Assembly (NCBI GenBank): GCA_017631275.1 | Contig: JAGBTQ010000008.1 | Coordinates: forward strand, 1 to 64,000 | From: Alistipes sp. | GTDB lineage: Bacteria; Bacteroidota; Bacteroidia; Bacteroidales; Rikenellaceae | DNA: 64,000 nt | Direction: 5' to 3' | Part shown: positions 1-64,000 of the stretch, in pieces | Position numbering within the stretch: the stretch's first letter is position 1 | Layout of the letters: each line of letters begins with the position of its first letter | Position numbers and translations under genes: made by a program | The notes under the pieces: generated by a model | Database searches by the model: none | The model's input: the letters and a program-made list of their open reading frames with translations, nothing else | Told to the model about the DNA's origin: nothing

Positions 1-105
1 CTCGATGAACTTACCATCACGTGGCGCTCTGCTATCTGCGGCAACGATGTGGTAGAAAGCATAACCCTTCTTACCGTGACGTGCCAAACGAATTTTAACA
101 GCCAT
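1..105 (-). CDS. rpsP: 30S ribosomal protein S16 (partial, C-terminus cut by window edge)
   Basis: This minus-strand frame starts with ATG at 105 and runs off the left edge. The 35 visible residues begin [20 protein letters not shown], the conserved N-terminus of ribosomal protein S16, a small-subunit assembly protein that contacts 16S rRNA. Only the N-terminal third or so is present, so its neighbours on the far side are unknown. A well-formed Bacteroidales promoter lies upstream at 168-198, and the leader holds a 14-bp palindrome. Identification rests on the N-terminal signature alone but is confident. Confidence 0.93.
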
Positions 106-167
106 TTGCTATAAAATTTATTGGTTAAAAATTAATTACGCTCAACCCATTTGGGTTTTTCAGCGCG

Positions 168-198
168 CAAATATACGGACAATTTTTTGATATACAAA
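168..198 (-). promoter_or_regulatory. Bacteroidales-type promoter for rpsP
   Basis: On the minus strand a TTTG (-33, 198-195) is separated by 19 nt from TATATTTG (-7, 175-168), matching the Bacteroides primary sigma consensus TTTG-N19-21-TAnnTTTG. The leader to the rpsP ATG would be about 55-60 nt and contains the palindrome AACCCATTTGGGTT at 144-157, which could form a small hairpin. Confidence 0.75.
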
Positions 199-276
199 TA
201 TTTTACACTCTTTTTTACGCTTTAGGCTCGCATTTTGCACTATTCGACATGAGTTTAACTTAAAAATAATATTTTT

Positions 277-741
277 ATGATGCCAGTAAAGAAACTAAAT
301 CGACTTCCAGGAGTCTTCAGCGATCTGTTTTACGATCAGTGGCCAGAGGTGTTTGCGAAGCGTGGTCAGCAGCCTGCAATCAACGTAATCGAGACCGACA
401 AGAAGTTTAAGGTGGAGATTGCAGCTCCGGGTATGACCAAAGATGATTTTCGCGTTGAGCTGAATGCTGACAATCAGCTTATTGTGTGCATGGAAAAGAG
501 GTATGACGAGGGCGATAAGAAGGATTGTTGCATGGAGAAGGATTGTGACAGCGACGAGAAACATCAATATCTTCGTCACGAATTCTCGTATGCCTCATGC
601 CGTCAGGTATTTAACCTCCCTGAGAGTATCGATCGCGACCATATCACCGCAAAGATGAAGCATGGTGTGCTCCATATCAAACTTCCTAAGAAGGCAGTTG
701 CTGATAAGCCAGCCGATGTCAAGATGATTGCAGTCGAGTAG
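277..741 (+). CDS. Hsp20/alpha-crystallin family small heat-shock protein
   Basis: A 154-residue cytoplasmic holdase chaperone that binds unfolding proteins without ATP. The alpha-crystallin domain spans about residues 35-145: a beta-sandwich start VIETDKKFKVEIAAPG, a middle section, and the family signature near the end (HGVLHIKLPKK). An insert rich in Cys, Asp and Lys at about residues 75-95 (KKDCCMEKDCDSDEK) sits in the loop between strands and is unusual for the family; it could bind metal or respond to redox, which is inference. The gene stands alone, diverges from rpsP and is followed by a strong hairpin at 753-779. Start taken at the first of two adjacent ATG codons. Confidence 0.93.
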   Translation: MMPVKKLNRLPGVFSDLFYDQWPEVFAKRGQQPAINVIETDKKFKVEIAAPGMTKDDFRVELNADNQLIVCMEKRYDEGDKKDCCMEKDCDSDEKHQYLRHEFSYASCRQVFNLPESIDRDHITAKMKHGVLHIKLPKKAVADKPADVKMIAVE

Positions 742-751
742 TTTTAAACAA

Positions 752-782
752 GGATGACCGAGCGGTGGGCTCGGTCATCTGC
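752..782 (+). terminator. Hairpin after the small heat-shock gene
   Basis: GATGACCGAGC at 753-763 pairs perfectly with GCTCGGTCATC at 769-779 around a 5-nt loop, 11 nt after the stop codon. There is no T-run, so it may be a 3-prime stabilising hairpin or the end signal for both converging genes rather than a classical intrinsic terminator. Confidence 0.55.
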
Positions 783-813
783 GTTATGTTGTGTGTGGCT
801 ATTGCGTCACGGG

Positions 814-1122
814 CTAGTTGCCGCGAGGACGCTTCAATACATAGTATAGTGCTGTTGTCTGCACGTTAATATGTTCTGAGTATGCGCTCTTCTTAACGAT
901 AGATGTTCCAATCTGCGAGTGTGTTGTGACTAGCTCCCAACCCTGAAAACTCAGCTGGTTGAGTGTGGCTGTCTGGCTTGCAATATCTCTATCTGTTGCC
1001 TTTAACACCATGTATTCCCATGCGCCAGTGTTGTTGGCAATATGCGATTCGGTGTTTTCTGATTTGTTGCAAGCTGTTAGGGCTACTACTATAATTGCGC
1101 AAATAAATAGTACTCTTTTCAT
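814..1122 (-). CDS. Small lipoprotein with one DUF4177-like domain
   Basis: A 102-residue protein with a lipoprotein signal (LTAC lipobox, Cys at about residue 18), so it is probably membrane-anchored. Residues 34-70 match the DUF4177 pattern: WEYMVLKATDRD, then a helix ending LNQLSFQGWELVTT. The same module appears three times in the upstream neighbour ending at 1159, 36 bp away on the same strand, so the pair probably arose by duplication and is co-transcribed. DUF4177 has no settled function. Domain assignment is from the conserved WEY...LN.LG..GWE signature. Confidence 0.8.
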   Translation of the reverse strand: MKRVLFICAIIVVALTACNKSENTESHIANNTGAWEYMVLKATDRDIASQTATLNQLSFQGWELVTTHSQIGTSIVKKSAYSEHINVQTTALYYVLKRPRGN

Positions 1123-1158
1123 GGTTGTATCTTTTTGTTGGTTTATGCTTTGTGTGAT

Positions 1159-1923
1159 TTAGATTTGTGCTGGTGCTATGGGGTTGATATAGTCACGTTT
1201 TAGAACATAGTTTACGGCGTATGTGCCAACAAAACCTGCTCTCCAACCTGAACGTTGTACGCCAATCTCGCCAATCTCAGTGTAGGTTGAAGTTAGCTCC
1301 CAACGATCTATGCCCGCCTCGTTAAGAAGGTTTGTTTGGTGCTCGGCGCTCTTCTCCGCAGCTACCTGAAGCACTTTATACTCTATCTGCCTCTGTGCTA
1401 TGGTCTGTTTTGGGGCGTTGGGTGTGCGGCTAAGGGTGATCTTAATTGCAGATGTGTAAATCTTGTTGAGATCCCAACGTATAGGGTAGCGCACTGGACC
1501 AATCTCGGTGATTGTGCCTACAACCTCCCAACCCTGCAAACCTAACTCGTTAAGCTTGTTGTTGTGTGCTTTGAGTGTTTTGCCTCCCGCCTGCCATAGC
1601 ATATACTCCCACGCAGTGTTGCCCTCTGCTGGGGTGATGCTTGGGCGTTTGAGTATGTGCATGATTGATGTTGTGCCTACGTCTATACCATTGCCGGCGC
1701 GATTGCATGCCACCTCGGTCTCGACACTCTCTACTTCCCAACCCTCACTGCCGAGTTGGTTTAAGATTTGAGTTTGTGCCTTTGCGCTCTTGCCCGAAAG
1801 GTTGATTACCTGATACTCTTTGATGGATTGTGTTTGCAGAGTTTGCTCCGTGCTCTCTTCGCTATTGCACGAGGCTGCAGAGAGTGCTATAAGACAGCAA
1901 ATTAATAGGGGTATTCTCTTCAT
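1159..1923 (-). CDS. Lipoprotein with three tandem DUF4177-like repeats
   Basis: A 254-residue lipoprotein (lipobox SAASC, Cys at about residue 19). Three copies of the same module follow the signal: EYQVINL...LNQLGSEGWEVES, WEYMLWQ...LNELGLQGWEVVG and EYKVLQV...LNEAGIDRWELTS, at roughly residues 36-68, 105-140 and 181-215. The third has lost the Gly in GWE. Each repeat is one beta strand, a helix and the GWE turn, as in DUF4177. Function unknown; being lipidated, it probably works in the periplasm or at the outer membrane. A TAnnTTTG box on the minus strand at 1957-1950 is a likely promoter. Confidence 0.8.
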   Translation of the reverse strand: MKRIPLLICCLIALSAASCNSEESTEQTLQTQSIKEYQVINLSGKSAKAQTQILNQLGSEGWEVESVETEVACNRAGNGIDVGTTSIMHILKRPSITPAEGNTAWEYMLWQAGGKTLKAHNNKLNELGLQGWEVVGTITEIGPVRYPIRWDLNKIYTSAIKITLSRTPNAPKQTIAQRQIEYKVLQVAAEKSAEHQTNLLNEAGIDRWELTSTYTEIGEIGVQRSGWRAGFVGTYAVNYVLKRDYINPIAPAQI

Positions 1924-2001
1924 TGCTTAGTAGTTTTAGATGCGTTAAGCAAAGGTAGTCATAAATTTTAAAAGCTGAAAGCCTTTGCTAACTTATTTTA
2001 T

Positions 2002-2044
2002 AAAAAAAAAGAGCTTGCCATCACGTGGTGTGGGCAAACTCTCT
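2002..2044 (-). terminator. Intrinsic terminator after the 2.05-2.62 kb lipoprotein
   Basis: On the minus strand AGAGTTTGCC pairs with GGCAAGCTCT (one G-T pair), followed directly by a run of nine T. It begins 7 nt after the stop codon of the lipoprotein at 2051. Confidence 0.8.
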
Positions 2045-2050
2045 GGGCTA

Positions 2051-2620
2051 TTATAGAGTTATTGTTTCAGTAACTATCTCTATCTTCTCGGCATTGCGTA
2101 TCTGTGGACGCTTTATAATAATGTGTCCTTGGTGTAACGAATCGGGGTTTATTATCTCGTTAAAATCGAACTCTGTGCCCATATTCGTAAGCAGATGTAG
2201 GTTGAGTGTTGTAGTGGTTAAGTTATGCCACGTGTCGGTGAAGTGCATTGTTGAGTACTCACCCCATGTTGCACTGCCCTTTTCGGTGTATATACCCACC
2301 TCGTCACGACCATCGTTGTTGATGTCGCCCTCGAGGGTTAGGTGGCTTAGTCTGTTGCGAGATTCTAATATTGTGTTCTTATCTCTATTTATTATTAATA
2401 TGTAGCGCTCGTCGATAATTGTCATGGTTGAGTCACGCTCCGCAATATGAAATATCTCTACTGTGTCGCTTGTGTTCTCGCCTCTAAAATTACCACTTGC
2501 CGAGTCTAGAAGTGTAGCATTGTCAAATATAGTTGGTTCGACCACCTCTGCTGTCTTTGGCGATAGAGTGCACGAACAGAGAATTAGTGCTATGATAAAG
2601 CTACAAATACGATAGGTCAT
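2051..2620 (-). CDS. Lipoprotein with an FG-GAP/VCBS-like calcium loop
   Basis: A 189-residue lipoprotein with lipobox LILCSC (Cys at about residue 17). Near residue 98 it carries GDINNDGRDEVGIYTE, the calcium-loop motif of FG-GAP/VCBS beta-propeller repeats, where the Asp residues usually bind Ca2+. Only one such loop is seen, so this is not a full propeller. It is the last of three minus-strand genes (3300-2051) spaced 9 and 5 bp apart, so an operon is likely. The specific function is not known. Confidence 0.7.
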   Translation of the reverse strand: MTYRICSFIIALILCSCTLSPKTAEVVEPTIFDNATLLDSASGNFRGENTSDTVEIFHIAERDSTMTIIDERYILIINRDKNTILESRNRLSHLTLEGDINNDGRDEVGIYTEKGSATWGEYSTMHFTDTWHNLTTTTLNLHLLTNMGTEFDFNEIINPDSLHQGHIIIKRPQIRNAEKIEIVTETITL

Positions 2621-2625
2621 AACAA

Positions 2626-3039
2626 CTATTTTTTATCCTTTTCTCGCAACATTCGCGATACATCGGCAAGGGTGCGTAGTATTGCCCATGATACGAGTGA
2701 TGTTAGAAATATGGCTACTGCAGCTCCGATTGATAAAAGTGTGGGGTTGTTATAGTTAAGCTCTATGAAGTTAGGTATTAGTAGAGCTCCTAATGCGAGG
2801 AATATACCGAGAATAAGCGTGATGTCGGCAGCATATACGAGTACCGACTCGCGAAATATATATTTATTCTTTTTTACCTCGCTGCTATTTGTGTAGTTTT
2901 CTACTACCACGACCTCTTGCTGTTCGCCATTTTCGCACTCGTCGCCTCGCTCAGCACCACACTTTGGGCAGAGGTTAGTGTCGGTCGAAAGTAGAGTGTT
3001 GCAGTTGCGGCAAAGCCACGTGTTGTTATTCTCGCTCAT
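2626..3039 (-). CDS. Zinc-ribbon membrane protein
   Basis: A 137-residue protein. An N-terminal double-Cys zinc ribbon (CRNC at about residues 10-13, CPKC at about 24-27) is followed by an acidic linker, then two predicted membrane helices (about residues 73-93 and 99-122) and a basic tail. This is a common architecture for small bacterial membrane proteins of unknown role. It sits between the Cys-rich anchor protein and the lipoprotein in a tight minus-strand cluster. Confidence 0.7.
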   Translation of the reverse strand: MSENNNTWLCRNCNTLLSTDTNLCPKCGAERGDECENGEQQEVVVVENYTNSSEVKKNKYIFRESVLVYAADITLILGIFLALGALLIPNFIELNYNNPTLLSIGAAVAIFLTSLVSWAILRTLADVSRMLREKDKK

Positions 3040-3048
3040 CGTCGTTAG

Positions 3049-3300
3049 CTATTTAGTGTGTTCGATATCGCAACCTGCGCAGTTGCCCGAGCAGATGTTA
3101 TTCTCGTTACAATCATCGAGTCCCATATCCTCGCGTGTCTCCTGCACGGCGCACTTGATACCCATCTTCTTCATGTGTGGGTTGGTCGAGATCTCCGACT
3201 CGATGTGGTGACCCTTGAAGATATATGTTAGCGACATTGCGAGGGCGAAAAATCCCACCACGACAATGGCTGCGATTACAGTAATTAGAATGGTCTTCAT
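3049..3300 (-). CDS. Small membrane-anchored Cys-rich protein, NqrM-like
   Basis: An 83-residue protein with one N-terminal membrane helix (about residues 4-28) and a soluble tail holding six Cys: one in GIKC, one in DDC, and four in a final cluster CSGNCAGC plus the preceding NNIC. The layout of a single helix, a G-I-K/E-C segment and a terminal Cys cluster resembles NqrM (DUF539), the factor needed to mature the Na+-NQR NADH dehydrogenase, probably by delivering iron. That match is by layout, not by clear alignment, so the call is tentative. No nqr genes are in the window. Confidence 0.5.
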   Translation of the reverse strand: MKTILITVIAAIVVVGFFALAMSLTYIFKGHHIESEISTNPHMKKMGIKCAVQETREDMGLDDCNENNICSGNCAGCDIEHTK

Positions 3301-3329
3301 TGCCTTTTTGTTAAAAACCTAGTTTTTAG

Positions 3330-3376
3330 TTGCTTTTTCGAGTGCAAATTTATATATTTGCAGTTGATTTTGCAAA
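3330..3376. promoter_or_regulatory. Overlapping divergent promoters (NqrM-like operon and trkA)
   Basis: Plus strand: TTG (3330-3332), 20-nt gap, TATATTTG (3353-3360), reading toward trkA. Minus strand: TTTG (3376-3373), 20-nt gap, TAAATTTG (3352-3345), reading toward the Cys-rich protein. The two -7 boxes abut, so the transcription units probably compete for polymerase. Confidence 0.7.
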
Positions 3377-3438
3377 TGTTATAGCAAATCATTAGATAAA
3401 AGCTGTATATAACTGTTTTATACTCACTTGATTACTCT

Positions 3439-4779
3439 ATGAAGATTATCATCGCTGGTGCTGGAGATATGGGTACGCATCTTGCCAAGATGCTTAGTGG
3501 TAACGACCACGATATCACTGTTGTGGATGTTGATGCTAAGGCGCTGGCTGAGGTCGATAGCCTTGTAGATGTGGTTACTGTTGAGGGCGATACCACTCAA
3601 TTTTCGGTGTTGCGCAAGGCGGGTGTTCGCAAGTGCGACCTCTTTATCGCAGTGCGCTCTGTCGAGAACGATAATATCCTCTCGGCGGTTGTTGCCAAGC
3701 AGATGGGTGCAAAAAAGACTATTGCACGTGTCGATAGTAGCGAGTATCTCGAGCCTAACAGCAAGGAGGTTTTTATCGACATGGGTATCGACTATATCTT
3801 CTATCCCGAGCATATCGCGGCACGTGAGGTTATCAACCTGTTGGGTCACACCTCTACAACGGAGTATGTTGAGTTTGCAGGAGGCAAGCTCTCGTTGGTA
3901 GCTTTCCGCCTTGAACTCACTTCGCCTCTGTTGGGTAAAAGTGTATTCGATAAGGAGAGTAATGACGAGGATGTTGACTATCGTACCGTGGCAATTATTC
4001 GTGGTGCTAAGACCATTATTCCTAAGGCAGATGATGTCTATAAGGAGGACGATATGGTCTATGTCATTGCTCGTAATAGCGCTACACAGCATATAATCGA
4101 GCAGTCTGGCCGCAAGGAAGTTGTCATTCGCAATATGATGATTTTGGGTGGCTCGCGCATCGGAATACGTATTGCTCGTGAGTTGCAGGAGGATGTGAAC
4201 ATCAAGCTTGTTGATTACAATGCCGAGAAGGCTTTCCGTCTTGCCGAGTATTTGGATAAGACGCTTATCATCAACGAGGACGGCCGAGATACTGAGGCTA
4301 TGCTCGAAGAGGATATTCAGGGCATGGATGCCTTTGTTGCAGTTACGGGACGTAGCGAGACAAATATCCTTGCAGCGATGCTTGCTAAGCGCATGGGCGT
4401 TAAGAAGGTTATTGCCGAGGTTGAGAATATTAACTATATCTCGCTTGCTGAGAGCATTGGTGTTGATACGATTATCAACAAGAAGCTCGTTACTGCCTCT
4501 AACATCTTCCGCTTTACTATGGCTACTGACGTGCAGGCTGTCAAGTGTCTTACTGGCAGTCAGGCCGAGGTTATGGAGTTTATCGTAAAACCTAACTCAC
4601 CCGCCACAAAAGTGCCTGTCAGCGAGCTTGGACTCCCTGAGGATGCTATCATTGGTGGCGTGGTGCGTGGCGACAGAGTATTTATCGCTGTGGACGATAC
4701 CGAGATTATGCCATACGACCGTGTTGTGGTATTCTCAATGCCTGAGAGCGTGATGCAAGTGGCTGAGTATTTTAACTAG
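3439..4779 (+). CDS. trkA: Trk potassium uptake regulatory protein TrkA
   Basis: A 446-residue cytoplasmic protein that gates the TrkH/KtrB potassium channel by binding nucleotides. It has the doubled RCK layout of full-length TrkA: a Rossmann TrkA_N domain starting with GAGDMGTHLAKML at residue 6, a TrkA_C domain, then a second pair starting GGSRIGIRIAREL near residue 235. No trkH gene lies in the window, although the two are often adjacent in Bacteroidales; the next gene is a nucleoside kinase. Length and domain order are normal. Confidence 0.93.
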   Translation: MKIIIAGAGDMGTHLAKMLSGNDHDITVVDVDAKALAEVDSLVDVVTVEGDTTQFSVLRKAGVRKCDLFIAVRSVENDNILSAVVAKQMGAKKTIARVDSSEYLEPNSKEVFIDMGIDYIFYPEHIAAREVINLLGHTSTTEYVEFAGGKLSLVAFRLELTSPLLGKSVFDKESNDEDVDYRTVAIIRGAKTIIPKADDVYKEDDMVYVIARNSATQHIIEQSGRKEVVIRNMMILGGSRIGIRIARELQEDVNIKLVDYNAEKAFRLAEYLDKTLIINEDGRDTEAMLEEDIQGMDAFVAVTGRSETNILAAMLAKRMGVKKVIAEVENINYISLAESIGVDTIINKKLVTASNIFRFTMATDVQAVKCLTGSQAEVMEFIVKPNSPATKVPVSELGLPEDAIIGGVVRGDRVFIAVDDTEIMPYDRVVVFSMPESVMQVAEYFN

Positions 4780-4813
4780 AAAACAAAATAAAAATATATA
4801 AAACTACTGACTT

Positions 4814-5434
4814 ATGTATATAGCTATTGCCGGTAATATTGGTAGCGGAAAGACTACGCTCACCGAGATACTTACAAAGCGCTATGGGGCTAAGGCTTAC
4901 TACGAGAACCTGGCAAACCCATACATCAGTGACTTTTATGAGGATATGGGACGTTGGTCGTTTCACCTTCAGTTGTGGTTCTTAGGAAGCCGAATTCAGC
5001 AGACCTTGGAGATGTTGGCAGATGGCTCTGAGAATATCGTGCAGGATCGCACAATATACGAGGATGCCCATATCTTTGCTAACAATCTTCATGCTATGGG
5101 TCTTATGGCCAGTCGCGATTTTGAGACCTACATGAAGATGTTTAACATCGAGCAGGACTTGTTGCCAAAGCCCGATGTGTTGATCTACCTTAAGGCGAGT
5201 GTTCCTACGCTTATCTCGCAGATTAAGATGCGAGGCAGAGAGTACGAGCAGAATATCGACGAGGAGTACCTAAGCCGTCTTAACGACAAGTATAACCACT
5301 GGATTGAGAATGTCTATGAGGGTCGTGTGCTTGTTGTTGATAAGGATACCGATGATTTCGTTGCCGATCCTTCGATTATCGAGCGTATATGTGCCGAGGT
5401 TGAGGAGATGTGCAGCGGTAAACGTCAATTGTAA
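4814..5434 (+). CDS. Deoxynucleoside kinase
   Basis: A 206-residue kinase that phosphorylates deoxynucleosides in salvage (dNK/dGK/dAK family). A P-loop GNIGSGKTT lies at residues 7-15, the substrate-site ENLANPYISDF follows, the DR motif appears as QDRTIYEDAHIF near residue 76, and the lid carries RGREYEQ near residue 139. Which base is preferred cannot be read from sequence. It starts 34 bp after trkA and ends 6 bp before the methyltransferase gene, in a same-strand run. Confidence 0.88.
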   Translation: MYIAIAGNIGSGKTTLTEILTKRYGAKAYYENLANPYISDFYEDMGRWSFHLQLWFLGSRIQQTLEMLADGSENIVQDRTIYEDAHIFANNLHAMGLMASRDFETYMKMFNIEQDLLPKPDVLIYLKASVPTLISQIKMRGREYEQNIDEEYLSRLNDKYNHWIENVYEGRVLVVDKDTDDFVADPSIIERICAEVEEMCSGKRQL

Positions 5435-5440
5435 TTAGTA

Positions 5441-6802
5441 ATGCTACCACTTCCCGAGGAGTTTAAGGCGACGATGTGTCGTTCACTGGGCGATGACGAG
5501 GCGGCGAGATTGTTTGCTGCACTTGACACTGAGCCTGAGGTGTCGATACGTCTTAATCCTATGAAGCCTGCCGAGACATTCGATGGCGAGAGTGTCGGCT
5601 GGTCGGAGCATGGTCGTTACCTTGGTGAGCGTCCTCAGTTTACGCTCGACCCGCTTATGCATGGTGGTGCTTACTATGTTCAAGAGGCGTCGTCGCAGTT
5701 TGTTGGCTACTTGCTTAAGGGCTTGGACTTGCGTGGTTGCAGGGTGCTGGATATGTGTGCAGCGCCTGGTGGCAAGAGCACGATTTACTCTACGTTGGTC
5801 GGCCGTGAGGGCTTGGTTGTGGCTAACGACATTAGTCGTAGTCGCACGCTTGCTCTTGCCGATAATGTTCAGCGTTGGGGTATGGGAAATGTTGTTGTTA
5901 CAAACAACGAGCCTCAGCATATCTCAGCCTTTAAGCATTGGTTCGATGTCGTTGCCGTAGATGCTCCATGCTCGGGCGAGGGTATGTTCCGTAAGATGGA
6001 GGAGGCACGCGCTGAGTGGAGCGCTTCAGCCCCTGAGCAGTGTGCCGAACGTCAGCGTGATATCCTTACAGAGGCGTGGCAAGCACTACGTCCAGGAGGT
6101 ACGCTCATATATAGCACTTGCACATTTAACCCTACCGAAGACGAGGGTATTGTTGAGTGGCTAATGGCTGAGTATGGCTCTGAGCTTGAGTCTATTGAGC
6201 CTGTTGAGGTTGATGATAAGTGGGGTATTACAACATGTCGCATAGATGAGTTCCAATGCTTCCACTTCTATCCGCATAAGGCTCGTGGCGAGGGTTTCTT
6301 TGCTGCCATTGCTCGCAAGAGGGAGGGTGTTGTGCGCCGTCAGTCGCCAAAGCCACGTCGTAAAATCTTTGCGCTCCCCGCTAAGGGCGATGTTGAGGAG
6401 CTATCGCGCTGGGTTGATGATAGTGCCCAGATGGCTTTTCGTCAGATTGGCGATGTGATGTATGGCTATCATCGTGCTGTTGTCGATGATGTTGTGGCAC
6501 TCAGCGAGGTGCTCACGGTCGTATATTCGGGTGTCTGCATGGGTCAGATATTTAAGCGCAAGCTACGCCCCGAGCACGCCTTGGCTCTCTTTGTCGGTAT
6601 GAAAGCCGATGCTGTGCCAGGTGTCGAACTTAGCGAGGATGATGCCCAAGACTACCTACGCCGTCAGGATATTTCGGCGTCGCAGTTCGACGAGGGTATA
6701 AACAGGGTTATGTATCGCGGTGTTGCCATAGGCTTTGTTAAGCGCATAGGTGCTCGCTGCAACAATATGTATCCCAAGGATTTGAGAATAATGAAATTAT
6801 AA
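5441..6802 (+). CDS. rRNA cytosine-5 methyltransferase, RsmF/NOL1-NOP2-Sun family
   Basis: A 453-residue SAM-dependent RNA m5C methyltransferase. The SAM-binding motif CAAPGGKS lies at about residue 107, the first catalytic Cys in DAPCSGEGMF and the second in STCTFNPTEDE, as required for the covalent mechanism. The C-terminal part (about 300-453) matches the RsmF-type RNA-binding tail with a PUA-like end, suggesting 16S rRNA as target as for E. coli RsmF. The exact modified base is not shown by sequence. Confidence 0.9.
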   Translation: MLPLPEEFKATMCRSLGDDEAARLFAALDTEPEVSIRLNPMKPAETFDGESVGWSEHGRYLGERPQFTLDPLMHGGAYYVQEASSQFVGYLLKGLDLRGCRVLDMCAAPGGKSTIYSTLVGREGLVVANDISRSRTLALADNVQRWGMGNVVVTNNEPQHISAFKHWFDVVAVDAPCSGEGMFRKMEEARAEWSASAPEQCAERQRDILTEAWQALRPGGTLIYSTCTFNPTEDEGIVEWLMAEYGSELESIEPVEVDDKWGITTCRIDEFQCFHFYPHKARGEGFFAAIARKREGVVRRQSPKPRRKIFALPAKGDVEELSRWVDDSAQMAFRQIGDVMYGYHRAVVDDVVALSEVLTVVYSGVCMGQIFKRKLRPEHALALFVGMKADAVPGVELSEDDAQDYLRRQDISASQFDEGINRVMYRGVAIGFVKRIGARCNNMYPKDLRIMKL

Positions 6803-6821
6803 ACTAATAATAAGTGTAATC

Positions 6822-7433
6822 ATGGCTAAATTACTTTACACCATGGGTGAGGTTACCGAGATGTTCGATGTTAACGCATCGCTCATTCGCTATTGGGAGT
6901 CGAAGTTCGACTGTATCAAGCCTCAGAAAAATAAGAAGGGCAACCGCCTATTCACGCCTTCAGATATCGAGAACTTCAAGCTTATCTACCACCTTGTTAA
7001 GGAGAAGGGTATGACGCTTGAGGGTGCTAACAACACAATGAAGCGTCGTGGCAAGAAGCTACACAAGGAGGTATCTATCCTTGAGCGTTTGCAGAGCATT
7101 CGTGCTATGCTTGTTGAGGTGCGCGAGTCGTTGGGTGAGAGTGCTGAGTATGAGGCACCTATCGAGGCTGTAAGCGACCTTATTGCTGATGTCGAGAAGG
7201 AGGCTAAGGCTCATGTTGTGGAGGTTGTAACTACGCCAGATGAGGTGGCTGCAGCCGAGCTTGTAGATGATGTAAAGACCGAGGAGGAGGTTGCTCCAGA
7301 GCCACGCCGTCGTGGTCGTCCACGTAAGGTTGTTGAGGGCGATACTGCGGAGACCACCGCTCCTCGCCGTCGCACAAAGAAGAAGGAGGAGAACCAGGAG
7401 TTGTTCCCATTCTACGAGCAGTCGTTGTTCTAA
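6822..7433 (+). CDS. MerR-family regulator with C-terminal AT-hook
   Basis: A 203-residue DNA-binding protein. Residues 1-70 form a MerR winged helix-turn-helix (YTMGEVTEMFDVNASLIRYW, then GNRLFTPSDI). The middle is an acidic, helix-prone stretch without the Cys pattern of metal-sensing MerR proteins. Near the C-terminus RRRGRPRK (about residue 162) is a textbook AT-hook, followed by a second basic patch PRRRTKKK. The combination suggests binding to AT-rich DNA at more than one site. It lies between rRNA methyltransferase and Nif3-like genes; its targets are unknown. Confidence 0.85.
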   Translation: MAKLLYTMGEVTEMFDVNASLIRYWESKFDCIKPQKNKKGNRLFTPSDIENFKLIYHLVKEKGMTLEGANNTMKRRGKKLHKEVSILERLQSIRAMLVEVRESLGESAEYEAPIEAVSDLIADVEKEAKAHVVEVVTTPDEVAAAELVDDVKTEEEVAPEPRRRGRPRKVVEGDTAETTAPRRRTKKKEENQELFPFYEQSLF

Positions 7434-7445
7434 GCGCTTAGGAGT

Positions 7446-8237
7446 ATGACAATACGTGATGTTGTATCCGCTATCGAGGAGTTCGCGCCCCTAAGGTTGC
7501 AAGATAGCTACGATAACTCGGGCCTTATTATCGGTCGCTACGACGATGAGGTGCACGGGGTGTTGCTTGCTGTCGATGTTACCGAGGAGGTTATCGCCGA
7601 GGCTGAGCGTGAGGGTTGCGACCTTATCATCACGCACCACCCAATAATCTTCACACCTCTGAAGCGTCTTAACTCGTCGAACTATGTTGAGCGATGTGTC
7701 GAGAAGGCACTGCGTAGTGGTATTGCCTTGTATGCTTGTCACACCAACCTTGATAGCACGTTCGAGGGCATGAGCTGGCGTGTGGCACGCATGATAGGTC
7801 TGGAGAATATCTCTGTTCTTGAACCACGCCCAGGCGAGCCTAATGTTGGCTATGGCGTAGTTGGCGATATGCCCGTGAGTGTAGATGCTGTGGCCTTTAT
7901 GCGTGGTGTTGCCGAGCGGTTTGAGGTGGGCGCTATTCGTCATAGCGATATCCCATCTGAGGAGTTTCGTGTGCGCCGTGTTGCTGTGTGCACAGGCTCG
8001 GGTCGTTCGCTCATTGAGGCTGCTTTGCAGAGTGGCGCAGATGCTTATGTCACAGCTGATCTTCGCTATAACGACTTTATGATGGGCGAAAATCGCATGA
8101 TTTTGATGGATATTGGCCATTTTGAGAGCGAATTTTGCGCAATTAACATCATAAATGATGTAATATCGAAAAAAATGTGTAACTTTGCGGTTCGCAAGAG
8201 TGTGAGTTCTCGCAACCCTGTTCACTACTTGTTCTAA
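7446..8237 (+). CDS. Nif3-like dinuclear metal-centre protein (GTP cyclohydrolase I type 2 family)
   Basis: A 263-residue Nif3/YbgI-family protein, hexameric with two metal ions per subunit in known structures. Metal ligands are visible: ITHHPIIF near residue 60, ACHTNLDS near 97, and DIGHFESE near 222. It lacks the roughly 100-residue insert seen in longer Bacteroidetes homologues, so it is the short form. Cellular substrate is not established for the family. It is followed 25 bp later by the zinc-ribbon coiled-coil gene, a frequent partner. A TAACTTTG box at 8180-8187, inside the 3-prime end, might be an internal promoter for that gene. Confidence 0.9.
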   Translation: MTIRDVVSAIEEFAPLRLQDSYDNSGLIIGRYDDEVHGVLLAVDVTEEVIAEAEREGCDLIITHHPIIFTPLKRLNSSNYVERCVEKALRSGIALYACHTNLDSTFEGMSWRVARMIGLENISVLEPRPGEPNVGYGVVGDMPVSVDAVAFMRGVAERFEVGAIRHSDIPSEEFRVRRVAVCTGSGRSLIEAALQSGADAYVTADLRYNDFMMGENRMILMDIGHFESEFCAINIINDVISKKMCNFAVRKSVSSRNPVHYLF

Positions 8238-8262
8238 CGAAAATAACTAAATAACGAAATAT

Positions 8263-9003
8263 ATGGCACAGAAGAAGACAAACGAGGTTGACTACTCGAT
8301 GCAGGAGAAGATTATGGCTCTTTACGAGTTGCAGAAGATCGACTCAGCAATCGACGAAATCAACAAGATTAAGGGTGAGCTTCCCTTGGAGGTGCAGGAC
8401 CTCGAGGACGAGCTTGCTGGTTTGAATACTCGTATCGAGAATGTGAATGCCGAGATCGAGGAGCTCAACTCGCTCACTCGTCAGCGTAAGCGTGAGGTTG
8501 ACCAGGCAAAGATTATGATTGGCAACTACAAGGAGCAGCAGAACAACGTGCGTAACAACCGTGAGTACGACGCTATTACTAAGGAGATCGAGTACCAGGA
8601 GCTCGAGATCGAGCTTGCTGAGAAGCGCCTTAAGGAGTACTCTGCACAGATCAAGACTAAGAAGGCTGTTGTTGACGAGACCAACGCATTGGTTGAGGAG
8701 CGCAACATCGACTATAAGGCTAAGCGTGAGGAGCTCGACTCAATCGAGGCAGAGACAGCTCAGCAGGTTGCCGAGCTTATGGCTAAGGCTGAGAAGGCTA
8801 AGGAGCCTATCGACGAGCGCTTGCTTTCAGCTTACAACCGTATCCGCACCAATGTTCGCAATGGCTTGGCTGTTGTAACAGTTACTCGTGATGCGTGTGG
8901 TGGTTGCTTCAACCGTATCCCTCCACAGCGTCAGGCCGATATTCGCCAGGGCAAGAAGCTTATTGTGTGTGAGTATTGTGGTCGTATTCTCGTAGCAGAG
9001 TAG
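8263..9003 (+). CDS. Coiled-coil zinc-ribbon protein (DUF164/C4-type, CdsZ-like)
   Basis: A 246-residue protein: a long antiparallel coiled coil (residues 15-190, heptads rich in Glu, Lys and Leu) and a C-terminal C4 zinc ribbon (CGGCFNRIPPQ, then CEYCGRIL). Homologues bind nucleic acid or ribosomal partners and are conserved next to Nif3 genes. Codon use is the biased, high-expression style also seen in the M16 peptidase and V-ATPase genes here. A structured repeat begins on the base after the stop codon and probably ends the transcript. Confidence 0.88.
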   Translation: MAQKKTNEVDYSMQEKIMALYELQKIDSAIDEINKIKGELPLEVQDLEDELAGLNTRIENVNAEIEELNSLTRQRKREVDQAKIMIGNYKEQQNNVRNNREYDAITKEIEYQELEIELAEKRLKEYSAQIKTKKAVVDETNALVEERNIDYKAKREELDSIEAETAQQVAELMAKAEKAKEPIDERLLSAYNRIRTNVRNGLAVVTVTRDACGGCFNRIPPQRQADIRQGKKLIVCEYCGRILVAE

Positions 9004-9130
9004 TTTGTTGTGATAAGGGGTCATCTTCGACCTATCCCAAAAAGTTGAGCACCCGAGGCTGTACGTTTGAGTACTATCCTCGGGTGCTCATTTTTGCGAT
9101 AAGCCAAATCTAACCCCTTCTGACAACAAA
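9004..9130 (+). repeat. Structured 3-prime repeat, copy A1 (after the zinc-ribbon gene)
   Basis: Begins right after the stop codon. Outer arms: TTTGTTGTGATAAGGGGT at the left and ACCCCTTCTGACAACAAA at the right, pairing except at a 3-nt bulge. Inner stem: GAGCACCCGAGG (9047-9058) with CCTCGGGTGCTC (9078-9089), followed by ATTTTTG. The loop contains two GTAC blocks able to pair with each other. The inner hairpin plus T-run looks like an intrinsic terminator carried inside a longer fold. Five relatives occur in the window. Confidence 0.85.
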
Positions 9131-9453
9131 CCAGTGTGCTAATTGAGGTGGCGGGGGTGAGATAAATAGGATCGCTTCGCTTGATGGGTAACGCTTTGCT
9201 CGATAAGAAAAGCCTCATTTATCCCATCTATCCCATTTATCCTATAAAAATCATCCCATAGGTATACTCTAATTAAAGTAGTTGCACGATGCACTCGGCA
9301 CACTTCTGACAACAAACTATTTAGGATGTTAAATAAGTTCTGCCCTTCTGACAACAAACCGATGCGCGGGTAACAATATTTTAAATATCTCTAAAAAAAA
9401 TAATGGGCTATCCAATCGCGGATGGCCCATTATTATATATTGGTATAACTCGG
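9131..9453. repeat. Intergenic stretch with G-run/C-run hairpin repeat (B1), right-end triplets and a gene-end duplication
   Basis: No gene is seen. It holds a short linker shared with other copies (GTGCTAATTGAGGTGG here), then B1 at about 9161-9260: a G-rich arm and a C-rich arm made of TCCCAT units that can fold back on each other. The 15-mer CTTCTGACAACAAAC, the right end of A1 (9117-9131), recurs at 9303-9317 and 9345-9359. The segment 9261-9305 closely resembles 9441-9485, the 3-prime end of msrC and its spacer. Confidence 0.75.
9393..9437 (-). terminator. Intrinsic terminator of the PyrD-like/cinA/pncB/msrC operon
   Basis: On the minus strand AATAATGGGCCATCC pairs with GGATAGCCCATTATT around a 6-nt loop, followed by eight T. 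It starts 17 bp after the msrC stop codon. Confidence 0.85.
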
Positions 9454-9921
9454 TTATAGTAGTTGCACGATGCGTTCGAGCCACTCTTGGTCGGTGCTAT
9501 CGAATGTAGCAAGGTGTTCGCTGTCGATATCCAAGACGCCGATAATCTCGTCATTGTGCCACATGGGAACAACAATCTCGCTGCGTGAGAGCGAGCTGCA
9601 AGCAATATGTCCTGGGAACTTATCTACATCCTCGACCACTATGGTGCGCTCCTCGCTCCAGGCTGTGCCACAGACACCCTTACCCTTAGCGATGCGTGTG
9701 CATGCCATAGGGCCTTGGAATGGACCTAAAACAAGCTCGCCACCCACAACACGATAGAACCCAGTCCACCAAAAACCAAAGGTATGGTGGAGCATGGAAC
9801 TAACATTTGCCATGTTGGCAATAGGGTCGCTCTCGGCGGCAACGACAGCTGCTATCTGCTTATATAGCAACTCATATTTTTCGTTCTTGCCACCCTCGGC
9901 AATCGCAAGACTCTCAGCCAT
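9454..9921 (-). CDS. msrC: Free methionine-(R)-sulfoxide reductase (GAF-domain fRMsr)
   Basis: A 155-residue single GAF-domain enzyme that reduces free methionine-R-sulfoxide using Cys chemistry and thioredoxin. The three functional Cys are all present with family spacing: MACTRIAKG (Cys74), GKGVCGTAW (Cys84) and HIACSS (Cys108), followed by SEIVVP. It is the last gene of a minus-strand operon: its ATG overlaps the pncB stop as TAATG, so translation is probably coupled. Its placement behind NaMN-forming genes hints at shared expression in redox stress, which is inference. Confidence 0.92.
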   Translation of the reverse strand: MAESLAIAEGGKNEKYELLYKQIAAVVAAESDPIANMANVSSMLHHTFGFWWTGFYRVVGGELVLGPFQGPMACTRIAKGKGVCGTAWSEERTIVVEDVDKFPGHIACSSLSRSEIVVPMWHNDEIIGVLDIDSEHLATFDSTDQEWLERIVQLL

Positions 9922-11087
9922 TACTGCGCTTGGTTGCGGAGGAGGTAGCGATATACTCTAATCTCCTCGGGATCGCCCATCTCCTTGCCCTCGACATCTG
10001 AGAGCTTAACGCAAAGCTCCTTAGGCTGGCGCGAGTTGATCTGGCATGACGATAGCTTCATGACGATGTTGCACGACGCATGGCCTGTGTCGCACGTGAG
10101 GTTTGTGCCGATGCCGAACATGCACTTGATGCGGCCCTCGCATGCCTGCTTAATCTGCACGGCCTTCTCGAAGTTAAGCGAGTCGCTAAACACGATGCTC
10201 TTGGTCATAGGGTCAATGCCGAGCTCCTTGTAGCGGTTGATAGCCATGTCGATAAATGCGATTGGGTCGCCAGAGTCCTGACGCACACCGTCGAAGAGGC
10301 AGGCGTGCTTCTTCGAGAAGTTCTTGAAGAAGACCTCCGAGCCAAAGCTGTCGGTGAGGGCAGTGCCGAGGTAGCCATCATAGACCTTCACCCAGTCCTC
10401 CATCGTGAGGTAGTTAGCCATACGTGGACCACCCTTTACAGCCGCGATGAACATAGGCAACTCGTGAGGATATGTGCCAATCATCTTCATGTCGAGCTCC
10501 ATGGCAAGGTGGCAGTTAGATGTGCCTGTGCAGCCACAAGGGTTGTTTTTGAGGTGCTTGATGACCATGCGCTGAACGTCGTATGAGAAGCGGCGACGTG
10601 TGCCAAAGTCAGAGAATATCAGATTGTTATCGCGTGCTATCTGTTCCTTCTCTTCAAGTCGCTTAATCATGGCCTCAGTATCGTAGCTGTTGCGTAGGTG
10701 GAAGAGCTCCGACACGGTGGCAAGGATAGGTATCTCGTAGAGTGTTACCTTGTACATGTAGTCGGTGACGTTTATCTGAAGGTGCTTCTCCTCGTCGAGC
10801 CACACGTTGATTTTCGATGCTTCAAACCTAAAGCCCTTGAGCCACTCGAAGTAGTTCTGCGGGATATACTTGCAGTGCTTGTTCATGTAGTTGAACTCGT
10901 CGTCGCTAAGCGCCAAGCGCTCCAAGGCTCTGAACTCAGCCTTTAGGTCCTCTAAAAAGTCCTCGTCAAACTCAGTCTTGGCACGGTCGTTAAAGGTGAA
11001 TGTGCCTATAGCTTGTGGATAGAGCTTGAAGTAGGCGTACGAAGTAGTGAACTTGTACAAGTCGGTGTCTAAGATTGAACGAATCAT
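9921..11087 (-). CDS. pncB: Nicotinate phosphoribosyltransferase
   Basis: A 388-residue NAPRTase that joins nicotinate and PRPP, with ATP, to form nicotinate mononucleotide in the Preiss-Handler route to NAD. The N-terminus LDTDLYKFTTSYAYFKLYP is the family hallmark. Later signatures are FGTRRRFSYDVQ near residue 160, the SNCHLAMEL loop, and DSGDPIAFI plus FSDSLNFEKAV, which line the PRPP site. Length fits the E. coli-type enzyme. It lies 20 bp after cinA and overlaps msrC. Confidence 0.95.
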   Translation of the reverse strand: MIRSILDTDLYKFTTSYAYFKLYPQAIGTFTFNDRAKTEFDEDFLEDLKAEFRALERLALSDDEFNYMNKHCKYIPQNYFEWLKGFRFEASKINVWLDEEKHLQINVTDYMYKVTLYEIPILATVSELFHLRNSYDTEAMIKRLEEKEQIARDNNLIFSDFGTRRRFSYDVQRMVIKHLKNNPCGCTGTSNCHLAMELDMKMIGTYPHELPMFIAAVKGGPRMANYLTMEDWVKVYDGYLGTALTDSFGSEVFFKNFSKKHACLFDGVRQDSGDPIAFIDMAINRYKELGIDPMTKSIVFSDSLNFEKAVQIKQACEGRIKCMFGIGTNLTCDTGHASCNIVMKLSSCQINSRQPKELCVKLSDVEGKEMGDPEEIRVYRYLLRNQAQ

Positions 11088-11107
11088 ACCATCTATTTTG
11101 TTTGTGT

Positions 11108-12349
11108 TTATAATCTCTTTAACTCCTCGTAGAGCATCTCAATGGCGTATGCTGATGCTCGGCTAATTATCTGTGAGCGGTCGGTGCCCGAGTTGCGCAT
11201 CACGGCATACGAGCCATTGGGTGTTGCTATGGCAATCCACACAGTGCCCACGGGCTTTTGGCGTGTGCCACCACCAGGGCCTGCGATGCCGGTTGTTGCT
11301 ATGGCGTAGTCGGCACCCGCAACACGGCGAACACCCTCGGCCATCTCCAATGCCACAACCTCACTAACTGCGCCGAAGCACTCTATGTTGGTGAAGTCAA
11401 CACCGAGAATATCACGCTTAGCCTCATTTGAGTACGATGTTACGCCCGCCATGAAGTATTGCGATGCCCCTGCCATGGCTGTGAACTTTGCTGATATTGT
11501 GCCTCCCGTGCAGCTCTCGGCAACGGCAAGTTTAAGACCTCGCTCGATGAGTATATCGTGCACAAGGCTCTCGACGGTTGCGCCCTCCATACCCACAATG
11601 TTATCGCCGATAATCTTGCGTAGCTTCTCTATCTGTCTATCTATTTCATGCTCTGCTTCGCTCTTATCTACGTTGTATGCCGAGAGGCGCAGACGTACGA
11701 TGTTGGGTGCTGGGAGATAGGCAAGGTGCAGATAGTCGGGTAGCGCATCTTCCCACTCTTCGATGCGTTCGGCGAGTATCGACTCGGGAATGCCACGAGT
11801 GATGATTGTGCGGTGTACAATGTCGTTAAGCGTGAACTGTGCCTTGAGTCGTGGTATAACCTCGTCGTCCATGAGGTGCTCCATCTCGAAGGGTACGCCA
11901 GGGAGCGACACGATAACCTTGCCCTCGTGGTTGAACAACATGCCTGGGGCTGTGCCGTGGGCGTTGTGTAGCACGGTGCAGCACTCGGGTAGCATTGCCT
12001 GATTGCGGTTAAGCTCCGTGAACTGAATGCCACGACGCTCCAACAACTGGCGCACATGCTCGCCCTCGGCGGGGTTGTATACGAGCTTCGAACCGAAAAA
12101 CTCTGCGAGGGTGTGCTTCGTAATATCATCTTTTGTGGGGCCTAAGCCACCGGTGATGATTATCACGTCAGATGATTGCAGCGTGCGACGAAGTGTGTCC
12201 ACTATCTGCTCACGGCTATCGCCAATAGATAGCTTCTCGCCAATGGCTATGCCAATGGCGTTTAGCTTGCGTGCTATCGACACGCTGTTGGTATCGACAA
12301 TCTGACCGATAAGTATCTCGTCGCCTATGGTTATTATCGTGGCTCTCAT
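11108..12349 (-). CDS. cinA: CinA: competence/damage-inducible protein with NMN deamidase domain
   Basis: A 413-residue two-domain protein. The N-terminal MoCF/COG1058 domain (about 1-170; IGDEILIGQIVDTNS, GGLGPTKDD) is linked to ADP-ribose or nucleotide pyrophosphatase activity in homologues. The C-terminal CinA domain (about 255-410) has AESCTGGTISAKFT, the active site of PncC-type NMN deamidases that convert NMN to NaMN, and TGIAGPGGGT. Full length with both active regions intact. It shares a 4-bp ATGA overlap with the upstream PyrD-like gene. With pncB downstream, both products feed NaMN. Confidence 0.93.
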   Translation of the reverse strand: MRATIITIGDEILIGQIVDTNSVSIARKLNAIGIAIGEKLSIGDSREQIVDTLRRTLQSSDVIIITGGLGPTKDDITKHTLAEFFGSKLVYNPAEGEHVRQLLERRGIQFTELNRNQAMLPECCTVLHNAHGTAPGMLFNHEGKVIVSLPGVPFEMEHLMDDEVIPRLKAQFTLNDIVHRTIITRGIPESILAERIEEWEDALPDYLHLAYLPAPNIVRLRLSAYNVDKSEAEHEIDRQIEKLRKIIGDNIVGMEGATVESLVHDILIERGLKLAVAESCTGGTISAKFTAMAGASQYFMAGVTSYSNEAKRDILGVDFTNIECFGAVSEVVALEMAEGVRRVAGADYAIATTGIAGPGGGTRQKPVGTVWIAIATPNGSYAVMRNSGTDRSQIISRASAYAIEMLYEELKRL

Positions 12350-13374
12350 TGTTTTGTGTTGTTTGTGGCAATCTGTGTTATTGCCCTCTTGAGTAGCTTA
12401 AATCCGTTCTCGCGTAGTCCGCTGCTTAGTGCTACGAGCGATGCTCCAGCCTCCATCATGCGCTCTATGTCGTTGGGGGTCATCATGCCACCCGTGCCGA
12501 TGATAGGGTAGTTGTGCTCGCTGCGCTGGGCGATGTATCGCACCATCTCGATAGCTCGCTCGGTGAGCATTGCACCACATATTGCACCCTTCTCGGTTGT
12601 GCACATTGCTGTTGAGCCAGCCACAGCCTCGATACCGTCGAGGGGTGTTTCGATGAGGATGTCGATGATTGTGTCGAGCTCCTCTCGGCTGATGTCGGGC
12701 GATATTTTTAGGAGTATAGGGCGGTAGTCGAGCTGACCACGTCTAAACTCAAACATAGGCTCGATGAGTGCTAAAATCTCCTCACGAGTGTGGGGTACAT
12801 AGCGCTTAGCGGCAGTGTTGCACGCAATGTTGATGACGAAGAAATCGACATACTGATATGTGTTGCGGAAGACGCGTAGATACTCCTTGACGATGTTTTT
12901 TGCAGGTGTTGTCGTGAGCTTGCCGATGTTGCAGCCTATGACAAGGTTGTGGTTGTGCTTGGTGCGCTTGCGAATATTCTGCATCACGTACTCTAGACCT
13001 CGGCTTGGTGCTCCAGAGTTGTTGATAAGCGACGACTCCTTGCGTAGGCGCTTAAGGCGTGGACGTGGTGTGCCGGGCTGAGGGCGTGGGGTTACCGAGC
13101 CAATCTCTACAAAGCCGAAGCCACACGATGCCAACTCGTCGAGGTGGTCACCATTGGGGTCGTAGCCCGCAGCAATGCCTATGGGGTTGCTAAAGTGTAT
13201 GCCCATAACCTCGCGCTCGAGGTTGATGTTACGTGGGGAGAGTGTGCGATGAAGAAGCCTCTTGCCAAAGGGCAGTGCTCCCACGAAACTTAGCATCGCA
13301 AGCTGAATGCGATGTGATGCCTCGGCGGGAAAGAGGCGTATGATAAGTTGTAGCAGCGAGCGTCTCATTGCCAT
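12346..13374 (-). CDS. pyrD: Class 2 dihydroorotate dehydrogenase homologue with altered substrate pocket
   Basis: A 342-residue FMN flavoprotein of the PyrD class 2 fold: an N-terminal helical membrane-association segment, then the barrel. Fold signatures are kept: GFGFVEIGSVTPRPQPG, a Lys in LLKISPDI, and the FMN-phosphate loops PIIGTGGM and ALSSG. Key orotate/FMN residues differ from the family: the usual D-K-N-G is DPNG, the N-R-x-G-F-N loop is INNSGAPS, the catalytic NxSSPN loop is NIACNTAAKR (a Cys in the base position), and the T-N-T segment is AGSTAM. It may therefore use another substrate. First gene of the NaMN operon, with its own promoter. The fold is certain; classical PyrD function is doubtful. 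Confidence 0.75.
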   Translation of the reverse strand: MAMRRSLLQLIIRLFPAEASHRIQLAMLSFVGALPFGKRLLHRTLSPRNINLEREVMGIHFSNPIGIAAGYDPNGDHLDELASCGFGFVEIGSVTPRPQPGTPRPRLKRLRKESSLINNSGAPSRGLEYVMQNIRKRTKHNHNLVIGCNIGKLTTTPAKNIVKEYLRVFRNTYQYVDFFVINIACNTAAKRYVPHTREEILALIEPMFEFRRGQLDYRPILLKISPDISREELDTIIDILIETPLDGIEAVAGSTAMCTTEKGAICGAMLTERAIEMVRYIAQRSEHNYPIIGTGGMMTPNDIERMMEAGASLVALSSGLRENGFKLLKRAITQIATNNTKQ

Positions 13375-13393
13375 TCAAATCTGAATAATAATA

Positions 13394-13424
13394 CAAATAT
13401 ACAAATAAAAGGCTATTGATGCAA
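13394..13424 (-). promoter_or_regulatory. Promoter of the PyrD-like/cinA/pncB/msrC operon
   Basis: Minus strand TTG (13424-13422), 20-nt gap, TATATTTG (13401-13394), 20 nt before the PyrD-like start codon. It shows the operon can be expressed separately from pdxB, whose stop lies just upstream. Confidence 0.7.
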
Positions 13425-13473
13425 CCTTGTGCTCAGAATATTTTACATATTCTGGATTTTTGGCGGGTGAGGT

Positions 13474-14469
13474 TTAGAAATACTCCTCACGATAGAGGTA
13501 GTTGTTGCGCATCGCTTCGAAGTGTTCGGGGTGGCGTTTTAGCCTGTTGGACTCTTCCGAAATAGGATAATACTTATCTATTGTTCTGCACATCTCCTCC
13601 CAGCTAATAAGCTGTGCGCAACTACGCGGTGCATCTTCTGGATACCATGTGGTTAATGGTAGGTTGAAATACTCTGCTATTTGGTTGATAACCATTGCAG
13701 TGGCATTTGCTTTGCCTTGTGCCGAGTAGCCCGCAACATGGGGTGTTGCGATGGCCGATTTTTCGAGTACTATGGGGTCAATATTGGGCTCATTCTCCCA
13801 TACATCGAAATAGTATCTATGCGAAGAATTGGCAACTGCAATGTTGTCTACGACACCACCTCTCGAGGCGTTCAAAATCACTGCGTCTGGACGAAGACGC
13901 TCAAGTAGCGATTTGTTGAGTAGATGGTGTGTTGTGGGGTCGAGTGGCGTGTGAAAGCTGAGTATGTCGCACTCCTCGGCAAGCCTCTCTATTGGGTAGA
14001 ACTCGCCTCCCTCACGTTCGTAGCGTGGCGGGTCGCACTCCATGATCTTAAAGCCCCAGTGACGAGCATACTTGGTAACGAGTGAGCCTACCGAGCCTAC
14101 GCCAATGATGCCTAAGGTGTACTCGTTGGGGTGCTTGTTGTCGGTGGTGGTGATGTGTCGTAGCGCTGCTGCCACCCACTGCAACACGCCACGGGCATTG
14201 CACCCCTTGGCATTGCGCACCTCGATGCCCGAACGTTGGCAGTAGTCGAGGTCGATGTGGTCGGTGCCTATGGTTGCAGTAGCAATAATCTTGACGCTTG
14301 AGCCACGAAGCAGTGCCTCGTTGCACTTGGTGCGTGTGCGCACAATAAGGGCGTCGCACTCCCTGACGCTTTGGGCGTTGATCTCTGCCCCCTTCATATA
14401 TTCCACCTCGGCATAGGGCTCCAAGATGCCCTTGATGTGGGGTATATCGCTGTCGATGATTATGCGCAT
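13474..14469 (-). CDS. pdxB: Erythronate-4-phosphate dehydrogenase
   Basis: A 331-residue NAD-dependent D-2-hydroxyacid dehydrogenase that oxidises 4-phosphoerythronate in DXP-independent-looking PdxB-type pyridoxal phosphate synthesis. The Rossmann motif GIIGVGSVGSLV lies near residue 120; the catalytic triad is present as Arg in NASRGGVVD, Glu in WENEPNID and His in TPHVAGYSAQGKA. The C-terminal PdxB dimerisation domain (about 260-331) is present, separating it from simple SerA-like enzymes. A TATCTTTG box on the minus strand at 14504-14497 is the likely -7 element. Confidence 0.9.
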   Translation of the reverse strand: MRIIIDSDIPHIKGILEPYAEVEYMKGAEINAQSVRECDALIVRTRTKCNEALLRGSSVKIIATATIGTDHIDLDYCQRSGIEVRNAKGCNARGVLQWVAAALRHITTTDNKHPNEYTLGIIGVGSVGSLVTKYARHWGFKIMECDPPRYEREGGEFYPIERLAEECDILSFHTPLDPTTHHLLNKSLLERLRPDAVILNASRGGVVDNIAVANSSHRYYFDVWENEPNIDPIVLEKSAIATPHVAGYSAQGKANATAMVINQIAEYFNLPLTTWYPEDAPRSCAQLISWEEMCRTIDKYYPISEESNRLKRHPEHFEAMRNNYLYREEYF

Positions 14470-14595
14470 AATTGGCTTTTACTACGTAATTTTTAACAAA
14501 GATAGGCAATTTTTTGTAAATTTATATTATATTTGCATGATATTTTAGTGTGGCAGACGTGATATGTTTGCTGATGCTAATTAAAATTTGGAGCT

Positions 14596-15663
14596 ATGAC
14601 AACCAAGAGAAAGATGAAATTCGACCCTAACAGTCTTGTACCCGATAATGGTAACTACTTCGGTTTTCCGATTGAAGCCGAGGATGCTGCATTGGTTCTT
14701 GTCTCTGCACCTTGGGATACTACCGTGGCAACACGTGCTGGTAGCTCGTATGCTCCTGATGCTATTATCGAGGCATCGCGCTTTGTCGATTTTCATGAGC
14801 CTATGGCGCCAAATAGCTGGCGCAAGGGTATTGCTACGTTGCCTATCGACTACTCCATTCAGGATTTGTCGCACCGTCTGCGCACCGATGCCGATAGGAT
14901 TATCAACATGAGCCACACGGATGCCGATTATATCATCAACAATCTTATGCACGATCGTCGCCTTCGTCGCATTAACGAGGCTTCACAACAGATCAACGAG
15001 AAGATCTACGAGCAGTCGAAGATGTGGTTAGAGAGGGGCAAGATTGTCGGCTTGGTTGGCGGTGATCACTCAACGTCGTATGGTAATATCCGCGCCGTGA
15101 GTGAGTGTTATGATGATTTTGGCGTATTGCAAATCGATGCTCAGTGTAACCTTAAAGAGGGGTGTTATGGCTTCTTGCACTCGCACTCGTCGGTGATGCA
15201 CAATGTGCTCAACGATGTGAAAAACCTTAAGCGCCTTGTGGCGGTGGGTGTTCGCGAGTTTAGTCCAGGCGAGTGGCAGCGTTCTGAGCAAGATGAGCGC
15301 ATACGTCTTTTCACGGGTCAATATATCTGGTCGTCGCACTTCGAGGGTGTTAACTGGGCTACTATCTGCGACGAGATTATTGGGGAGTTGCCTGAGAATG
15401 TATATATCTCGCTCGACATTGACGGACTGACCGTAGAGTGCTCGCCACATACTGGTACAACTATTTCGGGTGGCTTGCGCTTCCCTGAGGTGGTCTATCT
15501 TATGAGCAGGATTGTTGGCTCGGGTCGTAAGATTGTTGGCTTCGACCTAACGGAGGTGGTGCCCGATGTCGATGATAAGACCGATGCTGTGATTGCAGCG
15601 CGTCTGTTGTTTAAGATGTGTAGCATGGCACTTAAGCATCACCCTTCACCCGATGTATTGTAA
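14596..15663 (+). CDS. Arginase/agmatinase-family protein with altered metal ligands
   Basis: A 355-residue ureohydrolase-fold protein. The first ligand motif GGDHSTSYGN (about residue 155) and the late DxD in SLDIDGLTVECSPHTG (about residue 275) are intact. The central motif, normally D-A-H-x-D, reads DAQCNLKEG: His is Gln and Asp is Asn. At the DNA level this is clean (gat gct cag tgt aac) with no frameshift. Two of the six Mn ligands are thus lost, so ordinary arginase, agmatinase or formimidoylglutamase activity is unlikely. A one-metal enzyme, a regulator or a binding protein are alternatives. It diverges from pdxB and precedes nhaA by 33 bp. Confidence 0.85.
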   Translation: MTTKRKMKFDPNSLVPDNGNYFGFPIEAEDAALVLVSAPWDTTVATRAGSSYAPDAIIEASRFVDFHEPMAPNSWRKGIATLPIDYSIQDLSHRLRTDADRIINMSHTDADYIINNLMHDRRLRRINEASQQINEKIYEQSKMWLERGKIVGLVGGDHSTSYGNIRAVSECYDDFGVLQIDAQCNLKEGCYGFLHSHSSVMHNVLNDVKNLKRLVAVGVREFSPGEWQRSEQDERIRLFTGQYIWSSHFEGVNWATICDEIIGELPENVYISLDIDGLTVECSPHTGTTISGGLRFPEVVYLMSRIVGSGRKIVGFDLTEVVPDVDDKTDAVIAARLLFKMCSMALKHHPSPDVL

Positions 15664-15696
15664 AGTAGAGTTTAACTACTAAATCTTGGCTTGAAT

Positions 15697-17070
15697 ATGG
15701 CATATTTCACAAAGTTTGGCAGAGTAAAGCGTATGCACATCCTCTCGCAGCAGGGTCGTAACTTCTTGCAGGCACCTTGGGCTGGTGGAATTGTGTTGGT
15801 AGTGTGTGTGTTTGTGGCAATGTTACTTGCCAACCTCCCAGCAACGGCTCATATCTACCATAAGCTTCTACACATGGAGCTCGGTATCTCTATCGGTGGT
15901 GAACTCTTCCCCGAGAAGATGAGTGTGGAGAAGTTTGTCAACGATGCGTTGATGGTTATCTTCTTCTTCACCGTGGGCCTTGAGATTCGTCGCGAGATGT
16001 CGTATGGCGAGCTATCTACGCCCAAGAAGGCTATTCTCCCTATCATTGCAGCATTGGGCGGTATGCTTGCCCCAGCACTCATATTCACCTGCTTTAACCA
16101 TGGTACTGCGACTATCAGCGGCTGGGGTATTCCTACTGCTACAGATATTGCCTTTGCAATAGGTATCATGTCGTTGCTCGGCAACCGTGTGCCTATCTCG
16201 CTTAAAGTGTTCCTTACTGCATTGGCTGTTGCCGACGACCTTGGTGCAATCATCGTCATTGCTCTGTTCTATGGCGAGACCCCTAATCTCGTGTTGCTGG
16301 GTATAGCGGTGCTTATTATGGTAGGCATCTACTTTATGCGTCGCATGGGCGAGTTCCGCACTATTGCCTATATTATCCCTGCTGTGGTTGTGTGGACTCT
16401 GTTCTACTACTCGGGTGTTCACGCAACAATCTCGGGTGTGGCGATGGCTATGCTTATCCCTACAACACCACGTTATAGCCGTTCGTATTATCTACATAAG
16501 GCAGATGTCATCGAGCAGGGTATTCGCAATGCCGATAAGATTGAGAACGAGAACGAGGCTGAGGAGGAGCGTATGTACTACCTCCGTCGTATGAAGCAGA
16601 TATCGAATGGCGCTGAGAGCATGAGCCACCGTGTGGAGCACTTCCTTATGCCATACGTTAATTTCATCATCATGCCAATATTTGCTCTTGCCAATGCTGG
16701 TGTGCATATCGAGAGCGTTGATTATTTCAATATTTTCGAATATTCGGCTGCGGCTGGCTCTATTGGTATGGGTATCTTCTTTGGCTTGGTCGTTGGTAAG
16801 CCATTGGGTATCTCGTTGTTTAGCTACATCGCCGTTAAGCTCGGCTTGGCTGATAAGCCCCAGGGTGCTACATGGCGAATGCTTGTGGCTGTGGCGTGTC
16901 TTGGTGGTATCGGCTTCACGATGTCTATCTTTGTGGATAACCTCGCCTTTGATGCTGTATCGCAGATTGACCTTATTAACAGGGGAAAGATATCTATTCT
17001 TATGGCATCTACCACTGCGGCTATCCTCGGTAGTGTGCTTATTATGCTAAACTCAAAAAAGTCAAAATAG
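15697..17070 (+). CDS. nhaA: Na+/H+ antiporter NhaA
   Basis: A 457-residue inner-membrane antiporter exporting Na+ in exchange for protons. Conserved ion-site residues are visible: TATDIAFAIG (the equivalent of Asp133) and the paired Asp in LAVADDLGAIIVI (Asp163/164 equivalents). About 12 membrane helices are expected. A charged, Glu-rich loop (NADKIENENEAEEERMYYLR) lies between the two halves and is longer than in E. coli NhaA. I start at the ATG at 15697; a TTG two codons earlier is in frame but less likely. Confidence 0.94.
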   Translation: MAYFTKFGRVKRMHILSQQGRNFLQAPWAGGIVLVVCVFVAMLLANLPATAHIYHKLLHMELGISIGGELFPEKMSVEKFVNDALMVIFFFTVGLEIRREMSYGELSTPKKAILPIIAALGGMLAPALIFTCFNHGTATISGWGIPTATDIAFAIGIMSLLGNRVPISLKVFLTALAVADDLGAIIVIALFYGETPNLVLLGIAVLIMVGIYFMRRMGEFRTIAYIIPAVVVWTLFYYSGVHATISGVAMAMLIPTTPRYSRSYYLHKADVIEQGIRNADKIENENEAEEERMYYLRRMKQISNGAESMSHRVEHFLMPYVNFIIMPIFALANAGVHIESVDYFNIFEYSAAAGSIGMGIFFGLVVGKPLGISLFSYIAVKLGLADKPQGATWRMLVAVACLGGIGFTMSIFVDNLAFDAVSQIDLINRGKISILMASTTAAILGSVLIMLNSKKSK

Positions 17071-17083
17071 TCTAATTTAGAAT

Positions 17084-17773
17084 ATGAAGAAAAGGTCGTT
17101 ATTGGCGCTTGTAGCCATAGCCTTTGTGGCTGTAGTGTCGTGCTCGCCTAAGGGTGATAAAAGTGTGGAGCATACAATGCAAAACGCTGTTGACTCGGTG
17201 TCGTATGCTATGGGTATGAACATAGCCCTAAATCTCTATGCTGCCGACTCGACACTGAATGTTGATGCGGTGTGTCAGGCAGTACGTGACGTATATGAGT
17301 CGAAGACTAAGATGAATGCTGACGAGGCACGCTATGCCTTTATGAAGTATATGAACTTCGATGTATATGAGCGCACAAAGGAGATGGAGCATCGCTACTT
17401 GGAGGATTTGCGTAAGGCAGACCGTAAGTTTGTGGCAACAACATCGGGCGTTACGTATAAGGTAGTTACGTTGGGTGAGGTTAAGCGTGGCCCACGTTCA
17501 AGTCGTGATACAGTAGTTGTAAACTACAAGATATTTAATGTAGGTGGCGAGATGCTCGACTCTACTTATGTTGCAAAGAGCCTGCGTACGACTCTCGGTA
17601 AGTTGCCAAAGGGTGTTCAAGAGGTGTTGCGCCTGATTGGTCCTGGTGGTAGCCTCGAGGCGTGGGTGCCTTCGGCATTGGCATATAGCTCGGGTGGTTG
17701 CGACTCTATTGGTGTTAAGCCAAACACCATGCTCTTCTACGACCTTAAGCTCAAAGATGTACCAAGAAGATAA
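17084..17773 (+). CDS. FKBP-type lipoprotein with degenerate prolyl-isomerase site
   Basis: A 229-residue lipoprotein (lipobox VVSC). Residues 28-125 match the FKBP N-terminal dimerisation region (SVSYAMGMNIALNL), residues 135-229 the FKBP fold. Compared with active FKBPs, the conserved Trp in V-I-x-G-W is Val (LPKGVQEVL) and the A-Y-G turn is AYSSGG, while Tyr and Asp positions remain (VNYKIF, LDSTY). It may act as a periplasmic chaperone rather than an isomerase, which is inference. The next gene has the same layout, 28 bp downstream. Confidence 0.85.
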   Translation: MKKRSLLALVAIAFVAVVSCSPKGDKSVEHTMQNAVDSVSYAMGMNIALNLYAADSTLNVDAVCQAVRDVYESKTKMNADEARYAFMKYMNFDVYERTKEMEHRYLEDLRKADRKFVATTSGVTYKVVTLGEVKRGPRSSRDTVVVNYKIFNVGGEMLDSTYVAKSLRTTLGKLPKGVQEVLRLIGPGGSLEAWVPSALAYSSGGCDSIGVKPNTMLFYDLKLKDVPRR

Positions 17774-17800
17774 TAATAACTATAATTTATTAAAAACTGT

Positions 17801-19051
17801 ATGAAGAAAATCTTGTTTATGGTAGCCGCTATGGCTACGCTTGTTTCTTGCGGTTCGCACGGAGAGTTCTACTTCGACGATGTGGAGAATCGTGCCTATA
17901 ACAACACTGAGGCAGAGTTCGACTCATTGTCGTATGCCTATGGTGTTGAGATGGCTTTGCCTTTGTACACTCAGCTCAAAGATTTTGATTGCAACCATGA
18001 GCTATTCATTGAGCTTGCTCAGCAGTATCTTGCAACTGATGCAGAGTCGTTCCCTGATATCGAGACTGTGAATGCCGAGTTCGCTAAGTTTGATAAGGAG
18101 TGCATGCGTCCTTATATGATTGCTAAGCAGCGTCGTATGTTCGATCACAGTGCCGACTTGGAGCTTCCTGCAATCTACAACGAGAAGTATACTCGTGACA
18201 TGTTCACAAAGTGGATGTCTCAGATGGCCTCTTACATGATTGTGTCTGCAGCTGCTCCTGTAAACATTCACTATGTTGTGGAGGGTATCAAGGGTACTAA
18301 GGATATTATTGGCGATCAGCAGGAGAACGCTATGATTCGTCTTGACTCTGCTACTCAGGCAAGACTTCAGCAGCATCGCTCATATATCCAGAACTACTAT
18401 CGCAATGAGCTTCCTAAGTATCATATGACACGCACTGAGCAGTGGTTGAAGCGCGTTGCTCAGCAGCCAGGTGTTCAGCCTTTGGCTATTGGCAACGACA
18501 CAGTGTACTATCGTATTAACAACCCTGGTGGTGTTAAGATCTCTGCTCCAACCGACTCTGTATCTCTCGACTATGAGATCTACAGCTACCGTGGTAAGCT
18601 TCTTCAGTCTTCTAAGACTCAGTTGAAGAGCCTTGAGCAGCGTATTATCGATACTAAGGCTAACAAGGAATTGACAGACTCAGCACGTTATGCTATGATT
18701 CGTCAGAGCGAGAAGATTATCAATGACCTTAAGAATCACATCGCACCAGTGAGCACTATCCGCATGGAGGTTATCAAGCACTGCTTGTCGCTTGTTGGTG
18801 AGTATGGTAGCATCACAGTTTGGGCACCTACTAAGTTTGCTCCTCCATCACGCGATCTTATGCCTAATGAGGGTATCGTGGTTGATTTCGAGGTTAAGCG
18901 CATCGTTCCAGGTAGTGCTGCGCCTGTTATGCCAGAGCTTCCTAAGAAGTCGACACAGACCGTAAAGCCTTCGAATGCTCCTGAGAAGACTGGTGTTGAG
19001 CCAGCGCAGGGTGGTCGTGTGCCAATGAAGATTGTGCCTGCAAAGAAGTAA
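17801..19051 (+). CDS. FKBP-like lipoprotein with insert in the isomerase domain
   Basis: A 416-residue lipoprotein (lipobox LVSC at about residue 17). It repeats the layout of its upstream neighbour: SLSYAYGVEMALPLY starts the FKBP N-terminal region, and a C-terminal FKBP-like fold begins at VSLDYEIYSYRG. That fold is interrupted by about 55 helix-prone residues (KSLEQRIIDTKANKELTDSA onward) before SITVWAPTKFAP. Catalytic aromatic residues are largely missing. A Pro/Lys-rich tail ends the protein. Probable paralogue specialised for folding cell-envelope proteins. The structured repeat A2 starts 4 bp after the stop. Confidence 0.8.
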   Translation: MKKILFMVAAMATLVSCGSHGEFYFDDVENRAYNNTEAEFDSLSYAYGVEMALPLYTQLKDFDCNHELFIELAQQYLATDAESFPDIETVNAEFAKFDKECMRPYMIAKQRRMFDHSADLELPAIYNEKYTRDMFTKWMSQMASYMIVSAAAPVNIHYVVEGIKGTKDIIGDQQENAMIRLDSATQARLQQHRSYIQNYYRNELPKYHMTRTEQWLKRVAQQPGVQPLAIGNDTVYYRINNPGGVKISAPTDSVSLDYEIYSYRGKLLQSSKTQLKSLEQRIIDTKANKELTDSARYAMIRQSEKIINDLKNHIAPVSTIRMEVIKHCLSLVGEYGSITVWAPTKFAPPSRDLMPNEGIVVDFEVKRIVPGSAAPVMPELPKKSTQTVKPSNAPEKTGVEPAQGGRVPMKIVPAKK

Positions 19052-19054
19052 TTA

Positions 19055-19181
19055 TTTCTTGTGATAAGGGGTCATTCTCGGCCCATCACACAAAGAAAGA
19101 CCCCTTGGGCTGTACTATTTGTACTATCCCGAGGGGATCTTCTTTTGTGATAGACCAAGCCTAACCCCTTCTCGCGAGAAA
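19055..19181 (+). repeat. Structured 3-prime repeat, copy A2 (after the second FKBP-like gene)
   Basis: Outer arms TTTCTTGTGATAAGGGGT and ACCCCTTCTCGCGAGAAA pair with two G-T wobbles. Inner stem GACCCCTTGGG pairs with CCCGAGGGG-ATC (one T-G wobble), extended by AAGA/TCTT, around a loop with two GTAC blocks. Same size (127 bp) and same position relative to a stop codon as A1. Confidence 0.85.
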
Positions 19182-19390
19182 TCGGTGCGCTGATTGAGGT
19201 GGTAGATTAAGGAGTTTAGTGAATTTAATGAATTTAAGGAGTTTAGTGATAGCCTTTCCTTAATTTCCTTAAATTCCCTAATCTCCCTATTTTAGCGCCC
19301 CCATCTCTCCCATCTATCCCATTCGTCCCACTTTAAAGCCCCTACCAAGCACGCAGGGCTTATCTCTTCCTACGTGTCACGCGTCACTAA
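19182..19390. repeat. G-run/C-run hairpin repeat (B2) and plain spacer
   Basis: No gene is seen. After the shared linker GTGCGCTGATTGAGGTGG comes B2 (about 19203-19331): a purine arm built of AATTTAAGGAG-like units and a pyrimidine arm of TTTCCTTAAATTCCC and TCCCATCTATCCCATTCG units. The arms can fold back on one another. The remainder to 19390 shows no clear feature. Confidence 0.7.
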
Positions 19391-19426
19391 ATAAAAAAAA
19401 TGCCGACCCCAATAAGGTCGGCATTG
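19391..19426 (-). terminator. Intrinsic terminator of the 93-residue protein gene
   Basis: Minus strand AATGCCGACC pairs with GGTCGGCATT over a short loop, then a run of eight or nine T. It lies about 20 bp after the stop codon at 19446. Confidence 0.85.
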
Positions 19427-19445
19427 TCTATGAGTTGGAGCGAAA

Positions 19446-19727
19446 TTACTCGCAAACTGCGCTAAGCTCAGCGAACAAGCCAGCGAAGCTCTCAGCCATA
19501 TCACGACGGAGGGCTGCGTAGTGCTTCTTAACCAATGAGCGGTTGTGTGGCTCAGCAGGGTTGTTAGCCTTTACGTAGAAAGCGTTGCGCAACTCTACGC
19601 CCTTAAGCATAAGCTCAACAACCTTCTCCTCCTTGTTAGGCTGGAAGAATGCTGCCATCTCGCAGTCAAATACGAACTCCTCCAAACGATAGTCAATCTC
19701 CTTCTTTAGGACTCTCAAATTTGCCAT
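19446..19727 (-). CDS. Conserved hypothetical protein, 93 residues
   Basis: A small, mostly helical, soluble protein (VLKKEIDYRLEEFVFDCEMA, ending AGLFAELSAVCE) with no signal peptide. I do not recognise a functional family; similar short proteins are typical of Bacteroidales core genomes. It has its own terminator and is flanked by the B2 repeat and a divergent zinc-ribbon gene, so it is probably monocistronic. Codon use is of the highly expressed type, which supports it being real. Confidence 0.7.
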   Translation of the reverse strand: MANLRVLKKEIDYRLEEFVFDCEMAAFFQPNKEEKVVELMLKGVELRNAFYVKANNPAEPHNRSLVKKHYAALRRDMAESFAGLFAELSAVCE

Positions 19728-19900
19728 AATCGTAAATATTTAGTTAATTTATAAAAATCGCTATAAGCTATTACGCAAAGATACGAAATAGAATTCTTAT
19801 ATCCAAATAAATTTTTAAGAATATTGCGTAGCGATGTTGCTAAATTTTGCCTATCTTTGTATAAAAGATATATATAACAATTTTTACATAAGAGTTTACT

Positions 19901-20332
19901 ATGGCTGTTGTTGTTTGCCCTAAATGTGGCATTATTGTTCCAGCGTCGAAGGGTGTGTGCATGCGCTGTGGTGCGCCACTACCTACGTCTACTAAACCGG
20001 TTGTTGAGCCTGCTAAGCCCGAGCCTAAGAGGCCTGAGCCCGTTGTGCCTGTTGCTCCGCTGGGTAGCGAGGATAATAGCTTACGCGAGGATACGCCTTT
20101 GCGCGACTCGCGACATGCTAGTGAGCCCAATCCCTATGTGTCGTTAGGCTGGACTATTGGTGTCTTTATTCTCTGCTGGCCTTTGGGTATTGCGTCGTTG
20201 ATTCTGCGCATTCTCTCTACAAGGGCGTGGAAGTCGGGTAAGGAGGAGTCGGCAAAGAAGCTCGGCAAGATGTCTAATGGCGTAGCTATTGCGGGTATTG
20301 TGCTCGTAGTTTTGACTCTGTTATTCTATTAA
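19901..20332 (+). CDS. Zinc-ribbon/CD225-like membrane protein
   Basis: A 143-residue protein in three parts: an N-terminal zinc ribbon (CPKCGIIVPASKGVCMRCG, residues 6-24), a Pro/Glu-rich linker, and a C-terminal two-helix membrane region (NPYVSLGWTIGVFILCWPLG onward and SNGVAIAGIVLVVLTLL) of the CD225/dispanin type. Function in bacteria is unknown. A TATCTTTG box at 19852-19859 is the likely -7 element. It ends 3 bp before ispE. Confidence 0.8.
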   Translation: MAVVVCPKCGIIVPASKGVCMRCGAPLPTSTKPVVEPAKPEPKRPEPVVPVAPLGSEDNSLREDTPLRDSRHASEPNPYVSLGWTIGVFILCWPLGIASLILRILSTRAWKSGKEESAKKLGKMSNGVAIAGIVLVVLTLLFY

Positions 20333-20335
20333 GTG

Positions 20336-21151
20336 ATGACTATTCAGGCTTGCTGTAAGATAAACCTCGGCTTGCGTATTGTGCGTAAGCGCCCAGATGG
20401 CTACCATGACCTGCAGACCGTGATGTATCATGTGCGTGGACTCTACGACGTTGTCGAGGTGGAGGCTACGGAGGGTGAGGGTGTCGAGTTTGTGGGGCGA
20501 GGCATTGTCGTTGATTGCCCTCAGGATAAGAACCTCTGTGTGCGTGCTGCGCGCCTTATGCAGGAGCGCTATGGCGTGGGTGGTGTGAGTATAACCCTTG
20601 ATAAGCGTGTGCCATTTGGTGCGGGTCTTGGCGGTGGCTCGTCTGATGCCACTGCTGTGATTGTGGCTATTAACGATATATTTGGGCTTGGGCTTGAGCG
20701 TAAGATACTTGCCGAGCTTGCTGCCGAGCTGGGTAGCGACACGCCATTCTTTGTATATGACGAGCCGCAATATTGCACCTCTCGTGGCGAGGTCATGGAG
20801 CCTACCGAAGTTGATTTACGCGGCTTGTGGCTTGTTGTGGTGAAGCCACATGAGGGTGTCTCTACGGCTGAGGCCTACTCGGGTGTTAAGCCATGTGTGC
20901 CTACTGATGATTTGCGCGAGTTGTTGCAGCAGAGCGTGGATAAGTGGCAGGGTAGCGTGGTCAACGACTTTGAGGGTCATATCCTCGCGGCACACCCACG
21001 TATCGCCGAGATTAAGTCGTTGCTTTTGGATGATGGCGCTATGTATGCCTCGATGTCGGGCTCAGGCTCTGCGGTATTTGGGTTGTTTGAGTCACGTCCC
21101 GAGCTAAGGTTTAGTGACGATGTCTTTGTTCACGTTGAGTATATAGAGTAA
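20336..21151 (+). CDS. ispE: 4-diphosphocytidyl-2-C-methyl-D-erythritol kinase
   Basis: A 271-residue GHMP kinase acting in the MEP isoprenoid pathway. Signatures: ACCKINLGLRIVRKRPDGYH at the N-terminus with the catalytic Lys, the GHMP ATP loop VPFGAGLGGGSSDATAV near residue 90, and the C-terminal SMSGSGSAVFGLF motif. I take ATG at 20336; a GTG one codon earlier is possible. An intrinsic terminator follows directly. Confidence 0.94.
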   Translation: MTIQACCKINLGLRIVRKRPDGYHDLQTVMYHVRGLYDVVEVEATEGEGVEFVGRGIVVDCPQDKNLCVRAARLMQERYGVGGVSITLDKRVPFGAGLGGGSSDATAVIVAINDIFGLGLERKILAELAAELGSDTPFFVYDEPQYCTSRGEVMEPTEVDLRGLWLVVVKPHEGVSTAEAYSGVKPCVPTDDLRELLQQSVDKWQGSVVNDFEGHILAAHPRIAEIKSLLLDDGAMYASMSGSGSAVFGLFESRPELRFSDDVFVHVEYIE

Positions 21152-21153
21152 CG

Positions 21154-21193
21154 AAAAAGAGGAGACTTTAGCAGTCTCCTCTAACTTTTTTTC
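21154..21193 (+). terminator. Intrinsic terminator of ispE
   Basis: AGAGGAGACT (21158-21167) pairs with AGTCTCCTCT (21173-21182) around a 5-nt loop, followed by a T-run at 21186-21192. It can also serve the converging minus-strand gene. Confidence 0.88.
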
Positions 21194-21200
21194 TTGATGT

Positions 21201-21365
21201 CTACTCCTCTAAGAGCTGGTCGGGGGTGAGGTGTACGACCTTGCCGTCACGCACAACAACCAGGTCGCCATTATCTCGTCGGGTGCGCTCGATAAGGCGG
21301 CGTTGGGCAAGAAGTATTCCGGCGTCGATACGCTCCTGTAGCTCTCTTAGCTCAAACTCACTCAT
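21201..21365 (-). CDS. 54-residue probable partner (antitoxin-like) of the zeta-type kinase
   Basis: Starts at ATG 21365 and ends at TAG 21201; its first 8 bp overlap the end of the kinase gene, indicating translational coupling. The sequence begins MSEFELRELQERIDAGILLA and ends with VVVRDGKVVHLTPDQLLEE. The pattern G-D/N-x-V-V-x-x-D-G-K-V-V resembles the small proteins encoded next to zeta-toxin-like kinases in many bacteria. Its role as an antitoxin is inference. Unusually it follows rather than precedes the kinase. Confidence 0.65.
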   Translation of the reverse strand: MSEFELRELQERIDAGILLAQRRLIERTRRDNGDLVVVRDGKVVHLTPDQLLEE

Positions 21366-21930
21366 AACTCAAAATTTTCTGATAGGCTAACGGATTGACG
21401 ACCTCTTTTATTTCGCCCTTCGAGCCGTATGCTATCTTTTTCACCCCTTCGGCTGTCGAGTTGTCGTAGATCACCCAGTAGTCGCAGATGGGAACATAGA
21501 GCTTCGTAAGGTTACGCATGCTCGACTCGTAGCGACGACAAATCGTGTTTACAGGGATGTTGTGTCCACCGAGGCTTACTCGCTTAGCCACACGCTCGAT
21601 GGCCTGCTCGGGCGAGGGTAGCCAGAAGTAGAGCAACGAGACGAAGTATCCGCGCTCGTGAGCTCGTTCGATGAACTTTTGGTATGTTTTGGTTGATAGT
21701 GTTGTCTCGAATGCAAAATCTGTGCCCTCCTCCAAGAGGTCGTTTATGCGGCGAAGCATGAGGCGACCAGCCTCGATAGCCATGCTATCGGGATTAAATG
21801 GTGAGAGTCCTCGGGCAATCTCGTCGGCGTTTACAAACTCGTGGCAATGCAGCAGCTCGGGGAGCATAGTGTAGGATGCCGTGGTCTTGCCGGCACCATT
21901 ACAACCTGCTATGATATAGAGCTTGCGCAT
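21358..21930 (-). CDS. Zeta-toxin-like P-loop kinase
   Basis: A 190-residue P-loop protein. Walker A GCNGAGKTTAS lies at residues 9-19, and the zeta-specific E-F-V-N-A-D-E-I-A-R-G motif follows near residue 31. The substrate region FAFETTLSTKTYQKFIERAH matches kinases of the zeta/PezT group, which phosphorylate UDP-GlcNAc or related sugars. It might instead be a housekeeping small-molecule kinase. A small overlapping gene downstream may be its antitoxin. A near-consensus promoter precedes it. Confidence 0.82.
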   Translation of the reverse strand: MRKLYIIAGCNGAGKTTASYTMLPELLHCHEFVNADEIARGLSPFNPDSMAIEAGRLMLRRINDLLEEGTDFAFETTLSTKTYQKFIERAHERGYFVSLLYFWLPSPEQAIERVAKRVSLGGHNIPVNTICRRYESSMRNLTKLYVPICDYWVIYDNSTAEGVKKIAYGSKGEIKEVVNPLAYQKILSYE

Positions 21931-21952
21931 GCTTCTAAAAACTTATTCTATG

Positions 21953-21983
21953 CAAATATAGTGTTTTTAGTCGTAACGACAAA
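21953..21983 (-). promoter_or_regulatory. Promoter of the zeta-type kinase gene
   Basis: Minus strand TTTG (21983-21980), 19-nt gap, TATATTTG (21960-21953), 22 nt upstream of the ATG: a full match to the Bacteroidales consensus. Confidence 0.75.
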
Positions 21984-21996
21984 ATATTTTTGCTAT

Positions 21997-23139
21997 CTAT
22001 TTGCGGGCGATGTGGTAAACCTCCTCGATTTTGTCGCACATCGAAGCCCACGAGAAGCGCTTGCGCTCCTGCTCCATGTTGTGGGTAAACTCGTCGAGGC
22101 GACCCTCTTCGTAGATGCGCTCCAAGCCGTTGAGAACACCCTCGACTGAGCTATCTACGACATAGCCCACCACGCCATCGGGAACAATCTCCTTCAGACC
22201 GCCCACGTTCGTAACGATGATAGGTGTGCGGAAGTTGTAGGCTATCTGAGTCACGCCACTCTGCGTTGCTGTTTTGTAGGGTAGCACCACGCAGTCCGCA
22301 GCGGAGAAGTAGTTGGCAACCTCGCTGTCGGGGATAAAGTGGTCGTGGAGGATTATATCGTCTTGTAAGCCAAGACGTTCAATGAGGCTTGTGTACTTGT
22401 CGCGTGAGGCGTAGAACTCGCCAGCAATGAGGAGCTTATGTCCCTTGCGGCGAAACTTAGCCCATGCCTCTATGAGGGTGTCTAAGCCCTTGTAGTCGCG
22501 TATTAAGCCGAAGAAGAGGGCGTAGCGAGTGTTAGGGTCGATGCCTAGAGCGTTGCATGCCTCTGTGCGCTCCTTGCGCTCTCCGAAGTGCTCGAACATG
22601 GGGTGTGGCGAGAAGAGTGCGGGGGCTTGGGTGTATGCCTTAAGCTCGCCATGTACCTGCTCCGACATATATATGAAGCCATCGACCGAGCGTAGGAAGT
22701 AGCGGTTGAACATTTTGTCGGTTATGTGGTGCTCGTGGGGCTCAACGTTGTCTATCTGGCAGATGACACGTGTGTGGCCATTTCTGCGAGCAAGGCGGGC
22801 GATAGAGCCGAAGCAGGGCGCCATGAAGGGTGTCCAATACTTCATTAGCACAATGTCGGGGCGTAGCTTGCATAGCTGACGACCTACACGCCACCATGTC
22901 ATAGGGTTGATGGTCGACACCTTGCGCTCGATGCTAAGGTCGGTGGGTGGAGGGGTAGTCACCGTCTGGCTCTTGCCGGGGAATAAGAGGGCGGGGTATT
23001 GCAGCGTGAAGGTGATGATATCGACACGATAGCCTCGACGCTGATACTCGCGAGCCATAGTCTCCATGATGGATGCTAGTCCTCCACGATAGGGGTGTGC
23101 AGGACCAACTATGGCGATATGTAATTTGTGCTGTTCCAC
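21997..23139 (-). CDS. Family 4-type glycosyltransferase
   Basis: A 380-residue GT-B fold enzyme. The N-terminal domain opens IAIVGPAHPYRGGLASIMETM, and the C-terminal GT1/GT4 domain shows FFGLIRDYKGLDTLIEAW and the nucleotide-sugar site ATQSGVTQIAYNF. The acceptor and sugar cannot be read. It begins with GTG at 23139, directly abutting the TAG of the thioesterase gene with no gap, so the two are co-translated. Confidence 0.85.
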   Translation of the reverse strand: MEQHKLHIAIVGPAHPYRGGLASIMETMAREYQRRGYRVDIITFTLQYPALLFPGKSQTVTTPPPTDLSIERKVSTINPMTWWRVGRQLCKLRPDIVLMKYWTPFMAPCFGSIARLARRNGHTRVICQIDNVEPHEHHITDKMFNRYFLRSVDGFIYMSEQVHGELKAYTQAPALFSPHPMFEHFGERKERTEACNALGIDPNTRYALFFGLIRDYKGLDTLIEAWAKFRRKGHKLLIAGEFYASRDKYTSLIERLGLQDDIILHDHFIPDSEVANYFSAADCVVLPYKTATQSGVTQIAYNFRTPIIVTNVGGLKEIVPDGVVGYVVDSSVEGVLNGLERIYEEGRLDEFTHNMEQERKRFSWASMCDKIEEVYHIARK

Positions 23140-23862
23140 CTACTTAAACTCTACTTTAGCACGACAAAGGGTCTTCTCCGATGATGATATCTCAAAGAGC
23201 CAAGTGTTGCCCTCGTGCGAGTGGGCGATAGTAAGTCGCTCGCCATAACGGGCCTCGGCTATAAAGTTAAAATCAATGCGCATGCCACAATTATTCTCGA
23301 TGACATCGAGCGAGATAGCATCGAAGATCATATCGACATAGCGCAATGTGTTCATGTGGCGATTAAAGTCGATGTCGCTATATGCCACGGTGTATTCACT
23401 CGATGCGGTGTGCTCTGCGGGGCGGAGGCGTGCTGGGGCGCTGATGGGCGAGGGGGCATCTACCATAACCTCGTCGTGGCGCTCCTTCATGATTGATAAA
23501 TCCACAACCTGACGGCTCTCCATGTCGAGCACGCACCACTGCGAAACACCTGCTGCAAGCACCTCGTCGTCCTGACGCATGCGGAAGTTACGGGTTGAAG
23601 ATAGGCGGTTGAACTCATTGACCCACGTATCTATGACGATGTTGCTATACTGCTCTGCCTGACGATAGATCTCGACACCGAGGCGCGAGAGCACCCATGT
23701 ATATTTGTTGTCTTGGAGCGAGGCCACGCCAAAGCCCTTGTTGTCGGCATCGGTGCCCGCAACATTGAGCATGTAGTTGATGATTGATGATGCCGAGGCA
23801 CGTAGTGTAAAGTCCACATCTTGTGGCTCGATACGGTATTTGTATGATGTGATTTCTGCCAT
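23140..23862 (-). CDS. Acyl-ACP thioesterase (FatA/B-like, double hotdog)
   Basis: A 240-residue enzyme that releases fatty acids from acyl carrier protein. It has two hotdog halves: an N-terminal one with YKYRIEPQDVDFTLRASASS, and a C-terminal one with YSDIDFNRHMNTLRYVDMIF, where Asp, Asn and His form the catalytic site known from bacterial FatA/B-like thioesterases. First gene of a two-gene unit with the glycosyltransferase. A TATATTTG box at 23889-23882 (minus) is a probable -7 element. Confidence 0.88.
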   Translation of the reverse strand: MAEITSYKYRIEPQDVDFTLRASASSIINYMLNVAGTDADNKGFGVASLQDNKYTWVLSRLGVEIYRQAEQYSNIVIDTWVNEFNRLSSTRNFRMRQDDEVLAAGVSQWCVLDMESRQVVDLSIMKERHDEVMVDAPSPISAPARLRPAEHTASSEYTVAYSDIDFNRHMNTLRYVDMIFDAISLDVIENNCGMRIDFNFIAEARYGERLTIAHSHEGNTWLFEISSSEKTLCRAKVEFK

Positions 23863-23965
23863 ACGTAGTACTATTTGAGTACAAATATACTAAACTTTGC
23901 AATAATAAGCTAACAAAAGCGTTGAATTATTGTGCAAATAAATTCAAAAAAAGTGTGCGTAAATG

Positions 23966-23995
23966 TTGATAATCAAGCAAAAAATAGTATCTTTG
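23966..23995 (+). promoter_or_regulatory. Promoter of the M16 peptidase gene
   Basis: TTG (23966-23968), 19-nt gap, TATCTTTG (23988-23995), giving a leader of about 65 nt before the ATG at 24065. Confidence 0.7.
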
Positions 23996-24064
23996 CTTGA
24001 ATTAATGTTTGTAAATGCTCAGATAGCAACTAAAACTTAATATAATTACTTAATTATCAGCTTT

Positions 24065-26875
24065 ATGAAAAAACTTATTTTTTCACTCGTAGCACTTGTA
24101 TTCGGTGTTATGGGTCTTTCGGCTCAGACTCCGCTTCCGCTTGATGCTGAGGTGCGAGTAGGTCGCCTTGAGAATGGCATGACTTACTTCATTCGTCACA
24201 ACGAGAAGCCAAAGGGTCAGGCAAGCTTCTACATCTACCACGATGTAGGTGCTGTTCAGGAGGATGACGACCAGCAGGGCTTGGCTCACTTCCTTGAGCA
24301 CATGGCATTCAACGGCACAAAGAATCTCCCTGGTAAGGAGATGATTGAGAAGTTGGAGACTATCGGTGTGCAGTTTGGTTACAACCTTAACGCATTTACT
24401 TCATGGGATTGCACCGAGTATATGATTAAGGATTGCCCAATCACTCCTGAGAACCTCGACCTTGCACTTCTTATCCTTCACGACTGGTCACAGTTCATCG
24501 CTTTGGACCCAGCCGAGATCGACGAGGAGCGTGGCGTAATCATGGAGGAGCTTCGTACACGTGACGGCGCTAACCTTCGTGCTCAGTACGACATGTTCGA
24601 GAACTTGTTCAAGGGCACTATCTACGAGCAGCGCAACCTTATTGGCTACCTCGATGGCCTTAAGTCGTTCGACCACACTGCTTTGGAGGCGTTCTACAAG
24701 AAGTGGTATCGCCCAGAGTATCAGGCTATCGTTATCGTTGGTGACATCGACGTTGACGAGGTAGAGGCTAAGATTAAGGAGCTCATGTCTGACATCCCTG
24801 CTTCACCAGCTGATGCTGCACAGAAGGAGGTAGTATTCGTTGAGCCTACCGAGGAGCCTATCGTATCTGTATTCTCTGACGTTGAGCTTACTCGTTCAAG
24901 CGTGATGATGTTTGCTCGTCGCGAGGCACTTCCTAAGGAGATTAAGAACACCGTAGAGGCTTACTCTTTGGACGTTGTTTACAACCTTGCTACAATGATG
25001 ATGAACAACCGCTTCGAGGAGATCGCTCAGAAGGCTGACGCTCCATTCTTGGGTGGTGGTATGTCTGAGGGTGGCATCGGTGTATGTCCTACAATGGACG
25101 CTACAAGCTTCTCTGTTGTTGCTCACGAGGGTCGCCTCATCGATGGCTTCCGTGCTATGTACACCGAGATGGAGCGTATGCGTCGTCACGGCTTCACTGC
25201 AGGCGAGCTTGAGCGCGCTAAGGAGGAGCTTAAGATGTATGCTGAGCGCCAGTACACTAACCGCAACGATGTTCGCAACGACGAGTATGCACAGCGCTAC
25301 CTCGATTTCTATGCTCAGGGTACTCCTATGATGGACGCTGAGACTGAGTGGCAGCTCGACCAGCAGATGATTGCAAGCATCAACATCGACATCTTCAACC
25401 AGCTCTACAGCCAGCTTACAGCACCTGACCAGAACCTCGTAATCCTTGCTCGCACACCTGAGAAGGAGGGTCTTGTTATCCCTACTGAGGAGGAGTTCTT
25501 GACAGTTATCGCTGAGGTGAAGGCATCAGAGGTTGAGCCTTACAAGGACAACACCGTAATCGTTCCACTTATCGACGAGTCAGTTGTATTGAAGGGCTCT
25601 AAGGTGAAGAAGACTCAGACTAACGAGTCGCTCGGCTACACTGAGTGGACATTGAAGAATGGCATTAAGGTTATCGTTCGTCCATCTACACTCAAGGCTG
25701 ACGAGGTGCAGATTAGCGCCGTGTCTAAGGGTGGTAAGTCGTTGCTCTCTGACGATGCACTCTTCACTGGTAACATGCTCGGCATGGTAATGGGTCAGTC
25801 AGGTATCAGCAAGTTCTCGGCTACTGAGCTCGCTAAGCAGCTTACAGGTAAGAACGCTCATGCTGGTGTTGGTGTTGGCGACTACGAGCACGCAGTGAAC
25901 GCTGGTGGCTCACCTAAGGATATCGAGACTATCCTTCAGCTCATCTATCTCCAGTTTACCGACCCACGTTTCGACCAGACAGACCTCGACAACATCAAGA
26001 AGATGTATGTTCCTTACTTCAAGAATATGGAGCAGGATCCTTCATACGCAGTAAGCAAGAACTACATCGAGACTCTCTATGGCAACCACCCACGTCGCCA
26101 GATGACTAAGGCTGAGGACTTCGAGGCATTGACTCTCGAGAACTTGGCAGATGTTCACAAGCAGCTCTACAGCTACGCTAACGACTTCCGCTTCATCATC
26201 GCTGGTAACGTACAGCTCGAGACTTTGAAGCCACTCGTTGAGAAGTATATCGGCTCATTGCCAACAGCTAAGAAGTCGCAGTACTCTGCTCAGGACGATG
26301 GCGTACGTGTTGTTAAGGGCGAGGTTACTAACGACTTCACAACAAAGATGCAGCAGCCTAAGGTATCTGTATTCTTGACATACTCTGGCGACTTGGCTGA
26401 CAACGCTAAGAACCGCCTCGTGCTCGACCTTCTTAGCCGTGCTCTCGACTCACGCTACCTCATCTCTATCCGCGAGGAGAAGGGTGGTACTTATGGCGTG
26501 CAGGTACAGGGTGGCATCGAGAAGTATCCTTACGAGCACTACGAGATGCTCATCGCATTCGATACTAACGAGCAGCTTGCTGACGAGCTCGTAGAGATCT
26601 GCGTGGCAGAGATCAAGAAGATTGCCGAGAACGGTCCTATCGCTGAGGATATCGAGAAGTCACGTGAGTTCCTTAAGAAGAACTACAACAACGTGCTCGA
26701 GAACAACTCAGGTTGGATGTCGGCTATCACACGTTGGTATGAGGAGGGCTACAACTACAAGGAGGATTACCTCAAGTTGGTTGAGAGCGTAACTTACGAC
26801 GACGTGAAGGCTATGGCTGAGAAGGTGCTTGCAGATGGTAACTTTGCGAAGGTTATTATGCGCCCAGCCAAGTAA
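24065..26875 (+). CDS. M16 family zinc peptidase (pitrilysin/insulinase type), secreted
   Basis: A 936-residue protein with an N-terminal signal peptide (cleavage near LSAQ, residue 21). The inverted zinc motif HFLEH lies at residues 75-79 with downstream Glu in EERGVIMEEL. Two tandem M16 pairs are present; the second half (from about residue 520) has no HxxEH and is the structural partner, as in pitrilysin. It probably degrades peptides in the periplasm. Strongly biased codons suggest high expression. Structured repeat A3 starts on the base after the stop. Confidence 0.93.
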   Translation: MKKLIFSLVALVFGVMGLSAQTPLPLDAEVRVGRLENGMTYFIRHNEKPKGQASFYIYHDVGAVQEDDDQQGLAHFLEHMAFNGTKNLPGKEMIEKLETIGVQFGYNLNAFTSWDCTEYMIKDCPITPENLDLALLILHDWSQFIALDPAEIDEERGVIMEELRTRDGANLRAQYDMFENLFKGTIYEQRNLIGYLDGLKSFDHTALEAFYKKWYRPEYQAIVIVGDIDVDEVEAKIKELMSDIPASPADAAQKEVVFVEPTEEPIVSVFSDVELTRSSVMMFARREALPKEIKNTVEAYSLDVVYNLATMMMNNRFEEIAQKADAPFLGGGMSEGGIGVCPTMDATSFSVVAHEGRLIDGFRAMYTEMERMRRHGFTAGELERAKEELKMYAERQYTNRNDVRNDEYAQRYLDFYAQGTPMMDAETEWQLDQQMIASINIDIFNQLYSQLTAPDQNLVILARTPEKEGLVIPTEEEFLTVIAEVKASEVEPYKDNTVIVPLIDESVVLKGSKVKKTQTNESLGYTEWTLKNGIKVIVRPSTLKADEVQISAVSKGGKSLLSDDALFTGNMLGMVMGQSGISKFSATELAKQLTGKNAHAGVGVGDYEHAVNAGGSPKDIETILQLIYLQFTDPRFDQTDLDNIKKMYVPYFKNMEQDPSYAVSKNYIETLYGNHPRRQMTKAEDFEALTLENLADVHKQLYSYANDFRFIIAGNVQLETLKPLVEKYIGSLPTAKKSQYSAQDDGVRVVKGEVTNDFTTKMQQPKVSVFLTYSGDLADNAKNRLVLDLLSRALDSRYLISIREEKGGTYGVQVQGGIEKYPYEHYEMLIAFDTNEQLADELVEICVAEIKKIAENGPIAEDIEKSREFLKKNYNNVLENNSGWMSAITRWYEEGYNYKEDYLKLVESVTYDDVKAMAEKVLADGNFAKVIMRPAK

Positions 26876-27001
26876 TTTATTGTGATAAGGGGTCATCTTT
26901 GACCTATCCCAAAAAGCTGAGCACCCGAGGCTGTAGGTTTACTACTATCCTCGGGTGCTCACTTTTGCGATAGGGCAAATCTAACCCCTTCTAACAATAA
27001 A
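26876..27001 (+). repeat. Structured 3-prime repeat, copy A3 (after the M16 peptidase)
   Basis: Outer arms TTTATTGTGATAAGGGGT and ACCCCTTCTAACAATAAA: the fourth base differs from A1 (A instead of G) and its partner has changed to T, a compensating pair. Inner stem GAGCACCCGAGG with CCTCGGGTGCTC, then ACTTTTG. It begins immediately after the stop codon. Confidence 0.85.
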
Positions 27002-27217
27002 TCTATTTCTTGCTGATTTAGGTGAGCAGGGGCTGGGATAAATGGGGGCGCTAACGCTTGATGGGAGAGATGGGAGAGATGGGAGCGCTTCGCTTGATGG
27101 GTAACGCTAACGCTTGATGGGAATTTCCCATTTATCCCATTCGTCCCATTTATCCCATTCGTCCCATTTATTCCATTCGTCCCATCTATCCCATTAATCC
27201 CGTGCGAAGCACACCTT
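27002..27217. repeat. G-run/C-run hairpin repeat (B3), largest copy
   Basis: No gene is seen. After the linker (TGCTGATTTAGGTGAGCAGG) the G arm at about 27031-27120 contains GATGGGAGAGATGGGAGAG and GCGCTTCGCTTGATGGG units; the C arm at about 27121-27200 is a tandem of TCCCATTTATCCCATTCG. The arms are near-complementary, so the region could extrude as a long cruciform or form a long RNA stem. Confidence 0.75.
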
Positions 27218-27248
27218 ACTTTTCACCTTTCACCTTTCACCTTTCACT
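27218..27248. repeat. CACCTTT tandem repeat (C1) overlapping a gene end
   Basis: Three or four copies of the 7-mer TTTCACC run into the 3-prime end of the acyl-CoA reductase gene on the other strand. The last codons and TGA stop of that gene (AGT GAA AGG TGA) are made of repeat units. Confidence 0.7.
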
Positions 27249-28220
27249 TGTGAGGAACGCCATGGTGTCGATGCCGTCGGCGTAGTCCATGAGGGTGGGG
27301 TATTGCGCTGAGCCGAAGGCGATGGTGCGGCCGAAGGGGAGGTGGGGCGTGAGGGTGTCGAGGTGCGACACTACGCACTGTATATCCTCGCTATGCTCCC
27401 TGAGCCAAATCTCTACATCGCTGAGCGTGGTGTAGGCGTGGAGCGTGACCTCGCCAAGGGCGGCGGGGAATGTTGTGCCGAGGGTGGCGATATAGCCGTC
27501 GTAGTCGGCAAACTCTACGCCCTGCATTTTAAGTAGTGCCTTGCGCATACGCAAGCTCTGCTTTAGCTTTGTGCAGACTGCGGGGTGTGATGCGAGCTTG
27601 GGTGTGGTGCCTTGTGGGTAGAATATCATCGACACGGAGCGACAGCCAAGACCTGAGTAGGCCGTGATGTCGGTGGCAAGGGCGCTAAGCTCCTCCTTAC
27701 TCTCGTTGCCGCTGAGCACGGCGATAGAGTGGCGACTGCCACGCAACAGATGGCGCGTAGTGGCGAAGTGCTCCTTGAAGTAGCGGTTTGCCTCATCGCC
27801 GCCTGTGGCAATAGCCATGTCGTAGTGCTCCGTGGGGGAGTAGTCATATATAGCGATGTTGGGGCGTATGGAGCGTAGCTCGTCGATGATGTAGTGCATG
27901 AGCACGCTATCCTTTGACGAGGGTTTTAGGTGGCACTCGTTGCCGCTAAGGAGTGTGCACATAAGGTCGAAGAAGCCCACGAGGGGTATGTTGCCCGCCA
28001 TGATGAGGGCTACACGCTTAGGGCTTGCCACGGGGGTGTAGTGCTCGAGCCACGCCTCGATACTCTCTCTTCGAAGCATGGTGTGGCGTATAGCCTCTAC
28101 CGAGCGTAGGATGTCGTGAGGGGTAAACCATGGGTTAGCCGCTACGGCGTTGTGGATTACCTCTGTTTGTTGGCTAAAGTGCTTGAGGCGGTTGCCCAGC
28201 TCTACAAATGTATCTATCAT
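27237..28220 (-). CDS. Acyl-CoA reductase-like (LuxC family) protein
   Basis: A 327-residue aldehyde-dehydrogenase-fold protein of the LuxC/acyl-CoA reductase group. Fold features: RVALIMAGNIPLVGFFDLM near residue 70, PSSKDSVLMHY, and the presumed catalytic Cys in YSGLGCRSVSM near residue 190. In LuxC this Cys forms an acyl-thioester during reduction of acyl-CoA to aldehyde with NADPH. The role here is not known. It overlaps the upstream lipoprotein by ATGA. The C-terminus is supplied by a CACCTTT repeat, so the final residues (SER) are probably not ancestral. Confidence 0.82.
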   Translation of the reverse strand: MIDTFVELGNRLKHFSQQTEVIHNAVAANPWFTPHDILRSVEAIRHTMLRRESIEAWLEHYTPVASPKRVALIMAGNIPLVGFFDLMCTLLSGNECHLKPSSKDSVLMHYIIDELRSIRPNIAIYDYSPTEHYDMAIATGGDEANRYFKEHFATTRHLLRGSRHSIAVLSGNESKEELSALATDITAYSGLGCRSVSMIFYPQGTTPKLASHPAVCTKLKQSLRMRKALLKMQGVEFADYDGYIATLGTTFPAALGEVTLHAYTTLSDVEIWLREHSEDIQCVVSHLDTLTPHLPFGRTIAFGSAQYPTLMDYADGIDTMAFLTSER

Positions 28221-29149
28221 AGCTGTATGCCTTGGCTAATTATGTTCTCGATGTCGGCGATGCTAACGCCGTCCTTTACGAGCACGTGCTTATGACGGTC
28301 GAGAAGGTAGAGCGACGGAATTGCCTTAAGGTCGTAGAGGCGCTCCGAAGTGAGTGCCTGCTCCTTGTCGTAGCCACACGTCCACCCCTTAGGCATCTGG
28401 GGTAGGTACTGGCGCCATGCCTCGATATCCTCGTCGGGGTAGATGGCGAGGGTTACGATGCGATGCTTAGAGCTTAGCTCGCTGAGCCTTTTTGAATATT
28501 CTATCTCCTGGATAACCTCCTTGCACATCTCGCAACCGGGGTTGTTGAAGAGCAAGATGGTGTAGTCGGCATCGAGCGCGTGTAGCGAGTGCTGGGTGCC
28601 GTTTGGGAGGGTGTAGCGAAAGTCGTTAGCCACCTCTCCGAGCCTATTTTGCTTTACTATGTGTAGCGTGTGTTGGGGTATCTGACGGTCATACTCGTCG
28701 TATAAGGGCGACTTGGCGAGCTCCTCCAAGATGGGGATATAGTACTCGTCGTTGCGCAGTGGCGAGTTGGGGTCGTAGAGTATCTCGCCTGTCATCTCGG
28801 CAAAGAAGTCGAGCACAGGACGGCTTGCCTCGGCACGGTGTATGAGTGTGCGGAGCAGCGAGTCGGCCTTGGGTGCGGGGATTGTCACTACGTACTTGGC
28901 AAAGGCGCTATATACCTCCTCGGCTGAGTAGCGGTCGACATCGTCGCCAATGTCGAAGCGGAAGTCGTCCCAGAAGTGCGCCACGTAGTGCTCATATTGT
29001 TTGAGGCTCTCTATCTTTGTGAGGTCGTCGTAGGGGAGCTTAAAGCTTAGTGTTGCCTCGGTAGCCTCCTCCTCGTTGTTGGATGCCGAGGGTTGTGTGC
29101 CACATGCCACCATTAGGGCGACGAGAGCTAAATAGAATATCTGTTTCAT
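28217..29149 (-). CDS. Thioredoxin-like lipoprotein with DUF5106-type N-domain
   Basis: A 310-residue lipoprotein (lipobox MVACG). Residues 35-170 form an all-helical DUF5106-like domain; residues 180-310 form a thioredoxin fold with the redox pair CEMC in LLFNNPGCEMCKEVIQE, and cis-Pro in KAIPSLYLLD. It probably reduces or isomerises disulfides at the periplasmic face. It overlaps the downstream acyl-CoA reductase gene by 4 bp, so the pair is translated together. Confidence 0.82.
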   Translation of the reverse strand: MKQIFYLALVALMVACGTQPSASNNEEEATEATLSFKLPYDDLTKIESLKQYEHYVAHFWDDFRFDIGDDVDRYSAEEVYSAFAKYVVTIPAPKADSLLRTLIHRAEASRPVLDFFAEMTGEILYDPNSPLRNDEYYIPILEELAKSPLYDEYDRQIPQHTLHIVKQNRLGEVANDFRYTLPNGTQHSLHALDADYTILLFNNPGCEMCKEVIQEIEYSKRLSELSSKHRIVTLAIYPDEDIEAWRQYLPQMPKGWTCGYDKEQALTSERLYDLKAIPSLYLLDRHKHVLVKDGVSIADIENIISQGIQL

Positions 29150-29161
29150 AGACCGCCTATT

Positions 29162-29206
29162 AAAAAAAACGGAGTGCCTCGCTTTTTTTGTCGAAGCACT
29201 CCGTTG
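29162..29206 (-). terminator. Intrinsic terminator of argS
   Basis: Minus strand ACGGAGTGCTTCG pairs with CGAGGCACTCCGT around an A-rich loop and is followed by eight T. It begins 8 bp after the argS stop codon. Confidence 0.88.
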
Positions 29207-29213
29207 TTGTTTA

Positions 29214-30989
29214 CTACATTCGCTCAGGAACGTTGATGCCCAAGAGCGCCATTGCCGAACGTATTACGCGTGCCACCTCTTGTGCGAGCTTGAGGCGCAA
29301 TGAGCGCACCGCAGTGTTCTCCTCCTTGAGGATTGAGTGGTCGTGGTAGTAGCCGTTGAACTGCTTAGCAAGGTCGTAGGCATACGCCGCGATAACCGAT
29401 GGGGCAAACTGCTCGCCCGCAGTGCGAACCACGGCTGGGTACTCCGCAAGAGCCTTGATGAGCTCTACCTCCTCCTGGAGAAGTGGCGCTGAGAGGAAGC
29501 TGTCGGTAGCGATGCCTGCCTCCTCGGCCTTACGCAAAATTGAGCGGATACGTGCGTGGGTGTACTGGATAAATGGGCCAGTGTTACCGTTAAAGTCGAT
29601 GCTCTCGCGTGGGTCGAAGAGCATGGTCTTCTTAGGGTCGACCTTGAGGATAAAGTACTTCAACGCGCCAAGACCTACCATCTCGCAGATAGCTGTAGCC
29701 TCCTCCTCCGAGCAACCGTCGAGCTTGCCTAGCTCGTTCGACATCTCGCGTGCTGTGCCCACCATGTCGGCAATAAGGTCGTCGGCATCTACTACGGTAC
29801 CCTCGCGTGACTTCATCTTACCCTCAGGAAGCTCAACCATGCCGTATGATAGGTGGAAGATGTTGTCGCTCCACTCATAACCGAGCTTCTTCAAGACGAG
29901 CTTAAGCACCTGGAAGTGGTAGTTCTGCTCGTTGCCCACAACGTAAATCATGTCGTCGAGCTTGTTCTCCTCGAAGCGGCTGAGCGCTGTGCCGAGGTCC
30001 TGAGTCATGTATACCGATGTGCCGTCGCCACGTAGGAGTAGCTTCTGGTCGAGGCCATCTGCCTCGAGGTCAATCCATACCGAGTTGTCCTCCTTGCGGA
30101 AGAATACGCCCTTCTGCAAGCCCTCCTCCACGAGGCTCTTGCCAAGAAGATAGGTCTGTGACTCGTAATATACCTTGTCGAAGTCTACGCCGAGAGCCTT
30201 GTATGTTACGTCGAAGCCCTCATATACCCAGCCATTCATTGTCTGCCATAGCGAGTATACCGCCTCGTCCTTAGCCTCCCACTTGCGCAACATCTCCTGC
30301 GCCTGGAGCATGATAGGAGCCCTCTTCTTAGCCTCCTCCTCGCTCATGCCCTGCGCCATAAGCTCCTTAACCTCCGCTTTGTAGTGCTTGTCGAACTCGA
30401 CATAGTACTTACCTACGAGGTGGTCGCCCTTCATGCCTGATGCCTCGGGGGTCTCGCCACCGCCGTATAGCTGCCATGCGAGCATCGACTTACAGATGTG
30501 GATACCGCGGTCGTTGACCAAGTTAACCTTGATGACGTTGTGGCCGTTAGCCTTGAGGATTGTTGCTACCGAGTAGCCGAGAAGGTTGTTGCGTATGTGT
30601 CCGAGGTGGAGTGGCTTGTTGGTGTTTGGCGACGAGTACTCTATCATGATTGTGCGGCCCGACTTTTCAGCCATGCCGAAGTTCTCGGTTGATACAATCT
30701 CGCCAAAGCGCTCTGCCCAGAACGATGAATCTACGACGAGGTTAAGGAAGCCCTTGATAACGTTGAACGACTTGATTTGTGGTGTCGATGCCACAATCTT
30801 CTCGCCGAGCTCAGTTGCTGTTGCCTCGGGTGATTTTTTTGATGCACGCAAGAGTGGGAACACAACCACGGTGTAGTCGCCCTCGAACTCCTTGCGGGTC
30901 TTCTGTATCTGAATGTTGTCGCTTGTGCCCCATAGCTCCTCTGTTGCTCGGCACACGACGCCTGAAATAAACTCTTCGATGTTTAGCAT
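29214..30989 (-). CDS. argS: Arginyl-tRNA synthetase
   Basis: A 591-residue class I synthetase that charges tRNA-Arg. The HIGH motif is present as HLGHIRNNLLG near residue 130, preceded by YSSPNTNKPL, and the KMSK equivalent as GKMKSREGTVVDADDL. The N-terminal additional domain and the C-terminal DALR anticodon-binding domain (about 465-591) are both intact. Normal length. A TTTC-N19-TATATTTG promoter lies at 31048-31018 on the minus strand. Confidence 0.96.
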   Translation of the reverse strand: MLNIEEFISGVVCRATEELWGTSDNIQIQKTRKEFEGDYTVVVFPLLRASKKSPEATATELGEKIVASTPQIKSFNVIKGFLNLVVDSSFWAERFGEIVSTENFGMAEKSGRTIMIEYSSPNTNKPLHLGHIRNNLLGYSVATILKANGHNVIKVNLVNDRGIHICKSMLAWQLYGGGETPEASGMKGDHLVGKYYVEFDKHYKAEVKELMAQGMSEEEAKKRAPIMLQAQEMLRKWEAKDEAVYSLWQTMNGWVYEGFDVTYKALGVDFDKVYYESQTYLLGKSLVEEGLQKGVFFRKEDNSVWIDLEADGLDQKLLLRGDGTSVYMTQDLGTALSRFEENKLDDMIYVVGNEQNYHFQVLKLVLKKLGYEWSDNIFHLSYGMVELPEGKMKSREGTVVDADDLIADMVGTAREMSNELGKLDGCSEEEATAICEMVGLGALKYFILKVDPKKTMLFDPRESIDFNGNTGPFIQYTHARIRSILRKAEEAGIATDSFLSAPLLQEEVELIKALAEYPAVVRTAGEQFAPSVIAAYAYDLAKQFNGYYHDHSILKEENTAVRSLRLKLAQEVARVIRSAMALLGINVPERM

Positions 30990-31017
30990 TGTTACCTATA
31001 TTTATATATCTAAAGCG

Positions 31018-31048
31018 CAAATATACAAACTTTTTTTGGATTGCGAAA
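31018..31048 (-). promoter_or_regulatory. Promoter of argS
   Basis: Minus strand TTTC (31048-31045), 19-nt gap, TATATTTG (31025-31018), 28 nt before the ATG at 30989. Confidence 0.65.
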
Positions 31049-31132
31049 AAAAGTGAGCCGTTCTGCCAATTTTTTTGTCGCTGATGTTCAATGCCTTAAC
31101 CTTGTGTGTTAAATAATTTTTGCTTTGCCCTC

Positions 31133-31163
31133 TTGACAAGGGGGCTTTTATGTTATATATTTG
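31133..31163 (+). promoter_or_regulatory. Promoter upstream of the helicase/primase pair
   Basis: TTG (31133-31135), 20-nt gap, TATATTTG (31156-31163). The leader to the ATG at 31411 would be about 240 nt and would include the whole B4 hairpin repeat. Confidence 0.6.
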
Positions 31164-31188
31164 TACTCGAAAAGTTCAGTTCTTGAAT

Positions 31189-31379
31189 AGGGTAGCGCTT
31201 TGCTTTATGGGGTTTTGTGGGGTCGATAGGGGCGCTTCGCTTGATGGGAGAGATGGGTAACGCTTCGCTTGATAGGGTTGATAGGGTTGATGAGGCGAGG
31301 GTATCATAGTCCTATTCTCCCTATCTTCCCTATCTTCCCTATCGACCCCATCTGTCCCATTTATCCCATCCTCCCCCTC
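31189..31379. repeat. G-run/C-run hairpin repeat (B4), inverted partner of B5
   Basis: G arm with GCGCTTCGCTTGATGGG and TTGATAGGG units, C arm with TATTCTCCCTATCTTCCC and TCCCATTTATCCCATCC. The 30-nt block 31207-31236 and the 47-nt block 31278-31324 each recur exactly, in inverted orientation, at 35183-35212 and 35122-35168. No coding capacity was accepted here. Confidence 0.8.
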
Positions 31380-31410
31380 CCTGCTTTCACATCTTAAATA
31401 ACATAACATT

Positions 31411-32448
31411 ATGCAAAACATCATTGAACAGCTACGTCGTGACACGCAGCAACTTATGCAGCAGATGCACGACATGAAGGATGCCGAGAAGGCTACCTTT
31501 CGCAAGTATTTGGTTAATGGCTACGACATGCTCAACCTCTCGACCGAGGCCATGGACTGCCTCGTCGACCCTCTGCTCCCGCGCACGGGCTTAGCGGCGT
31601 TGGTGGGCACCTCCGACTCGGGAAAATCGACCCTCCTACGAGGCTTGGCTATGGCTGTGGCATCGGGCAGTAGTGAGTACCTTGGCTTTAGGCTCAGCCC
31701 TAAGCACCGCAGTGCCCTCTATGTGGCTACCGAGGACGATGCCTCGGCGGTGGGTGTGCTGATGCAGAGGCAGTTGGAGGAGCTGGGCACGCCCAAGGAG
31801 GCGTACCACACGCTCGACTTTGTGTTCGAGGTGGATAACCTCATCTCTAACCTTGATAAGATGCTCGAGGAGACTCCGCGCGACCTTGTTGTTGTCGATG
31901 CCTTTGCCGACCTCTACACCGGACCGCTGAACGAGAACAACCGCGTTAGAAGCTTCCTAAATCAGTTTTCGCAGTTGGCAGTGAAGCACTCGGTGCTCAT
32001 CATCTTTCTGCACCACACGGGCAAGCGCACCGAGAGCCTTGCGCCATCGAAGCACAATGCCATAGGCTCGCAGGGCTTCGAGGCTAAGATGCGCCTTCTG
32101 ATGGAGCTACGCCCCGACCCCGAGCGCCACGACCTGCGCCACCTGTGTGTGGTTAAGGGCAACTACCTCTCGGACGAGTATAAGCACGACTCCTACGTTT
32201 TGAGGTTTACCTCGGGACTTAACTTCGTTGCCACGGGCGAGCGTGTGCCGTTTGGTGCGCTTCGGGAGCGACTGCCCGAGCAAGATGCAGATGGTGCTGA
32301 GCGTCTGGAACTTATACGAGCGATGCGAGATAGTGGCATGACCCTCCAGCAGATAGCCGAGGAGTTGGGGTATAGGAGTAAAACGACGATAACAAATATT
32401 CTAAAAAGGTCATATGAGCAAAAGTCCAAGTCCATTTGTCCATTTTAA
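31411..32448 (+). CDS. RecA-like AAA ATPase (RepA-type hexameric helicase, AAA_25)
   Basis: A 345-residue ATPase. Walker A is GTSDSGKSTLL near residue 67, Walker B DLVVVDAFADL near 150, and a sensor FLHHTGK near 190. The fold matches RepA/RSF1010-like replicative helicases and mobile-element replication ATPases. The C-terminal tail (about 290-330) has a helix-turn-helix-like MTLQQIAEELGYRSKTTI. The final residues KSKSICPF and the stop codon lie inside a GTCCA palindromic repeat. The next gene is a primase-like protein, suggesting a helicase-primase pair, perhaps left by an integrative element. Confidence 0.82.
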   Translation: MQNIIEQLRRDTQQLMQQMHDMKDAEKATFRKYLVNGYDMLNLSTEAMDCLVDPLLPRTGLAALVGTSDSGKSTLLRGLAMAVASGSSEYLGFRLSPKHRSALYVATEDDASAVGVLMQRQLEELGTPKEAYHTLDFVFEVDNLISNLDKMLEETPRDLVVVDAFADLYTGPLNENNRVRSFLNQFSQLAVKHSVLIIFLHHTGKRTESLAPSKHNAIGSQGFEAKMRLLMELRPDPERHDLRHLCVVKGNYLSDEYKHDSYVLRFTSGLNFVATGERVPFGALRERLPEQDADGAERLELIRAMRDSGMTLQQIAEELGYRSKTTITNILKRSYEQKSKSICPF

Positions 32449-32471
32449 CTATGTATTTGGACATTGGACTT
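32424..32471. repeat. GTCCA palindromic repeat, copy 1
   Basis: Contains AGTCCA twice on the left, including GTCCATTTGTCCATTT (32430-32445), and TTGGACATTGGACT on the right (32457-32470), so it can form an imperfect hairpin. It covers the last codons of the ATPase gene, its stop, and the gap before the primase gene. Confidence 0.75.
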
Positions 32472-32502
32472 TGAACTAAATACAATACAAAATATATCAA
32501 TT

Positions 32503-33477
32503 ATGAACGATTTTAGATATCAGTTAGAGAAGTATCGAGGCAGAGGAAGTAGATACGTTTGTCCTCAGTGTGGACGCAAATATACATTCACACGATACAT
32601 TGATACTCATAATAATAATGAGTATGTTAATGAGAGAGTGGGTAAGTGTAATAGACTTGATAAGTGTGGTTATCACTACACGCCTAAACAATACTTTGAG
32701 GATAACCCTTGGAGGCGAGAAGACAAAAGTCCATTTGTCCATTTACATAGCCAAAATGGACAAATGGACGTGAACAAACCTCAACTTCCGCCTCCGCCCG
32801 GGAGAGAGCCCTATGGCGTAATACCGAGGTGGTTTATGGAGCGAACGGTGAAAAAGGAGTGCACCTACAAGGAGTGGCTCCGTGCAACATTCGGCAACGA
32901 CACCGCCGAGCGCCTTATCAACGAATACTACATCGGTGGCAACGACTATGGCGATGCGGTGTTCTGGCAAGTCGATATCGACCAAAGGGTGCGCACGGGA
33001 AAGATAATGAACTACGACCCCACAACGGGCAAGCGCATACGTGGCTCGGAAGCCTATGTCGACTGGATACACAGCATCATGCAGCGCGAGGGGGCACTGC
33101 CCGAGGGGTGGCGCTTGGAGCAGTGCCTCTATGGCGAGCACCTGCTCAGGAGTCGTCCTCGGGATATTGTCGCCGTGGCGGAGGGTGCCAAGACAGCACA
33201 CGTAGGCTCGGTGCTCCTCCCCGAGATGGTGTGGCTGGCGGTCGATTCGATGCTTGCACTTAGCGAGGAGCGCCTCAGCGTGCTCAAGGGGCGTAGCGTA
33301 ATCTTCTTTGCCGACGAGGGTCGCGCCTACGAGGAGTGGAGCAAGCGCCTCAGCCCCATAGCCCACAACGTAGGCTTTAGCTATCTGCTCTCCGAGTTCA
33401 TGGAGCACCACGCCCCAATGTCGGGCGGAGATATCGGCGACATAGTAACTAAGGAGAGTGACGACGTGCCGTTTTAG
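32503..33477 (+). CDS. DUF6371 primase-like zinc-finger protein
   Basis: A 324-residue protein. The N-terminal zinc ribbon (CPQCGRKYTFTRYI, then GKCNRLDKCGYHYTPKQYF) is of the primase type; the C-terminal half has a Toprim-like region (VAVAEGAKTAHVGSVLL with the Glu, and IIFFADEGRAYEEW with the Asp pair position). I start at ATG 32503 rather than the TTG at 32464, which lies in the palindrome. The first 220 bp are strikingly AT-rich compared with the rest, and the second GTCCA palindrome sits in frame at the junction. Probable partner of the upstream helicase-like ATPase. Confidence 0.8.
   Translation: MNDFRYQLEKYRGRGSRYVCPQCGRKYTFTRYIDTHNNNEYVNERVGKCNRLDKCGYHYTPKQYFEDNPWRREDKSPFVHLHSQNGQMDVNKPQLPPPPGREPYGVIPRWFMERTVKKECTYKEWLRATFGNDTAERLINEYYIGGNDYGDAVFWQVDIDQRVRTGKIMNYDPTTGKRIRGSEAYVDWIHSIMQREGALPEGWRLEQCLYGEHLLRSRPRDIVAVAEGAKTAHVGSVLLPEMVWLAVDSMLALSEERLSVLKGRSVIFFADEGRAYEEWSKRLSPIAHNVGFSYLLSEFMEHHAPMSGGDIGDIVTKESDDVPF
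32729..32769. repeat. GTCCA palindromic repeat, copy 2 (perfect, in frame)
   Basis: GTCCATTTGTCCATTT (32729-32744) and its exact reverse complement AAATGGACAAATGGAC (32754-32769) around a 9-nt loop. The left 16-mer is identical to that in copy 1. It is translated as PFVHLHSQNGQMD inside the primase-like protein. Confidence 0.85.
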
Positions 33478-33501
33478 AGTAATTAGGAATTACTCATAAA
33501 A

Positions 33502-33586
33502 AACCTCTCACTTTTCACCTCTCACCTTTCACTTTTCACCTCTTACCTCTCACTTTTCACCTCTCCCCTTTCACTTTTCACTTTAA
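33502..33586. repeat. CACTTTT/CACCTCT tandem repeat (C2) upstream of dusB
   Basis: About twelve imperfect units of 7-8 bp (TCACTTT, TCACCTC) fill the gap between the primase-like gene and dusB. A TTTC/TATCTTTG promoter (33569-33599) begins within its end. Confidence 0.75.
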
Positions 33587-33599
33587 AAGAGTATCTTTG
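33569..33599 (+). promoter_or_regulatory. Promoter of dusB
   Basis: TTTC (33569-33572, inside the C2 repeat), 19-nt gap, TATCTTTG (33592-33599), 17 nt before the ATG. Confidence 0.65.
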
Positions 33600-33616
33600 C
33601 CAAAAATTACTGCGCT

Positions 33617-34639
33617 ATGAAGATTGCTGATATTGAACTTGGCGACAAGCCCTTGTTTCTTGCCCCTATGGAGGATGTCACCGACCCCTCGTTTCGCTAT
33701 ATGTGCAAGAGGTTTGGTGCCGACGTGGTATATACCGAGTTTATCTCCTCCGACGGCCTTATTCGCGATGCGTGGAAGTCGCGCGCTAAGCTCAATATCG
33801 CCGACTACGAGCGCCCCGTGGGCATACAGATATATGGCCACCTAATAGAGCCTATGGTCGAGGCGGCACGCATTGCCGAGAGTGCCAACCCCGATATTAT
33901 AGATATCAACTTCGGTTGCCCCGTCAAGAAGATTGCCGCACGTGGCGCTGGCTCGGGCATGATGCGCGACCCCGACCTTATGGTCGAGATGACACGCCAG
34001 ATTGTGCGTGCCGTGAATAAGCCCGTAACCGTCAAGACACGCCTCGGCTGGAGCGACGAGATGAAGAATATCGAGGAGATAGCCCTCCGCCTTCAGGATG
34101 TGGGCATCGCTGCCCTTACTATTCATGGTCGCACACGCTCGCAGATGTATCGTGGCGAGGCCGACTGGACCCTCATCGGCAAGATTAAGAACGACCCCCG
34201 CATAACCATTCCCATCATCGGCAATGGCGATGTCGATTCGGCAGTTAAGTGCAAGGAGATGTTCGACAGATATGGTGTCGATGGCGTGATGATTGGTCGT
34301 GCTACGTATGGTCGCCCATGGATATTCAAGGAGTGTAAGCACTACCTCACAACGGGCGAGCTACTACCTCAACCCTCAGTCGTAGAGCGCGTTCAGATAG
34401 CTCATGAGCACCTTACCAAGTCGCTCGAGATAAAGGGCGATAGGGTAGGTATCTTGGAGATGCGCCGCCACCTAACCAACTACTTCAAGGGTCTGCCCGA
34501 CTTTAAGCAGACAAGGCTTAAGCTCGTAACATCGTTCGACGAGAGTGAGATACGCTCTACGCTCGACTACGTTGCTGAGCGCTGGGGCGACTACGATATG
34601 CGCGATGCTGTGCCCTCGCCACTATCGCACAACATATAA
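33617..34639 (+). CDS. dusB: tRNA-dihydrouridine synthase B
   Basis: A 340-residue FMN enzyme that reduces uridines in the tRNA D-loop. Signatures: LAPMEDVTDPSFRYMCKRFG, the FMN-proximal DINFGCPVKKIAARGAGSG containing the catalytic Cys, and VKTRLGWSD then IHGRTRSQMYRGEADW, which mark the Dus family (DusB type by the KI-A-x-x-x-GSG pattern). Full length. It converges on the NifX-like gene through a shared terminator. Confidence 0.94.
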   Translation: MKIADIELGDKPLFLAPMEDVTDPSFRYMCKRFGADVVYTEFISSDGLIRDAWKSRAKLNIADYERPVGIQIYGHLIEPMVEAARIAESANPDIIDINFGCPVKKIAARGAGSGMMRDPDLMVEMTRQIVRAVNKPVTVKTRLGWSDEMKNIEEIALRLQDVGIAALTIHGRTRSQMYRGEADWTLIGKIKNDPRITIPIIGNGDVDSAVKCKEMFDRYGVDGVMIGRATYGRPWIFKECKHYLTTGELLPQPSVVERVQIAHEHLTKSLEIKGDRVGILEMRRHLTNYFKGLPDFKQTRLKLVTSFDESEIRSTLDYVAERWGDYDMRDAVPSPLSHNI

Positions 34640-34642
34640 AAT

Positions 34643-34667
34643 AAAGGGAGCCTGAAAGCTCCCTTTT
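34643..34667. terminator. Bidirectional terminator between dusB and the NifX-like gene
   Basis: AAAGGGAGC pairs with GCTCCCTTT around CTGAAA, followed by T on the plus strand and AT-rich sequence on the minus strand, so it can end both converging genes. Confidence 0.85.
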
Positions 34668-34668
34668 T

Positions 34669-35022
34669 CTATTTCTCGTGGCACTCGTGGTGGTCACAAC
34701 TTATGCCCGAGTCCATCACAAAGCCGTGGAGGTAGCCCTCGACAACGGCCTCGATGTCGCCCTTGCAACCACGAATAACACGTATGTTGTGGCTTGTGAG
34801 CTTGTTTAGCGCTCCGTTGCCCATGTTGCCCGCAAGCATCAGCTCGATGCCCATAGCCTCCATCTCGGAAGCAATGTTCGACTTGCAACCGCAACCCTCA
34901 GGCGAGTCGAGGCGCGAGCGCGAGATAATCTTGCCCTCCGCAACCTCAAATATTGTATAGTAGGCGCAGTGACCAAAGTGGTCGTCGATGTGCCCGTCAC
35001 GCGTAGGAACTGCAATCTTCAT
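34669..35022 (-). CDS. NifX/NifB-type dinitrogenase iron-molybdenum cofactor family protein
   Basis: A 117-residue RNase H-like fold protein of the NifX/NafY/MTH1175 group. Features: MKIAVPTRDGHIDDHFGHCAYYTIF at the start with the family D-D-H-F-G-H-C motif, and AGNMGNGALNKL. The added C-terminal CDHHECHEK tail and the EGCGCKSN segment are Cys/His-rich and may bind metal or iron-sulfur. Nitrogen fixation is unlikely without nif genes; homologues are small metal-cluster binding proteins of unsettled role. Confidence 0.85.
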   Translation of the reverse strand: MKIAVPTRDGHIDDHFGHCAYYTIFEVAEGKIISRSRLDSPEGCGCKSNIASEMEAMGIELMLAGNMGNGALNKLTSHNIRVIRGCKGDIEAVVEGYLHGFVMDSGISCDHHECHEK

Positions 35023-35026
35023 AAGG

Positions 35027-35073
35027 GGAAAAGTTAAAGGTTAAAGGTGAAAGGGGAGAGGTGAAAGGGGAGG
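35027..35073. repeat. AAAGGTGAAAGG tandem repeat (C3), reverse of C1/C2
   Basis: Imperfect 7-8-bp units TTAAAGG, TGAAAGG and GAGAGG directly upstream of the NifX-like gene on its coding strand. This is the same repeat as C1 and C2 in opposite orientation. Confidence 0.7.
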
Positions 35074-35080
35074 AGCACGG

Positions 35081-35248
35081 GATTAATAGGGAAGATAGGG
35101 AGAATAGGGAGAATAGGGAGAATAGGGAGAATAGGACTATGATACCCTCGCCTCATCAACCCTATCAATCCTATCAAGCTTTAGCGCCCCTATCGACCCC
35201 ACAAAACCCCATCGAGCGTTAGCGCTCCCATCGCTCCCAATATTCTCT
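35081..35248. repeat. G-run/C-run hairpin repeat (B5), inverted partner of B4
   Basis: Plus-strand arm of repeated GAATAGGGA units (35090-35135), then a C arm of CTATCAA and TATCGACCCC units. It is the reverse complement of B4 with two exact shared blocks of 47 and 30 nt. On the minus strand it directly follows repeat A6, giving the same A-then-B order as elsewhere. Confidence 0.8.
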
Positions 35249-35261
35249 TGCCCCCACCCAC

Positions 35262-35330
35262 AAAACAAGACCCCCAGGGAGAGTACTATGTTGTACGCCC
35301 GAGGGGTCTTACGTTATGAGATAGGCTTAA
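35262..35330 (-). repeat. Structured 3-prime repeat, copy A6 (after mdh, minus strand)
   Basis: Read on the minus strand, the core is AAGACCCCTCGGG, then a loop with GTAC and AGTACT, then CCCTGGGGGTCTT followed by GTTTTGTG. It lies 16 bp after the mdh stop in mdh orientation. The outer arms are less clear than in A1-A4. Confidence 0.7.
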
Positions 35331-35345
35331 GATGCCTACTATTAA

Positions 35346-36338
35346 TTAGAGATTTGGGTTAATTTTTGACCACTCCTCGATAGCTGGAACGATACCCAAA
35401 GTTACCAACTCGTCACGCATCTTGCAGAGGTGAGCGTATGAAGCGTCGAGCTTAGCAATCTCCTCGTCAGTACCCACAGGCATCTTGTATGAGCAGCCGT
35501 TCTGGTCGAGAACAGTGTCCATAGCCATCATGATGTGGTTGTAGCGCTCGTTAGATACGTAAGTACCTGCAGGGAAACGGAATGCCTCACCACCCATTAC
35601 CGAGCGAATCATCTCTACAGAGAGGTATGATGGGCTCTGGAATGATGAGCGACCACGAAGCTTGATGATAGCAGCACCACCCTGGGTTACAGCAGTCTTC
35701 ATTGCCTCCCACTCCTCAGCTGGGAACTCCTCAGTGCCGATGATGTCGGTAAGCTTGCGACCAGCAATCTTCACTGCGCTGCCGAATACTGCCATCTGCT
35801 CGCCATGACCGCCATAAGTTGCGCAACCCTCAATCTCCGACTGCATAACGCCGAACTTCTTAGCAAGAGCGCTCTTAAGACGTGTAGTGTCAAGACCTGC
35901 AAGTGTAGTCACCTGACCTGGCTTAAGACCAGAGTAGAGCAATGTAACAAGACCAGTAAGGTCGGCAGGGTTGAAGATGATAACAACATGCTTTACGTCT
36001 GGGCAGTAAGTCTTAATGTTCTTACCAAGCTGCTCAGCGATCTCGCAGTTGCCCTTAAGCAAGTCCTCACGTGTCATGCCCTCCTTACGTGGAGCACCAC
36101 CAGAAGAGATGATATACTTAGCATCCTTGAATGCCTCAGCCACGTCAGTAGTAGCAGTGATGTTTACATTGTCGAAGCCGCTCTGGCGCATCTCCTCGGC
36201 AACACCCTCTGGAGAGAATACGTCGTAGAGGCAGATGTTAGATGTGAGGTTCATCATAAGAGCTGACTGAACCATGTTAGAGCCGATCATGCCGGCAGCA
36301 CCAACGATAACGAGCTTGTCGTCTGTAAGAAAAGCCAT
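35346..36338 (-). CDS. mdh: Malate dehydrogenase
   Basis: A 330-residue NAD-dependent lactate/malate dehydrogenase family enzyme. The Rossmann motif VGAAGMIGSNM lies near residue 12; the family active-site region is recognisable in YGGHGEQMAVFGS (catalytic His) and in GGAPRKEGMTREDLL with the substrate-binding Arg. Bacteroidales carry this long form annotated as malate dehydrogenase. Highly biased codons suit a central fermentation enzyme. Its transcript probably ends in repeat A6. The minus-strand box TAATTTTG (36412-36405) is a possible -7 element. Confidence 0.9.
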   Translation of the reverse strand: MAFLTDDKLVIVGAAGMIGSNMVQSALMMNLTSNICLYDVFSPEGVAEEMRQSGFDNVNITATTDVAEAFKDAKYIISSGGAPRKEGMTREDLLKGNCEIAEQLGKNIKTYCPDVKHVVIIFNPADLTGLVTLLYSGLKPGQVTTLAGLDTTRLKSALAKKFGVMQSEIEGCATYGGHGEQMAVFGSAVKIAGRKLTDIIGTEEFPAEEWEAMKTAVTQGGAAIIKLRGRSSFQSPSYLSVEMIRSVMGGEAFRFPAGTYVSNERYNHIMMAMDTVLDQNGCSYKMPVGTDEEIAKLDASYAHLCKMRDELVTLGIVPAIEEWSKINPNL

Positions 36339-36501
36339 AGTTTTACTTAAGTTTTAAAAGTTTATATTTTACGTGTATTTGCTTTCGATAACCAAATATC
36401 CATGCAAAATTAGAAAACATTTCTACGAAAAGCAAACAAATATGGAAAAATTACAAAAACTTTTGCTAACTTTGTGCTCACAACTGATAAAACATAGAGT
36501 T

Positions 36502-36867
36502 ATGAAACTTTCAAGAATTATGCTTGCCCTTGTGGCTGTGGCTATGGTGGCATGCACCGAGCCAGCAACACGTAGCGTAGATAGCATCACCTCGTTTATC
36601 GCCGAGGTCGAGGCTCAGGGTATGTCGTATGGCGATGCGGAGTGGGCAGCTGCCGACCAAGAGTTTGAGCGCTTGTGTGCCCAGGCCGAGGCTAACTACG
36701 AGGGTATGACCCCCGAGCAGCAGCGTGCAGTAACCAAGGCTATGGGCGAGTATAACGGCATCAAGCTTCGCCTAGGTCTTAAGACCATTCAGCAGGAGGC
36801 AACAAAGCTCCTAGACCAGGCACCATCGCTTGTCGAGGGCTTCTTCGATGGCCTTACCGAGGAGTAA
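36502..36867 (+). CDS. Small lipoprotein of unknown function
   Basis: A 121-residue lipoprotein with lipobox MVAC (Cys at about residue 17), mostly helical and acidic after the signal (DSITSFIAEVEAQGMSYGDA, then YEGMTPEQQRAVTKAMGEYN). I start at ATG 36502 because the signal peptide begins there; a longer in-frame extension to 36373 has no support and crosses the probable -7 box TAACTTTG (36467-36474). Its stop overlaps the next start as TAATG. Confidence 0.75.
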   Translation: MKLSRIMLALVAVAMVACTEPATRSVDSITSFIAEVEAQGMSYGDAEWAAADQEFERLCAQAEANYEGMTPEQQRAVTKAMGEYNGIKLRLGLKTIQQEATKLLDQAPSLVEGFFDGLTEE

Positions 36868-37154
36868 TGCGCGCAAGGCTAAGAGGATATATCGACTCTG
36901 TTAAGCAACACCTCGCCCAGCTATCATTTCGCCAAGGCGTAGTGGTGCTCATCATGTGTGTAATCTTCTACGTAGCCTCGTTTGCTCAGATGGCACTACC
37001 CATCTCCGTAAAGGCTAAGAGCGTGCTGTGGATAGTGCTCTTTGGCTGTGCCAAGACCGCGCAATATACGGGCTTGGCGATAGTTGGCGTGGAGGGCTGG
37101 CGACGCATAAAGGCTTACATGCGACTAAATAAAAGAAAGGCTACCGAGAAGTAA
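36867..37154 (+). CDS. Small two-helix membrane protein
   Basis: A 95-residue protein with an amphipathic basic N-terminus and two predicted membrane helices (about residues 24-45 and 52-75, VVVLIMCVIFYVASFAQMAL and VLWIVLFGCAKTAQYTGLAI), ending in a basic tail. No family recognised. It is translationally coupled (TAATG) to the lipoprotein before it, so the two may act together in the inner membrane and periplasm. Confidence 0.7.
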   Translation: MRARLRGYIDSVKQHLAQLSFRQGVVVLIMCVIFYVASFAQMALPISVKAKSVLWIVLFGCAKTAQYTGLAIVGVEGWRRIKAYMRLNKRKATEK

Positions 37155-37170
37155 TCGGTAGCTTTTTTTG
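37139..37170 (+). terminator. Intrinsic terminator of the lipoprotein/membrane-protein pair
   Basis: GCTACCGA pairs with TCGGTAGC, overlapping the end of the coding region, followed by seven T. Confidence 0.88.
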
Positions 37171-37202
37171 TTCGTGGTGTAGTGAGGTTTAGAAAAAAGT
37201 GC

Positions 37203-37210
37203 TATCTTTG
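37203..37210 (+). promoter_or_regulatory. Probable -7 element of the thiamine uptake operon
   Basis: TATCTTTG immediately before the TPP riboswitch; no clear -33 box. Confidence 0.5.
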
Positions 37211-37218
37211 TCGCCAAC

Positions 37219-37342
37219 TAAGGGGTGCTTACTTCCTCGCATGGTGGCTGAAGCGTACGGTCGGCTAATCGTTGTGTGGGTGTAGGCTGAGATTAGACCC
37301 ATCGTACTGGATACGGGTAATGCCGACACCAGGATAGGAGAT
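37219..37342 (+). promoter_or_regulatory. TPP (thi-box) riboswitch
   Basis: The leader contains the conserved thi-box elements in order: AGGGGTGCTT at 37221, GGCTGAGATTAGACCC at 37285-37300 (CTGAGA is the core), CTGGATACGGGTAATGCC at 37307-37324, and ACACCAGGATAGGAGA at the end. An extended P3 arm lies between the first two. This RNA binds thiamine pyrophosphate and shuts off downstream genes. The downstream genes are a TonB receptor and a PnuC-type transporter, which fits thiamine uptake. Confidence 0.93.
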
Positions 37343-37381
37343 ATCTTTAAAAGCCCCTTTTCAACTTAATTTAAATAGAGT

Positions 37382-39622
37382 ATGAAAAGGATTTTTTGTT
37401 TTATGTGCGCACTGCTCAGCCTCTGCGCGCTACGTGCCGAGGAGCACACACCCGAGAGGGTTGACACAACACGCATCTACGAGGTAGAACTCATCGAGGT
37501 GGTCACCACCGCTGCAAAAAAGAGCACGCCCGTGGCTCAGTCGTCGCTTGCCGAGGAGGATATCCTAAGCCACAGCTACGGCACCGACCTTCCCACAGCC
37601 CTCGCCCTAACACCGTCACTCATAGCCACCAACGAGACGGGTATCGGCATTGGTGCTACCTCTATCCGTCTACGTGGCACCGACGCTACACGCATCAATG
37701 TGACGATAAATGGCGTGGCTATGAACAACCCCGACTCCCACTCGATGTACTGGTACGACACCCCCGACCTTATCTCGTCGGTAGGCTCAGTACAGGTGCA
37801 GCGCGGTGCTGGAGTGTCGACCAATGGCTCAGGTGCCTTTGGTGGCTCGGTGTCGATGACCACCGATGCTCTCAGCACCGAGTTTTGTGGCTCGGCATCG
37901 CTCAGCTACGGCTCGTACAACACCAACAAGCAGGCCCTACACCTCTCCTCAGGACTCATTCGCGACAGATGGGTTGTCGATGCTCGCCTCACGCACATCG
38001 GCTCCGACGGCTACATTGAGCGTGGCGCTACCGACCTTAAGAGCTACATGCTGCAGGCTGGCTACTATGGCTCTAACACTAAGGTTAAGCTCCTCTCGTT
38101 CGGCGGCTCGGCAAAGACCTACCTAACTTATAATGGTGTGTCGAAAGCCGACATGGAGCGCTATGGTCGTAGGTATCACGACTCGGGTCAGTATGTCACC
38201 TCCGACGGACCCTTTGTCCTCGACGATGGCACACACGTAGCCTACTACGACGACCAGACCGACAACTACTTGCAGTTTAATAACCAGCTTGTGCTCAACC
38301 ACCGCTTCAGTCGCGAGTGGCAGCTCAACGCTACGCTTTTCTACACCTATGGCTACGGCTACTACAACCAGTACAAAGACGATGCGTGGCTGGAGAGCTA
38401 TCTTAACCTCGACACAACAACCCCACAAGCCGACCTCATTCGCCATAAGCTTATGCTCAATCACATGGGTGGCGCAAATGTCGCAGCATCATACACAACC
38501 ACTAATCTCGACCTTGTGTTCGGTGGCTCGTATAGCTACTATCGCTCCCCACACTGGGGCACACTGTCGTGGGTAGATGGTGTCGAGGATGTCGCTGGCA
38601 GATGGTACGACAACGATGTCGTTAAGCACGATGGCAACCTCTTTGCACGTGCCCTCTGGACGGTGCTTAGCGGCGAGCGCAACAACAAGCTTAACCTCTT
38701 TGGCGATGTGCAGTACCGCTATGTGGGCTACAAGGCGTGGGGCACTAACGACAACGCCATATGGGGCGACGAGGGTGTCTATATGCAGCCTATCGACGTG
38801 GATAAGGAGTACAACTTCTTCAACCCTCGCATGGGTTTTAGCTATGTAGATGGCTTTCACAACGCCTTTCTCTCGGCTGCCATTGCCCACCGCGAGCCTA
38901 CACGCTCCGACTTTACCGACCGCCACATGTTTGCCGCCGACGACAGCTATCCCGAGCCTGAGCGCCTCGTCGATTTCGAGCTCGGTTATACCTACTCTAC
39001 ACCTAAACTATCGCTTGGTGTAAACCTCTACTACATGCTCTACCACAATCAGTTGGTGGCTACGGGTATGGTCAATGATGGCGACGATGCACTAAACACA
39101 AATGTCGATAAGAGCTTCCGTCGTGGTGTCGAGCTTATGGCATCGTGGAGTGTGGCTAAGTGGCTCACCCTCTCGGCAAATGCAACGCTCTCGGAGAATA
39201 AGATTAAGGACTATGTCGATGCGCTCAAGGATAGCCCTACGTATGGTCAGAACCTCGGCACAATGACCATCTCCTACTCGCCCTCGGTCGTAGGCTCGCT
39301 CATGGCTAACTTCCACGTAGGTGGCTTCAGCGCCTTGTGGCACACGCAGTATGTGGGTAAGCAATACTTCACCAACAACGAGATAGAGGCTCTGTCGCTC
39401 GATGCCTACTGCGTCACCAACCTTAACCTCGGCTACGACTACAAATTAGACTCAGGTCGCTCGGTGCGCTTTGGCGTGGCTATCAACAACCTCTTCTCAA
39501 CGCTCTACTCGTCGAATGGCTACGGATATTCGTATATGTGGGACGGCGTGCGCTACGACGAGGCTTTCTACTTCCCTCAGGCACCTATCAACGTGCTTGC
39601 TAACGTCACTGTAAACTTCTAA
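37382..39622 (+). CDS. TonB-dependent outer-membrane receptor, probable thiamine receptor
   Basis: A 746-residue outer-membrane transporter: signal peptide (MKRIFCFMCALLSLCALRA), TonB-box region (EVELIEVVTTAAKK), plug domain (about 60-175; SIRLRGTDATRINVTINGVA, QRGAGVSTNGSGAFGGSV) and a 22-strand barrel ending in NVTVNF with terminal Phe. It lacks the long N-terminal extension of SusC proteins. The TPP riboswitch upstream and PnuT downstream mark it as an outer-membrane receptor for thiamine or its phosphates, matching the known Bacteroidetes OMR-thi group. Ligand is inferred from context. Confidence 0.88.
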   Translation: MKRIFCFMCALLSLCALRAEEHTPERVDTTRIYEVELIEVVTTAAKKSTPVAQSSLAEEDILSHSYGTDLPTALALTPSLIATNETGIGIGATSIRLRGTDATRINVTINGVAMNNPDSHSMYWYDTPDLISSVGSVQVQRGAGVSTNGSGAFGGSVSMTTDALSTEFCGSASLSYGSYNTNKQALHLSSGLIRDRWVVDARLTHIGSDGYIERGATDLKSYMLQAGYYGSNTKVKLLSFGGSAKTYLTYNGVSKADMERYGRRYHDSGQYVTSDGPFVLDDGTHVAYYDDQTDNYLQFNNQLVLNHRFSREWQLNATLFYTYGYGYYNQYKDDAWLESYLNLDTTTPQADLIRHKLMLNHMGGANVAASYTTTNLDLVFGGSYSYYRSPHWGTLSWVDGVEDVAGRWYDNDVVKHDGNLFARALWTVLSGERNNKLNLFGDVQYRYVGYKAWGTNDNAIWGDEGVYMQPIDVDKEYNFFNPRMGFSYVDGFHNAFLSAAIAHREPTRSDFTDRHMFAADDSYPEPERLVDFELGYTYSTPKLSLGVNLYYMLYHNQLVATGMVNDGDDALNTNVDKSFRRGVELMASWSVAKWLTLSANATLSENKIKDYVDALKDSPTYGQNLGTMTISYSPSVVGSLMANFHVGGFSALWHTQYVGKQYFTNNEIEALSLDAYCVTNLNLGYDYKLDSGRSVRFGVAINNLFSTLYSSNGYGYSYMWDGVRYDEAFYFPQAPINVLANVTVNF

Positions 39623-39625
39623 ACT

Positions 39626-40207
39626 ATGGATCTATCGGTAATTCTCCAGGCTGTCGGCATCGCTCTCGGTTTGCTATACCTCTGGCTCGAGTACAAGGCT
39701 AATATATGGGTATGGGTTGTGGGTGCTATCATGCCCCTTGTCCATGGTACGTTGTACCTCACCAAGGGTATCTATGCCGATGCCGCCATGCAGCTCTACT
39801 ATGTCTTGGCAGGTATCTATGGTCTTGCCGTGTGGTTGCGTAAGCCCTCAGCCAAGAGCGAGGATAAGCACGAGGGCAAGATACGTCACACGCCCGTAGG
39901 GTGGATAGTGCCCCTTGTGTCTGTCTATGCGGTGCTGCATGTGGTGTTGTACTTCTTGCTTAGCGAGTTCACCGATAGCACCGTGCCCTTCTTCGACTCG
40001 ATGTCCACGGCTATGTCCGTCGTGGCTATGTGGATGCTCTCGCGCAAGCTCGTCGAGCAGTGGCTAGTGTGGCTTGTTGTCGATATGATTAGTGTTGGGT
40101 TGTACTTCTATAAGGGTATCCCCGGCACAGCCCTGCTCTACACGCTCTACTGCGTACTTGCCGTTGCAGGATATCTGCGCTGGAGAAAGCAAGCGAAGAT
40201 GATATAA
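39626..40207 (+). CDS. pnuT: PnuC-family transporter, probable thiamine transporter PnuT
   Basis: A 193-residue inner-membrane protein with about seven helices. Family motifs are WLEYKANIWVWVVGAIMPL near residue 20, and a late WLVWLVVDMISVGLYFYKG. PnuC relatives import nicotinamide riboside, but members under TPP riboswitch control in Bacteroidetes carry thiamine (PnuT). It lies 3 bp after the TonB receptor gene. The thiamine pyrophosphokinase gene often found third in this operon is absent here. Confidence 0.88.
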   Translation: MDLSVILQAVGIALGLLYLWLEYKANIWVWVVGAIMPLVHGTLYLTKGIYADAAMQLYYVLAGIYGLAVWLRKPSAKSEDKHEGKIRHTPVGWIVPLVSVYAVLHVVLYFLLSEFTDSTVPFFDSMSTAMSVVAMWMLSRKLVEQWLVWLVVDMISVGLYFYKGIPGTALLYTLYCVLAVAGYLRWRKQAKMI

Positions 40208-40215
40208 ATAAAAGA

Positions 40216-40256
40216 ATAGAGGCTAATCCGCTTGGGGTTAGCCTCTATCGTTTTTA
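40216..40256 (+). terminator. Intrinsic terminator of the thiamine uptake operon
   Basis: ATAGAGGCTAA (40216-40226) pairs with TTAGCCTCTAT (40238-40248), followed by T-run. It may also serve the converging DUF4301 gene. Confidence 0.88.
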
Positions 40257-40265
40257 TCTGTTTTA

Positions 40266-41699
40266 CTACTGGTGCTCAGGGCGTAGCAGGTCGTTGACAA
40301 CCTTTACTGGTGAGAATGTCGAGATTGGCACCTCCACAAATATTGTGTTCCAGTTAGCCATCGCTCCGTTCCACAATCCTGGAAGCTCCTGTGCTCGTAG
40401 CTCGCGACCTCCTGCCGACTTCGACGAGATAAAGCCCGTCTTAGGGTCGGTGTACTCTCTAAGGTTGTACTTAGTGCCGTCGTAGCGCATCACGCCACAC
40501 ACCAAGTCAACAGGGTTGAAGTGTGTTGCCTCCTTCATAAGGTGTGCATCCTCCTTAGCAATCTGGCTCGACTCGGCAATCTGCAACTGCTCGCGACCCA
40601 AGTCGTCACCCACCCAGAAAGGACCACCACCAGGCTCGCCCTCATTCTTCACCATGCCACAGACACGGATAGGGCGGTCGAGGCTCTGCTCCACGAGCTC
40701 CAACGATGCACCCTCAGGAAGCTTGCAACATAGCTCGTTGCGTAGGAACTCCACAGCCTCAGCCTTCACATCCTCGCCACGCTTAATGGCTCTAAGCAGC
40801 TCGAACGAACGCTCCTGAAGACGCAGAAGCTCGCCCGCAAGCACACGCTTGTATGTCGTTGTGTCGCCCTTGCGCTCGTCGGTAGTCACGTTGTCGATGT
40901 TCTTCACAAAGATGATGTCGGCATCGAGCTTGTCGAGGTTGGCGATGAGTGCTCCATGACCCGCAGGGCGGAACAAAAGCTTGCCATCGTCGGTGCGGAA
41001 TGGGGTGTTGTCGGGATTTACAGCAATGGTGTCAGTAGCTGGGCTCTGCTGCGAGAACGACACGTCGAACTTAACGCCAAACTTTGCCTCGTAGTGGCTC
41101 TGACGCTCACCGAGCAACGCCTCGAAACCCTCTTGGTGCTCAGGCGACACGGTGAAGTGGATAGCTGCACGCTCGCCATTCGATGCATACAACGCTGCCT
41201 CCACCAAGTGCTCCTCAACAGGCTTGCGGTTGCCCTCCTTGTAGGCGTGGAACGTAACCAAGCCCTTAGGCTTAGCGCCATACTCCAAGCCATCTACGAT
41301 GATGTTGCGCACAACATCCTTATCGTCGATTTGTGGCTTAAGATACTTTGCCAACTCGGGGAAGAAGGCAAACTTCTCGAGGTTTACGATTAGCTTGTCG
41401 ATGCCCGCTGTGCGCTTATCCTCGTTCACATACTCGAAGAGCTCTTTAAACATGCGTGTTGCAGCGCCCGATGCTGGTACGAACTTTACGGTGCGTAGCT
41501 CGCCACGCTTTGCCTCGTAGCGCTCCTCAGCCTGCTTTAGTGCCTCCTCGTCGAGGCGAAGTATGCCGTCGCCCACCGATGCAGCACGTCGTACAGGGAG
41601 TGAAGGGAAACCGTTGCGGAAATTCTCAATTTGTTGTTCTACCTCAGCAAGTCTCAATCCTCGAGCCTCAATCTGAGCAATGTCGTTAGGAGTGAACAT
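40266..41699 (-). CDS. DUF4301 family protein
   Basis: A 477-residue soluble protein conserved in Bacteroidetes. It has a nucleotidyltransferase-like feel: FVPASGAATRMFKELFEYV near residue 75, a G-x-A-T-R-M loop reminiscent of NTP-transferase sugar-binding folds, and GHGALIANLDKLDADIIFVKNIDN near 240. No activity is established to my knowledge. I start at ATG 41699 (MFTPNDIAQIEARG); a longer reading to 41756 begins with non-conserved basic residues and overlaps its own promoter. It diverges from murB over a compact shared promoter. Confidence 0.85.
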   Translation of the reverse strand: MFTPNDIAQIEARGLRLAEVEQQIENFRNGFPSLPVRRAASVGDGILRLDEEALKQAEERYEAKRGELRTVKFVPASGAATRMFKELFEYVNEDKRTAGIDKLIVNLEKFAFFPELAKYLKPQIDDKDVVRNIIVDGLEYGAKPKGLVTFHAYKEGNRKPVEEHLVEAALYASNGERAAIHFTVSPEHQEGFEALLGERQSHYEAKFGVKFDVSFSQQSPATDTIAVNPDNTPFRTDDGKLLFRPAGHGALIANLDKLDADIIFVKNIDNVTTDERKGDTTTYKRVLAGELLRLQERSFELLRAIKRGEDVKAEAVEFLRNELCCKLPEGASLELVEQSLDRPIRVCGMVKNEGEPGGGPFWVGDDLGREQLQIAESSQIAKEDAHLMKEATHFNPVDLVCGVMRYDGTKYNLREYTDPKTGFISSKSAGGRELRAQELPGLWNGAMANWNTIFVEVPISTFSPVKVVNDLLRPEHQ

Positions 41700-41757
41700 A
41701 GTATCTCTAAATTTAGTTGTTTTTGCACTTCGACGACGTAAATATCGTTTCAACACT

Positions 41758-41789
41758 CAAAGTTAGCAAAATTTTTTTTATATTTGCAA
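41758..41789. promoter_or_regulatory. Overlapping divergent promoters (DUF4301 gene and murB)
   Basis: Minus strand: TTG (41789-41787), 21-nt gap, TAACTTTG (41765-41758), toward the DUF4301 gene. Plus strand: TATATTTG (41779-41786), only 4 nt before the murB ATG, which implies a nearly leaderless murB message. Confidence 0.6.
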
Positions 41790-41790
41790 T

Positions 41791-42804
41791 ATGAAACGAA
41801 TATATTCAAACATAAGCCTCGCTTCACGCAATAGCTTTGGCGTTGAGCAGCAGGCTACAACTCTTGTTGAGTTCGAGTGTGCCGAGGATCTTAGAACCTA
41901 CTTCGAGGAGCATAACCCCGTGAAGTGGTATGTTCTTGGCGCAGGCAATAATACCCTCTTTATGCAGGACTACGACGGCGTGTTGTTCACACCCGTTAAT
42001 CGCAAGCGAACCATACTTTGCTCTAACGATGATTATGTGGAGCTTCGTGCCGAGGCTGGTCACGATTGGGACGAGCTTGTCGAGTGGAGCGTCAATGAGG
42101 GGTTGTGGGGTATCGAGAACCTGTCGGCTATTCCAAGCTCTGTGGGCGCTGCTCCTGTTCAGAATATCGGTGCTTATGGTGCCGAGGCTAAGGACGCTAT
42201 TACCACTGTCGAGTATTTCGATGTAGAGAGCCGCAGCGTTGTCCGCCTAACGAATGCCGACTGCCACTTTGCCTATCGTGAGAGTATCTTCAAGCAGGAG
42301 CTCAAGGGTAAGGTTATTATCCTCGCCGTGGAGTTTAAGCTTAGCCGTCATGCAAAGCCCAACCTTGGTTATGGCGATGTTATCTCGGAGGTCGAGAGCC
42401 GTGGTGGTGCCACGCTACGCAATATCCGCGATGCTATCTGCGCTATCCGCTCACGCAAGCTTCCCGACCCTAAGGTGTTGGGCAATGCCGGTAGCTTCTT
42501 TAAGAACCCTATCGTCGAGCGTAGTGTTGCCGACGAGCTCTTGGCTAAGTATCCCGATATGCCTCACTATGCTGTTCCGGGCGACGACGACCACGTAAAG
42601 CTCGCTGCAGGCTGGCTTATCGACAAGTCGGGCTTGAAGGGCTATCGTGATGGTGTCGTTGGCGTTCACGACCGTCAGGCACTCGTCTTGGTTAACCATG
42701 GCGGTGCTACGGGTGGCGATGTTATGCGCTTGGCAGGGTATGTGTGTGGCAAGGTGAAGGAGAATTTTGGCGTGGAGATATCGCCAGAGGTTAATGTTTT
42801 GTAG
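41791..42804 (+). CDS. murB: UDP-N-acetylenolpyruvoylglucosamine reductase
   Basis: A 337-residue FAD enzyme making UDP-MurNAc for peptidoglycan. Signatures: YVLGAGNNTLFM near residue 47 for FAD phosphate, SAIPSSVGAAPVQNIGAYG, the catalytic Ser in GNAGSFFKNP and the catalytic Glu in ISPEVNVL. Long form as in E. coli (type I). The start is fixed by the conserved N-terminus (NISLASRNSFG). It begins a plus-strand run with tilS, holA and a class IV aminotransferase-like gene. Confidence 0.95.
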   Translation: MKRIYSNISLASRNSFGVEQQATTLVEFECAEDLRTYFEEHNPVKWYVLGAGNNTLFMQDYDGVLFTPVNRKRTILCSNDDYVELRAEAGHDWDELVEWSVNEGLWGIENLSAIPSSVGAAPVQNIGAYGAEAKDAITTVEYFDVESRSVVRLTNADCHFAYRESIFKQELKGKVIILAVEFKLSRHAKPNLGYGDVISEVESRGGATLRNIRDAICAIRSRKLPDPKVLGNAGSFFKNPIVERSVADELLAKYPDMPHYAVPGDDDHVKLAAGWLIDKSGLKGYRDGVVGVHDRQALVLVNHGGATGGDVMRLAGYVCGKVKENFGVEISPEVNVL

Positions 42805-42818
42805 AGGTGAAAGAGGTA

Positions 42819-44162
42819 ATGTTTCTACTCGACGAGTTCGAGAAGTATGTAGCCGACAACGAGCTATTCACACACGACGATAAAATATTGCTCACCGTAT
42901 CGGGCGGTGTCGATTCCATGGTCTTAATGTCGCTCACGGCGGCTGCAGGATATAAGTTTGGCGTTGCTCACTGCAACTTCCAGCTACGTGGCAAGGAGAG
43001 CGACGAGGATGAGTTGCTTGTTGAGCACGAGGCAAAGCGCCTCGGTGTCGAGTTTTTCAATAAGCGTTTCGACACCACTGCCGAGATGGAGCGCACGGGA
43101 GAGTCTATGGAGATGGCTGCCCGCCGTCTGCGCTATGCATGGTTTAAGGAGCTCTGCGACGAGCATGGCTACACCGTGATTGCCATTGCACACCATATCA
43201 ACGACTCTATCGAGACATTCTTTATCAATATGCTGCGAGGCACAGGCCTTCGTGGTCTTACGGGTATCAACAACCATGTAGGACGCATCGTGCGCCCACT
43301 GATGTTTACCAACCGCAAGGAGATTCACGACTATGCCATAGCCCACCGCATCCCCTTCCGAGAGGACTCGTCAAACCGCTCGACAAAGTACTTGCGCAAT
43401 AAGGTGCGTATCGGCCTTATCCCTATGCTTCGCGAGATTACGCCTCAGTTTACCACCATCATGCGTCGCAACGTCTCGCGCCTAAGCCAGGCTCAAGACT
43501 TTATTACAGCCTCTATGAGCATCATCAAGCGCGATATCATCGAGCAGTCGGGCGACATTCGCACTATCCGAGTGCAGCGAATAAATGGGTCGCTACCTCG
43601 CAACTTTGTTATCTACGAGATTCTTAGCGAGGAGTATGGCTTCAAGGGCGATGTTGTCGATGCGTTGTGTCATGCCCTCGACAACAACTCTACGGGTCGT
43701 AGGTTCTATGCCCGCGAGTGGGTTGCTGTGGTCGATCGTGGCGATATTGTGGTGTCGCCTATTACGGAGGAGGACGACTGCGAGGTTATTGTTGAGCGTC
43801 GCACGTTGCGCTCATACGTTGGTGGCTCGGTGCTCTACTACCAGTATTGCGACATCGACTTTATAGATACCCTCGACCAGGGCGAGAATGTCGCTCTTAT
43901 CGATGCCGACAAGCTCTCGTATCCTCTTCGCTTGCGTCGCTGGCGTGAGGGCGATTGGTTCCAGCCGCTCGGCATGAGTGGCCGTAAGAAGATTAGTGAC
44001 TATCTCATCGATAAGAAGGTCTCTATGGCGCAGAAGAGCCGTCAGTTTGTGCTACTCTCGGGCGACGATATTGTTTGGGTTGTGGGTCGTCGTCTTGACG
44101 ATAGATTTGCAGTTACTAAGCGCACTGAGCGTGTGTTGCGTGTTGTGCGCGATAATATATAA
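42819..44162 (+). CDS. tilS: tRNA(Ile)-lysidine synthetase
   Basis: A 447-residue N-type ATP pyrophosphatase that changes C34 of tRNA-Ile2 to lysidine so it reads AUA. The PP-loop SGGVDSMVL lies near residue 29, followed by the family motifs FRLRGKESDEDE-like region, HHINDSIETF and GLRGLTGI, and a C-terminal substrate domain (about 350-447, RRWREGDWFQPLGMSGRKK). I use ATG 42819, whose N-terminus aligns with other TilS proteins; GTG at 42807, four codons earlier, is possible. Confidence 0.93.
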   Translation: MFLLDEFEKYVADNELFTHDDKILLTVSGGVDSMVLMSLTAAAGYKFGVAHCNFQLRGKESDEDELLVEHEAKRLGVEFFNKRFDTTAEMERTGESMEMAARRLRYAWFKELCDEHGYTVIAIAHHINDSIETFFINMLRGTGLRGLTGINNHVGRIVRPLMFTNRKEIHDYAIAHRIPFREDSSNRSTKYLRNKVRIGLIPMLREITPQFTTIMRRNVSRLSQAQDFITASMSIIKRDIIEQSGDIRTIRVQRINGSLPRNFVIYEILSEEYGFKGDVVDALCHALDNNSTGRRFYAREWVAVVDRGDIVVSPITEEDDCEVIVERRTLRSYVGGSVLYYQYCDIDFIDTLDQGENVALIDADKLSYPLRLRRWREGDWFQPLGMSGRKKISDYLIDKKVSMAQKSRQFVLLSGDDIVWVVGRRLDDRFAVTKRTERVLRVVRDNI

Positions 44163-44174
44163 TAAGGTGTTGCT

Positions 44175-45257
44175 ATGGCTAAGACAGCGAAATTTGTCGA
44201 TTGTGTTACGGAGTACTCGGCTATCATGTCCGACATCTCAGCACGTCGCTTTCAGCCCATATATCTGCTCACGGGCGACGAGGGCTTCTTCATCGATGCC
44301 ATCTGTGACGCCCTTGCCGAGAGTATCTTAAACGAGGCGGAGCGTGCCTTCAATCAGGTTACTGTCTATGGCCTCGATACCGATGCGGGTGCTGTTGTCA
44401 ATCTCTGTCGTCAGCTACCCATGATGGGCTCTTATCAGGTTGTCATCGTGCGCGAGGCACAGCAGATGTCGAAGCTCGATGCACTCCAGCACTACACCTC
44501 ATCGCCACAGGCTACTACTATCCTTATCGTATGCTACAAGAATAAGGAGCAGGGTAGAGGTATCGACAAGCGTACGTCGTTCTACAAGAGTTGTCTGAAG
44601 AATGGCGTAGTGTTTGAGTCGTTGCGTCCTCGCGATTATGAGGTTGACTCGTGGCTAAATAGCTATATCGCCTCGTCTGGCTTTAAGATTACTGCCAAGG
44701 CTATGGCTATGCTCAAGGAGCATGTGGGCATGGACCTATCGCGCATGGCTCAGGAGGTCAAGAAGTTGTCGGTGTCGTTGCCCGAGAGCGAGCGCACCAT
44801 TACCGATAGCCATATTGAGCAGTATATCGGCCTTTCTAAGGAGTTTAACACCTTCGAGCTCAACGACGCTGTGCTTAAGCAAGATGTGGCACGAGCAATG
44901 CGTATTGCCGACCACTTCGCACATAACCCCAAGAGCTATCCTATTACGCTCACAATAAACATTCTCTTTGGACTCTTCCAGCAGCTCTTCCTGTTTAACT
45001 ACCTACTATGGCAGCAGCGCCGTCAGGGTATTGCCCTGCCTGGCGAGATGGAGCTTATGCGTGCCGTGAGGGTGAATAATAGGTTCGCTCTAAATGAGAT
45101 TAAGGCAAACATAGGTCGCTGGGATAACCGCCGAGTCTTTGCCATTCTTGGCCTACTGCGCGAGTATGACGCTAAGAGCAAGGGTATCGACAGTGGAGGT
45201 CTTGATGGTGGCGAACTACTCAAGGAGTTGTTGCTCAAAATATTCACAAGCCGTTAG
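44175..45257 (+). CDS. holA: DNA polymerase III subunit delta
   Basis: A 360-residue clamp-loader subunit that opens the beta clamp. It has the HolA layout: N-terminal AAA-like domain (PIYLLTGDEGFFIDAICDAL near residue 32 in the place of the degenerate P-loop, MSKLDALQHY), middle helical part and C-terminal collar (FGLFQQLFLFNYLLWQQRRQ). Normal length. It is followed 3 bp later by the aminotransferase-like gene. Confidence 0.92.
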   Translation: MAKTAKFVDCVTEYSAIMSDISARRFQPIYLLTGDEGFFIDAICDALAESILNEAERAFNQVTVYGLDTDAGAVVNLCRQLPMMGSYQVVIVREAQQMSKLDALQHYTSSPQATTILIVCYKNKEQGRGIDKRTSFYKSCLKNGVVFESLRPRDYEVDSWLNSYIASSGFKITAKAMAMLKEHVGMDLSRMAQEVKKLSVSLPESERTITDSHIEQYIGLSKEFNTFELNDAVLKQDVARAMRIADHFAHNPKSYPITLTINILFGLFQQLFLFNYLLWQQRRQGIALPGEMELMRAVRVNNRFALNEIKANIGRWDNRRVFAILGLLREYDAKSKGIDSGGLDGGELLKELLLKIFTSR

Positions 45258-45259
45258 TT

Positions 45260-46024
45260 ATGAGGTTGCTTGCATGGATTGATGGTAGGGTGGTCGAGGC
45301 ATCTGAGCTTCGACTTAAGAGCCCCTATGTCATGCAGCGAATACATACGCTCGATGGTGTAGCCTACAACCTTGAAGAGCATATCGACGTGTTGCGTCGT
45401 GAGTCGGAGCACAAGTTTGGCTTCGCCTCGGTTATCGGCGCTAATGATGCTCAGCGCATAATCAAGCGCCTTGTGGAGCTCTCATACGTGGGTGGCTCGC
45501 TGAGTGTTCCTGTAATCATGCGCCTCGATGACTCTGCATCGCTTACGTTCGAGGTCGAGAATCCCACGTTTGGCTGCGGTGGCTATCTGCGTGCTAAGCG
45601 CGATGTTGGCGTGGTGCTAACGATGAACGAGCCGACATCTGTTGCGCAGACATCTGTGAGTGTTGCCCTCGACGCTATGGCTAATTCGCAAGTGAGGCCT
45701 CTTGGCGGAAACTCTGCCGTGTGGGTCGATGCTGAGGGCAAGCTTATCAGCCGTCCGTGGTGCCCTATATTTGTCTGCTATAAGGGAACTTGGTTCACTC
45801 CCACCGAGTATGAGTCGGTGGAGTATGGCGTGGCTGTGCGTGCCATCGAGAAGGTGGGCCAGAGGGTCTTTGTGCGCGATATTCCCGAGTCGGCGCTGGA
45901 GCTAATTGACGAGATGTTTGTTGCCGACATCATGGGTATTACGTCGTATGCCAGCATCAAAAAACATAGGCTCCTATCCTCCGTAACTACTCGTATAGCC
46001 ACAGCGATGGAGCCTAAAATCTAA
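45260..46024 (+). CDS. Class IV aminotransferase-like protein, apparently lacking the PLP lysine
   Basis: A 254-residue protein with the class IV (BCAT/PabC) fold: YNLEEHIDVLRRESEHKFGF near residue 36, and the C-terminal DIPESALELIDEMFVADIMGI equivalent to the conserved L-x-x-A-D-E-x-F segment. In PabC/BCAT the PLP Lys sits just before an E-A-x-x-x-G-x-D-E region; here that stretch reads ANSQVRPLGGNSAVWVDAEG without Lys, and the following conserved Glu is replaced (LISRPW). It may be non-catalytic or use a different residue. Stop and next genes are separate. Confidence 0.78.
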   Translation: MRLLAWIDGRVVEASELRLKSPYVMQRIHTLDGVAYNLEEHIDVLRRESEHKFGFASVIGANDAQRIIKRLVELSYVGGSLSVPVIMRLDDSASLTFEVENPTFGCGGYLRAKRDVGVVLTMNEPTSVAQTSVSVALDAMANSQVRPLGGNSAVWVDAEGKLISRPWCPIFVCYKGTWFTPTEYESVEYGVAVRAIEKVGQRVFVRDIPESALELIDEMFVADIMGITSYASIKKHRLLSSVTTRIATAMEPKI

Positions 46025-46038
46025 GGTCTGTTTTTAGC

Positions 46039-47133
46039 CTAAATATTATCGATGGCGTAGAGATATGCGCCCAACGAAACGGCATTGCTTGCGCCAATGT
46101 CAGAGATTGTTATACCTACGCGCTTCTCTGAATCGTAGGTAACGTACTTGTCGCTGCCGTACACCTTGATTTTTGTTGAGTTGCCACGTGCAAACTGCTC
46201 AAACTCAGCCTTGTTATCGAGGTTATATACGTTCATCTGAACGCGGTTTAGGCTGTCGCCCGACATAGTCTTAATTTTTGAGCGCATCTCCTCCAGGAGG
46301 GCTGGCATAAAGTACTTCGAGGCACCAGCCAAGCCACCACCAATAACTATCACTCCGTCCATAAGTGTAACGGCAGTAGCCATTGCATCGCCAGCCACAC
46401 GACCCTGCGTTGCAAAGGCCTCCTTAGCAGCCTCAGCATTGCCCTCAAGGTTGCCCTCAGCGATGTTGTATATATCCTTAGGCTCAAGCTCACGCTCGTC
46501 GCCCGAAAGCTCGCGATAGACACGCTTCACGGCACGAATGGCGATGCCGTCCTCAACGATAAACTCGGGATAATCTCTGTGCTTAAGGCAGAAGGTCTCG
46601 ACGCACGAGTTATCGCCAAGGTTGAGTCTGCCGTCCATCACAAAGCCAAAGCCGAAGCCTGTGCCGAATGTGAAGCCGAGAAGGTTGCGGTAGCGCTTTG
46701 CTGAGCCCGCCTCCTCGAGCATGCGATTGATGCGAGGAAGAGCACCTCCCATAGCCTCGCCATAGGCAAACAGATCTGCATCGTTGTTGATGAATACGGG
46801 GATACCGAAGTGCTCCTCGAGCATAGGGCCAAGTGCCACGCCATCTCTAAACGATGGGAAGTTAGGCAAAAAACCACCAATCACGCCGTTGCGATAGTCG
46901 GCAGGGCCAGGAAAGGCGAAGCTGATAGCCACGGGAGCGTAGGGTAGCGAGCTGATAGTCTGCTCGAAGCCCTTGATAAGTGTGCTTAGACATAGGTCTA
47001 AGTCGTGTGCCATAGAGGGCAGTGTGAGGCTTTGGCCAATAGGCTTGCCGTCGCACATTGCACCAAACACAAAGTTTGTACCGCCCGCATCGAGCGTTAC
47101 AACTATTTTCTGAGAATTGTCTTGCTGTTTCAT
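46039..47133 (-). CDS. ROK family sugar kinase (glucokinase-like)
   Basis: A 364-residue ASKHA-fold kinase. The phosphate-1 loop VTLDAGGTNFVFGAM lies near residue 10, catalytic Asp region VFINNDADLFAYGEAM near 130, and GLAGASKYFMPALLEEM near 260. The usual ROK zinc motif C-x-C-G-x-x-G-C is not present; the region reads NSCVETFCLKHRD. Sugar specificity is unknown. I start at ATG 47133; an upstream TTG is in frame but lies inside the promoter. The -7 box is only 6 nt before the ATG. Confidence 0.85.
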   Translation of the reverse strand: MKQQDNSQKIVVTLDAGGTNFVFGAMCDGKPIGQSLTLPSMAHDLDLCLSTLIKGFEQTISSLPYAPVAISFAFPGPADYRNGVIGGFLPNFPSFRDGVALGPMLEEHFGIPVFINNDADLFAYGEAMGGALPRINRMLEEAGSAKRYRNLLGFTFGTGFGFGFVMDGRLNLGDNSCVETFCLKHRDYPEFIVEDGIAIRAVKRVYRELSGDERELEPKDIYNIAEGNLEGNAEAAKEAFATQGRVAGDAMATAVTLMDGVIVIGGGLAGASKYFMPALLEEMRSKIKTMSGDSLNRVQMNVYNLDNKAEFEQFARGNSTKIKVYGSDKYVTYDSEKRVGITISDIGASNAVSLGAYLYAIDNI

Positions 47134-47139
47134 ATTAGG

Positions 47140-47169
47140 CAAAGTTAGTAATTATATTCTAAATCACAA
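47140..47169 (-). promoter_or_regulatory. Promoter of the ROK kinase gene (near-leaderless)
   Basis: Minus strand TTG (47169-47167), 19-nt gap, TAACTTTG (47147-47140), 6 nt before the ATG. Confidence 0.65.
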
Positions 47170-47229
47170 CAACTTGTCGAATATTATTTCATTTGTTGAT
47201 AAATGTGGTAAAAAAATGTAGTTTGGGGC

Positions 47230-47261
47230 TTTGAAAATATCAGAATTATTTTATACATTTG
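47230..47261 (+). promoter_or_regulatory. Promoter of the V-type ATPase operon
   Basis: TTTG (47230-47233), 20-nt gap, TACATTTG (47254-47261): full consensus. The leader to the subunit E start is about 100 nt. Confidence 0.78.
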
Positions 47262-47367
47262 TGAGAATTTTTGGAAAGGTAGCTCCGTGTGGGCTTAATT
47301 TCAAAGAAATTGCAGCGAAAAAATAGAAGAAATATACGATAAAATAAACTTAAAAAATCTAAAAACT

Positions 47368-47979
47368 ATGGAGAACAACAAACTTCAGGAGCTTACCCAA
47401 AAGCTCTACAACGATGGCTTGGAGAAGGGTCGTTCGGAGGCTGAGCGTCTTTTGGCTGAGGCTAAGGCTGAGGCTGCAAAGATTGTTGCAGAGGCCAAGG
47501 CTGAGGCAGAGGCTATTGCTAAGGCTGCCGAGGATAAGGCTGAGGATATTGCTAAAAACGCAATGACCGAGATTACCCTTGCTGGTCGTCAGGCACTCTC
47601 AAAGATTAAGTCGGAGCTTAGCGAGGCTATCATCATGAAGTCAACAGGCGAGGCAGTTAAGGCTGCAGCTATCAATGTTGAGTTCGTGTGCGACATGCTT
47701 CTTGCTGTTGCTAAGAACTGGAATGCTCAGGCTGGCGATATCTCGCTTAAGGCTTTGCTTCCAGAGGCTAAGCGTGCTGAGCTCGACGCTGCTATTTCGG
47801 CTAAGTCGCAGGAGTTGCTTAAGGCTGGTGTCGAGGTAGGCTACTCAAACGAGGTTAAGAATGGCTTCAAGGTGGGTGAGAAAGATGGTGGCTACTACAT
47901 CTCATTTACCGATGAGAGCTTCGATGCTCTTCTTAAGGAGTATCTACGCGAGAAGGTTGCTAACATGCTTTATAAGTAA
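47368..47979 (+). CDS. atpE: V-type ATPase subunit E
   Basis: A 203-residue peripheral-stalk subunit. The first 70 residues are an Ala/Glu/Lys-rich coiled coil (LLAEAKAEAAKIVAEAKAEA-type heptads) as in NtpE; the C-terminal domain (about 110-203) ends in YLREKVANMLYK. It links the stator stalk to the A3B3 head. First gene of a seven-gene operon (E, DUF2764, A, B, D, I, K). Confidence 0.88.
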   Translation: MENNKLQELTQKLYNDGLEKGRSEAERLLAEAKAEAAKIVAEAKAEAEAIAKAAEDKAEDIAKNAMTEITLAGRQALSKIKSELSEAIIMKSTGEAVKAAAINVEFVCDMLLAVAKNWNAQAGDISLKALLPEAKRAELDAAISAKSQELLKAGVEVGYSNEVKNGFKVGEKDGGYYISFTDESFDALLKEYLREKVANMLYK

Positions 47980-47982
47980 GCC

Positions 47983-48825
47983 ATGTTCTCCACTGAATAC
48001 TACTATTTGGTTGCTGGCTTGCGTGAGTGGACACTCGAGTCAGATACCAAGGGCTTTAATGTTCGTGAGATAGTCGATGAGATACTCGACGAGCTTACGA
48101 AGCGTGATCGTGAGGCTGTGAAGTTGCTTTATGCCTACTACGATTGCGAGAACATTATTGCATATCGCGCGGAGCGTGAGCGTCACAACGAGCTTGGTAA
48201 CCTAAGCCGTGAGCAGATTGCTCAGATGATTGCTGATGGCGACTATAGCTCGCTCTCGGCAAACATGGCTAAGGTCGTTAAGTATTTCACCCTTGCAAAC
48301 GACGATGAGCGTGACGAGGACAGTGTGATTAACGACACATTTGAGCACGCCTTGTTCGAGGCTTACTACCGTGACCTTGCCGAGTCGAAGTCATCGTTCC
48401 TCAAGGCGTGGGGTGAGTTCGACCGTAACTTGCGCAACATCGCTGCGGCGTTGGCAGCACGTGAGGCTGGCCGTTCGGTGGCAGATGTTGTTGTGGGTGG
48501 TGGCGAGGTTGTCGAGCAGCTTAAGAGCTCTTCTGCTGCCGACTTTGGTCTTCGTGGCGAGTTGCAATATATCGATGCCGTTATTTCGGCTGTTTCCGAC
48601 GAGAAGAATATTGTTGAGAAGGAGCGCAAGATTGATAAGGTGCGCGAGGAGCAGGCATGGGAGCTTTCCTCTTTCGACTTCTTCAACATCAACTTCATAC
48701 TCTCATACCTTGTCAGGGTTAATATCATCGCACGCTGGATGCTTCTTTTGCCAGAGGCTGGCCGCGAGATGCTCAACCGCCTAATGCGTGACCTTGATGC
48801 TAAGGAGCTTGTAAAAAAACAATAA
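47983..48825 (+). CDS. DUF2764 protein, V-type ATPase-associated
   Basis: A 280-residue helical protein starting MFSTEYYYLVAGLREWTLES, the DUF2764 signature. It always sits in Bacteroidetes-type V-ATPase operons between E and A and probably takes the place of the central C/d subunit, which is otherwise missing here; that role is inference. Three bp after subunit E, 15 bp before subunit A. Confidence 0.85.
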   Translation: MFSTEYYYLVAGLREWTLESDTKGFNVREIVDEILDELTKRDREAVKLLYAYYDCENIIAYRAERERHNELGNLSREQIAQMIADGDYSSLSANMAKVVKYFTLANDDERDEDSVINDTFEHALFEAYYRDLAESKSSFLKAWGEFDRNLRNIAAALAAREAGRSVADVVVGGGEVVEQLKSSSAADFGLRGELQYIDAVISAVSDEKNIVEKERKIDKVREEQAWELSSFDFFNINFILSYLVRVNIIARWMLLLPEAGREMLNRLMRDLDAKELVKKQ

Positions 48826-48840
48826 AACTACAATAAACTA

Positions 48841-50598
48841 ATGAAAACTTTAGGACGTGTAAATGGTATTATCTCGAATATCGTTATCGCAAAGGTTGAC
48901 GGTGCGGTGGCTCAGAACGAGATATGCTACGTATATTGCGGTGAAACGCGCATGATGGCTGAGGTCATCAAGGTCATGGGCGACGAGGCCTATGTTCAGG
49001 TTTACGATAGTACACGTGGCTTGAAGATTGGCGACAAGGTGGAGTTCGAGGGTCACATGCTCGAGGCTACACTTGCTCCAGGTCTATTGTCACGTAACTA
49101 CGATGGTCTTCAGAACGACCTCGAGAAGATGGACGGCTTGTTCATCAACCGTGGTTCTATCACCGACCCAATCGACTTCGATGCTACATGGGAGTTTAAG
49201 CCATTGGCAAAGGTTGGCGACAAGGTGTCGGCTGCCTCATGGCTTGGTGAGGTTAAGGAGCAGTGGGTGATGCACAAGATTATGGTGCCATTCATCATGC
49301 AGGGTAACTACACCGTTAAGAGCATCGTTGCGGCAGGTACTTACAAGGTAACCGACACTATCGCTGTTGTTGCGGACTCTGATAACAACGAGTATAATAT
49401 TACTATGGTGCAGAAGTGGCCAGTAAAGCAGGCTATCCGCTGCTATACTGAGAAGCCTCGTCCATCACGTGTTATGGAGACTGGTGTTCGTGCTATCGAC
49501 ACATTTAACCCATTGGCTGAGGGTGGTACCGGCTTTATCCCTGGCCCATTCGGTGCAGGTAAGACCGTGCTTCAGCACGCTATCTCTAAGCAGGCAGATG
49601 CCGATGTTATCATCATCGTAGCTTGTGGTGAGCGTGCTAACGAGGTTGTGGAGATCTTTGCTGAGTTCCCTGAGTTGGTTGACCCACGTACTGGTCACAA
49701 GCTTATGGAGCGTACAATCATCATCTGTAACACATCTAACATGCCTGTTGCTGCCCGTGAGGCATCTGTATATACAGGTATGACCATCGGTGAGTACTAC
49801 CGTTCAATGGGCTTGAAGGTGTTGGTAATGGCCGACTCTACATCACGTTGGGCTCAGGCTTTGCGTGAGATGTCTAACCGTTTGGAGGAGCTTCCAGGTC
49901 AGGATGCCTTCCCTATGGACCTTTCGGCTATCATCTCTAACTTCTACTCACGTGCTGGCTTGGTTAAGCTCAACAATGGCGAGACTGGTTCAGTCACATT
50001 CCTTGGTACTGTATCTCCTGCGGGTGGTAACCTTAAGGAGCCTGTTACCGAGTCAACAAAGAAGGCTGCACGTTGCTTCTACGCCTTGTCGCAGGGTCGT
50101 GCCGACTCTAAGCGTTATCCAGCTATCGACCCACTCGACTCATACTCTAAGTATTTGGAGTATCCTGAGATTCGCGAGTACCTCGACGAGCATATCGAGA
50201 AGAACTGGGTAGATGCTGTATATGAGGGTAAGACTATCGTTCAGCGTGGTAAGGAGGCTAACGACCAGATCAACATCTTGGGTGATGATGGTGTGCCTGT
50301 TGAGTACCACGAGCGTTTCTGGAAGAGCGAGTTGTTGGACTCTGTAATCTTGCAGCAGGATGCATTCGACGATATCGATGCTAACTGTCCTATCGAGCGT
50401 CAGCAGCTTATGTATAATATGGTATTGGATATTTGCCGTAAGTCGTTCGACTTGGTTGACTTCGAGGAGTGTTCACGCTTCTTCAAGGAGCTTATCTATC
50501 TCTTCCGCCAGATGAACTACTCAGAGTGGAAGTCGGAGCGTTTCGAGGAGTTCTGCACTAAGATCGAGGCTTTGGTAAACGACAAACTCGCTAAATAA
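48841..50598 (+). CDS. atpA: V-type ATPase catalytic subunit A
   Basis: A 585-residue catalytic subunit. Walker A is GPFGAGKTVLQ near residue 236; the long non-homologous insert typical of A subunits follows the N-terminal barrel (about 110-200), and the catalytic Glu/Walker B region is in VLVMADSTSRWAQALREM. With subunit B it forms the ATP-hydrolysing hexamer. Whether it makes or uses ATP depends on the ion gradient. Confidence 0.96.
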   Translation: MKTLGRVNGIISNIVIAKVDGAVAQNEICYVYCGETRMMAEVIKVMGDEAYVQVYDSTRGLKIGDKVEFEGHMLEATLAPGLLSRNYDGLQNDLEKMDGLFINRGSITDPIDFDATWEFKPLAKVGDKVSAASWLGEVKEQWVMHKIMVPFIMQGNYTVKSIVAAGTYKVTDTIAVVADSDNNEYNITMVQKWPVKQAIRCYTEKPRPSRVMETGVRAIDTFNPLAEGGTGFIPGPFGAGKTVLQHAISKQADADVIIIVACGERANEVVEIFAEFPELVDPRTGHKLMERTIIICNTSNMPVAAREASVYTGMTIGEYYRSMGLKVLVMADSTSRWAQALREMSNRLEELPGQDAFPMDLSAIISNFYSRAGLVKLNNGETGSVTFLGTVSPAGGNLKEPVTESTKKAARCFYALSQGRADSKRYPAIDPLDSYSKYLEYPEIREYLDEHIEKNWVDAVYEGKTIVQRGKEANDQINILGDDGVPVEYHERFWKSELLDSVILQQDAFDDIDANCPIERQQLMYNMVLDICRKSFDLVDFEECSRFFKELIYLFRQMNYSEWKSERFEEFCTKIEALVNDKLAK

Positions 50599-50603
50599 GG
50601 AGG
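50597..50603 (+). promoter_or_regulatory. Strong Shine-Dalgarno sequence before subunit B
   Basis: AAGGAGG overlapping the subunit A stop, 7 nt before the subunit B ATG. Most genes in the window have no such site, as expected for Bacteroidetes. Confidence 0.8.
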
Positions 50604-50610
50604 ATAGATT

Positions 50611-51930
50611 ATGACAACAAGAGCATTTCAGAAAGTATATACTAAGATTGACAATATCACCAAGGCTACCATCACGCTTCGTGCTACGGGCGTAGGTAAC
50701 GACGAGCTTGCTACTGTAGGTGGTCGCCTAGCTCAGGTGGTAAAGATTATGGGCGATAAGGTTACACTTCAGGTGTTTGCAGGTACCGAGGGTCTTGCAA
50801 CCGACTCTGAGGTGGTATTCCACGGCGAGCCACCAGTATTGCGTGTGTCAGACGCCTTGGCTGGTCGCTTCTTCAATGCCTATGGTGAGCCACTCGAGGG
50901 TGGTGAGCAGATTGAGGGTGAGCCACGTCAGATTGGTGGCCCTACTGTAAACCCATTCCGTCGTTTGCAGCCATCAGAGCTTATCGCAACAGGTATTGCA
51001 GGTATCGACCTTAATAACACTATCGTGTCTGGTCAGAAGATTCCATTCTTCGCTGACCCTGATCAGCCTTACAACGTGGTTATGGCTGACGTAGCCCTCC
51101 GTGCTAAGGCAGACAAGATTATCTTGGGTGGTATGGGTCTTACCAACGACGACTTCCTCTACTTCAAGCAGACATTCGAGAATGCTGGTGCATTGGACCG
51201 TATCGTATCGTTCGTAAACACTACAGATAACCCTCCAGTAGAGCGTCTTTTGGTGCCAGATATGGCATTGACTGCTGCCGAGTACTTCGCAGTAGATAAG
51301 GGCGAGAAGGTGCTTGTGCTTTTGACCGATATGACCCTTTATGCCGATGCTTTGGCTATCGTGTCAAACCGTATGGACCAGATTCCATCAAAGGACTCAA
51401 TGCCAGGTTCACTATATTCAGACCTTGCTAAGATCTACGAGAAGGCCGTTCAGTTGCCAAATGGTGGTTCTATCACCATCATCGCTGTAACAACCCTCTC
51501 TGGTGGCGATATCACTCACGCTATTCCTGATAACACCGGTTATATCACTGAGGGTCAGCTATTCTTGCGTAACGATACCGACACAAGTAAGGTTATCGTA
51601 GATCCATTCCGTTCGTTGTCACGTCTTAAGCAGCTTGTTATCGGCAAGAAGACCCGTGAGGATCACCCACAGGTTATGAATGCCTGCGTACGTTTGTATG
51701 CCGATGCTGCAAATGCTAAGACTAAGCTCGAGAACGGTTTCGACCTTTCTGACTACGACAAGCGTGCTTTGGACTTTGCTCGTGACTACTCAGAGAAGCT
51801 TCTCTCTATCGACGTAAACATCGAGATTGAGCAGATGCTCGACACAGCATGGACATTGTTTGCTAAGTACTTCGAGCGTGGTGAGGTAAGTATCAAGCAG
51901 GAGCTTGCTGAAAAATACTGGAAAGCATAA
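50611..51930 (+). CDS. atpB: V-type ATPase regulatory subunit B
   Basis: A 439-residue non-catalytic partner of subunit A. The B-type nucleotide site lacks the full P-loop (IVSGQKIPFFADPDQPYN near residue 135), and the conserved region LTDMTLYADALAIVSNRMDQ appears near 230. It aligns with NtpB along its length. It is preceded by a strong Shine-Dalgarno sequence, uncommon in this phylum. Confidence 0.95.
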   Translation: MTTRAFQKVYTKIDNITKATITLRATGVGNDELATVGGRLAQVVKIMGDKVTLQVFAGTEGLATDSEVVFHGEPPVLRVSDALAGRFFNAYGEPLEGGEQIEGEPRQIGGPTVNPFRRLQPSELIATGIAGIDLNNTIVSGQKIPFFADPDQPYNVVMADVALRAKADKIILGGMGLTNDDFLYFKQTFENAGALDRIVSFVNTTDNPPVERLLVPDMALTAAEYFAVDKGEKVLVLLTDMTLYADALAIVSNRMDQIPSKDSMPGSLYSDLAKIYEKAVQLPNGGSITIIAVTTLSGGDITHAIPDNTGYITEGQLFLRNDTDTSKVIVDPFRSLSRLKQLVIGKKTREDHPQVMNACVRLYADAANAKTKLENGFDLSDYDKRALDFARDYSEKLLSIDVNIEIEQMLDTAWTLFAKYFERGEVSIKQELAEKYWKA

Positions 51931-51939
51931 TAAAGGCTT

Positions 51940-52554
51940 ATGGCAATCAAATTTCAATATAACAAGACTTCGCTTAATGAGCTAAATAAACAGCTCAAAA
52001 TCCGAAAGAATGCCCTTCCTACAATCAAGAGTAAGGAGAGTGCACTCCGTTCGGAGGTTATGCGAGCGAAGGACTCTGCACTCGCTTACCGTAGGGAGTT
52101 GGACGAGCTTAAGGCTCAGTACGACTATATGGTGCAGCTGTGGGGCGAGTTTGATTGTGATCTAATCCGCATCGTCGATGTCGAGCTATCGTCACAGAAG
52201 ATTGCGGGCGTGCGCATACCTATATTAGATAATATAATCTACGACGAGAAACCTTACGACCTATTCTCAGCCCCTGTGTGGTATGCTGAGGGTATTCGTG
52301 TGCTCAAGGCGATGTCGAAGCTAGGTATCGAGTTCGAGGTGTACAACCATAAGATGGAACTCTTGGATTATGCGCGACGCAAAACTACTCAGAAGGTAAA
52401 CCTCTATGAAAAGGTGCAGATACCTGGATATGAGGATGCCATACGTAAGATTAAACGATTTATGGAGGACGAGGAGAACCTAAGTAAGTCGGCTCAGAAG
52501 ATTGTGAAAACACGTCAGGCGCAAGCCGAGGCCATGGAGGGGTCTAACGCATGA
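51940..52554 (+). CDS. atpD: V-type ATPase subunit D
   Basis: A 204-residue central-stalk coiled-coil subunit. Two long helices (residues 5-75, KFQYNKTSLNELNKQLKIRK onward, and 130-195) are joined by a short domain containing VRIPILDNIIYDEKPYDLF. It works with the rotor. The final ATGA overlaps the start of subunit I. Confidence 0.9.
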   Translation: MAIKFQYNKTSLNELNKQLKIRKNALPTIKSKESALRSEVMRAKDSALAYRRELDELKAQYDYMVQLWGEFDCDLIRIVDVELSSQKIAGVRIPILDNIIYDEKPYDLFSAPVWYAEGIRVLKAMSKLGIEFEVYNHKMELLDYARRKTTQKVNLYEKVQIPGYEDAIRKIKRFMEDEENLSKSAQKIVKTRQAQAEAMEGSNA

Positions 52555-54392
52555 TTAGTAAAATGATTAGATACGACATCCTACTCCATGCTAAGGAGCA
52601 GGAGCGATTCGTAAACGAGCTTCGTGAGTTGGGACTCGTGGATATCACAACTACTGGCTGGGAGCCAACCGAGGCTGACCGAGCACTTCTTCTCGAGATC
52701 GAGGCATATAATCGTGCTATAGAGGCTCTTCAGGCATTTGCTAAGGGCGAGGAGTTTAAGGCTGACGCTGAGCCATACTTCGATGGCGCTGCGGCTTACG
52801 ACCGTTATGTCGAGTTGCAGGCACGTCGCTCAGAGATTCTTCAGAAGATAGCACAGCTCGAGAAGAGCGCATCGGATGTTGAGCCATGGGGTAGCTTCTC
52901 ACGTGCCGACATCGAGCGTCTTGCAAACGAGGGCGTTACACTACGCACCTTCGTGGCACAGCCAGCTCAGTACGATGCACTCGTTGCAGAGGATGCTGAG
53001 GGCGTTACTGTTGTTGAGATTAATCGTACTCAGTCGTTTGTATATTTCGCTGTTGTGACACGTGGCATAATGGTCAATGTCGATGGTCAGGAGGTACACC
53101 TTCCCGATAGCGACTATAAGGCAACTGTAGCTGAGATTGAGGCTCTTAAGGCTGAGAACGAGGCGCTTAATGCCGACTACTCACGCATCGCTCGTTCGGT
53201 AGATGTTATCGCTGAGCGTCGTGCAGAGCTCAAGGAGCAGCTCCAGGGCTTGAAGGTTGATGCTATGGCTACACGTGAGGCTGATGGCAACCTCCTCGTT
53301 TTGGAGGGCTGGGCTGAGGCCGAGACCGCAGATAAGGTTGATAAACTTCTCGAGGAGTATCCTAACCTTGTATATATGCGTCGTGATGCTACTATCGATG
53401 ACGAGGCACCTGTGAAACTTAAGAATAATAAGTTTGCACGCTTGTTCGAACTTATCGGCTCGATGTACGCCTTGCCTAAGTATGGTACTTTCGACCTTAC
53501 AGCGATCTTTGGCCCATTCTACATGCTATTCTTTGCTATCTGCTTGTGCGACGCGGGCTACGGTCTTGTGTTGTTGGCAGTGGGCTTGGCACTACTATTT
53601 AAGGGTGGCGAGAGCATGCGTCAGGCAGCCTTGCTATCTATCGTATGTGCCTCAGCAACAGTGGCATTTGGATTCTATGCCAACTCGTTCTTCGGACTTG
53701 CTATTTCGGACTTCGCTCCCGTTATCAAGTTCCTCGACTTCCAAAATCAGTTCTTCTCGATATCTTTGGCTATCGGTGTAGTTCAGATCTTGGTGGGTAT
53801 GGCAATCAATATTGTGATGCGAACAAAGCTCTTTGGCTTCACCTCGACATTTGGCCTCTTGGGTTGGTTTATTATCCTGCTTACTGGCTCGCTTGCTGTA
53901 GGTTTGCCAATGTTTGGTATCGGCATCCCAGGCTTCGACACATCATCGCCAGTGTTCTACGGCTTGATGGGTGTTGGTGCGGTGCTCATGTTGTTGCTCA
54001 ACAACATTAAGCGCAATCCGCTTATCAACCTTGGCTCGGGCCTTTGGGACGCTTACAACAACATCACAGGTCTGCTTAGCGACGTGTTGAGCTACATTCG
54101 TCTATTTGCCATCGGTTTGTCGGGTGGTGTATTGGCGCAGGTATTCAACTCGTTGGCTATGGGTCTATCGGGTCTTGATGCTATGCCTGAGGGCACACCT
54201 TGGTACGGCATGATAATGCCTATCGTGGCAGCATCGATAATCTTGCTTATCGGTCACGGTATCAACCTATTCATGTCGGCAATCTCGTCATTTGTTCACC
54301 CTATGCGTTTGACATTTGTCGAGTTTTATAAGAATGCAGGTTTCGAGATGGGTCAGCGCTCATTCGATCCTGTGCGTAAAATGAAAGAATAA
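52551..54392 (+). CDS. atpI: V-type ATPase membrane subunit I
   Basis: A 613-residue subunit a/I homologue: N-terminal cytoplasmic coiled-coil half (about 1-300) contacting the peripheral stalk, and C-terminal half with about eight membrane helices (PFYMLFFAICLCDAGYGLVL, SYIRLFAIGLSGGVLAQVFN) forming the ion half-channel; the essential Arg lies in YIRLFAIGLSGG. Overlaps subunit D by 4 bp. Confidence 0.95.
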   Translation: MISKMIRYDILLHAKEQERFVNELRELGLVDITTTGWEPTEADRALLLEIEAYNRAIEALQAFAKGEEFKADAEPYFDGAAAYDRYVELQARRSEILQKIAQLEKSASDVEPWGSFSRADIERLANEGVTLRTFVAQPAQYDALVAEDAEGVTVVEINRTQSFVYFAVVTRGIMVNVDGQEVHLPDSDYKATVAEIEALKAENEALNADYSRIARSVDVIAERRAELKEQLQGLKVDAMATREADGNLLVLEGWAEAETADKVDKLLEEYPNLVYMRRDATIDDEAPVKLKNNKFARLFELIGSMYALPKYGTFDLTAIFGPFYMLFFAICLCDAGYGLVLLAVGLALLFKGGESMRQAALLSIVCASATVAFGFYANSFFGLAISDFAPVIKFLDFQNQFFSISLAIGVVQILVGMAINIVMRTKLFGFTSTFGLLGWFIILLTGSLAVGLPMFGIGIPGFDTSSPVFYGLMGVGAVLMLLLNNIKRNPLINLGSGLWDAYNNITGLLSDVLSYIRLFAIGLSGGVLAQVFNSLAMGLSGLDAMPEGTPWYGMIMPIVAASIILLIGHGINLFMSAISSFVHPMRLTFVEFYKNAGFEMGQRSFDPVRKMKE

Positions 54393-54430
54393 ACAAATAA
54401 TAATTAACAATTTAAAACATTTTAACAATT

Positions 54431-54880
54431 ATGAGTTCAGCATTAATTTTGGCTTATGTAGGCGTTGTCCTCATGGTCGGTGTATCAGGTTTGGCTTCAG
54501 CTGTTGGTACTGCACGTTGCGGTATGGCTGCAGTAGGTGCTTTGAAGAAGAATGGTGGTGCTTTCGGTAGCTACATGATTCTTTCAGCGCTCCCAGGTTC
54601 ACAGGGTCTTTACGGTTTCGTAGGTTACTTCATGGTAGCTTCTAAGATCGTTGCAGAGATGTCTATGCTTACAGCAGTAGGTGTATTTGGCGCAGGTTTG
54701 TTGATGGCTATCGTATGTTTGTCATCTGCAGTTATGCAGTCAAAGGTTTGTGCTAATGGTATCGCTGCTATTGGTAACGGTAACGACGTTATGGGTAAGA
54801 CTCTTATCCTTGCTGCGTTCCCAGAGCTTTATGCTATCTTGGGTGTGGCTGCGACATTCCTTATCTCTAATGCAATCTAA
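54431..54880 (+). CDS. atpK: V-type ATPase ring subunit K (16-kDa type, predicted Na+-binding)
   Basis: A 149-residue four-helix proteolipid with two hairpins, like Enterococcus hirae NtpK. The Na+ ligands known from NtpK appear: S-Q in ALPGSQGLYGF (Thr64/Gln65 positions), Gln in VMQSKVCANG (Gln110) and Glu in FPELYAILG (Glu139). This predicts a sodium-translocating ring, an inference from conserved ligands. The last gene of the operon; structured repeats A4 and A5 follow. Confidence 0.93.
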   Translation: MSSALILAYVGVVLMVGVSGLASAVGTARCGMAAVGALKKNGGAFGSYMILSALPGSQGLYGFVGYFMVASKIVAEMSMLTAVGVFGAGLLMAIVCLSSAVMQSKVCANGIAAIGNGNDVMGKTLILAAFPELYAILGVAATFLISNAI

Positions 54881-54883
54881 TAA

Positions 54884-55011
54884 TTTCTTGTGATAAGGGC
54901 GCATCTGCGGCACATCATTAAAAAGTTGACTGCCCTGGGCTGTACGTCAAAGTACTATCCCAGGGTAGTCACTTTTTTGATGCACCACATCTCACGACTT
55001 CTAACAAGAAA
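54884..55011 (+). repeat. Structured 3-prime repeat, copy A4 (after V-ATPase subunit K)
   Basis: Outer arms TTTCTTGTGATAAGGGCG and CGACTTCTAACAAGAAA: the fourth base is C and its partner G, another compensating change. Inner stem GACTGCCCTGGG with CCCAGGGTAGTC (one G-T wobble), then ACTTTTTTG. Loop with GTAC blocks. It likely ends the V-ATPase transcript. Confidence 0.85.
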
Positions 55012-55015
55012 TTTT

Positions 55016-55101
55016 TTTCTCGTGATAAGGGCGCATCTACGGCGCATGCTTAAAAGGCTAACTACCCGAGAGGTCTTCTTTTGTGATAGACTAAGCCTGA
55101 C
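55016..55101 (+). repeat. Degenerate structured repeat, copy A5
   Basis: The left part (CTCGTGATAAGGGCGCATCT) resembles A4, the right part (GAGGTCTTCTTTTGTGATAG) resembles A2. The loop with GTAC blocks and half the inner stem are missing, as if by an internal deletion or recombination between two copies. Confidence 0.65.
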
Positions 55102-55102
55102 T

Positions 55103-55143
55103 ATAAAAAACATATCCCTCTTGGTTAAGTCCAAGAGGGATTA
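55103..55143 (-). terminator. Intrinsic terminator of ruvB
   Basis: Minus strand ATCCCTCTTGG pairs with CCAAGAGGGAT around a 6-nt loop, then TATGTTTTTTATAG. It ends the ruvB transcript. Confidence 0.85.
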
Positions 55144-55166
55144 TTATTTATAGCTTTTACCTAATG

Positions 55167-56183
55167 TTAGAATAGAGATTGTTCGTCGCCTCGTGAGTAG
55201 GCGTAGCCGAGGTGCTTATAGGCAAGCTCTGTGGCCTCACGACCTCGAGGGGTGCGCTTGAGGAAACCCTCTTTAATCAGGAATGGCTCATAGACCTCCT
55301 CGATGGTGCCAGCCTCCTCGCTAACCGCCGTAGCAACGGTGTTTAGACCAACAGGACCTCCGTTAAACTTCTCGATAATCGTAGCCAATATTTTGTTGTC
55401 CATCTGGTCAAGGCCTCGCGAGTCGATGTTGAGAGCAGAGAGGGCAACTCGTGTGATATCCACGTCGATATGTCCCTCGCCCTCGACCATGGCAAAGTCG
55501 CGAACGCGGCGAAGTAGAGCGTTGGCAATACGTGGTGTGCCACGTGAGCGCAAAGCAATCTCGAGGGCTGCATCGTCATCGATCGAGATGTCGAGGATTG
55601 AGGCTGAGCGTTTTACGATTCCAGCAAGAATTGGGGCATCGTAGTACTCGAGGTGGCAGGTGATACCAAAGCGGGCACGTAGTGGGGCAGTGAGCAGACC
55701 GCTACGTGTGGTTGCGCCAACAAGCGTGAAGGGGGCAAGCTCAATCTGAATGGAGCGTGCCGCAGGGCCCTTATCCAACACAATGTCGATTTTGTAGTCC
55801 TCCATTGCCGAGTAGAGATACTCCTCGACAATGGGGCTGAGGCGGTGAATCTCGTCGATGAAGAGCACGTCGCCAGGGTTAAGGTTGGTGAGCAAGCCCG
55901 CAAGGTCGCCAGGCTTGTCGAGCACGGGGCCCGACGTAACCTTAAGCTGTGCGCCCATCTCGTTGGCGATGATGTTGGCAAGGGTGGTCTTACCCAATCC
56001 TGGAGGGCCATGAAGCAGTGTGTGGTCGAGCGAGTCGCCACGCATGAGTGCTGCCTTGATAAATATCTTGAGGTTGGCGACAATCTTGTCCTGACCCGCA
56101 AAGTTTTGAAGCTGTTGTGGGCGAATGCGGCTCTCAAACTCCTTGTCGCTCTCAATGTTTCGCATGTTTCTATCTACTCCCAT
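55167..56183 (-). CDS. ruvB: Holliday junction branch-migration helicase RuvB
   Basis: A 338-residue AAA+ motor. Walker A is [12 protein letters not shown] near residue 61, Walker [12 protein letters not shown] near 111, sensor 1 GATTRSG near 157, and a C-terminal winged helix (about 262-338, with [16 protein letters not shown]). It drives RuvA-bound Holliday junctions. ruvA is not adjacent. The minus-strand promoter TTG-N20-TATATTTG lies at 56233-56203. Confidence 0.96.
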
Positions 56184-56202
56184 AATCGGAAAAATTATTA
56201 TG

Positions 56203-56233
56203 CAAATATACTCTTTTTTCGTTAATGATGCAA
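56203..56233 (-). promoter_or_regulatory. Promoter of ruvB
   Basis: Minus strand TTG (56233-56231), 20-nt gap, TATATTTG (56210-56203), 20 nt before the ATG. Confidence 0.7.
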
Positions 56234-56325
56234 TAGCTACCCCCGATGCTCGTCACTCTTTGTAGCATAATTTATGTGAAGTAGTAATTTTAGTTAAAAG
56301 ATTTTATTTATTCCAAAAATCATGT

Positions 56326-56333
56326 TATCTTTG
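56326..56333 (+). promoter_or_regulatory. Probable -7 element of the nuclease/TonB locus
   Basis: TATCTTTG with TTTT 20 nt upstream (56302-56305), about 95 nt before the first gene of the locus. Confidence 0.55.
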
Positions 56334-56429
56334 CATGCTCCATATTATCTCTTTAGAGATATATGGTGGCGATGAAAAATTGACTAACATAACATTTAAA
56401 AACTTTTTATTCACTTAAACAATTTCATT

Positions 56430-59400
56430 ATGGCAAACAAACTTTTTAAGTCACTCTTTGCTGTTGCAATGGTCTTGGGCTCTGCTCTAGGCTTTGTGGC
56501 GTGTGAGGAGCCTAACGAGGTTGTTGGCGATCCTACTGTGGAGGTGTCAACAAAGTCGTTGAACTTTACAAATGAGGAGGGTAGCCAGGAGGTTGAGATC
56601 ACATGTAACGTCGATTGGACGGCTACTGTTGATGCTGACTGGATTACTGTAGCTCCTGCTGCTGGTAGCAAGAACGGTACTATCACCGTTGCTGTATCGG
56701 CTAACGAGACTGGTGCTATTCGTACTGCAACTGTACGTGTTAGCGCTATCCACCCTCAGTACAACGAGGAGTGGGACAACAAGAAGATCACTGTGCAGCA
56801 GTCTGCTGACGAGAATGTGACCGTAACTGAGGAGCTTCTCTACAGCGATGACTTCGACGGTAAGGAGGCAACTAAGACCTACGGTTCAGGTTCTTCTTGG
56901 CCTTACATCGACCAGTTCCCTGAGTTCGCTAACGCTGAGGGTGATGCTGCTGCTAACGTAACCTACACCGGTTCTGGTGTATCTGTACGTGCTAACTCAA
57001 CATCTAACAGCTCATACTCTGACTACGCTGGTTCAGGCTCTAATAACATCTTCTTCGGCGGTGGCGCTTACTTCCAGGTAAACACTATTGCTCCATTGGA
57101 GGGTGTTAACTACAAGGTTACTTTCGGTACTGAGAAGTATACTCAGGATGGCGACAGCACATTTAAGCCTGAGGAGTTCTTGATGTACATTTCGAAGGAT
57201 GGTGAGAAGTGGGCTCCGGTAGAGTACACATTTGCTGGCACTGAGCCTGGTCGTTGGAACGTTGCTACTGCAAACTTCACACTCAAGGCAGCTACTGAGA
57301 CTCTTTACATCAAGTTTGAGGCTAAGGTTGCTTCAGTTTATCGTCTTGACGACCTTAAGCTCTACACTGGTAACGGCGGTCAGGAGATCGACCTTGATAA
57401 CATTCAGGAGCCAGAGCCTCCAACACCTCCTACAACAGATGCTCTCTACTTCGAGAACTTCGATGGTAAGGCTGCTGTTAAAGATGGTAACTACTGGCCA
57501 TATGTAACTGACTTCCCAGAGATGAAGAATGCTGCGGGTGTTGCTGCTGCAAACGTATCTTACGATGGTCACAACACAACTGTTCGTAACAACTCTAACT
57601 CTGACGGTTCATACTCAGACTACGCAGGTTCTGGTCTTAACAACATCTTCTTCGGTAAGGTTGAGAACCACTTTACTATCAAGGGCCTTGCTTTGGAGTC
57701 TTCAAACAAGAACCTTACATTGACTTTCGGTACTGAGAAGTACTCACAGACATTGGGCAGCAAGTTCACTCCATCTGAGTTTATCGTGTCGCTTTCGGCT
57801 GATGGCGAGAAGTGGACATCTATCGACTACACATTTGCTGGTACTGCTGAGGGTCGTTGGAACGTAGCTACTGCAAACTTCACTCTAAAGGAGGTTCCTG
57901 CTACACTTTACATCAAGTTCTCTGCTACTGCTGAGAGCGCATACCGTCTTGATGACGTAACATTGGAGATGGGTGATGGTGGTCAGGAGATCGACCTTGC
58001 TAATGGTACTCAGAACCCTGGTGGTGGCGAGGAGCCAGATCAGCCAGAGAACCCTGATCAGCCAAATGTTCCTGCAAATGGCATCTACGAGTCAGACTCA
58101 GCATTTGTTTGCACTACTGATGACTCAACAAACGCAGCTTACTCATTGGGCGCAACAACTATCAATGGCGAGGCTGTAACAGGTTTCAAGTTGGGTAAGT
58201 CAAAGCAGGCTGGTAAGTTTACTTCTGGTGCTGTAGGTGTAGAGGGTGCTAAGTATCTCAACTTCTATGCTCAGGGCTGGAAGGGTGGCGATGTAACCCT
58301 TTACTTCCGTGTTGACGGTGGCGCTACTCAGTCAGTTAAACTCGCTTCACACGATGGTGTAACAGGTAATCCTCCATACACAGCTCTTGCATTTGCTGAT
58401 ACAGACCACTACTCATTCTTGCTTGAGGGCTTGACAGCTTCTTCAAAGATTGAGTTCTCAACAGATGCTAACTTCGCACTCACAACTGCTGATTCAACAA
58501 TGGCTTCTGCACGTGCTATCGTGTGCGGTATGAAGCTCTCTGACGAGGCTAATGGTAACGAGGGTGGCAACGAGAATCCTACTCCAGAGCCAGAGCCAGA
58601 ACCAGAGCCTACTCCAGACACTATGACTATTGCTGATGTTTTGGCTAAGGGTAATGGTGCAACTATCGGTGGCGTTATCGAGGGTGTTGTAGTATCTAAC
58701 CTCGATTTGAACAATCTCACTTCAAAGAAGGGTATGTATGTTCAGGACGAGACTGGTGCTTTGCAGTTCTACCTTGCAGCTAACCATACATTCGCTTTCG
58801 GCACAAAGGTTCGTATCGACCTTACTACAGCTACTCTTGGTTCATATAACGGTGCTGTTCAGGTTAGCGGTGTAGCGTTGGATAAGATTGAGGTAATCTC
58901 AACTGGCAACACTGTAGAGGCTAAGACTGTATCTGTGACTGACTTCCTTGCTAATAAGTATGAGGGTCAGTATATCGCTTTGGAGGGCGTTCAGGTAGCT
59001 GAGTCAGACCTTTCTAAGACTTGGGTAATGGGTGGTGCTCACACATCTATTAACATGGAGGATGCTGCTGGCAACAAGTTCGTTGTATTCTCATCTAAGT
59101 ATGCTTCTTACGGTGCTGAGACTGTAGCTCAGGGCTCAGGTGTAATCAAGGGTATCTCTTCAATCAACAATGGCACAATGCAGATTATCTTTGCTCAGGC
59201 ATCTGACTTCGCTGGTTTGACTGGCGAGCGTTTTGGTAACACAACACCAGAGCCAGATCCTACTCCAGATCCAGAGCCTACTCCAGAGCCAGAGCCAGGT
59301 ACAGGTGCAACTGCAACTATCTACTTCGACAATATTGCAAACCGCACAGCTTTCTCAACTGAGCAGCAGGTATGGGAGCAGAATGGTATCACAGTAACTA

Positions 59401-59696
59401 ATGACAAGGCTGCTTCAACAAGCAACGTTGGCGACTACTACAACCCTGCTCGTTTCTACAAGAACTCTAACGTAACAGTAGAGGCTGATGCTGCGTTCTC
59501 ACAGATTGTATTCAACTGCGACGATTACAAGGCTACATATGTTACAGACCTTCAGGCATCATTCAGCTCAGGTAAAGTTTCTGTTGATGGCACTACATTG
59601 ACAGTAACATTGAATTCTGCTGCAACATCATACGCTATTACTAATCTTGCAGGTCAGGTACGTGTGGATAGCATTACTGTTGTTTACGCTGAGTAA
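56430..59696 (+). CDS. Modular surface lipoprotein with BACON, two repeated jelly-roll-like modules and DUF5689 domain
   Basis: A 1088-residue lipoprotein (lipobox GFVAC, Cys25). In order: a BACON-type Ig-like domain (about 38-130), two tandem modules of about 185 residues (about 137-325 and 338-520) sharing SYSDYAGSG, NNIFFG, FGTEKY and GRWNVATANFTLK, a further beta domain, an acidic Pro-Glu linker, a DUF5689 domain (about 730-930; GMYVQDETGALQFYL, OB-fold type) and a C-terminal beta domain after a second Pro-Glu linker. Such proteins sit outside the cell and bind ligand. The following genes encode nucleases and a TonB receptor, so it may bind nucleic acid; that is inference. Confidence 0.85.
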   Translation: MANKLFKSLFAVAMVLGSALGFVACEEPNEVVGDPTVEVSTKSLNFTNEEGSQEVEITCNVDWTATVDADWITVAPAAGSKNGTITVAVSANETGAIRTATVRVSAIHPQYNEEWDNKKITVQQSADENVTVTEELLYSDDFDGKEATKTYGSGSSWPYIDQFPEFANAEGDAAANVTYTGSGVSVRANSTSNSSYSDYAGSGSNNIFFGGGAYFQVNTIAPLEGVNYKVTFGTEKYTQDGDSTFKPEEFLMYISKDGEKWAPVEYTFAGTEPGRWNVATANFTLKAATETLYIKFEAKVASVYRLDDLKLYTGNGGQEIDLDNIQEPEPPTPPTTDALYFENFDGKAAVKDGNYWPYVTDFPEMKNAAGVAAANVSYDGHNTTVRNNSNSDGSYSDYAGSGLNNIFFGKVENHFTIKGLALESSNKNLTLTFGTEKYSQTLGSKFTPSEFIVSLSADGEKWTSIDYTFAGTAEGRWNVATANFTLKEVPATLYIKFSATAESAYRLDDVTLEMGDGGQEIDLANGTQNPGGGEEPDQPENPDQPNVPANGIYESDSAFVCTTDDSTNAAYSLGATTINGEAVTGFKLGKSKQAGKFTSGAVGVEGAKYLNFYAQGWKGGDVTLYFRVDGGATQSVKLASHDGVTGNPPYTALAFADTDHYSFLLEGLTASSKIEFSTDANFALTTADSTMASARAIVCGMKLSDEANGNEGGNENPTPEPEPEPEPTPDTMTIADVLAKGNGATIGGVIEGVVVSNLDLNNLTSKKGMYVQDETGALQFYLAANHTFAFGTKVRIDLTTATLGSYNGAVQVSGVALDKIEVISTGNTVEAKTVSVTDFLANKYEGQYIALEGVQVAESDLSKTWVMGGAHTSINMEDAAGNKFVVFSSKYASYGAETVAQGSGVIKGISSINNGTMQIIFAQASDFAGLTGERFGNTTPEPDPTPDPEPTPEPEPGTGATATIYFDNIANRTAFSTEQQVWEQNGITVTNDKAASTSNVGDYYNPARFYKNSNVTVEADAAFSQIVFNCDDYKATYVTDLQASFSSGKVSVDGTTLTVTLNSAATSYAITNLAGQVRVDSITVVYAE

Positions 59697-59718
59697 TTTC
59701 TATCATCTTTCGCCAACG

Positions 59719-59742
59719 ATCGGGTGGGGCAACCCACCCGAG
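59719..59742 (+). other. GNRA-type hairpin between lipoprotein and nuclease genes
   Basis: CGGGTGGG (59721-59728) and CCCACCCG (59733-59740) pair fully around a GCAA tetraloop, 24 nt after the lipoprotein stop. There is no T-run, so it may stabilise or cut the message rather than end it, lowering expression of downstream genes. Confidence 0.6.
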
Positions 59743-59783
59743 AGGGCGAGAGAAAACTAATAAAAATTATCAAACTTAAATTT

Positions 59784-60986
59784 ATGCTAAAAGTAGCAAA
59801 TAAGATATTTATTGCTTTGTGGTGTGTGGCAGCTGCAATGTTGTGTGGTTGCGAGAATATCTCGATGCAGATTGTTGAGAGTAATGCCTATCTACAAAAT
59901 GAAACCGTAAATGGCGATAGCAAGAATTGCGCTGTGGTGCTCGAGGCACAACAGGGTACATCTTACGTGATAACCATTGAGTCGGAGGAGGACTGGGCAC
60001 ACTTCTCGGGTGGTGTGAATGTTATCGAGGGTGAGATGACAAGCAATACAAAGGTTGTCTTTATCTACTTTTCGAAGAACGACTCGGGTGTAAGCCGTGA
60101 GGCAACACTCAAGGTGGAGTTCTCAGACCATAAGCACTACTCGCTAACACTTACACAAAATAGCTACGATAGCTCAATTGCCCTTCAGCGCGACTGGGCA
60201 GAGTTGCCCGTATGCAAGGCCGAGGGTCGCTATATATACAATGCAATATATGGCGAGCTTGGTGCTAAGAGCAATGCCCGCAACTATACCTACTGTTTCG
60301 ACCCCTCTGTGCGTGCATCGTTGTGGGTGGCCTATCCGCTGCACTCGGCATACACAACAGGTAGTGGCAACCGTAACTATAGCTCGTTTGGCTACGACCC
60401 ACTGGTAGATGATGAGCTTCAGGCGGCGCTTGGTCGTGGCTCGTATAACGGCTGGTATGATCGTGGTCACCAGCTCCCAGCTGCCGACCGTAAGTGCTCG
60501 CAGCAGATGATGGATCAGACATTTTATGCAACAAATATGACTCCTCAACAGGCAAACTTCAACCAGAAGAAGTGGGGCGCCTTGGAGGGTAGGGTGCGTG
60601 GCATGATCTGCTCAGATACACTCTATGTCGTTACTGGCGCATATTTCGAGGGTACTCACCACTCGTCAATAGCATCGAGCACAACAGATAAGATGGGAAG
60701 TAAGTGTCCTACGCCTACCTACTACTACAAGGCGTTGCTTCGCACAAAGAAGGGCAACACGGGTAAGACTATTGCGGAGATTACCGACCCATCGGAGCTT
60801 CGTGCCGTGGTATTTTGGTTGCAGCACCAGAACTCGGGCGAAGATACAACCATCACCGCTGCCGACTGTATCACTGTCGAGGAGCTCGAAGCAAAGACAG
60901 GCTTTACCTTCTTCCCAATGCTTGACGATGCTATTGAGCAGCAGGTAAAGTCAACAATCGAGCCTAAGGAGTGGGGTATTTACTAA
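59784..60986 (+). CDS. DNA/RNA non-specific endonuclease (NUC family), lipoprotein
   Basis: A 400-residue lipoprotein nuclease (lipobox MLCGC, Cys at about residue 19). Residues 30-130 are a BACON-like Ig domain; residues 150-390 are the beta-beta-alpha metal NUC fold. The active site is complete: YDRGHQLPAADRKCS with the general-base His, and TNMTPQQANFNQKKW with the metal-binding Asn. It cuts single- and double-stranded DNA and RNA in the family. The start at 59784 gives a proper signal peptide; an upstream in-frame ATG at 59724 would put it in the hairpin. It probably acts outside the cell. Confidence 0.92.
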   Translation: MLKVANKIFIALWCVAAAMLCGCENISMQIVESNAYLQNETVNGDSKNCAVVLEAQQGTSYVITIESEEDWAHFSGGVNVIEGEMTSNTKVVFIYFSKNDSGVSREATLKVEFSDHKHYSLTLTQNSYDSSIALQRDWAELPVCKAEGRYIYNAIYGELGAKSNARNYTYCFDPSVRASLWVAYPLHSAYTTGSGNRNYSSFGYDPLVDDELQAALGRGSYNGWYDRGHQLPAADRKCSQQMMDQTFYATNMTPQQANFNQKKWGALEGRVRGMICSDTLYVVTGAYFEGTHHSSIASSTTDKMGSKCPTPTYYYKALLRTKKGNTGKTIAEITDPSELRAVVFWLQHQNSGEDTTITAADCITVEELEAKTGFTFFPMLDDAIEQQVKSTIEPKEWGIY

Positions 60987-61019
60987 TAGACAAAACAATA
61001 ATTTAATATAAGTAGTACA

Positions 61020-62051
61020 ATGAAAAGATTTCTATTAATCCTATCTGTAATGGTGCTTGCTGCTACAACGGTTGTAGCGCAGGATAAGCCATACATGGTG
61101 GCATTCTGGAACTTCGAGAACCTTTTCGACATCTACGACGACCCTGAGACTCACGACGAGGAGTTTACTCCCGAGGGCGTTAAGAAGTGGAACGAGGTGA
61201 AGTATCAGAAGAAGCTCTCAAACATGGAGCGTGTGATTTTCGACATGGCAGCAATCAACAAGGATTACCCTGTTGTTATCGGCCTATCGGAGATTGAGAA
61301 CCGTAGCGTGTTGGAGGATTTTGTTAGTCAGCCAAAGCTCAAGGGTGCAAAGTATCGCATCTGTCACTTCGACTCGCCTGATGCTCGTGGCGTAGATGTG
61401 GCGTTCTTGTATCGTGCCGATGTCTTCAAGCTCGAGGGCTCGGACAATATCAAGCTCAACGTTCCTGAGTTGCCTAACTTCCGCACTCGTGACCTTGTGG
61501 TTATGTGGGGTACTATCGAGGGCGAGCCTTTCTACTTCCTCGTGTCGCACTGGCCATCACGTCTTGGTGGTAAGGAGGCTTCGCAGTTCAAGCGTGATGC
61601 TTGTGCAAAGCAGATTCGTGAGATTAAGGACTCGTTGCTCCAGGCAAACCCTGCAACAAAGGTTGTTGTTATGGGTGACTTCAATGACGATGCTACCGAT
61701 GCTAGCTTGGTGAAGATTATGGGCGCTAAGGGTAAGCTTAAGGAGCTCCAGACTGGCGACTTCTTCAACCCTTACTATCAGATGCTAAAGGCTGGCTTGG
61801 GTACGTTGGCATATCAAGACTCTTGGAACTTGTTCGATAACATCTGCGTTACCGAGAACCTCGTAAACGGTACCTATGGTAAGCTTCGCCTTATCAAGGG
61901 CAAGAAGTTCTATGGTAACATCTTCACTCGCCCATACATGCTTCAGCAGGAGGGTCAGTACAAGGGTTATCCATTGCGTACGTTTGTTACCAACAACTTC
62001 CAGAATGGTTTTAGCGACCACTTCCCCGTATATATCTATATCGGCAAATAA
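61020..62051 (+). CDS. Secreted endonuclease/exonuclease/phosphatase (EEP) family protein
   Basis: A 343-residue protein with signal peptide (cleavage near VVAQ, residue 21). The EEP catalytic set is visible: NFENLFD near residue 32, IGLSEIENRSVL with the Glu metal ligand, the SHWPSRLGGKEAS stretch with the family H-W-x-S-R, the D-x-N pair in VVMGDFNDDATD, and the final SDHFPVYIYI with the catalytic His. This is a metal-dependent phosphodiesterase such as a nuclease or phosphatase. It lies 33 bp after the NUC nuclease and 15 bp before the TonB receptor. Confidence 0.9.
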   Translation: MKRFLLILSVMVLAATTVVAQDKPYMVAFWNFENLFDIYDDPETHDEEFTPEGVKKWNEVKYQKKLSNMERVIFDMAAINKDYPVVIGLSEIENRSVLEDFVSQPKLKGAKYRICHFDSPDARGVDVAFLYRADVFKLEGSDNIKLNVPELPNFRTRDLVVMWGTIEGEPFYFLVSHWPSRLGGKEASQFKRDACAKQIREIKDSLLQANPATKVVVMGDFNDDATDASLVKIMGAKGKLKELQTGDFFNPYYQMLKAGLGTLAYQDSWNLFDNICVTENLVNGTYGKLRLIKGKKFYGNIFTRPYMLQQEGQYKGYPLRTFVTNNFQNGFSDHFPVYIYIGK

Positions 62052-62066
62052 TCAAACATATACTAT

Positions 62067-64000
62067 ATGAAGAAATTTTTACTAACAGCAATTTGCGCTC
62101 TTCTATCGCTTAGTGCCTTTGCGCAGGCGGGCGGTATGAAGGGTACAGTTGTGTCGCGTGACGATCGTCAGCCAATTAGCGGTGTAACGGTTATGGTTGA
62201 TGGCGTTCAGGTGGCAACAACTGACAATAGTGGCGAGTTCTATGTTGACGGCTACGCAGCTGGTCAGTACCAGATGACATTCGCAGCACAGGACTTCGAG
62301 GATCTTCAGCTCATGGTGCGTGTTAAGGAGCTTGTTCACGACATGCAGCAGGTTGTCATGATTCCTGCAGAGACAGTCGTTGTTGATGACTCGGCATTTG
62401 CTGAGCTCGACACCGATGCAGAGTCTATGGGCGACAACAACGCTATGCAGTCGGTGCTTACTGCATCTAAGGACTTGTTCAACAACATCGCCTCGTATCG
62501 CTTCTCGGAGATGCGCTTCAAGAATCGTGGCTACGACTCGCAGTATGAGGAGATCTACCTCAACGGTATCCGATTCAACGATGCGCTCACAAGCTACGGC
62601 CCATGGTCGTTGTGGAGCGGTTTGAACGATGCTACACGTAACCAGGAGATTGCCTCAGGCCTTGGTATGTCAGACTTCGGCTTGGGTGGTGTTGCGGGTA
62701 CAACAAACATCAATGCACGTGCTTCACAGCTCCGCAAGGGTTTCCGTGCAAGCGTTGTAAACTCTACTCAGCTCTACCGCTTCCGTGCTATGGTTAGCTA
62801 CGCATCAGGTCAGCTCGACAACGGTTGGTCATATGGTTTCACACTCTCTACACGTCAGGGTGGTGCTGGCTATGTTGATGGTGTGTATTACAATGCCTAC
62901 GGATATTTCTTCTCTGCTGAGAAGGCGTTCAATAACAAGCATCGCTTGTCGGCTACCATCATGGCAGCACCTACACAGCGTGGTGCTCAGCAGGCATCTA
63001 CTCAGGAGGCTTACGACCTTTGGGACGACAACTACTACAACCCTAACGTAGGTTTGCAGAATGGCGAGTTGCGTAACTCACGTGTGAGAAACATGCACGA
63101 GCCTATCGCTATGCTTAACTACAACTGGCAGATTTCGGAGCGCACATCGCTCTCTGCTGCTACGTCGTTGCGCTTCGGTTTTAATGGCTACTCAGCCTTG
63201 ACATGGTATCAGGGTGAGGACCCACGTCCCGACTACTACCGTCGATTACCATCATACTATGGCGACCGTTATGAGCGTCGTTTGCGCCTCAATAAGTTTG
63301 CTGAGAACAACGATATGACACTTCCTTTCACTGAGGTTGACCTCGAGACTGATAAGCTAAAGTATCGTGAGTTTATGCAGAACTGGAATGGCTATATCGA
63401 CTTTGATGGCTTGATTCGTGATAACAAGCGTGGCGATGTTGATTCGCGTTATGGCGAGGGTCACCGCTCTTATGCTATGATCGAGGAGCGTCATACCGAC
63501 CAGCTTGACTACAACTTCGTAGCACAGCTCAACCATGTATTCCGTGGTGGCTCGAAGCTTACAGCAGGTATTCGTGCACGTGTAAACCGCACTGAGTATT
63601 ACAGCGAGGTTAAGGACTTGCTTGGTGGCGACTACTGGTTGGACGTTGATAAGTTTGCTGAGCGTGACTTTGGTAGCAACGACCTTGCTTATCAGAACAA
63701 CATGGCATACTACCGTGAGCACGGCAAGGCTCAGGCAGTAAAGGAGGGCGAGAAGTACAACTACGACTACTATGCTCACGTGCGTCAGGGTCAGATTTGG
63801 GCTGCATACGAGGTTAAGGCTGGTGGCTTCACTGCTGACCTTGGTGCCGAGGTTGGTGCTTCAAGCATGTGGCGTCAGGGTCTTTGGGAGAAGGGCCTTT
63901 TCCTAAATGAGAATGCTGGTGGCGACAAGGGTAAGACATCGTTTGGTAACTCAGATAAGATTAACAACCTTACATATAAAGCAAAGGCAAACCTTAGCTA
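62067..64000 (+). CDS. TonB-dependent receptor (partial, cut by window edge)
   Basis: At least 644 residues, running off the right edge. Signal peptide (MKKFLLTAICALLSLSAFAQ), a carboxypeptidase-D-like regulatory domain (about 22-95; GTVVSRDDRQPISGVTVMVD), a plug domain (about 110-215, ending GVAGTTNINARAS) and the start of the barrel. This is an outer-membrane active transporter. Genomic order after two secreted nucleases and a binding lipoprotein suggests uptake of nucleotides, oligonucleotides, nucleosides or phosphate-bearing products. The cargo is inference. No SusD-like gene is seen in the visible part. Confidence 0.9.
   Translation, partial: MKKFLLTAICALLSLSAFAQAGGMKGTVVSRDDRQPISGVTVMVDGVQVATTDNSGEFYVDGYAAGQYQMTFAAQDFEDLQLMVRVKELVHDMQQVVMIPAETVVVDDSAFAELDTDAESMGDNNAMQSVLTASKDLFNNIASYRFSEMRFKNRGYDSQYEEIYLNGIRFNDALTSYGPWSLWSGLNDATRNQEIASGLGMSDFGLGGVAGTTNINARASQLRKGFRASVVNSTQLYRFRAMVSYASGQLDNGWSYGFTLSTRQGGAGYVDGVYYNAYGYFFSAEKAFNNKHRLSATIMAAPTQRGAQQASTQEAYDLWDDNYYNPNVGLQNGELRNSRVRNMHEPIAMLNYNWQISERTSLSAATSLRFGFNGYSALTWYQGEDPRPDYYRRLPSYYGDRYERRLRLNKFAENNDMTLPFTEVDLETDKLKYREFMQNWNGYIDFDGLIRDNKRGDVDSRYGEGHRSYAMIEERHTDQLDYNFVAQLNHVFRGGSKLTAGIRARVNRTEYYSEVKDLLGGDYWLDVDKFAERDFGSNDLAYQNNMAYYREHGKAQAVKEGEKYNYDYYAHVRQGQIWAAYEVKAGGFTADLGAEVGASSMWRQGLWEKGLFLNENAGGDKGKTSFGNSDKINNLTYKAKANLS

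Follow-up and report, generated by a model that had tools for sequence, protein, structure and literature searches.

Dispersed palindromic repeats at gene 3' ends in Alistipes: candidate terminator cassettes that fold better on the strand opposite the gene

Transcription terminators are usually regarded as local sequences that evolved independently. ERIC repeats are imperfect palindromes of about 127 bp, and integron attC sites lie directly after a gene and carry core boxes with the consensus RYYYAAC (R'') and GTTRRRY (R'). In published work, attC sites are described as conserved in palindromic structure with little sequence conservation and with the bottom strand favoured (PMC4792948), GTAG REP termini as often supplying a stop codon, with G-T pairs and complementary alternatives among the stem residues of their families (PMC3733652), and REPs lying 15 nt or less from a stop as stalling ribosomes (PMC12306157). 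Among palindromic candidate RNAs from human microbiomes, 230 of 250 were predicted to form terminator stem-loops (PMC8040213).

The window, a stretch of 64,000 nucleotides from a ruminant-gut Alistipes-type MAG, holds four full imperfect palindromes of about 127 bp, together with a deleted and a decayed copy (Table 1). The family to which they belong displays a characteristic placement and orientation at gene ends, covariation, few second terminators, non-orthologous turnover, and a better fold with a G.U bias on the opposite strand. Like REP/BIME elements (GTAG/CGTC-tagged palindromes with RAYT transposases), the units are dispersed palindromes near gene ends, and a unit end can supply the stop codon: in 9 of 168 arrays the TGA that ends the longest ORF lies 10 nt into the unit, and among 11 units from another Bacteroidales family 6 have the stop within their left end. 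Unlike REPs, they are about 127 nt instead of 20 to 40 bp, lack an unpaired GTAG/CGTC end tag, and have nested arms, a conserved tip and a strand fixed by the gene. They differ from ERIC in forming arrays and in their link to gene 3' ends, and the 9004-9130 unit had no match (E ≤ 1) in 5,426 E. coli genomes, nor in plasmids or phages. Like bidirectional intrinsic terminators, they place a hairpin flanked by A and T runs behind genes; unlike these, they are dispersed and homogenised as one family, and they have outer arms, a conserved GTAC tip and a minus-strand preference.

Table 1. Repeat units, fragments and adjoining genes in the window.
Feature	Coordinates	Strand	Remarks
C4-type zinc ribbon domain gene, PF02591	8263..9003	+	stop adjoins 9004 unit (gap 0 nt)
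Full unit, commonest subfamily	9004..9130	+	arms TTTGTTGT/ACAACAAA; directly 3' of zinc-ribbon gene TAG
Tail motif behind 9004 array	9134..9151	+	2 mismatches to commonest form; by eye, resembles the left end of another unit, now decayed
Orphan right-end unit fragment	9301..9325	+	repeat family D13
Second orphan right-end unit fragment	9343..9367	+	repeat family D13
Gene without Pfam match	17801..19051	+	stop 3 nt ahead of 19055 unit
Full unit, second inner-stem subfamily	19055..19181	+	arms TTTCTTGT/GCGAGAAA, not fully matched
Tail motif behind 19055 unit	19185..19202	+	pattern matched exactly
M16 peptidase family gene	24065..26875	+	stop adjoins 26876 unit (gap 0 nt)
Full unit	26876..27001	+	arms TTTATTGT/ACAATAAA; tip GTAG/CTAC (compensated)
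Decayed unit	35259..35336	-	best profile match; inner hairpin alone still folds
Lactate/malate dehydrogenase family gene	35346..36338	-	precedes decayed minus-strand unit
ATP synthase subunit C family gene	54431..54880	+	stop 3 nt ahead of 54884 unit; product by inference V-type ATP synthase subunit C
Full unit, third inner-stem subfamily	54884..55011	+	arms TTTCTTGT/ACAAGAAA
Internally deleted second unit of tandem pair	55016..55101	+	fold lost, z 0.28

The original prediction had named all six copies and placed each of them after a gene end. The four full copies are real: their RNA folds are far better than those of shuffled sequences (z of -9.4, -8.6, -11.3 and -6.9 for the 9004, 19055, 26876 and 54884 units), and they do follow stop codons, whereas the deleted copy follows the unit at 54884. 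The proposed minus-strand copy at 35262-35330 was recovered by the profile and would extrapolate to about 35227-35352 at full length, but it is decayed (z -4.3, folding through the inner hairpin only). Outer arms were said to change in step, and pairs such as GTTG/CAAC, ATTG/CAAT and CTTG/CAAG bear this out, although mismatched arms also occur, as in the 19055 unit. The two GTAC blocks described as invariable are not, since the 26876 unit departs from them, by a change that is itself compensated. Unusual left arms with matching partners fit copying from the target gene and compensation under coding constraint equally well.

The suggested covariance-model scan of this and related genomes went far beyond chance. 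The first model, built from a gene-strand alignment of mixed subfamilies and holding 9 pairs only, served detection alone. The sequence collected gave 351 profile matches and 242 distinct full units of about 120 to 130 nt, with TTTSTTGT/ACAASAAA as the commonest ends in a tally that left out 6 of 60 copies as truncated or decayed. Covariation was measured in an alignment of 20 units drawn from the 242. All belong to the commonest tip class, to which alone the figures apply: 14 were selected from its 127 units for less than 80% identity, and 6 were picked by hand. Standard pairs made up 94.3% of the paired positions against 79.9% after column shuffling and 39 to 46% in slid controls, none of 500 shuffles scored as high, and 128 cells held compensatory changes against 44 in shuffles. 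The minus-strand alignment also contains a recurring GA/GA internal loop and, near the ends, a mismatched spacer (YAG/ATC on the minus strand) that is conserved in two families. The tip loop is variable, with 0.44 to 0.47 differences per site against 0.035 elsewhere in 18 near-identical units of the genome itself. Pairing kept during drift had been read as the sign of a functional RNA; the pairing is indeed kept, but this is no proof of RNA, as single-stranded DNA that folds would leave the same pattern.

The commonest core has 67 exact copies in the window's own genome, and of the 151 genomes sampled from the genus, 65 carry the family, this one included, in a survey that scored at most 23 matches per genome. 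Relatives (11 units) occur in two genomes of another Bacteroidales family. A site holds one unit or a tandem array of as many as four, with no genes seen between the units. Arrays and units from related MAGs are non-independent observations, and the named loci are a subset of the loci matched, fetched since each holds a unit; the count of GTAC tips is biased likewise. No Rfam match in the window rose above the gathering score, and six further loci gave seven matches at E ≤ 1, all under that score. In IMG/VR the unit pattern returned no stretch; a shorter core pattern returned four contigs, in which the covariance model detects no unit, so that they were attributed to chance.

The placement of the family at gene 3' ends is non-random, as first proposed. 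A long ORF ends within -12 to 150 nt of the array in 157 of 168 arrays, and the array starts exactly 0 nt after the stop of a long ORF in 105 of the 168 (27/41 in the genome itself, 78/127 in others). Where genes lie on both sides, 113 of 116 arrays share the strand of the preceding gene, with 48 further arrays at locus edges unclassed. In isolated cases a unit starts after the CCA end of a tRNA or after an ordinary terminator instead of a stop codon, and one match, in genome G309, is not behind a gene end. Among gaps of at least 100 nt, with duplicates removed, an array was carried by 56/70 convergent, 57/143 codirectional and 2/67 divergent gaps, counts that include loci chosen for holding a unit; once the gap that had prompted the retrieval of each named locus was set aside, the counts were 11/19, 14/71 and 0/39. 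One structured family thus occupies about half or more of the convergent gaps examined in unit-bearing genomes, in the reduced count as in the full one.

Many units contain a terminator-like inner hairpin. A U-run hairpin detector run on the gene strand passed 131 of 242 units and 24 of 351 random stretches, while 111 units failed, so that about half of the units have the stable hairpin and U run of an intrinsic terminator. A run of at least four T follows the inner stem in 170 of 231 units on the gene strand and in 146 of 231 on the minus strand. A second terminator within 90 nt behind the array was found at only 9 of 108 unit-bearing ends, whereas convergent partner genes without a unit of their own have an ordinary terminator in 28 of 56 cases; the units seem to stand in for ordinary terminators at gene ends.

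On balance we lean towards reading the repeats as dispersed terminator cassettes that undergo exchange within genomes. The palindrome, which begins where the last gene of a transcription unit ends and in most cases directly behind its stop, would act in vivo as the terminator of that gene. The inner hairpin with its GTAC/GTAC stem tip, usually followed by a T run, would do the stopping, and the outer arms would close a long hairpin. Sites would tend to stay occupied while units from elsewhere in the genome take the place of those present, probably by gene conversion or a cassette-like exchange. A single family would then replace native terminators and be exchanged non-orthologously while its sites stay put.

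The turnover can be seen between two close relatives, G000 and G062. Alignable gene ends were occupied in both genomes in 18 of 18 cases, a figure biased by the choice of G062 stretches on contigs known to hold units. Of 19 pairs, only 2 had the orthologous unit as best match; this comparison is confined to pairs with a unit in both genomes and is no test of occupancy. Eight of the 19 orthologous units are still 91 to 98% identical. The 19055 unit, outside the 19, is also kept in G062 (2 differences over the 90 nt compared), and at the 26876 site G062 has a unit of a different subfamily, 60% identical. The repeats had been suggested to be mobile or spreading; they are dispersed, but in these two genomes the same sites are occupied, often with differing contents.

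The two strands of a unit are not equivalent. If termination of its gene alone were selected, a unit should fold best when read as RNA on the gene strand, and 232 of 242 units show the opposite, as do 11 of 11 units of the other Bacteroidales family; of 94 ordinary U-run hairpins in these loci, 66 have the gene strand as the better-folded one, with a detector that selects on that strand. Read on the gene strand, palindrome mismatches comprise 2135 A.C against 413 G.T, mostly G.U on the minus strand. The lean towards minus-strand G.U is present in 233 of 242 units, with 7 leaning the other way, and U.G is the commonest pair in several minus-strand columns. Coding-strand deamination would give the opposite sign, and a mutational origin of the asymmetry seems unlikely. 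The opposite-strand bias is equal in convergent (67/70) and codirectional (64/66) settings and is therefore independent of antisense transcription from the neighbour. The earlier suggestion of a 3'-UTR RNA of the preceding gene is unsupported in that form, since the structure is better conserved on the opposite strand. We take the stronger opposite-strand fold as a putative second function, either exchange via folded single-stranded DNA or a barrier to antisense transcription. This fixed, gene-relative folding preference is uncommon, can be tested, and is left unexplained by the repeat families compared here. It occurs in two Bacteroidales families, and it opens to direct test the old question of whether dispersed palindromes terminate, protect or recombine.

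It is possible, if less probable than the terminator cassettes, that the units are primarily folded single-stranded DNA sites, in which the opposite strand extrudes and a putative recombinase or transposase swaps units, with termination as a side effect, in the manner of integron attC or REP/RAYT hairpins. A single fixed strand that folds better in both gene settings, the non-orthologous turnover, the tandem arrays, the conserved spacer and the variable tip loop would all suit such sites, and the strand predicted to fold better is equivalent to the attC bottom strand. The candidate enzyme was, however, not found. Core boxes were absent from unit ends in all 484 strand readings, which speaks against membership of the integron attC class, and unlike attC sites the units have no cassettes between them and adjoin ordinary chromosomal genes. 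Of the 151 genomes of the genus, two (G087 and G138) have a Y1 transposase; neither belongs to the 65 that bear units, and the MAGs are incomplete; a Y1/RAYT transposase as driver is thus unsupported in the genomes searched. Rather doubtful, too, is the specific proposal that a putative Bacteroidales enzyme recognises the folded non-coding strand and swaps terminator cassettes at these hairpins. If the exchange reading were true, this would be attC-like single-strand recombination without integron cassettes, continuously re-dealing the 3' ends of a genome.

We consider it unlikely that the minus-strand transcript is the functional molecule, whether as a small RNA or by halting transcription headed for the gene. 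The G.U lean, the U.G columns and the GA/GA loop point that way, and convergent gaps are the most often occupied, but in half of the classed arrays the gene ahead is codirectional, a setting that should see little antisense transcription and that shows the bias undiminished; by eye, the conserved tail contains no promoter, and T runs are rarer on the minus strand. An ordinary non-autonomous palindromic insertion repeat of MITE or ERIC type, its structure and placement by-products of its ends and of gene avoidance, is very improbable: the length, imperfect palindrome, dispersed intergenic copies and stop-supplying ends agree with it, but, unlike MITEs, units show no target duplication (direct repeats of at least 5 nt in 0.9% of 107 single-unit arrays against 1.4% with shuffled flanks), the 0-nt spacing and 113-to-3 orientation are too precise for gene avoidance alone, the covariation preserves internal loops, and the 24 unit-free gene ends of the window that have an ortholog in the G062 stretches compared are all unit-free there as well (over 90 nt; most lie inside operons).

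If the units are terminator cassettes, a native terminator would become dispensable and could be lost, as was seen at one locus only. By eye, tRNA-Gln is followed in G000 by its native terminator and a truncated unit and in ten other genomes by a U-run terminator and no unit; in G062 a full unit stands directly after the CCA, and the native terminator is absent.

All copies of the repeat named in the original prediction (four full, one deleted, and one decayed on the minus strand) were confirmed in the window. When one copy was used as a query against the whole source genome (G000, a 1.92-Mb MAG that is 87.5% complete), dozens of others were found with identities of up to 98%. Most of them also match the query's reverse complement at 72 to 78% identity, as expected of an imperfect palindrome. 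This genome contains 67 exact matches to a core pattern (47 forward and 20 reverse), and 394 other genomes sampled from the phylum contain none. Several units are located at or close to the ends of contigs C2, C5, C23, and C32 of G000. Assemblies seem to break at units, and unit counts from MAGs therefore probably underestimate the true number.

A profile built from 32 own-genome copies and searched against 137 sequences gave 268 matches in 180 distinct arrays, comprising 112 single, 51 double, 16 triple, and 1 quadruple array. Adjacent units are mostly separated by 2 to 4 nt and often have unlike inner stems. The left end is commonly TTTSTTGTGATAAG and the right end CTTCTRACAASAAA, and the tip is a GTAC/GTAC stem with a short loop, with GTAG/CTAC in some units and, by eye, ATAC/GTAT in other species. 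Among 895 post-stop regions, a count biased toward the GTAC tip because the loci were largely fetched for their units, 62 GTAC-tipped hairpins were found, compared with 7 for the next best tip and 24 in random windows. In 18 near-identical own units, the tip loop diverges by 0.44 to 0.47 per site versus 0.035 elsewhere.

The predicted placement after gene ends in gene orientation was borne out. Upstream sequence sufficed for assessing 168 arrays: a long ORF ends within −12 to 150 nt of 157, and the distance from stop codon to array is exactly 0 nt for 105 (27 of 41 in the own genome, 78 of 127 in others); the stop codon is TAA in 134 of 141 arrays at a distance of −1 to 10. By simple gene calls, 113 of the 116 arrays flanked by genes, a count leaving out 48 further arrays at locus edges, are on the same strand as the gene they follow, the next gene being convergent in 57 and codirectional in 56. 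With duplicates removed, the share of gaps of at least 100 nt that contain an array is 56/70 for convergent, 57/143 for codirectional, and 2/67 for divergent gene pairs. Because a unit was the reason for fetching each named locus, a recount omitted the gap responsible, giving 11/19, 14/71, and 0/39, respectively; the window alone gives 4/5, 1/4, and 0/7. Exceptions seen by eye at other 3' ends are a unit adjoining the CCA of tRNA-Gln, one after tRNA-Leu and its terminator, and two that come behind the T runs of ordinary terminators.

A simple U-run hairpin test was passed by 131 of 242 units on the gene strand and 84 of 242 on the opposite strand, versus 24 of 351 random stretches. A second U-run terminator within 90 nt behind the array was found in 9 of 108 cases, and convergent partner genes without their own unit have one in 28 of 56. 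The tRNA-Gln locus was present in 12 of 14 genomes searched. By eye, G000 has the native terminator plus a truncated unit; the close relative G062 has a full unit directly past the CCA and lacks the native terminator; and in ten others the stretch inspected contains a U-run terminator and is free of units. Where the correct gene end had been selected, unit-free species of the genus have ordinary terminators, by eye, behind the zinc-ribbon and ATP-synthase-C genes, which precede the 9004 and 54884 units in the window.

The compensating base changes of the original prediction stood out above shuffled and slid controls in an alignment of minus-strand sequences from 20 diverse units belonging to the commonest tip class. 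Its consensus has 44 pairs, with standard pairs in 94.3% of cells versus 79.9% in shuffled and 39 to 46% in slid versions. Changes on both sides were seen in 28 pairs and 128 cells (16.9 and 44 in shuffles), and none of 500 shuffles reached any observed value for pairing or covariation. Outer-arm positions 4 to 6 match in 178 of 242 units (shuffled mean, 77; maximum, 96). The opposite strand folds better than the gene strand in 232 of 242 distinct full units with RNA parameters and 234 with DNA parameters, with mean RNA fold energies of −67.0 and −52.9 kcal/mol and 1,063 versus 140 G·U pairs, respectively. Gene-strand mismatches counted without a folding program agree with this result (2,135 A·C and 413 G·T, in excess in 233 and 7 of the 242 units, respectively). 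The bias is nearly equal in convergent (67/70) and codirectional (64/66) units and is thus independent of the neighboring gene. Ordinary U-run hairpins at unit-free ends show the reverse preference (66/94), with a detector that itself selects on the gene strand.

G062 and G000 share long aligned blocks at 79 to 91% nucleotide identity. A unit is present in both at 18 of 18 alignable gene ends, an upper estimate, as the stretches were chosen on unit-bearing contigs. Of the window's unit-bearing ends, the three with a counterpart in G062 are all occupied there; the 24 unit-free ends with a counterpart, most of them inside operons, have no unit in the 90 nt inspected. Among 19 pairs of orthologous first units, just 2 have the ortholog as best match. 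Identity is below 80% in ten pairs and below 75% in five, whose genes match at 88 to 96% over the BLAST stretch; eight pairs retain 91 to 98% identity. G062 also retains the 19055 unit, which lies outside this set of 19. Farther relatives (G003, G005, and G011) have units at the ends of the zinc-ribbon, ATP-synthase-C, or dehydrogenase gene, the last preceding the window's decayed unit; inspection of G004 by eye suggested a candidate that the model search did not recover. The results support a reading of the units as terminator cassettes that sit at the 3' ends of genes and undergo exchange of contents at shared sites. By the features tested, REP/RAYT, attC, ERIC, and target-duplicating MITEs do not fit.

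Around the arrays, several loci have partial copies of the left end (6 to 23 nt) immediately preceding the complete left end of the first unit; these are possible scars of unit exchange. In some units, an unusual left arm forms part of the coding sequence as far as the stop codon, and the right arm matches this unusual sequence. Orphan right ends in the window appear to be remnants of lost units. Gaps behind arrays hold purine-rich and then pyrimidine-rich tracts that form additional large inverted repeats, such as 31267-31377 paired with 35069-35179 (111 nt, 86% complementary).

Locations of repeat units and associated features
Feature	Location	Remark
Full units	window 9004-9130, 19055-19181, 26876-27001, 54884-55011	
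Deleted unit	window 55016-55101	
Decayed unit	window 35259-35336	minus strand
Partial left-end duplications	L005, L012, L023, L042, L127, L083, L123	and others
Units with coding-read unusual left arm	L058 6237, L096 7341, L245 1501	
Orphan right ends	window 9301-9325, 9343-9367	behind the 9004 unit
Purine/pyrimidine-tract gaps	window 9152-9236, 19203-19340, 27020-27200, 35040-35240	
Long ORF	window 56430-59696	281-nt internal repeat (70%) at 57120-57400 and 57723-58003

The repeat was found in at least 96 stretches from relatives; the 80 listed belong to MAGs titled Alistipes sp. or Rikenellaceae bacterium, and most titles among these listed matches name the ruminant hindgut. Word searches of the open PMC literature found no description of such a repeat family in Alistipes or Rikenellaceae. 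Among 151 genomes sampled from the genus, a gene-strand covariance model of mixed subfamilies was positive at an E value of ≤1e-6 in 65, including G000. A minus-strand model was positive in 2 of 294 other Bacteroidales genomes, G358 and G309, and in 2 of 13 genomes of G358's family, the second being G840. The G309 match (L244, 1501-1596) is a lone hairpin that shares the tip of the Alistipes units, differs at its ends, and has no gene immediately upstream. In G358 and G840, the opposite strand is better folded in 11 of 11 units examined. Relative to an ORF end, 10 of these are at −13 to +19 nt, the exception being the second unit in a tandem pair; 6 have the stop codon inside their left end. 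The opposite-strand preference in two families is the strongest unexplained fact, and it argues for a function of that strand of its own, whether in exchange, as folded DNA, or as an RNA that faces antisense transcription.

Elsewhere in the window, the long ORF has a short-repeat tract at 58578-59315 that is rich in proline and glutamate codons.
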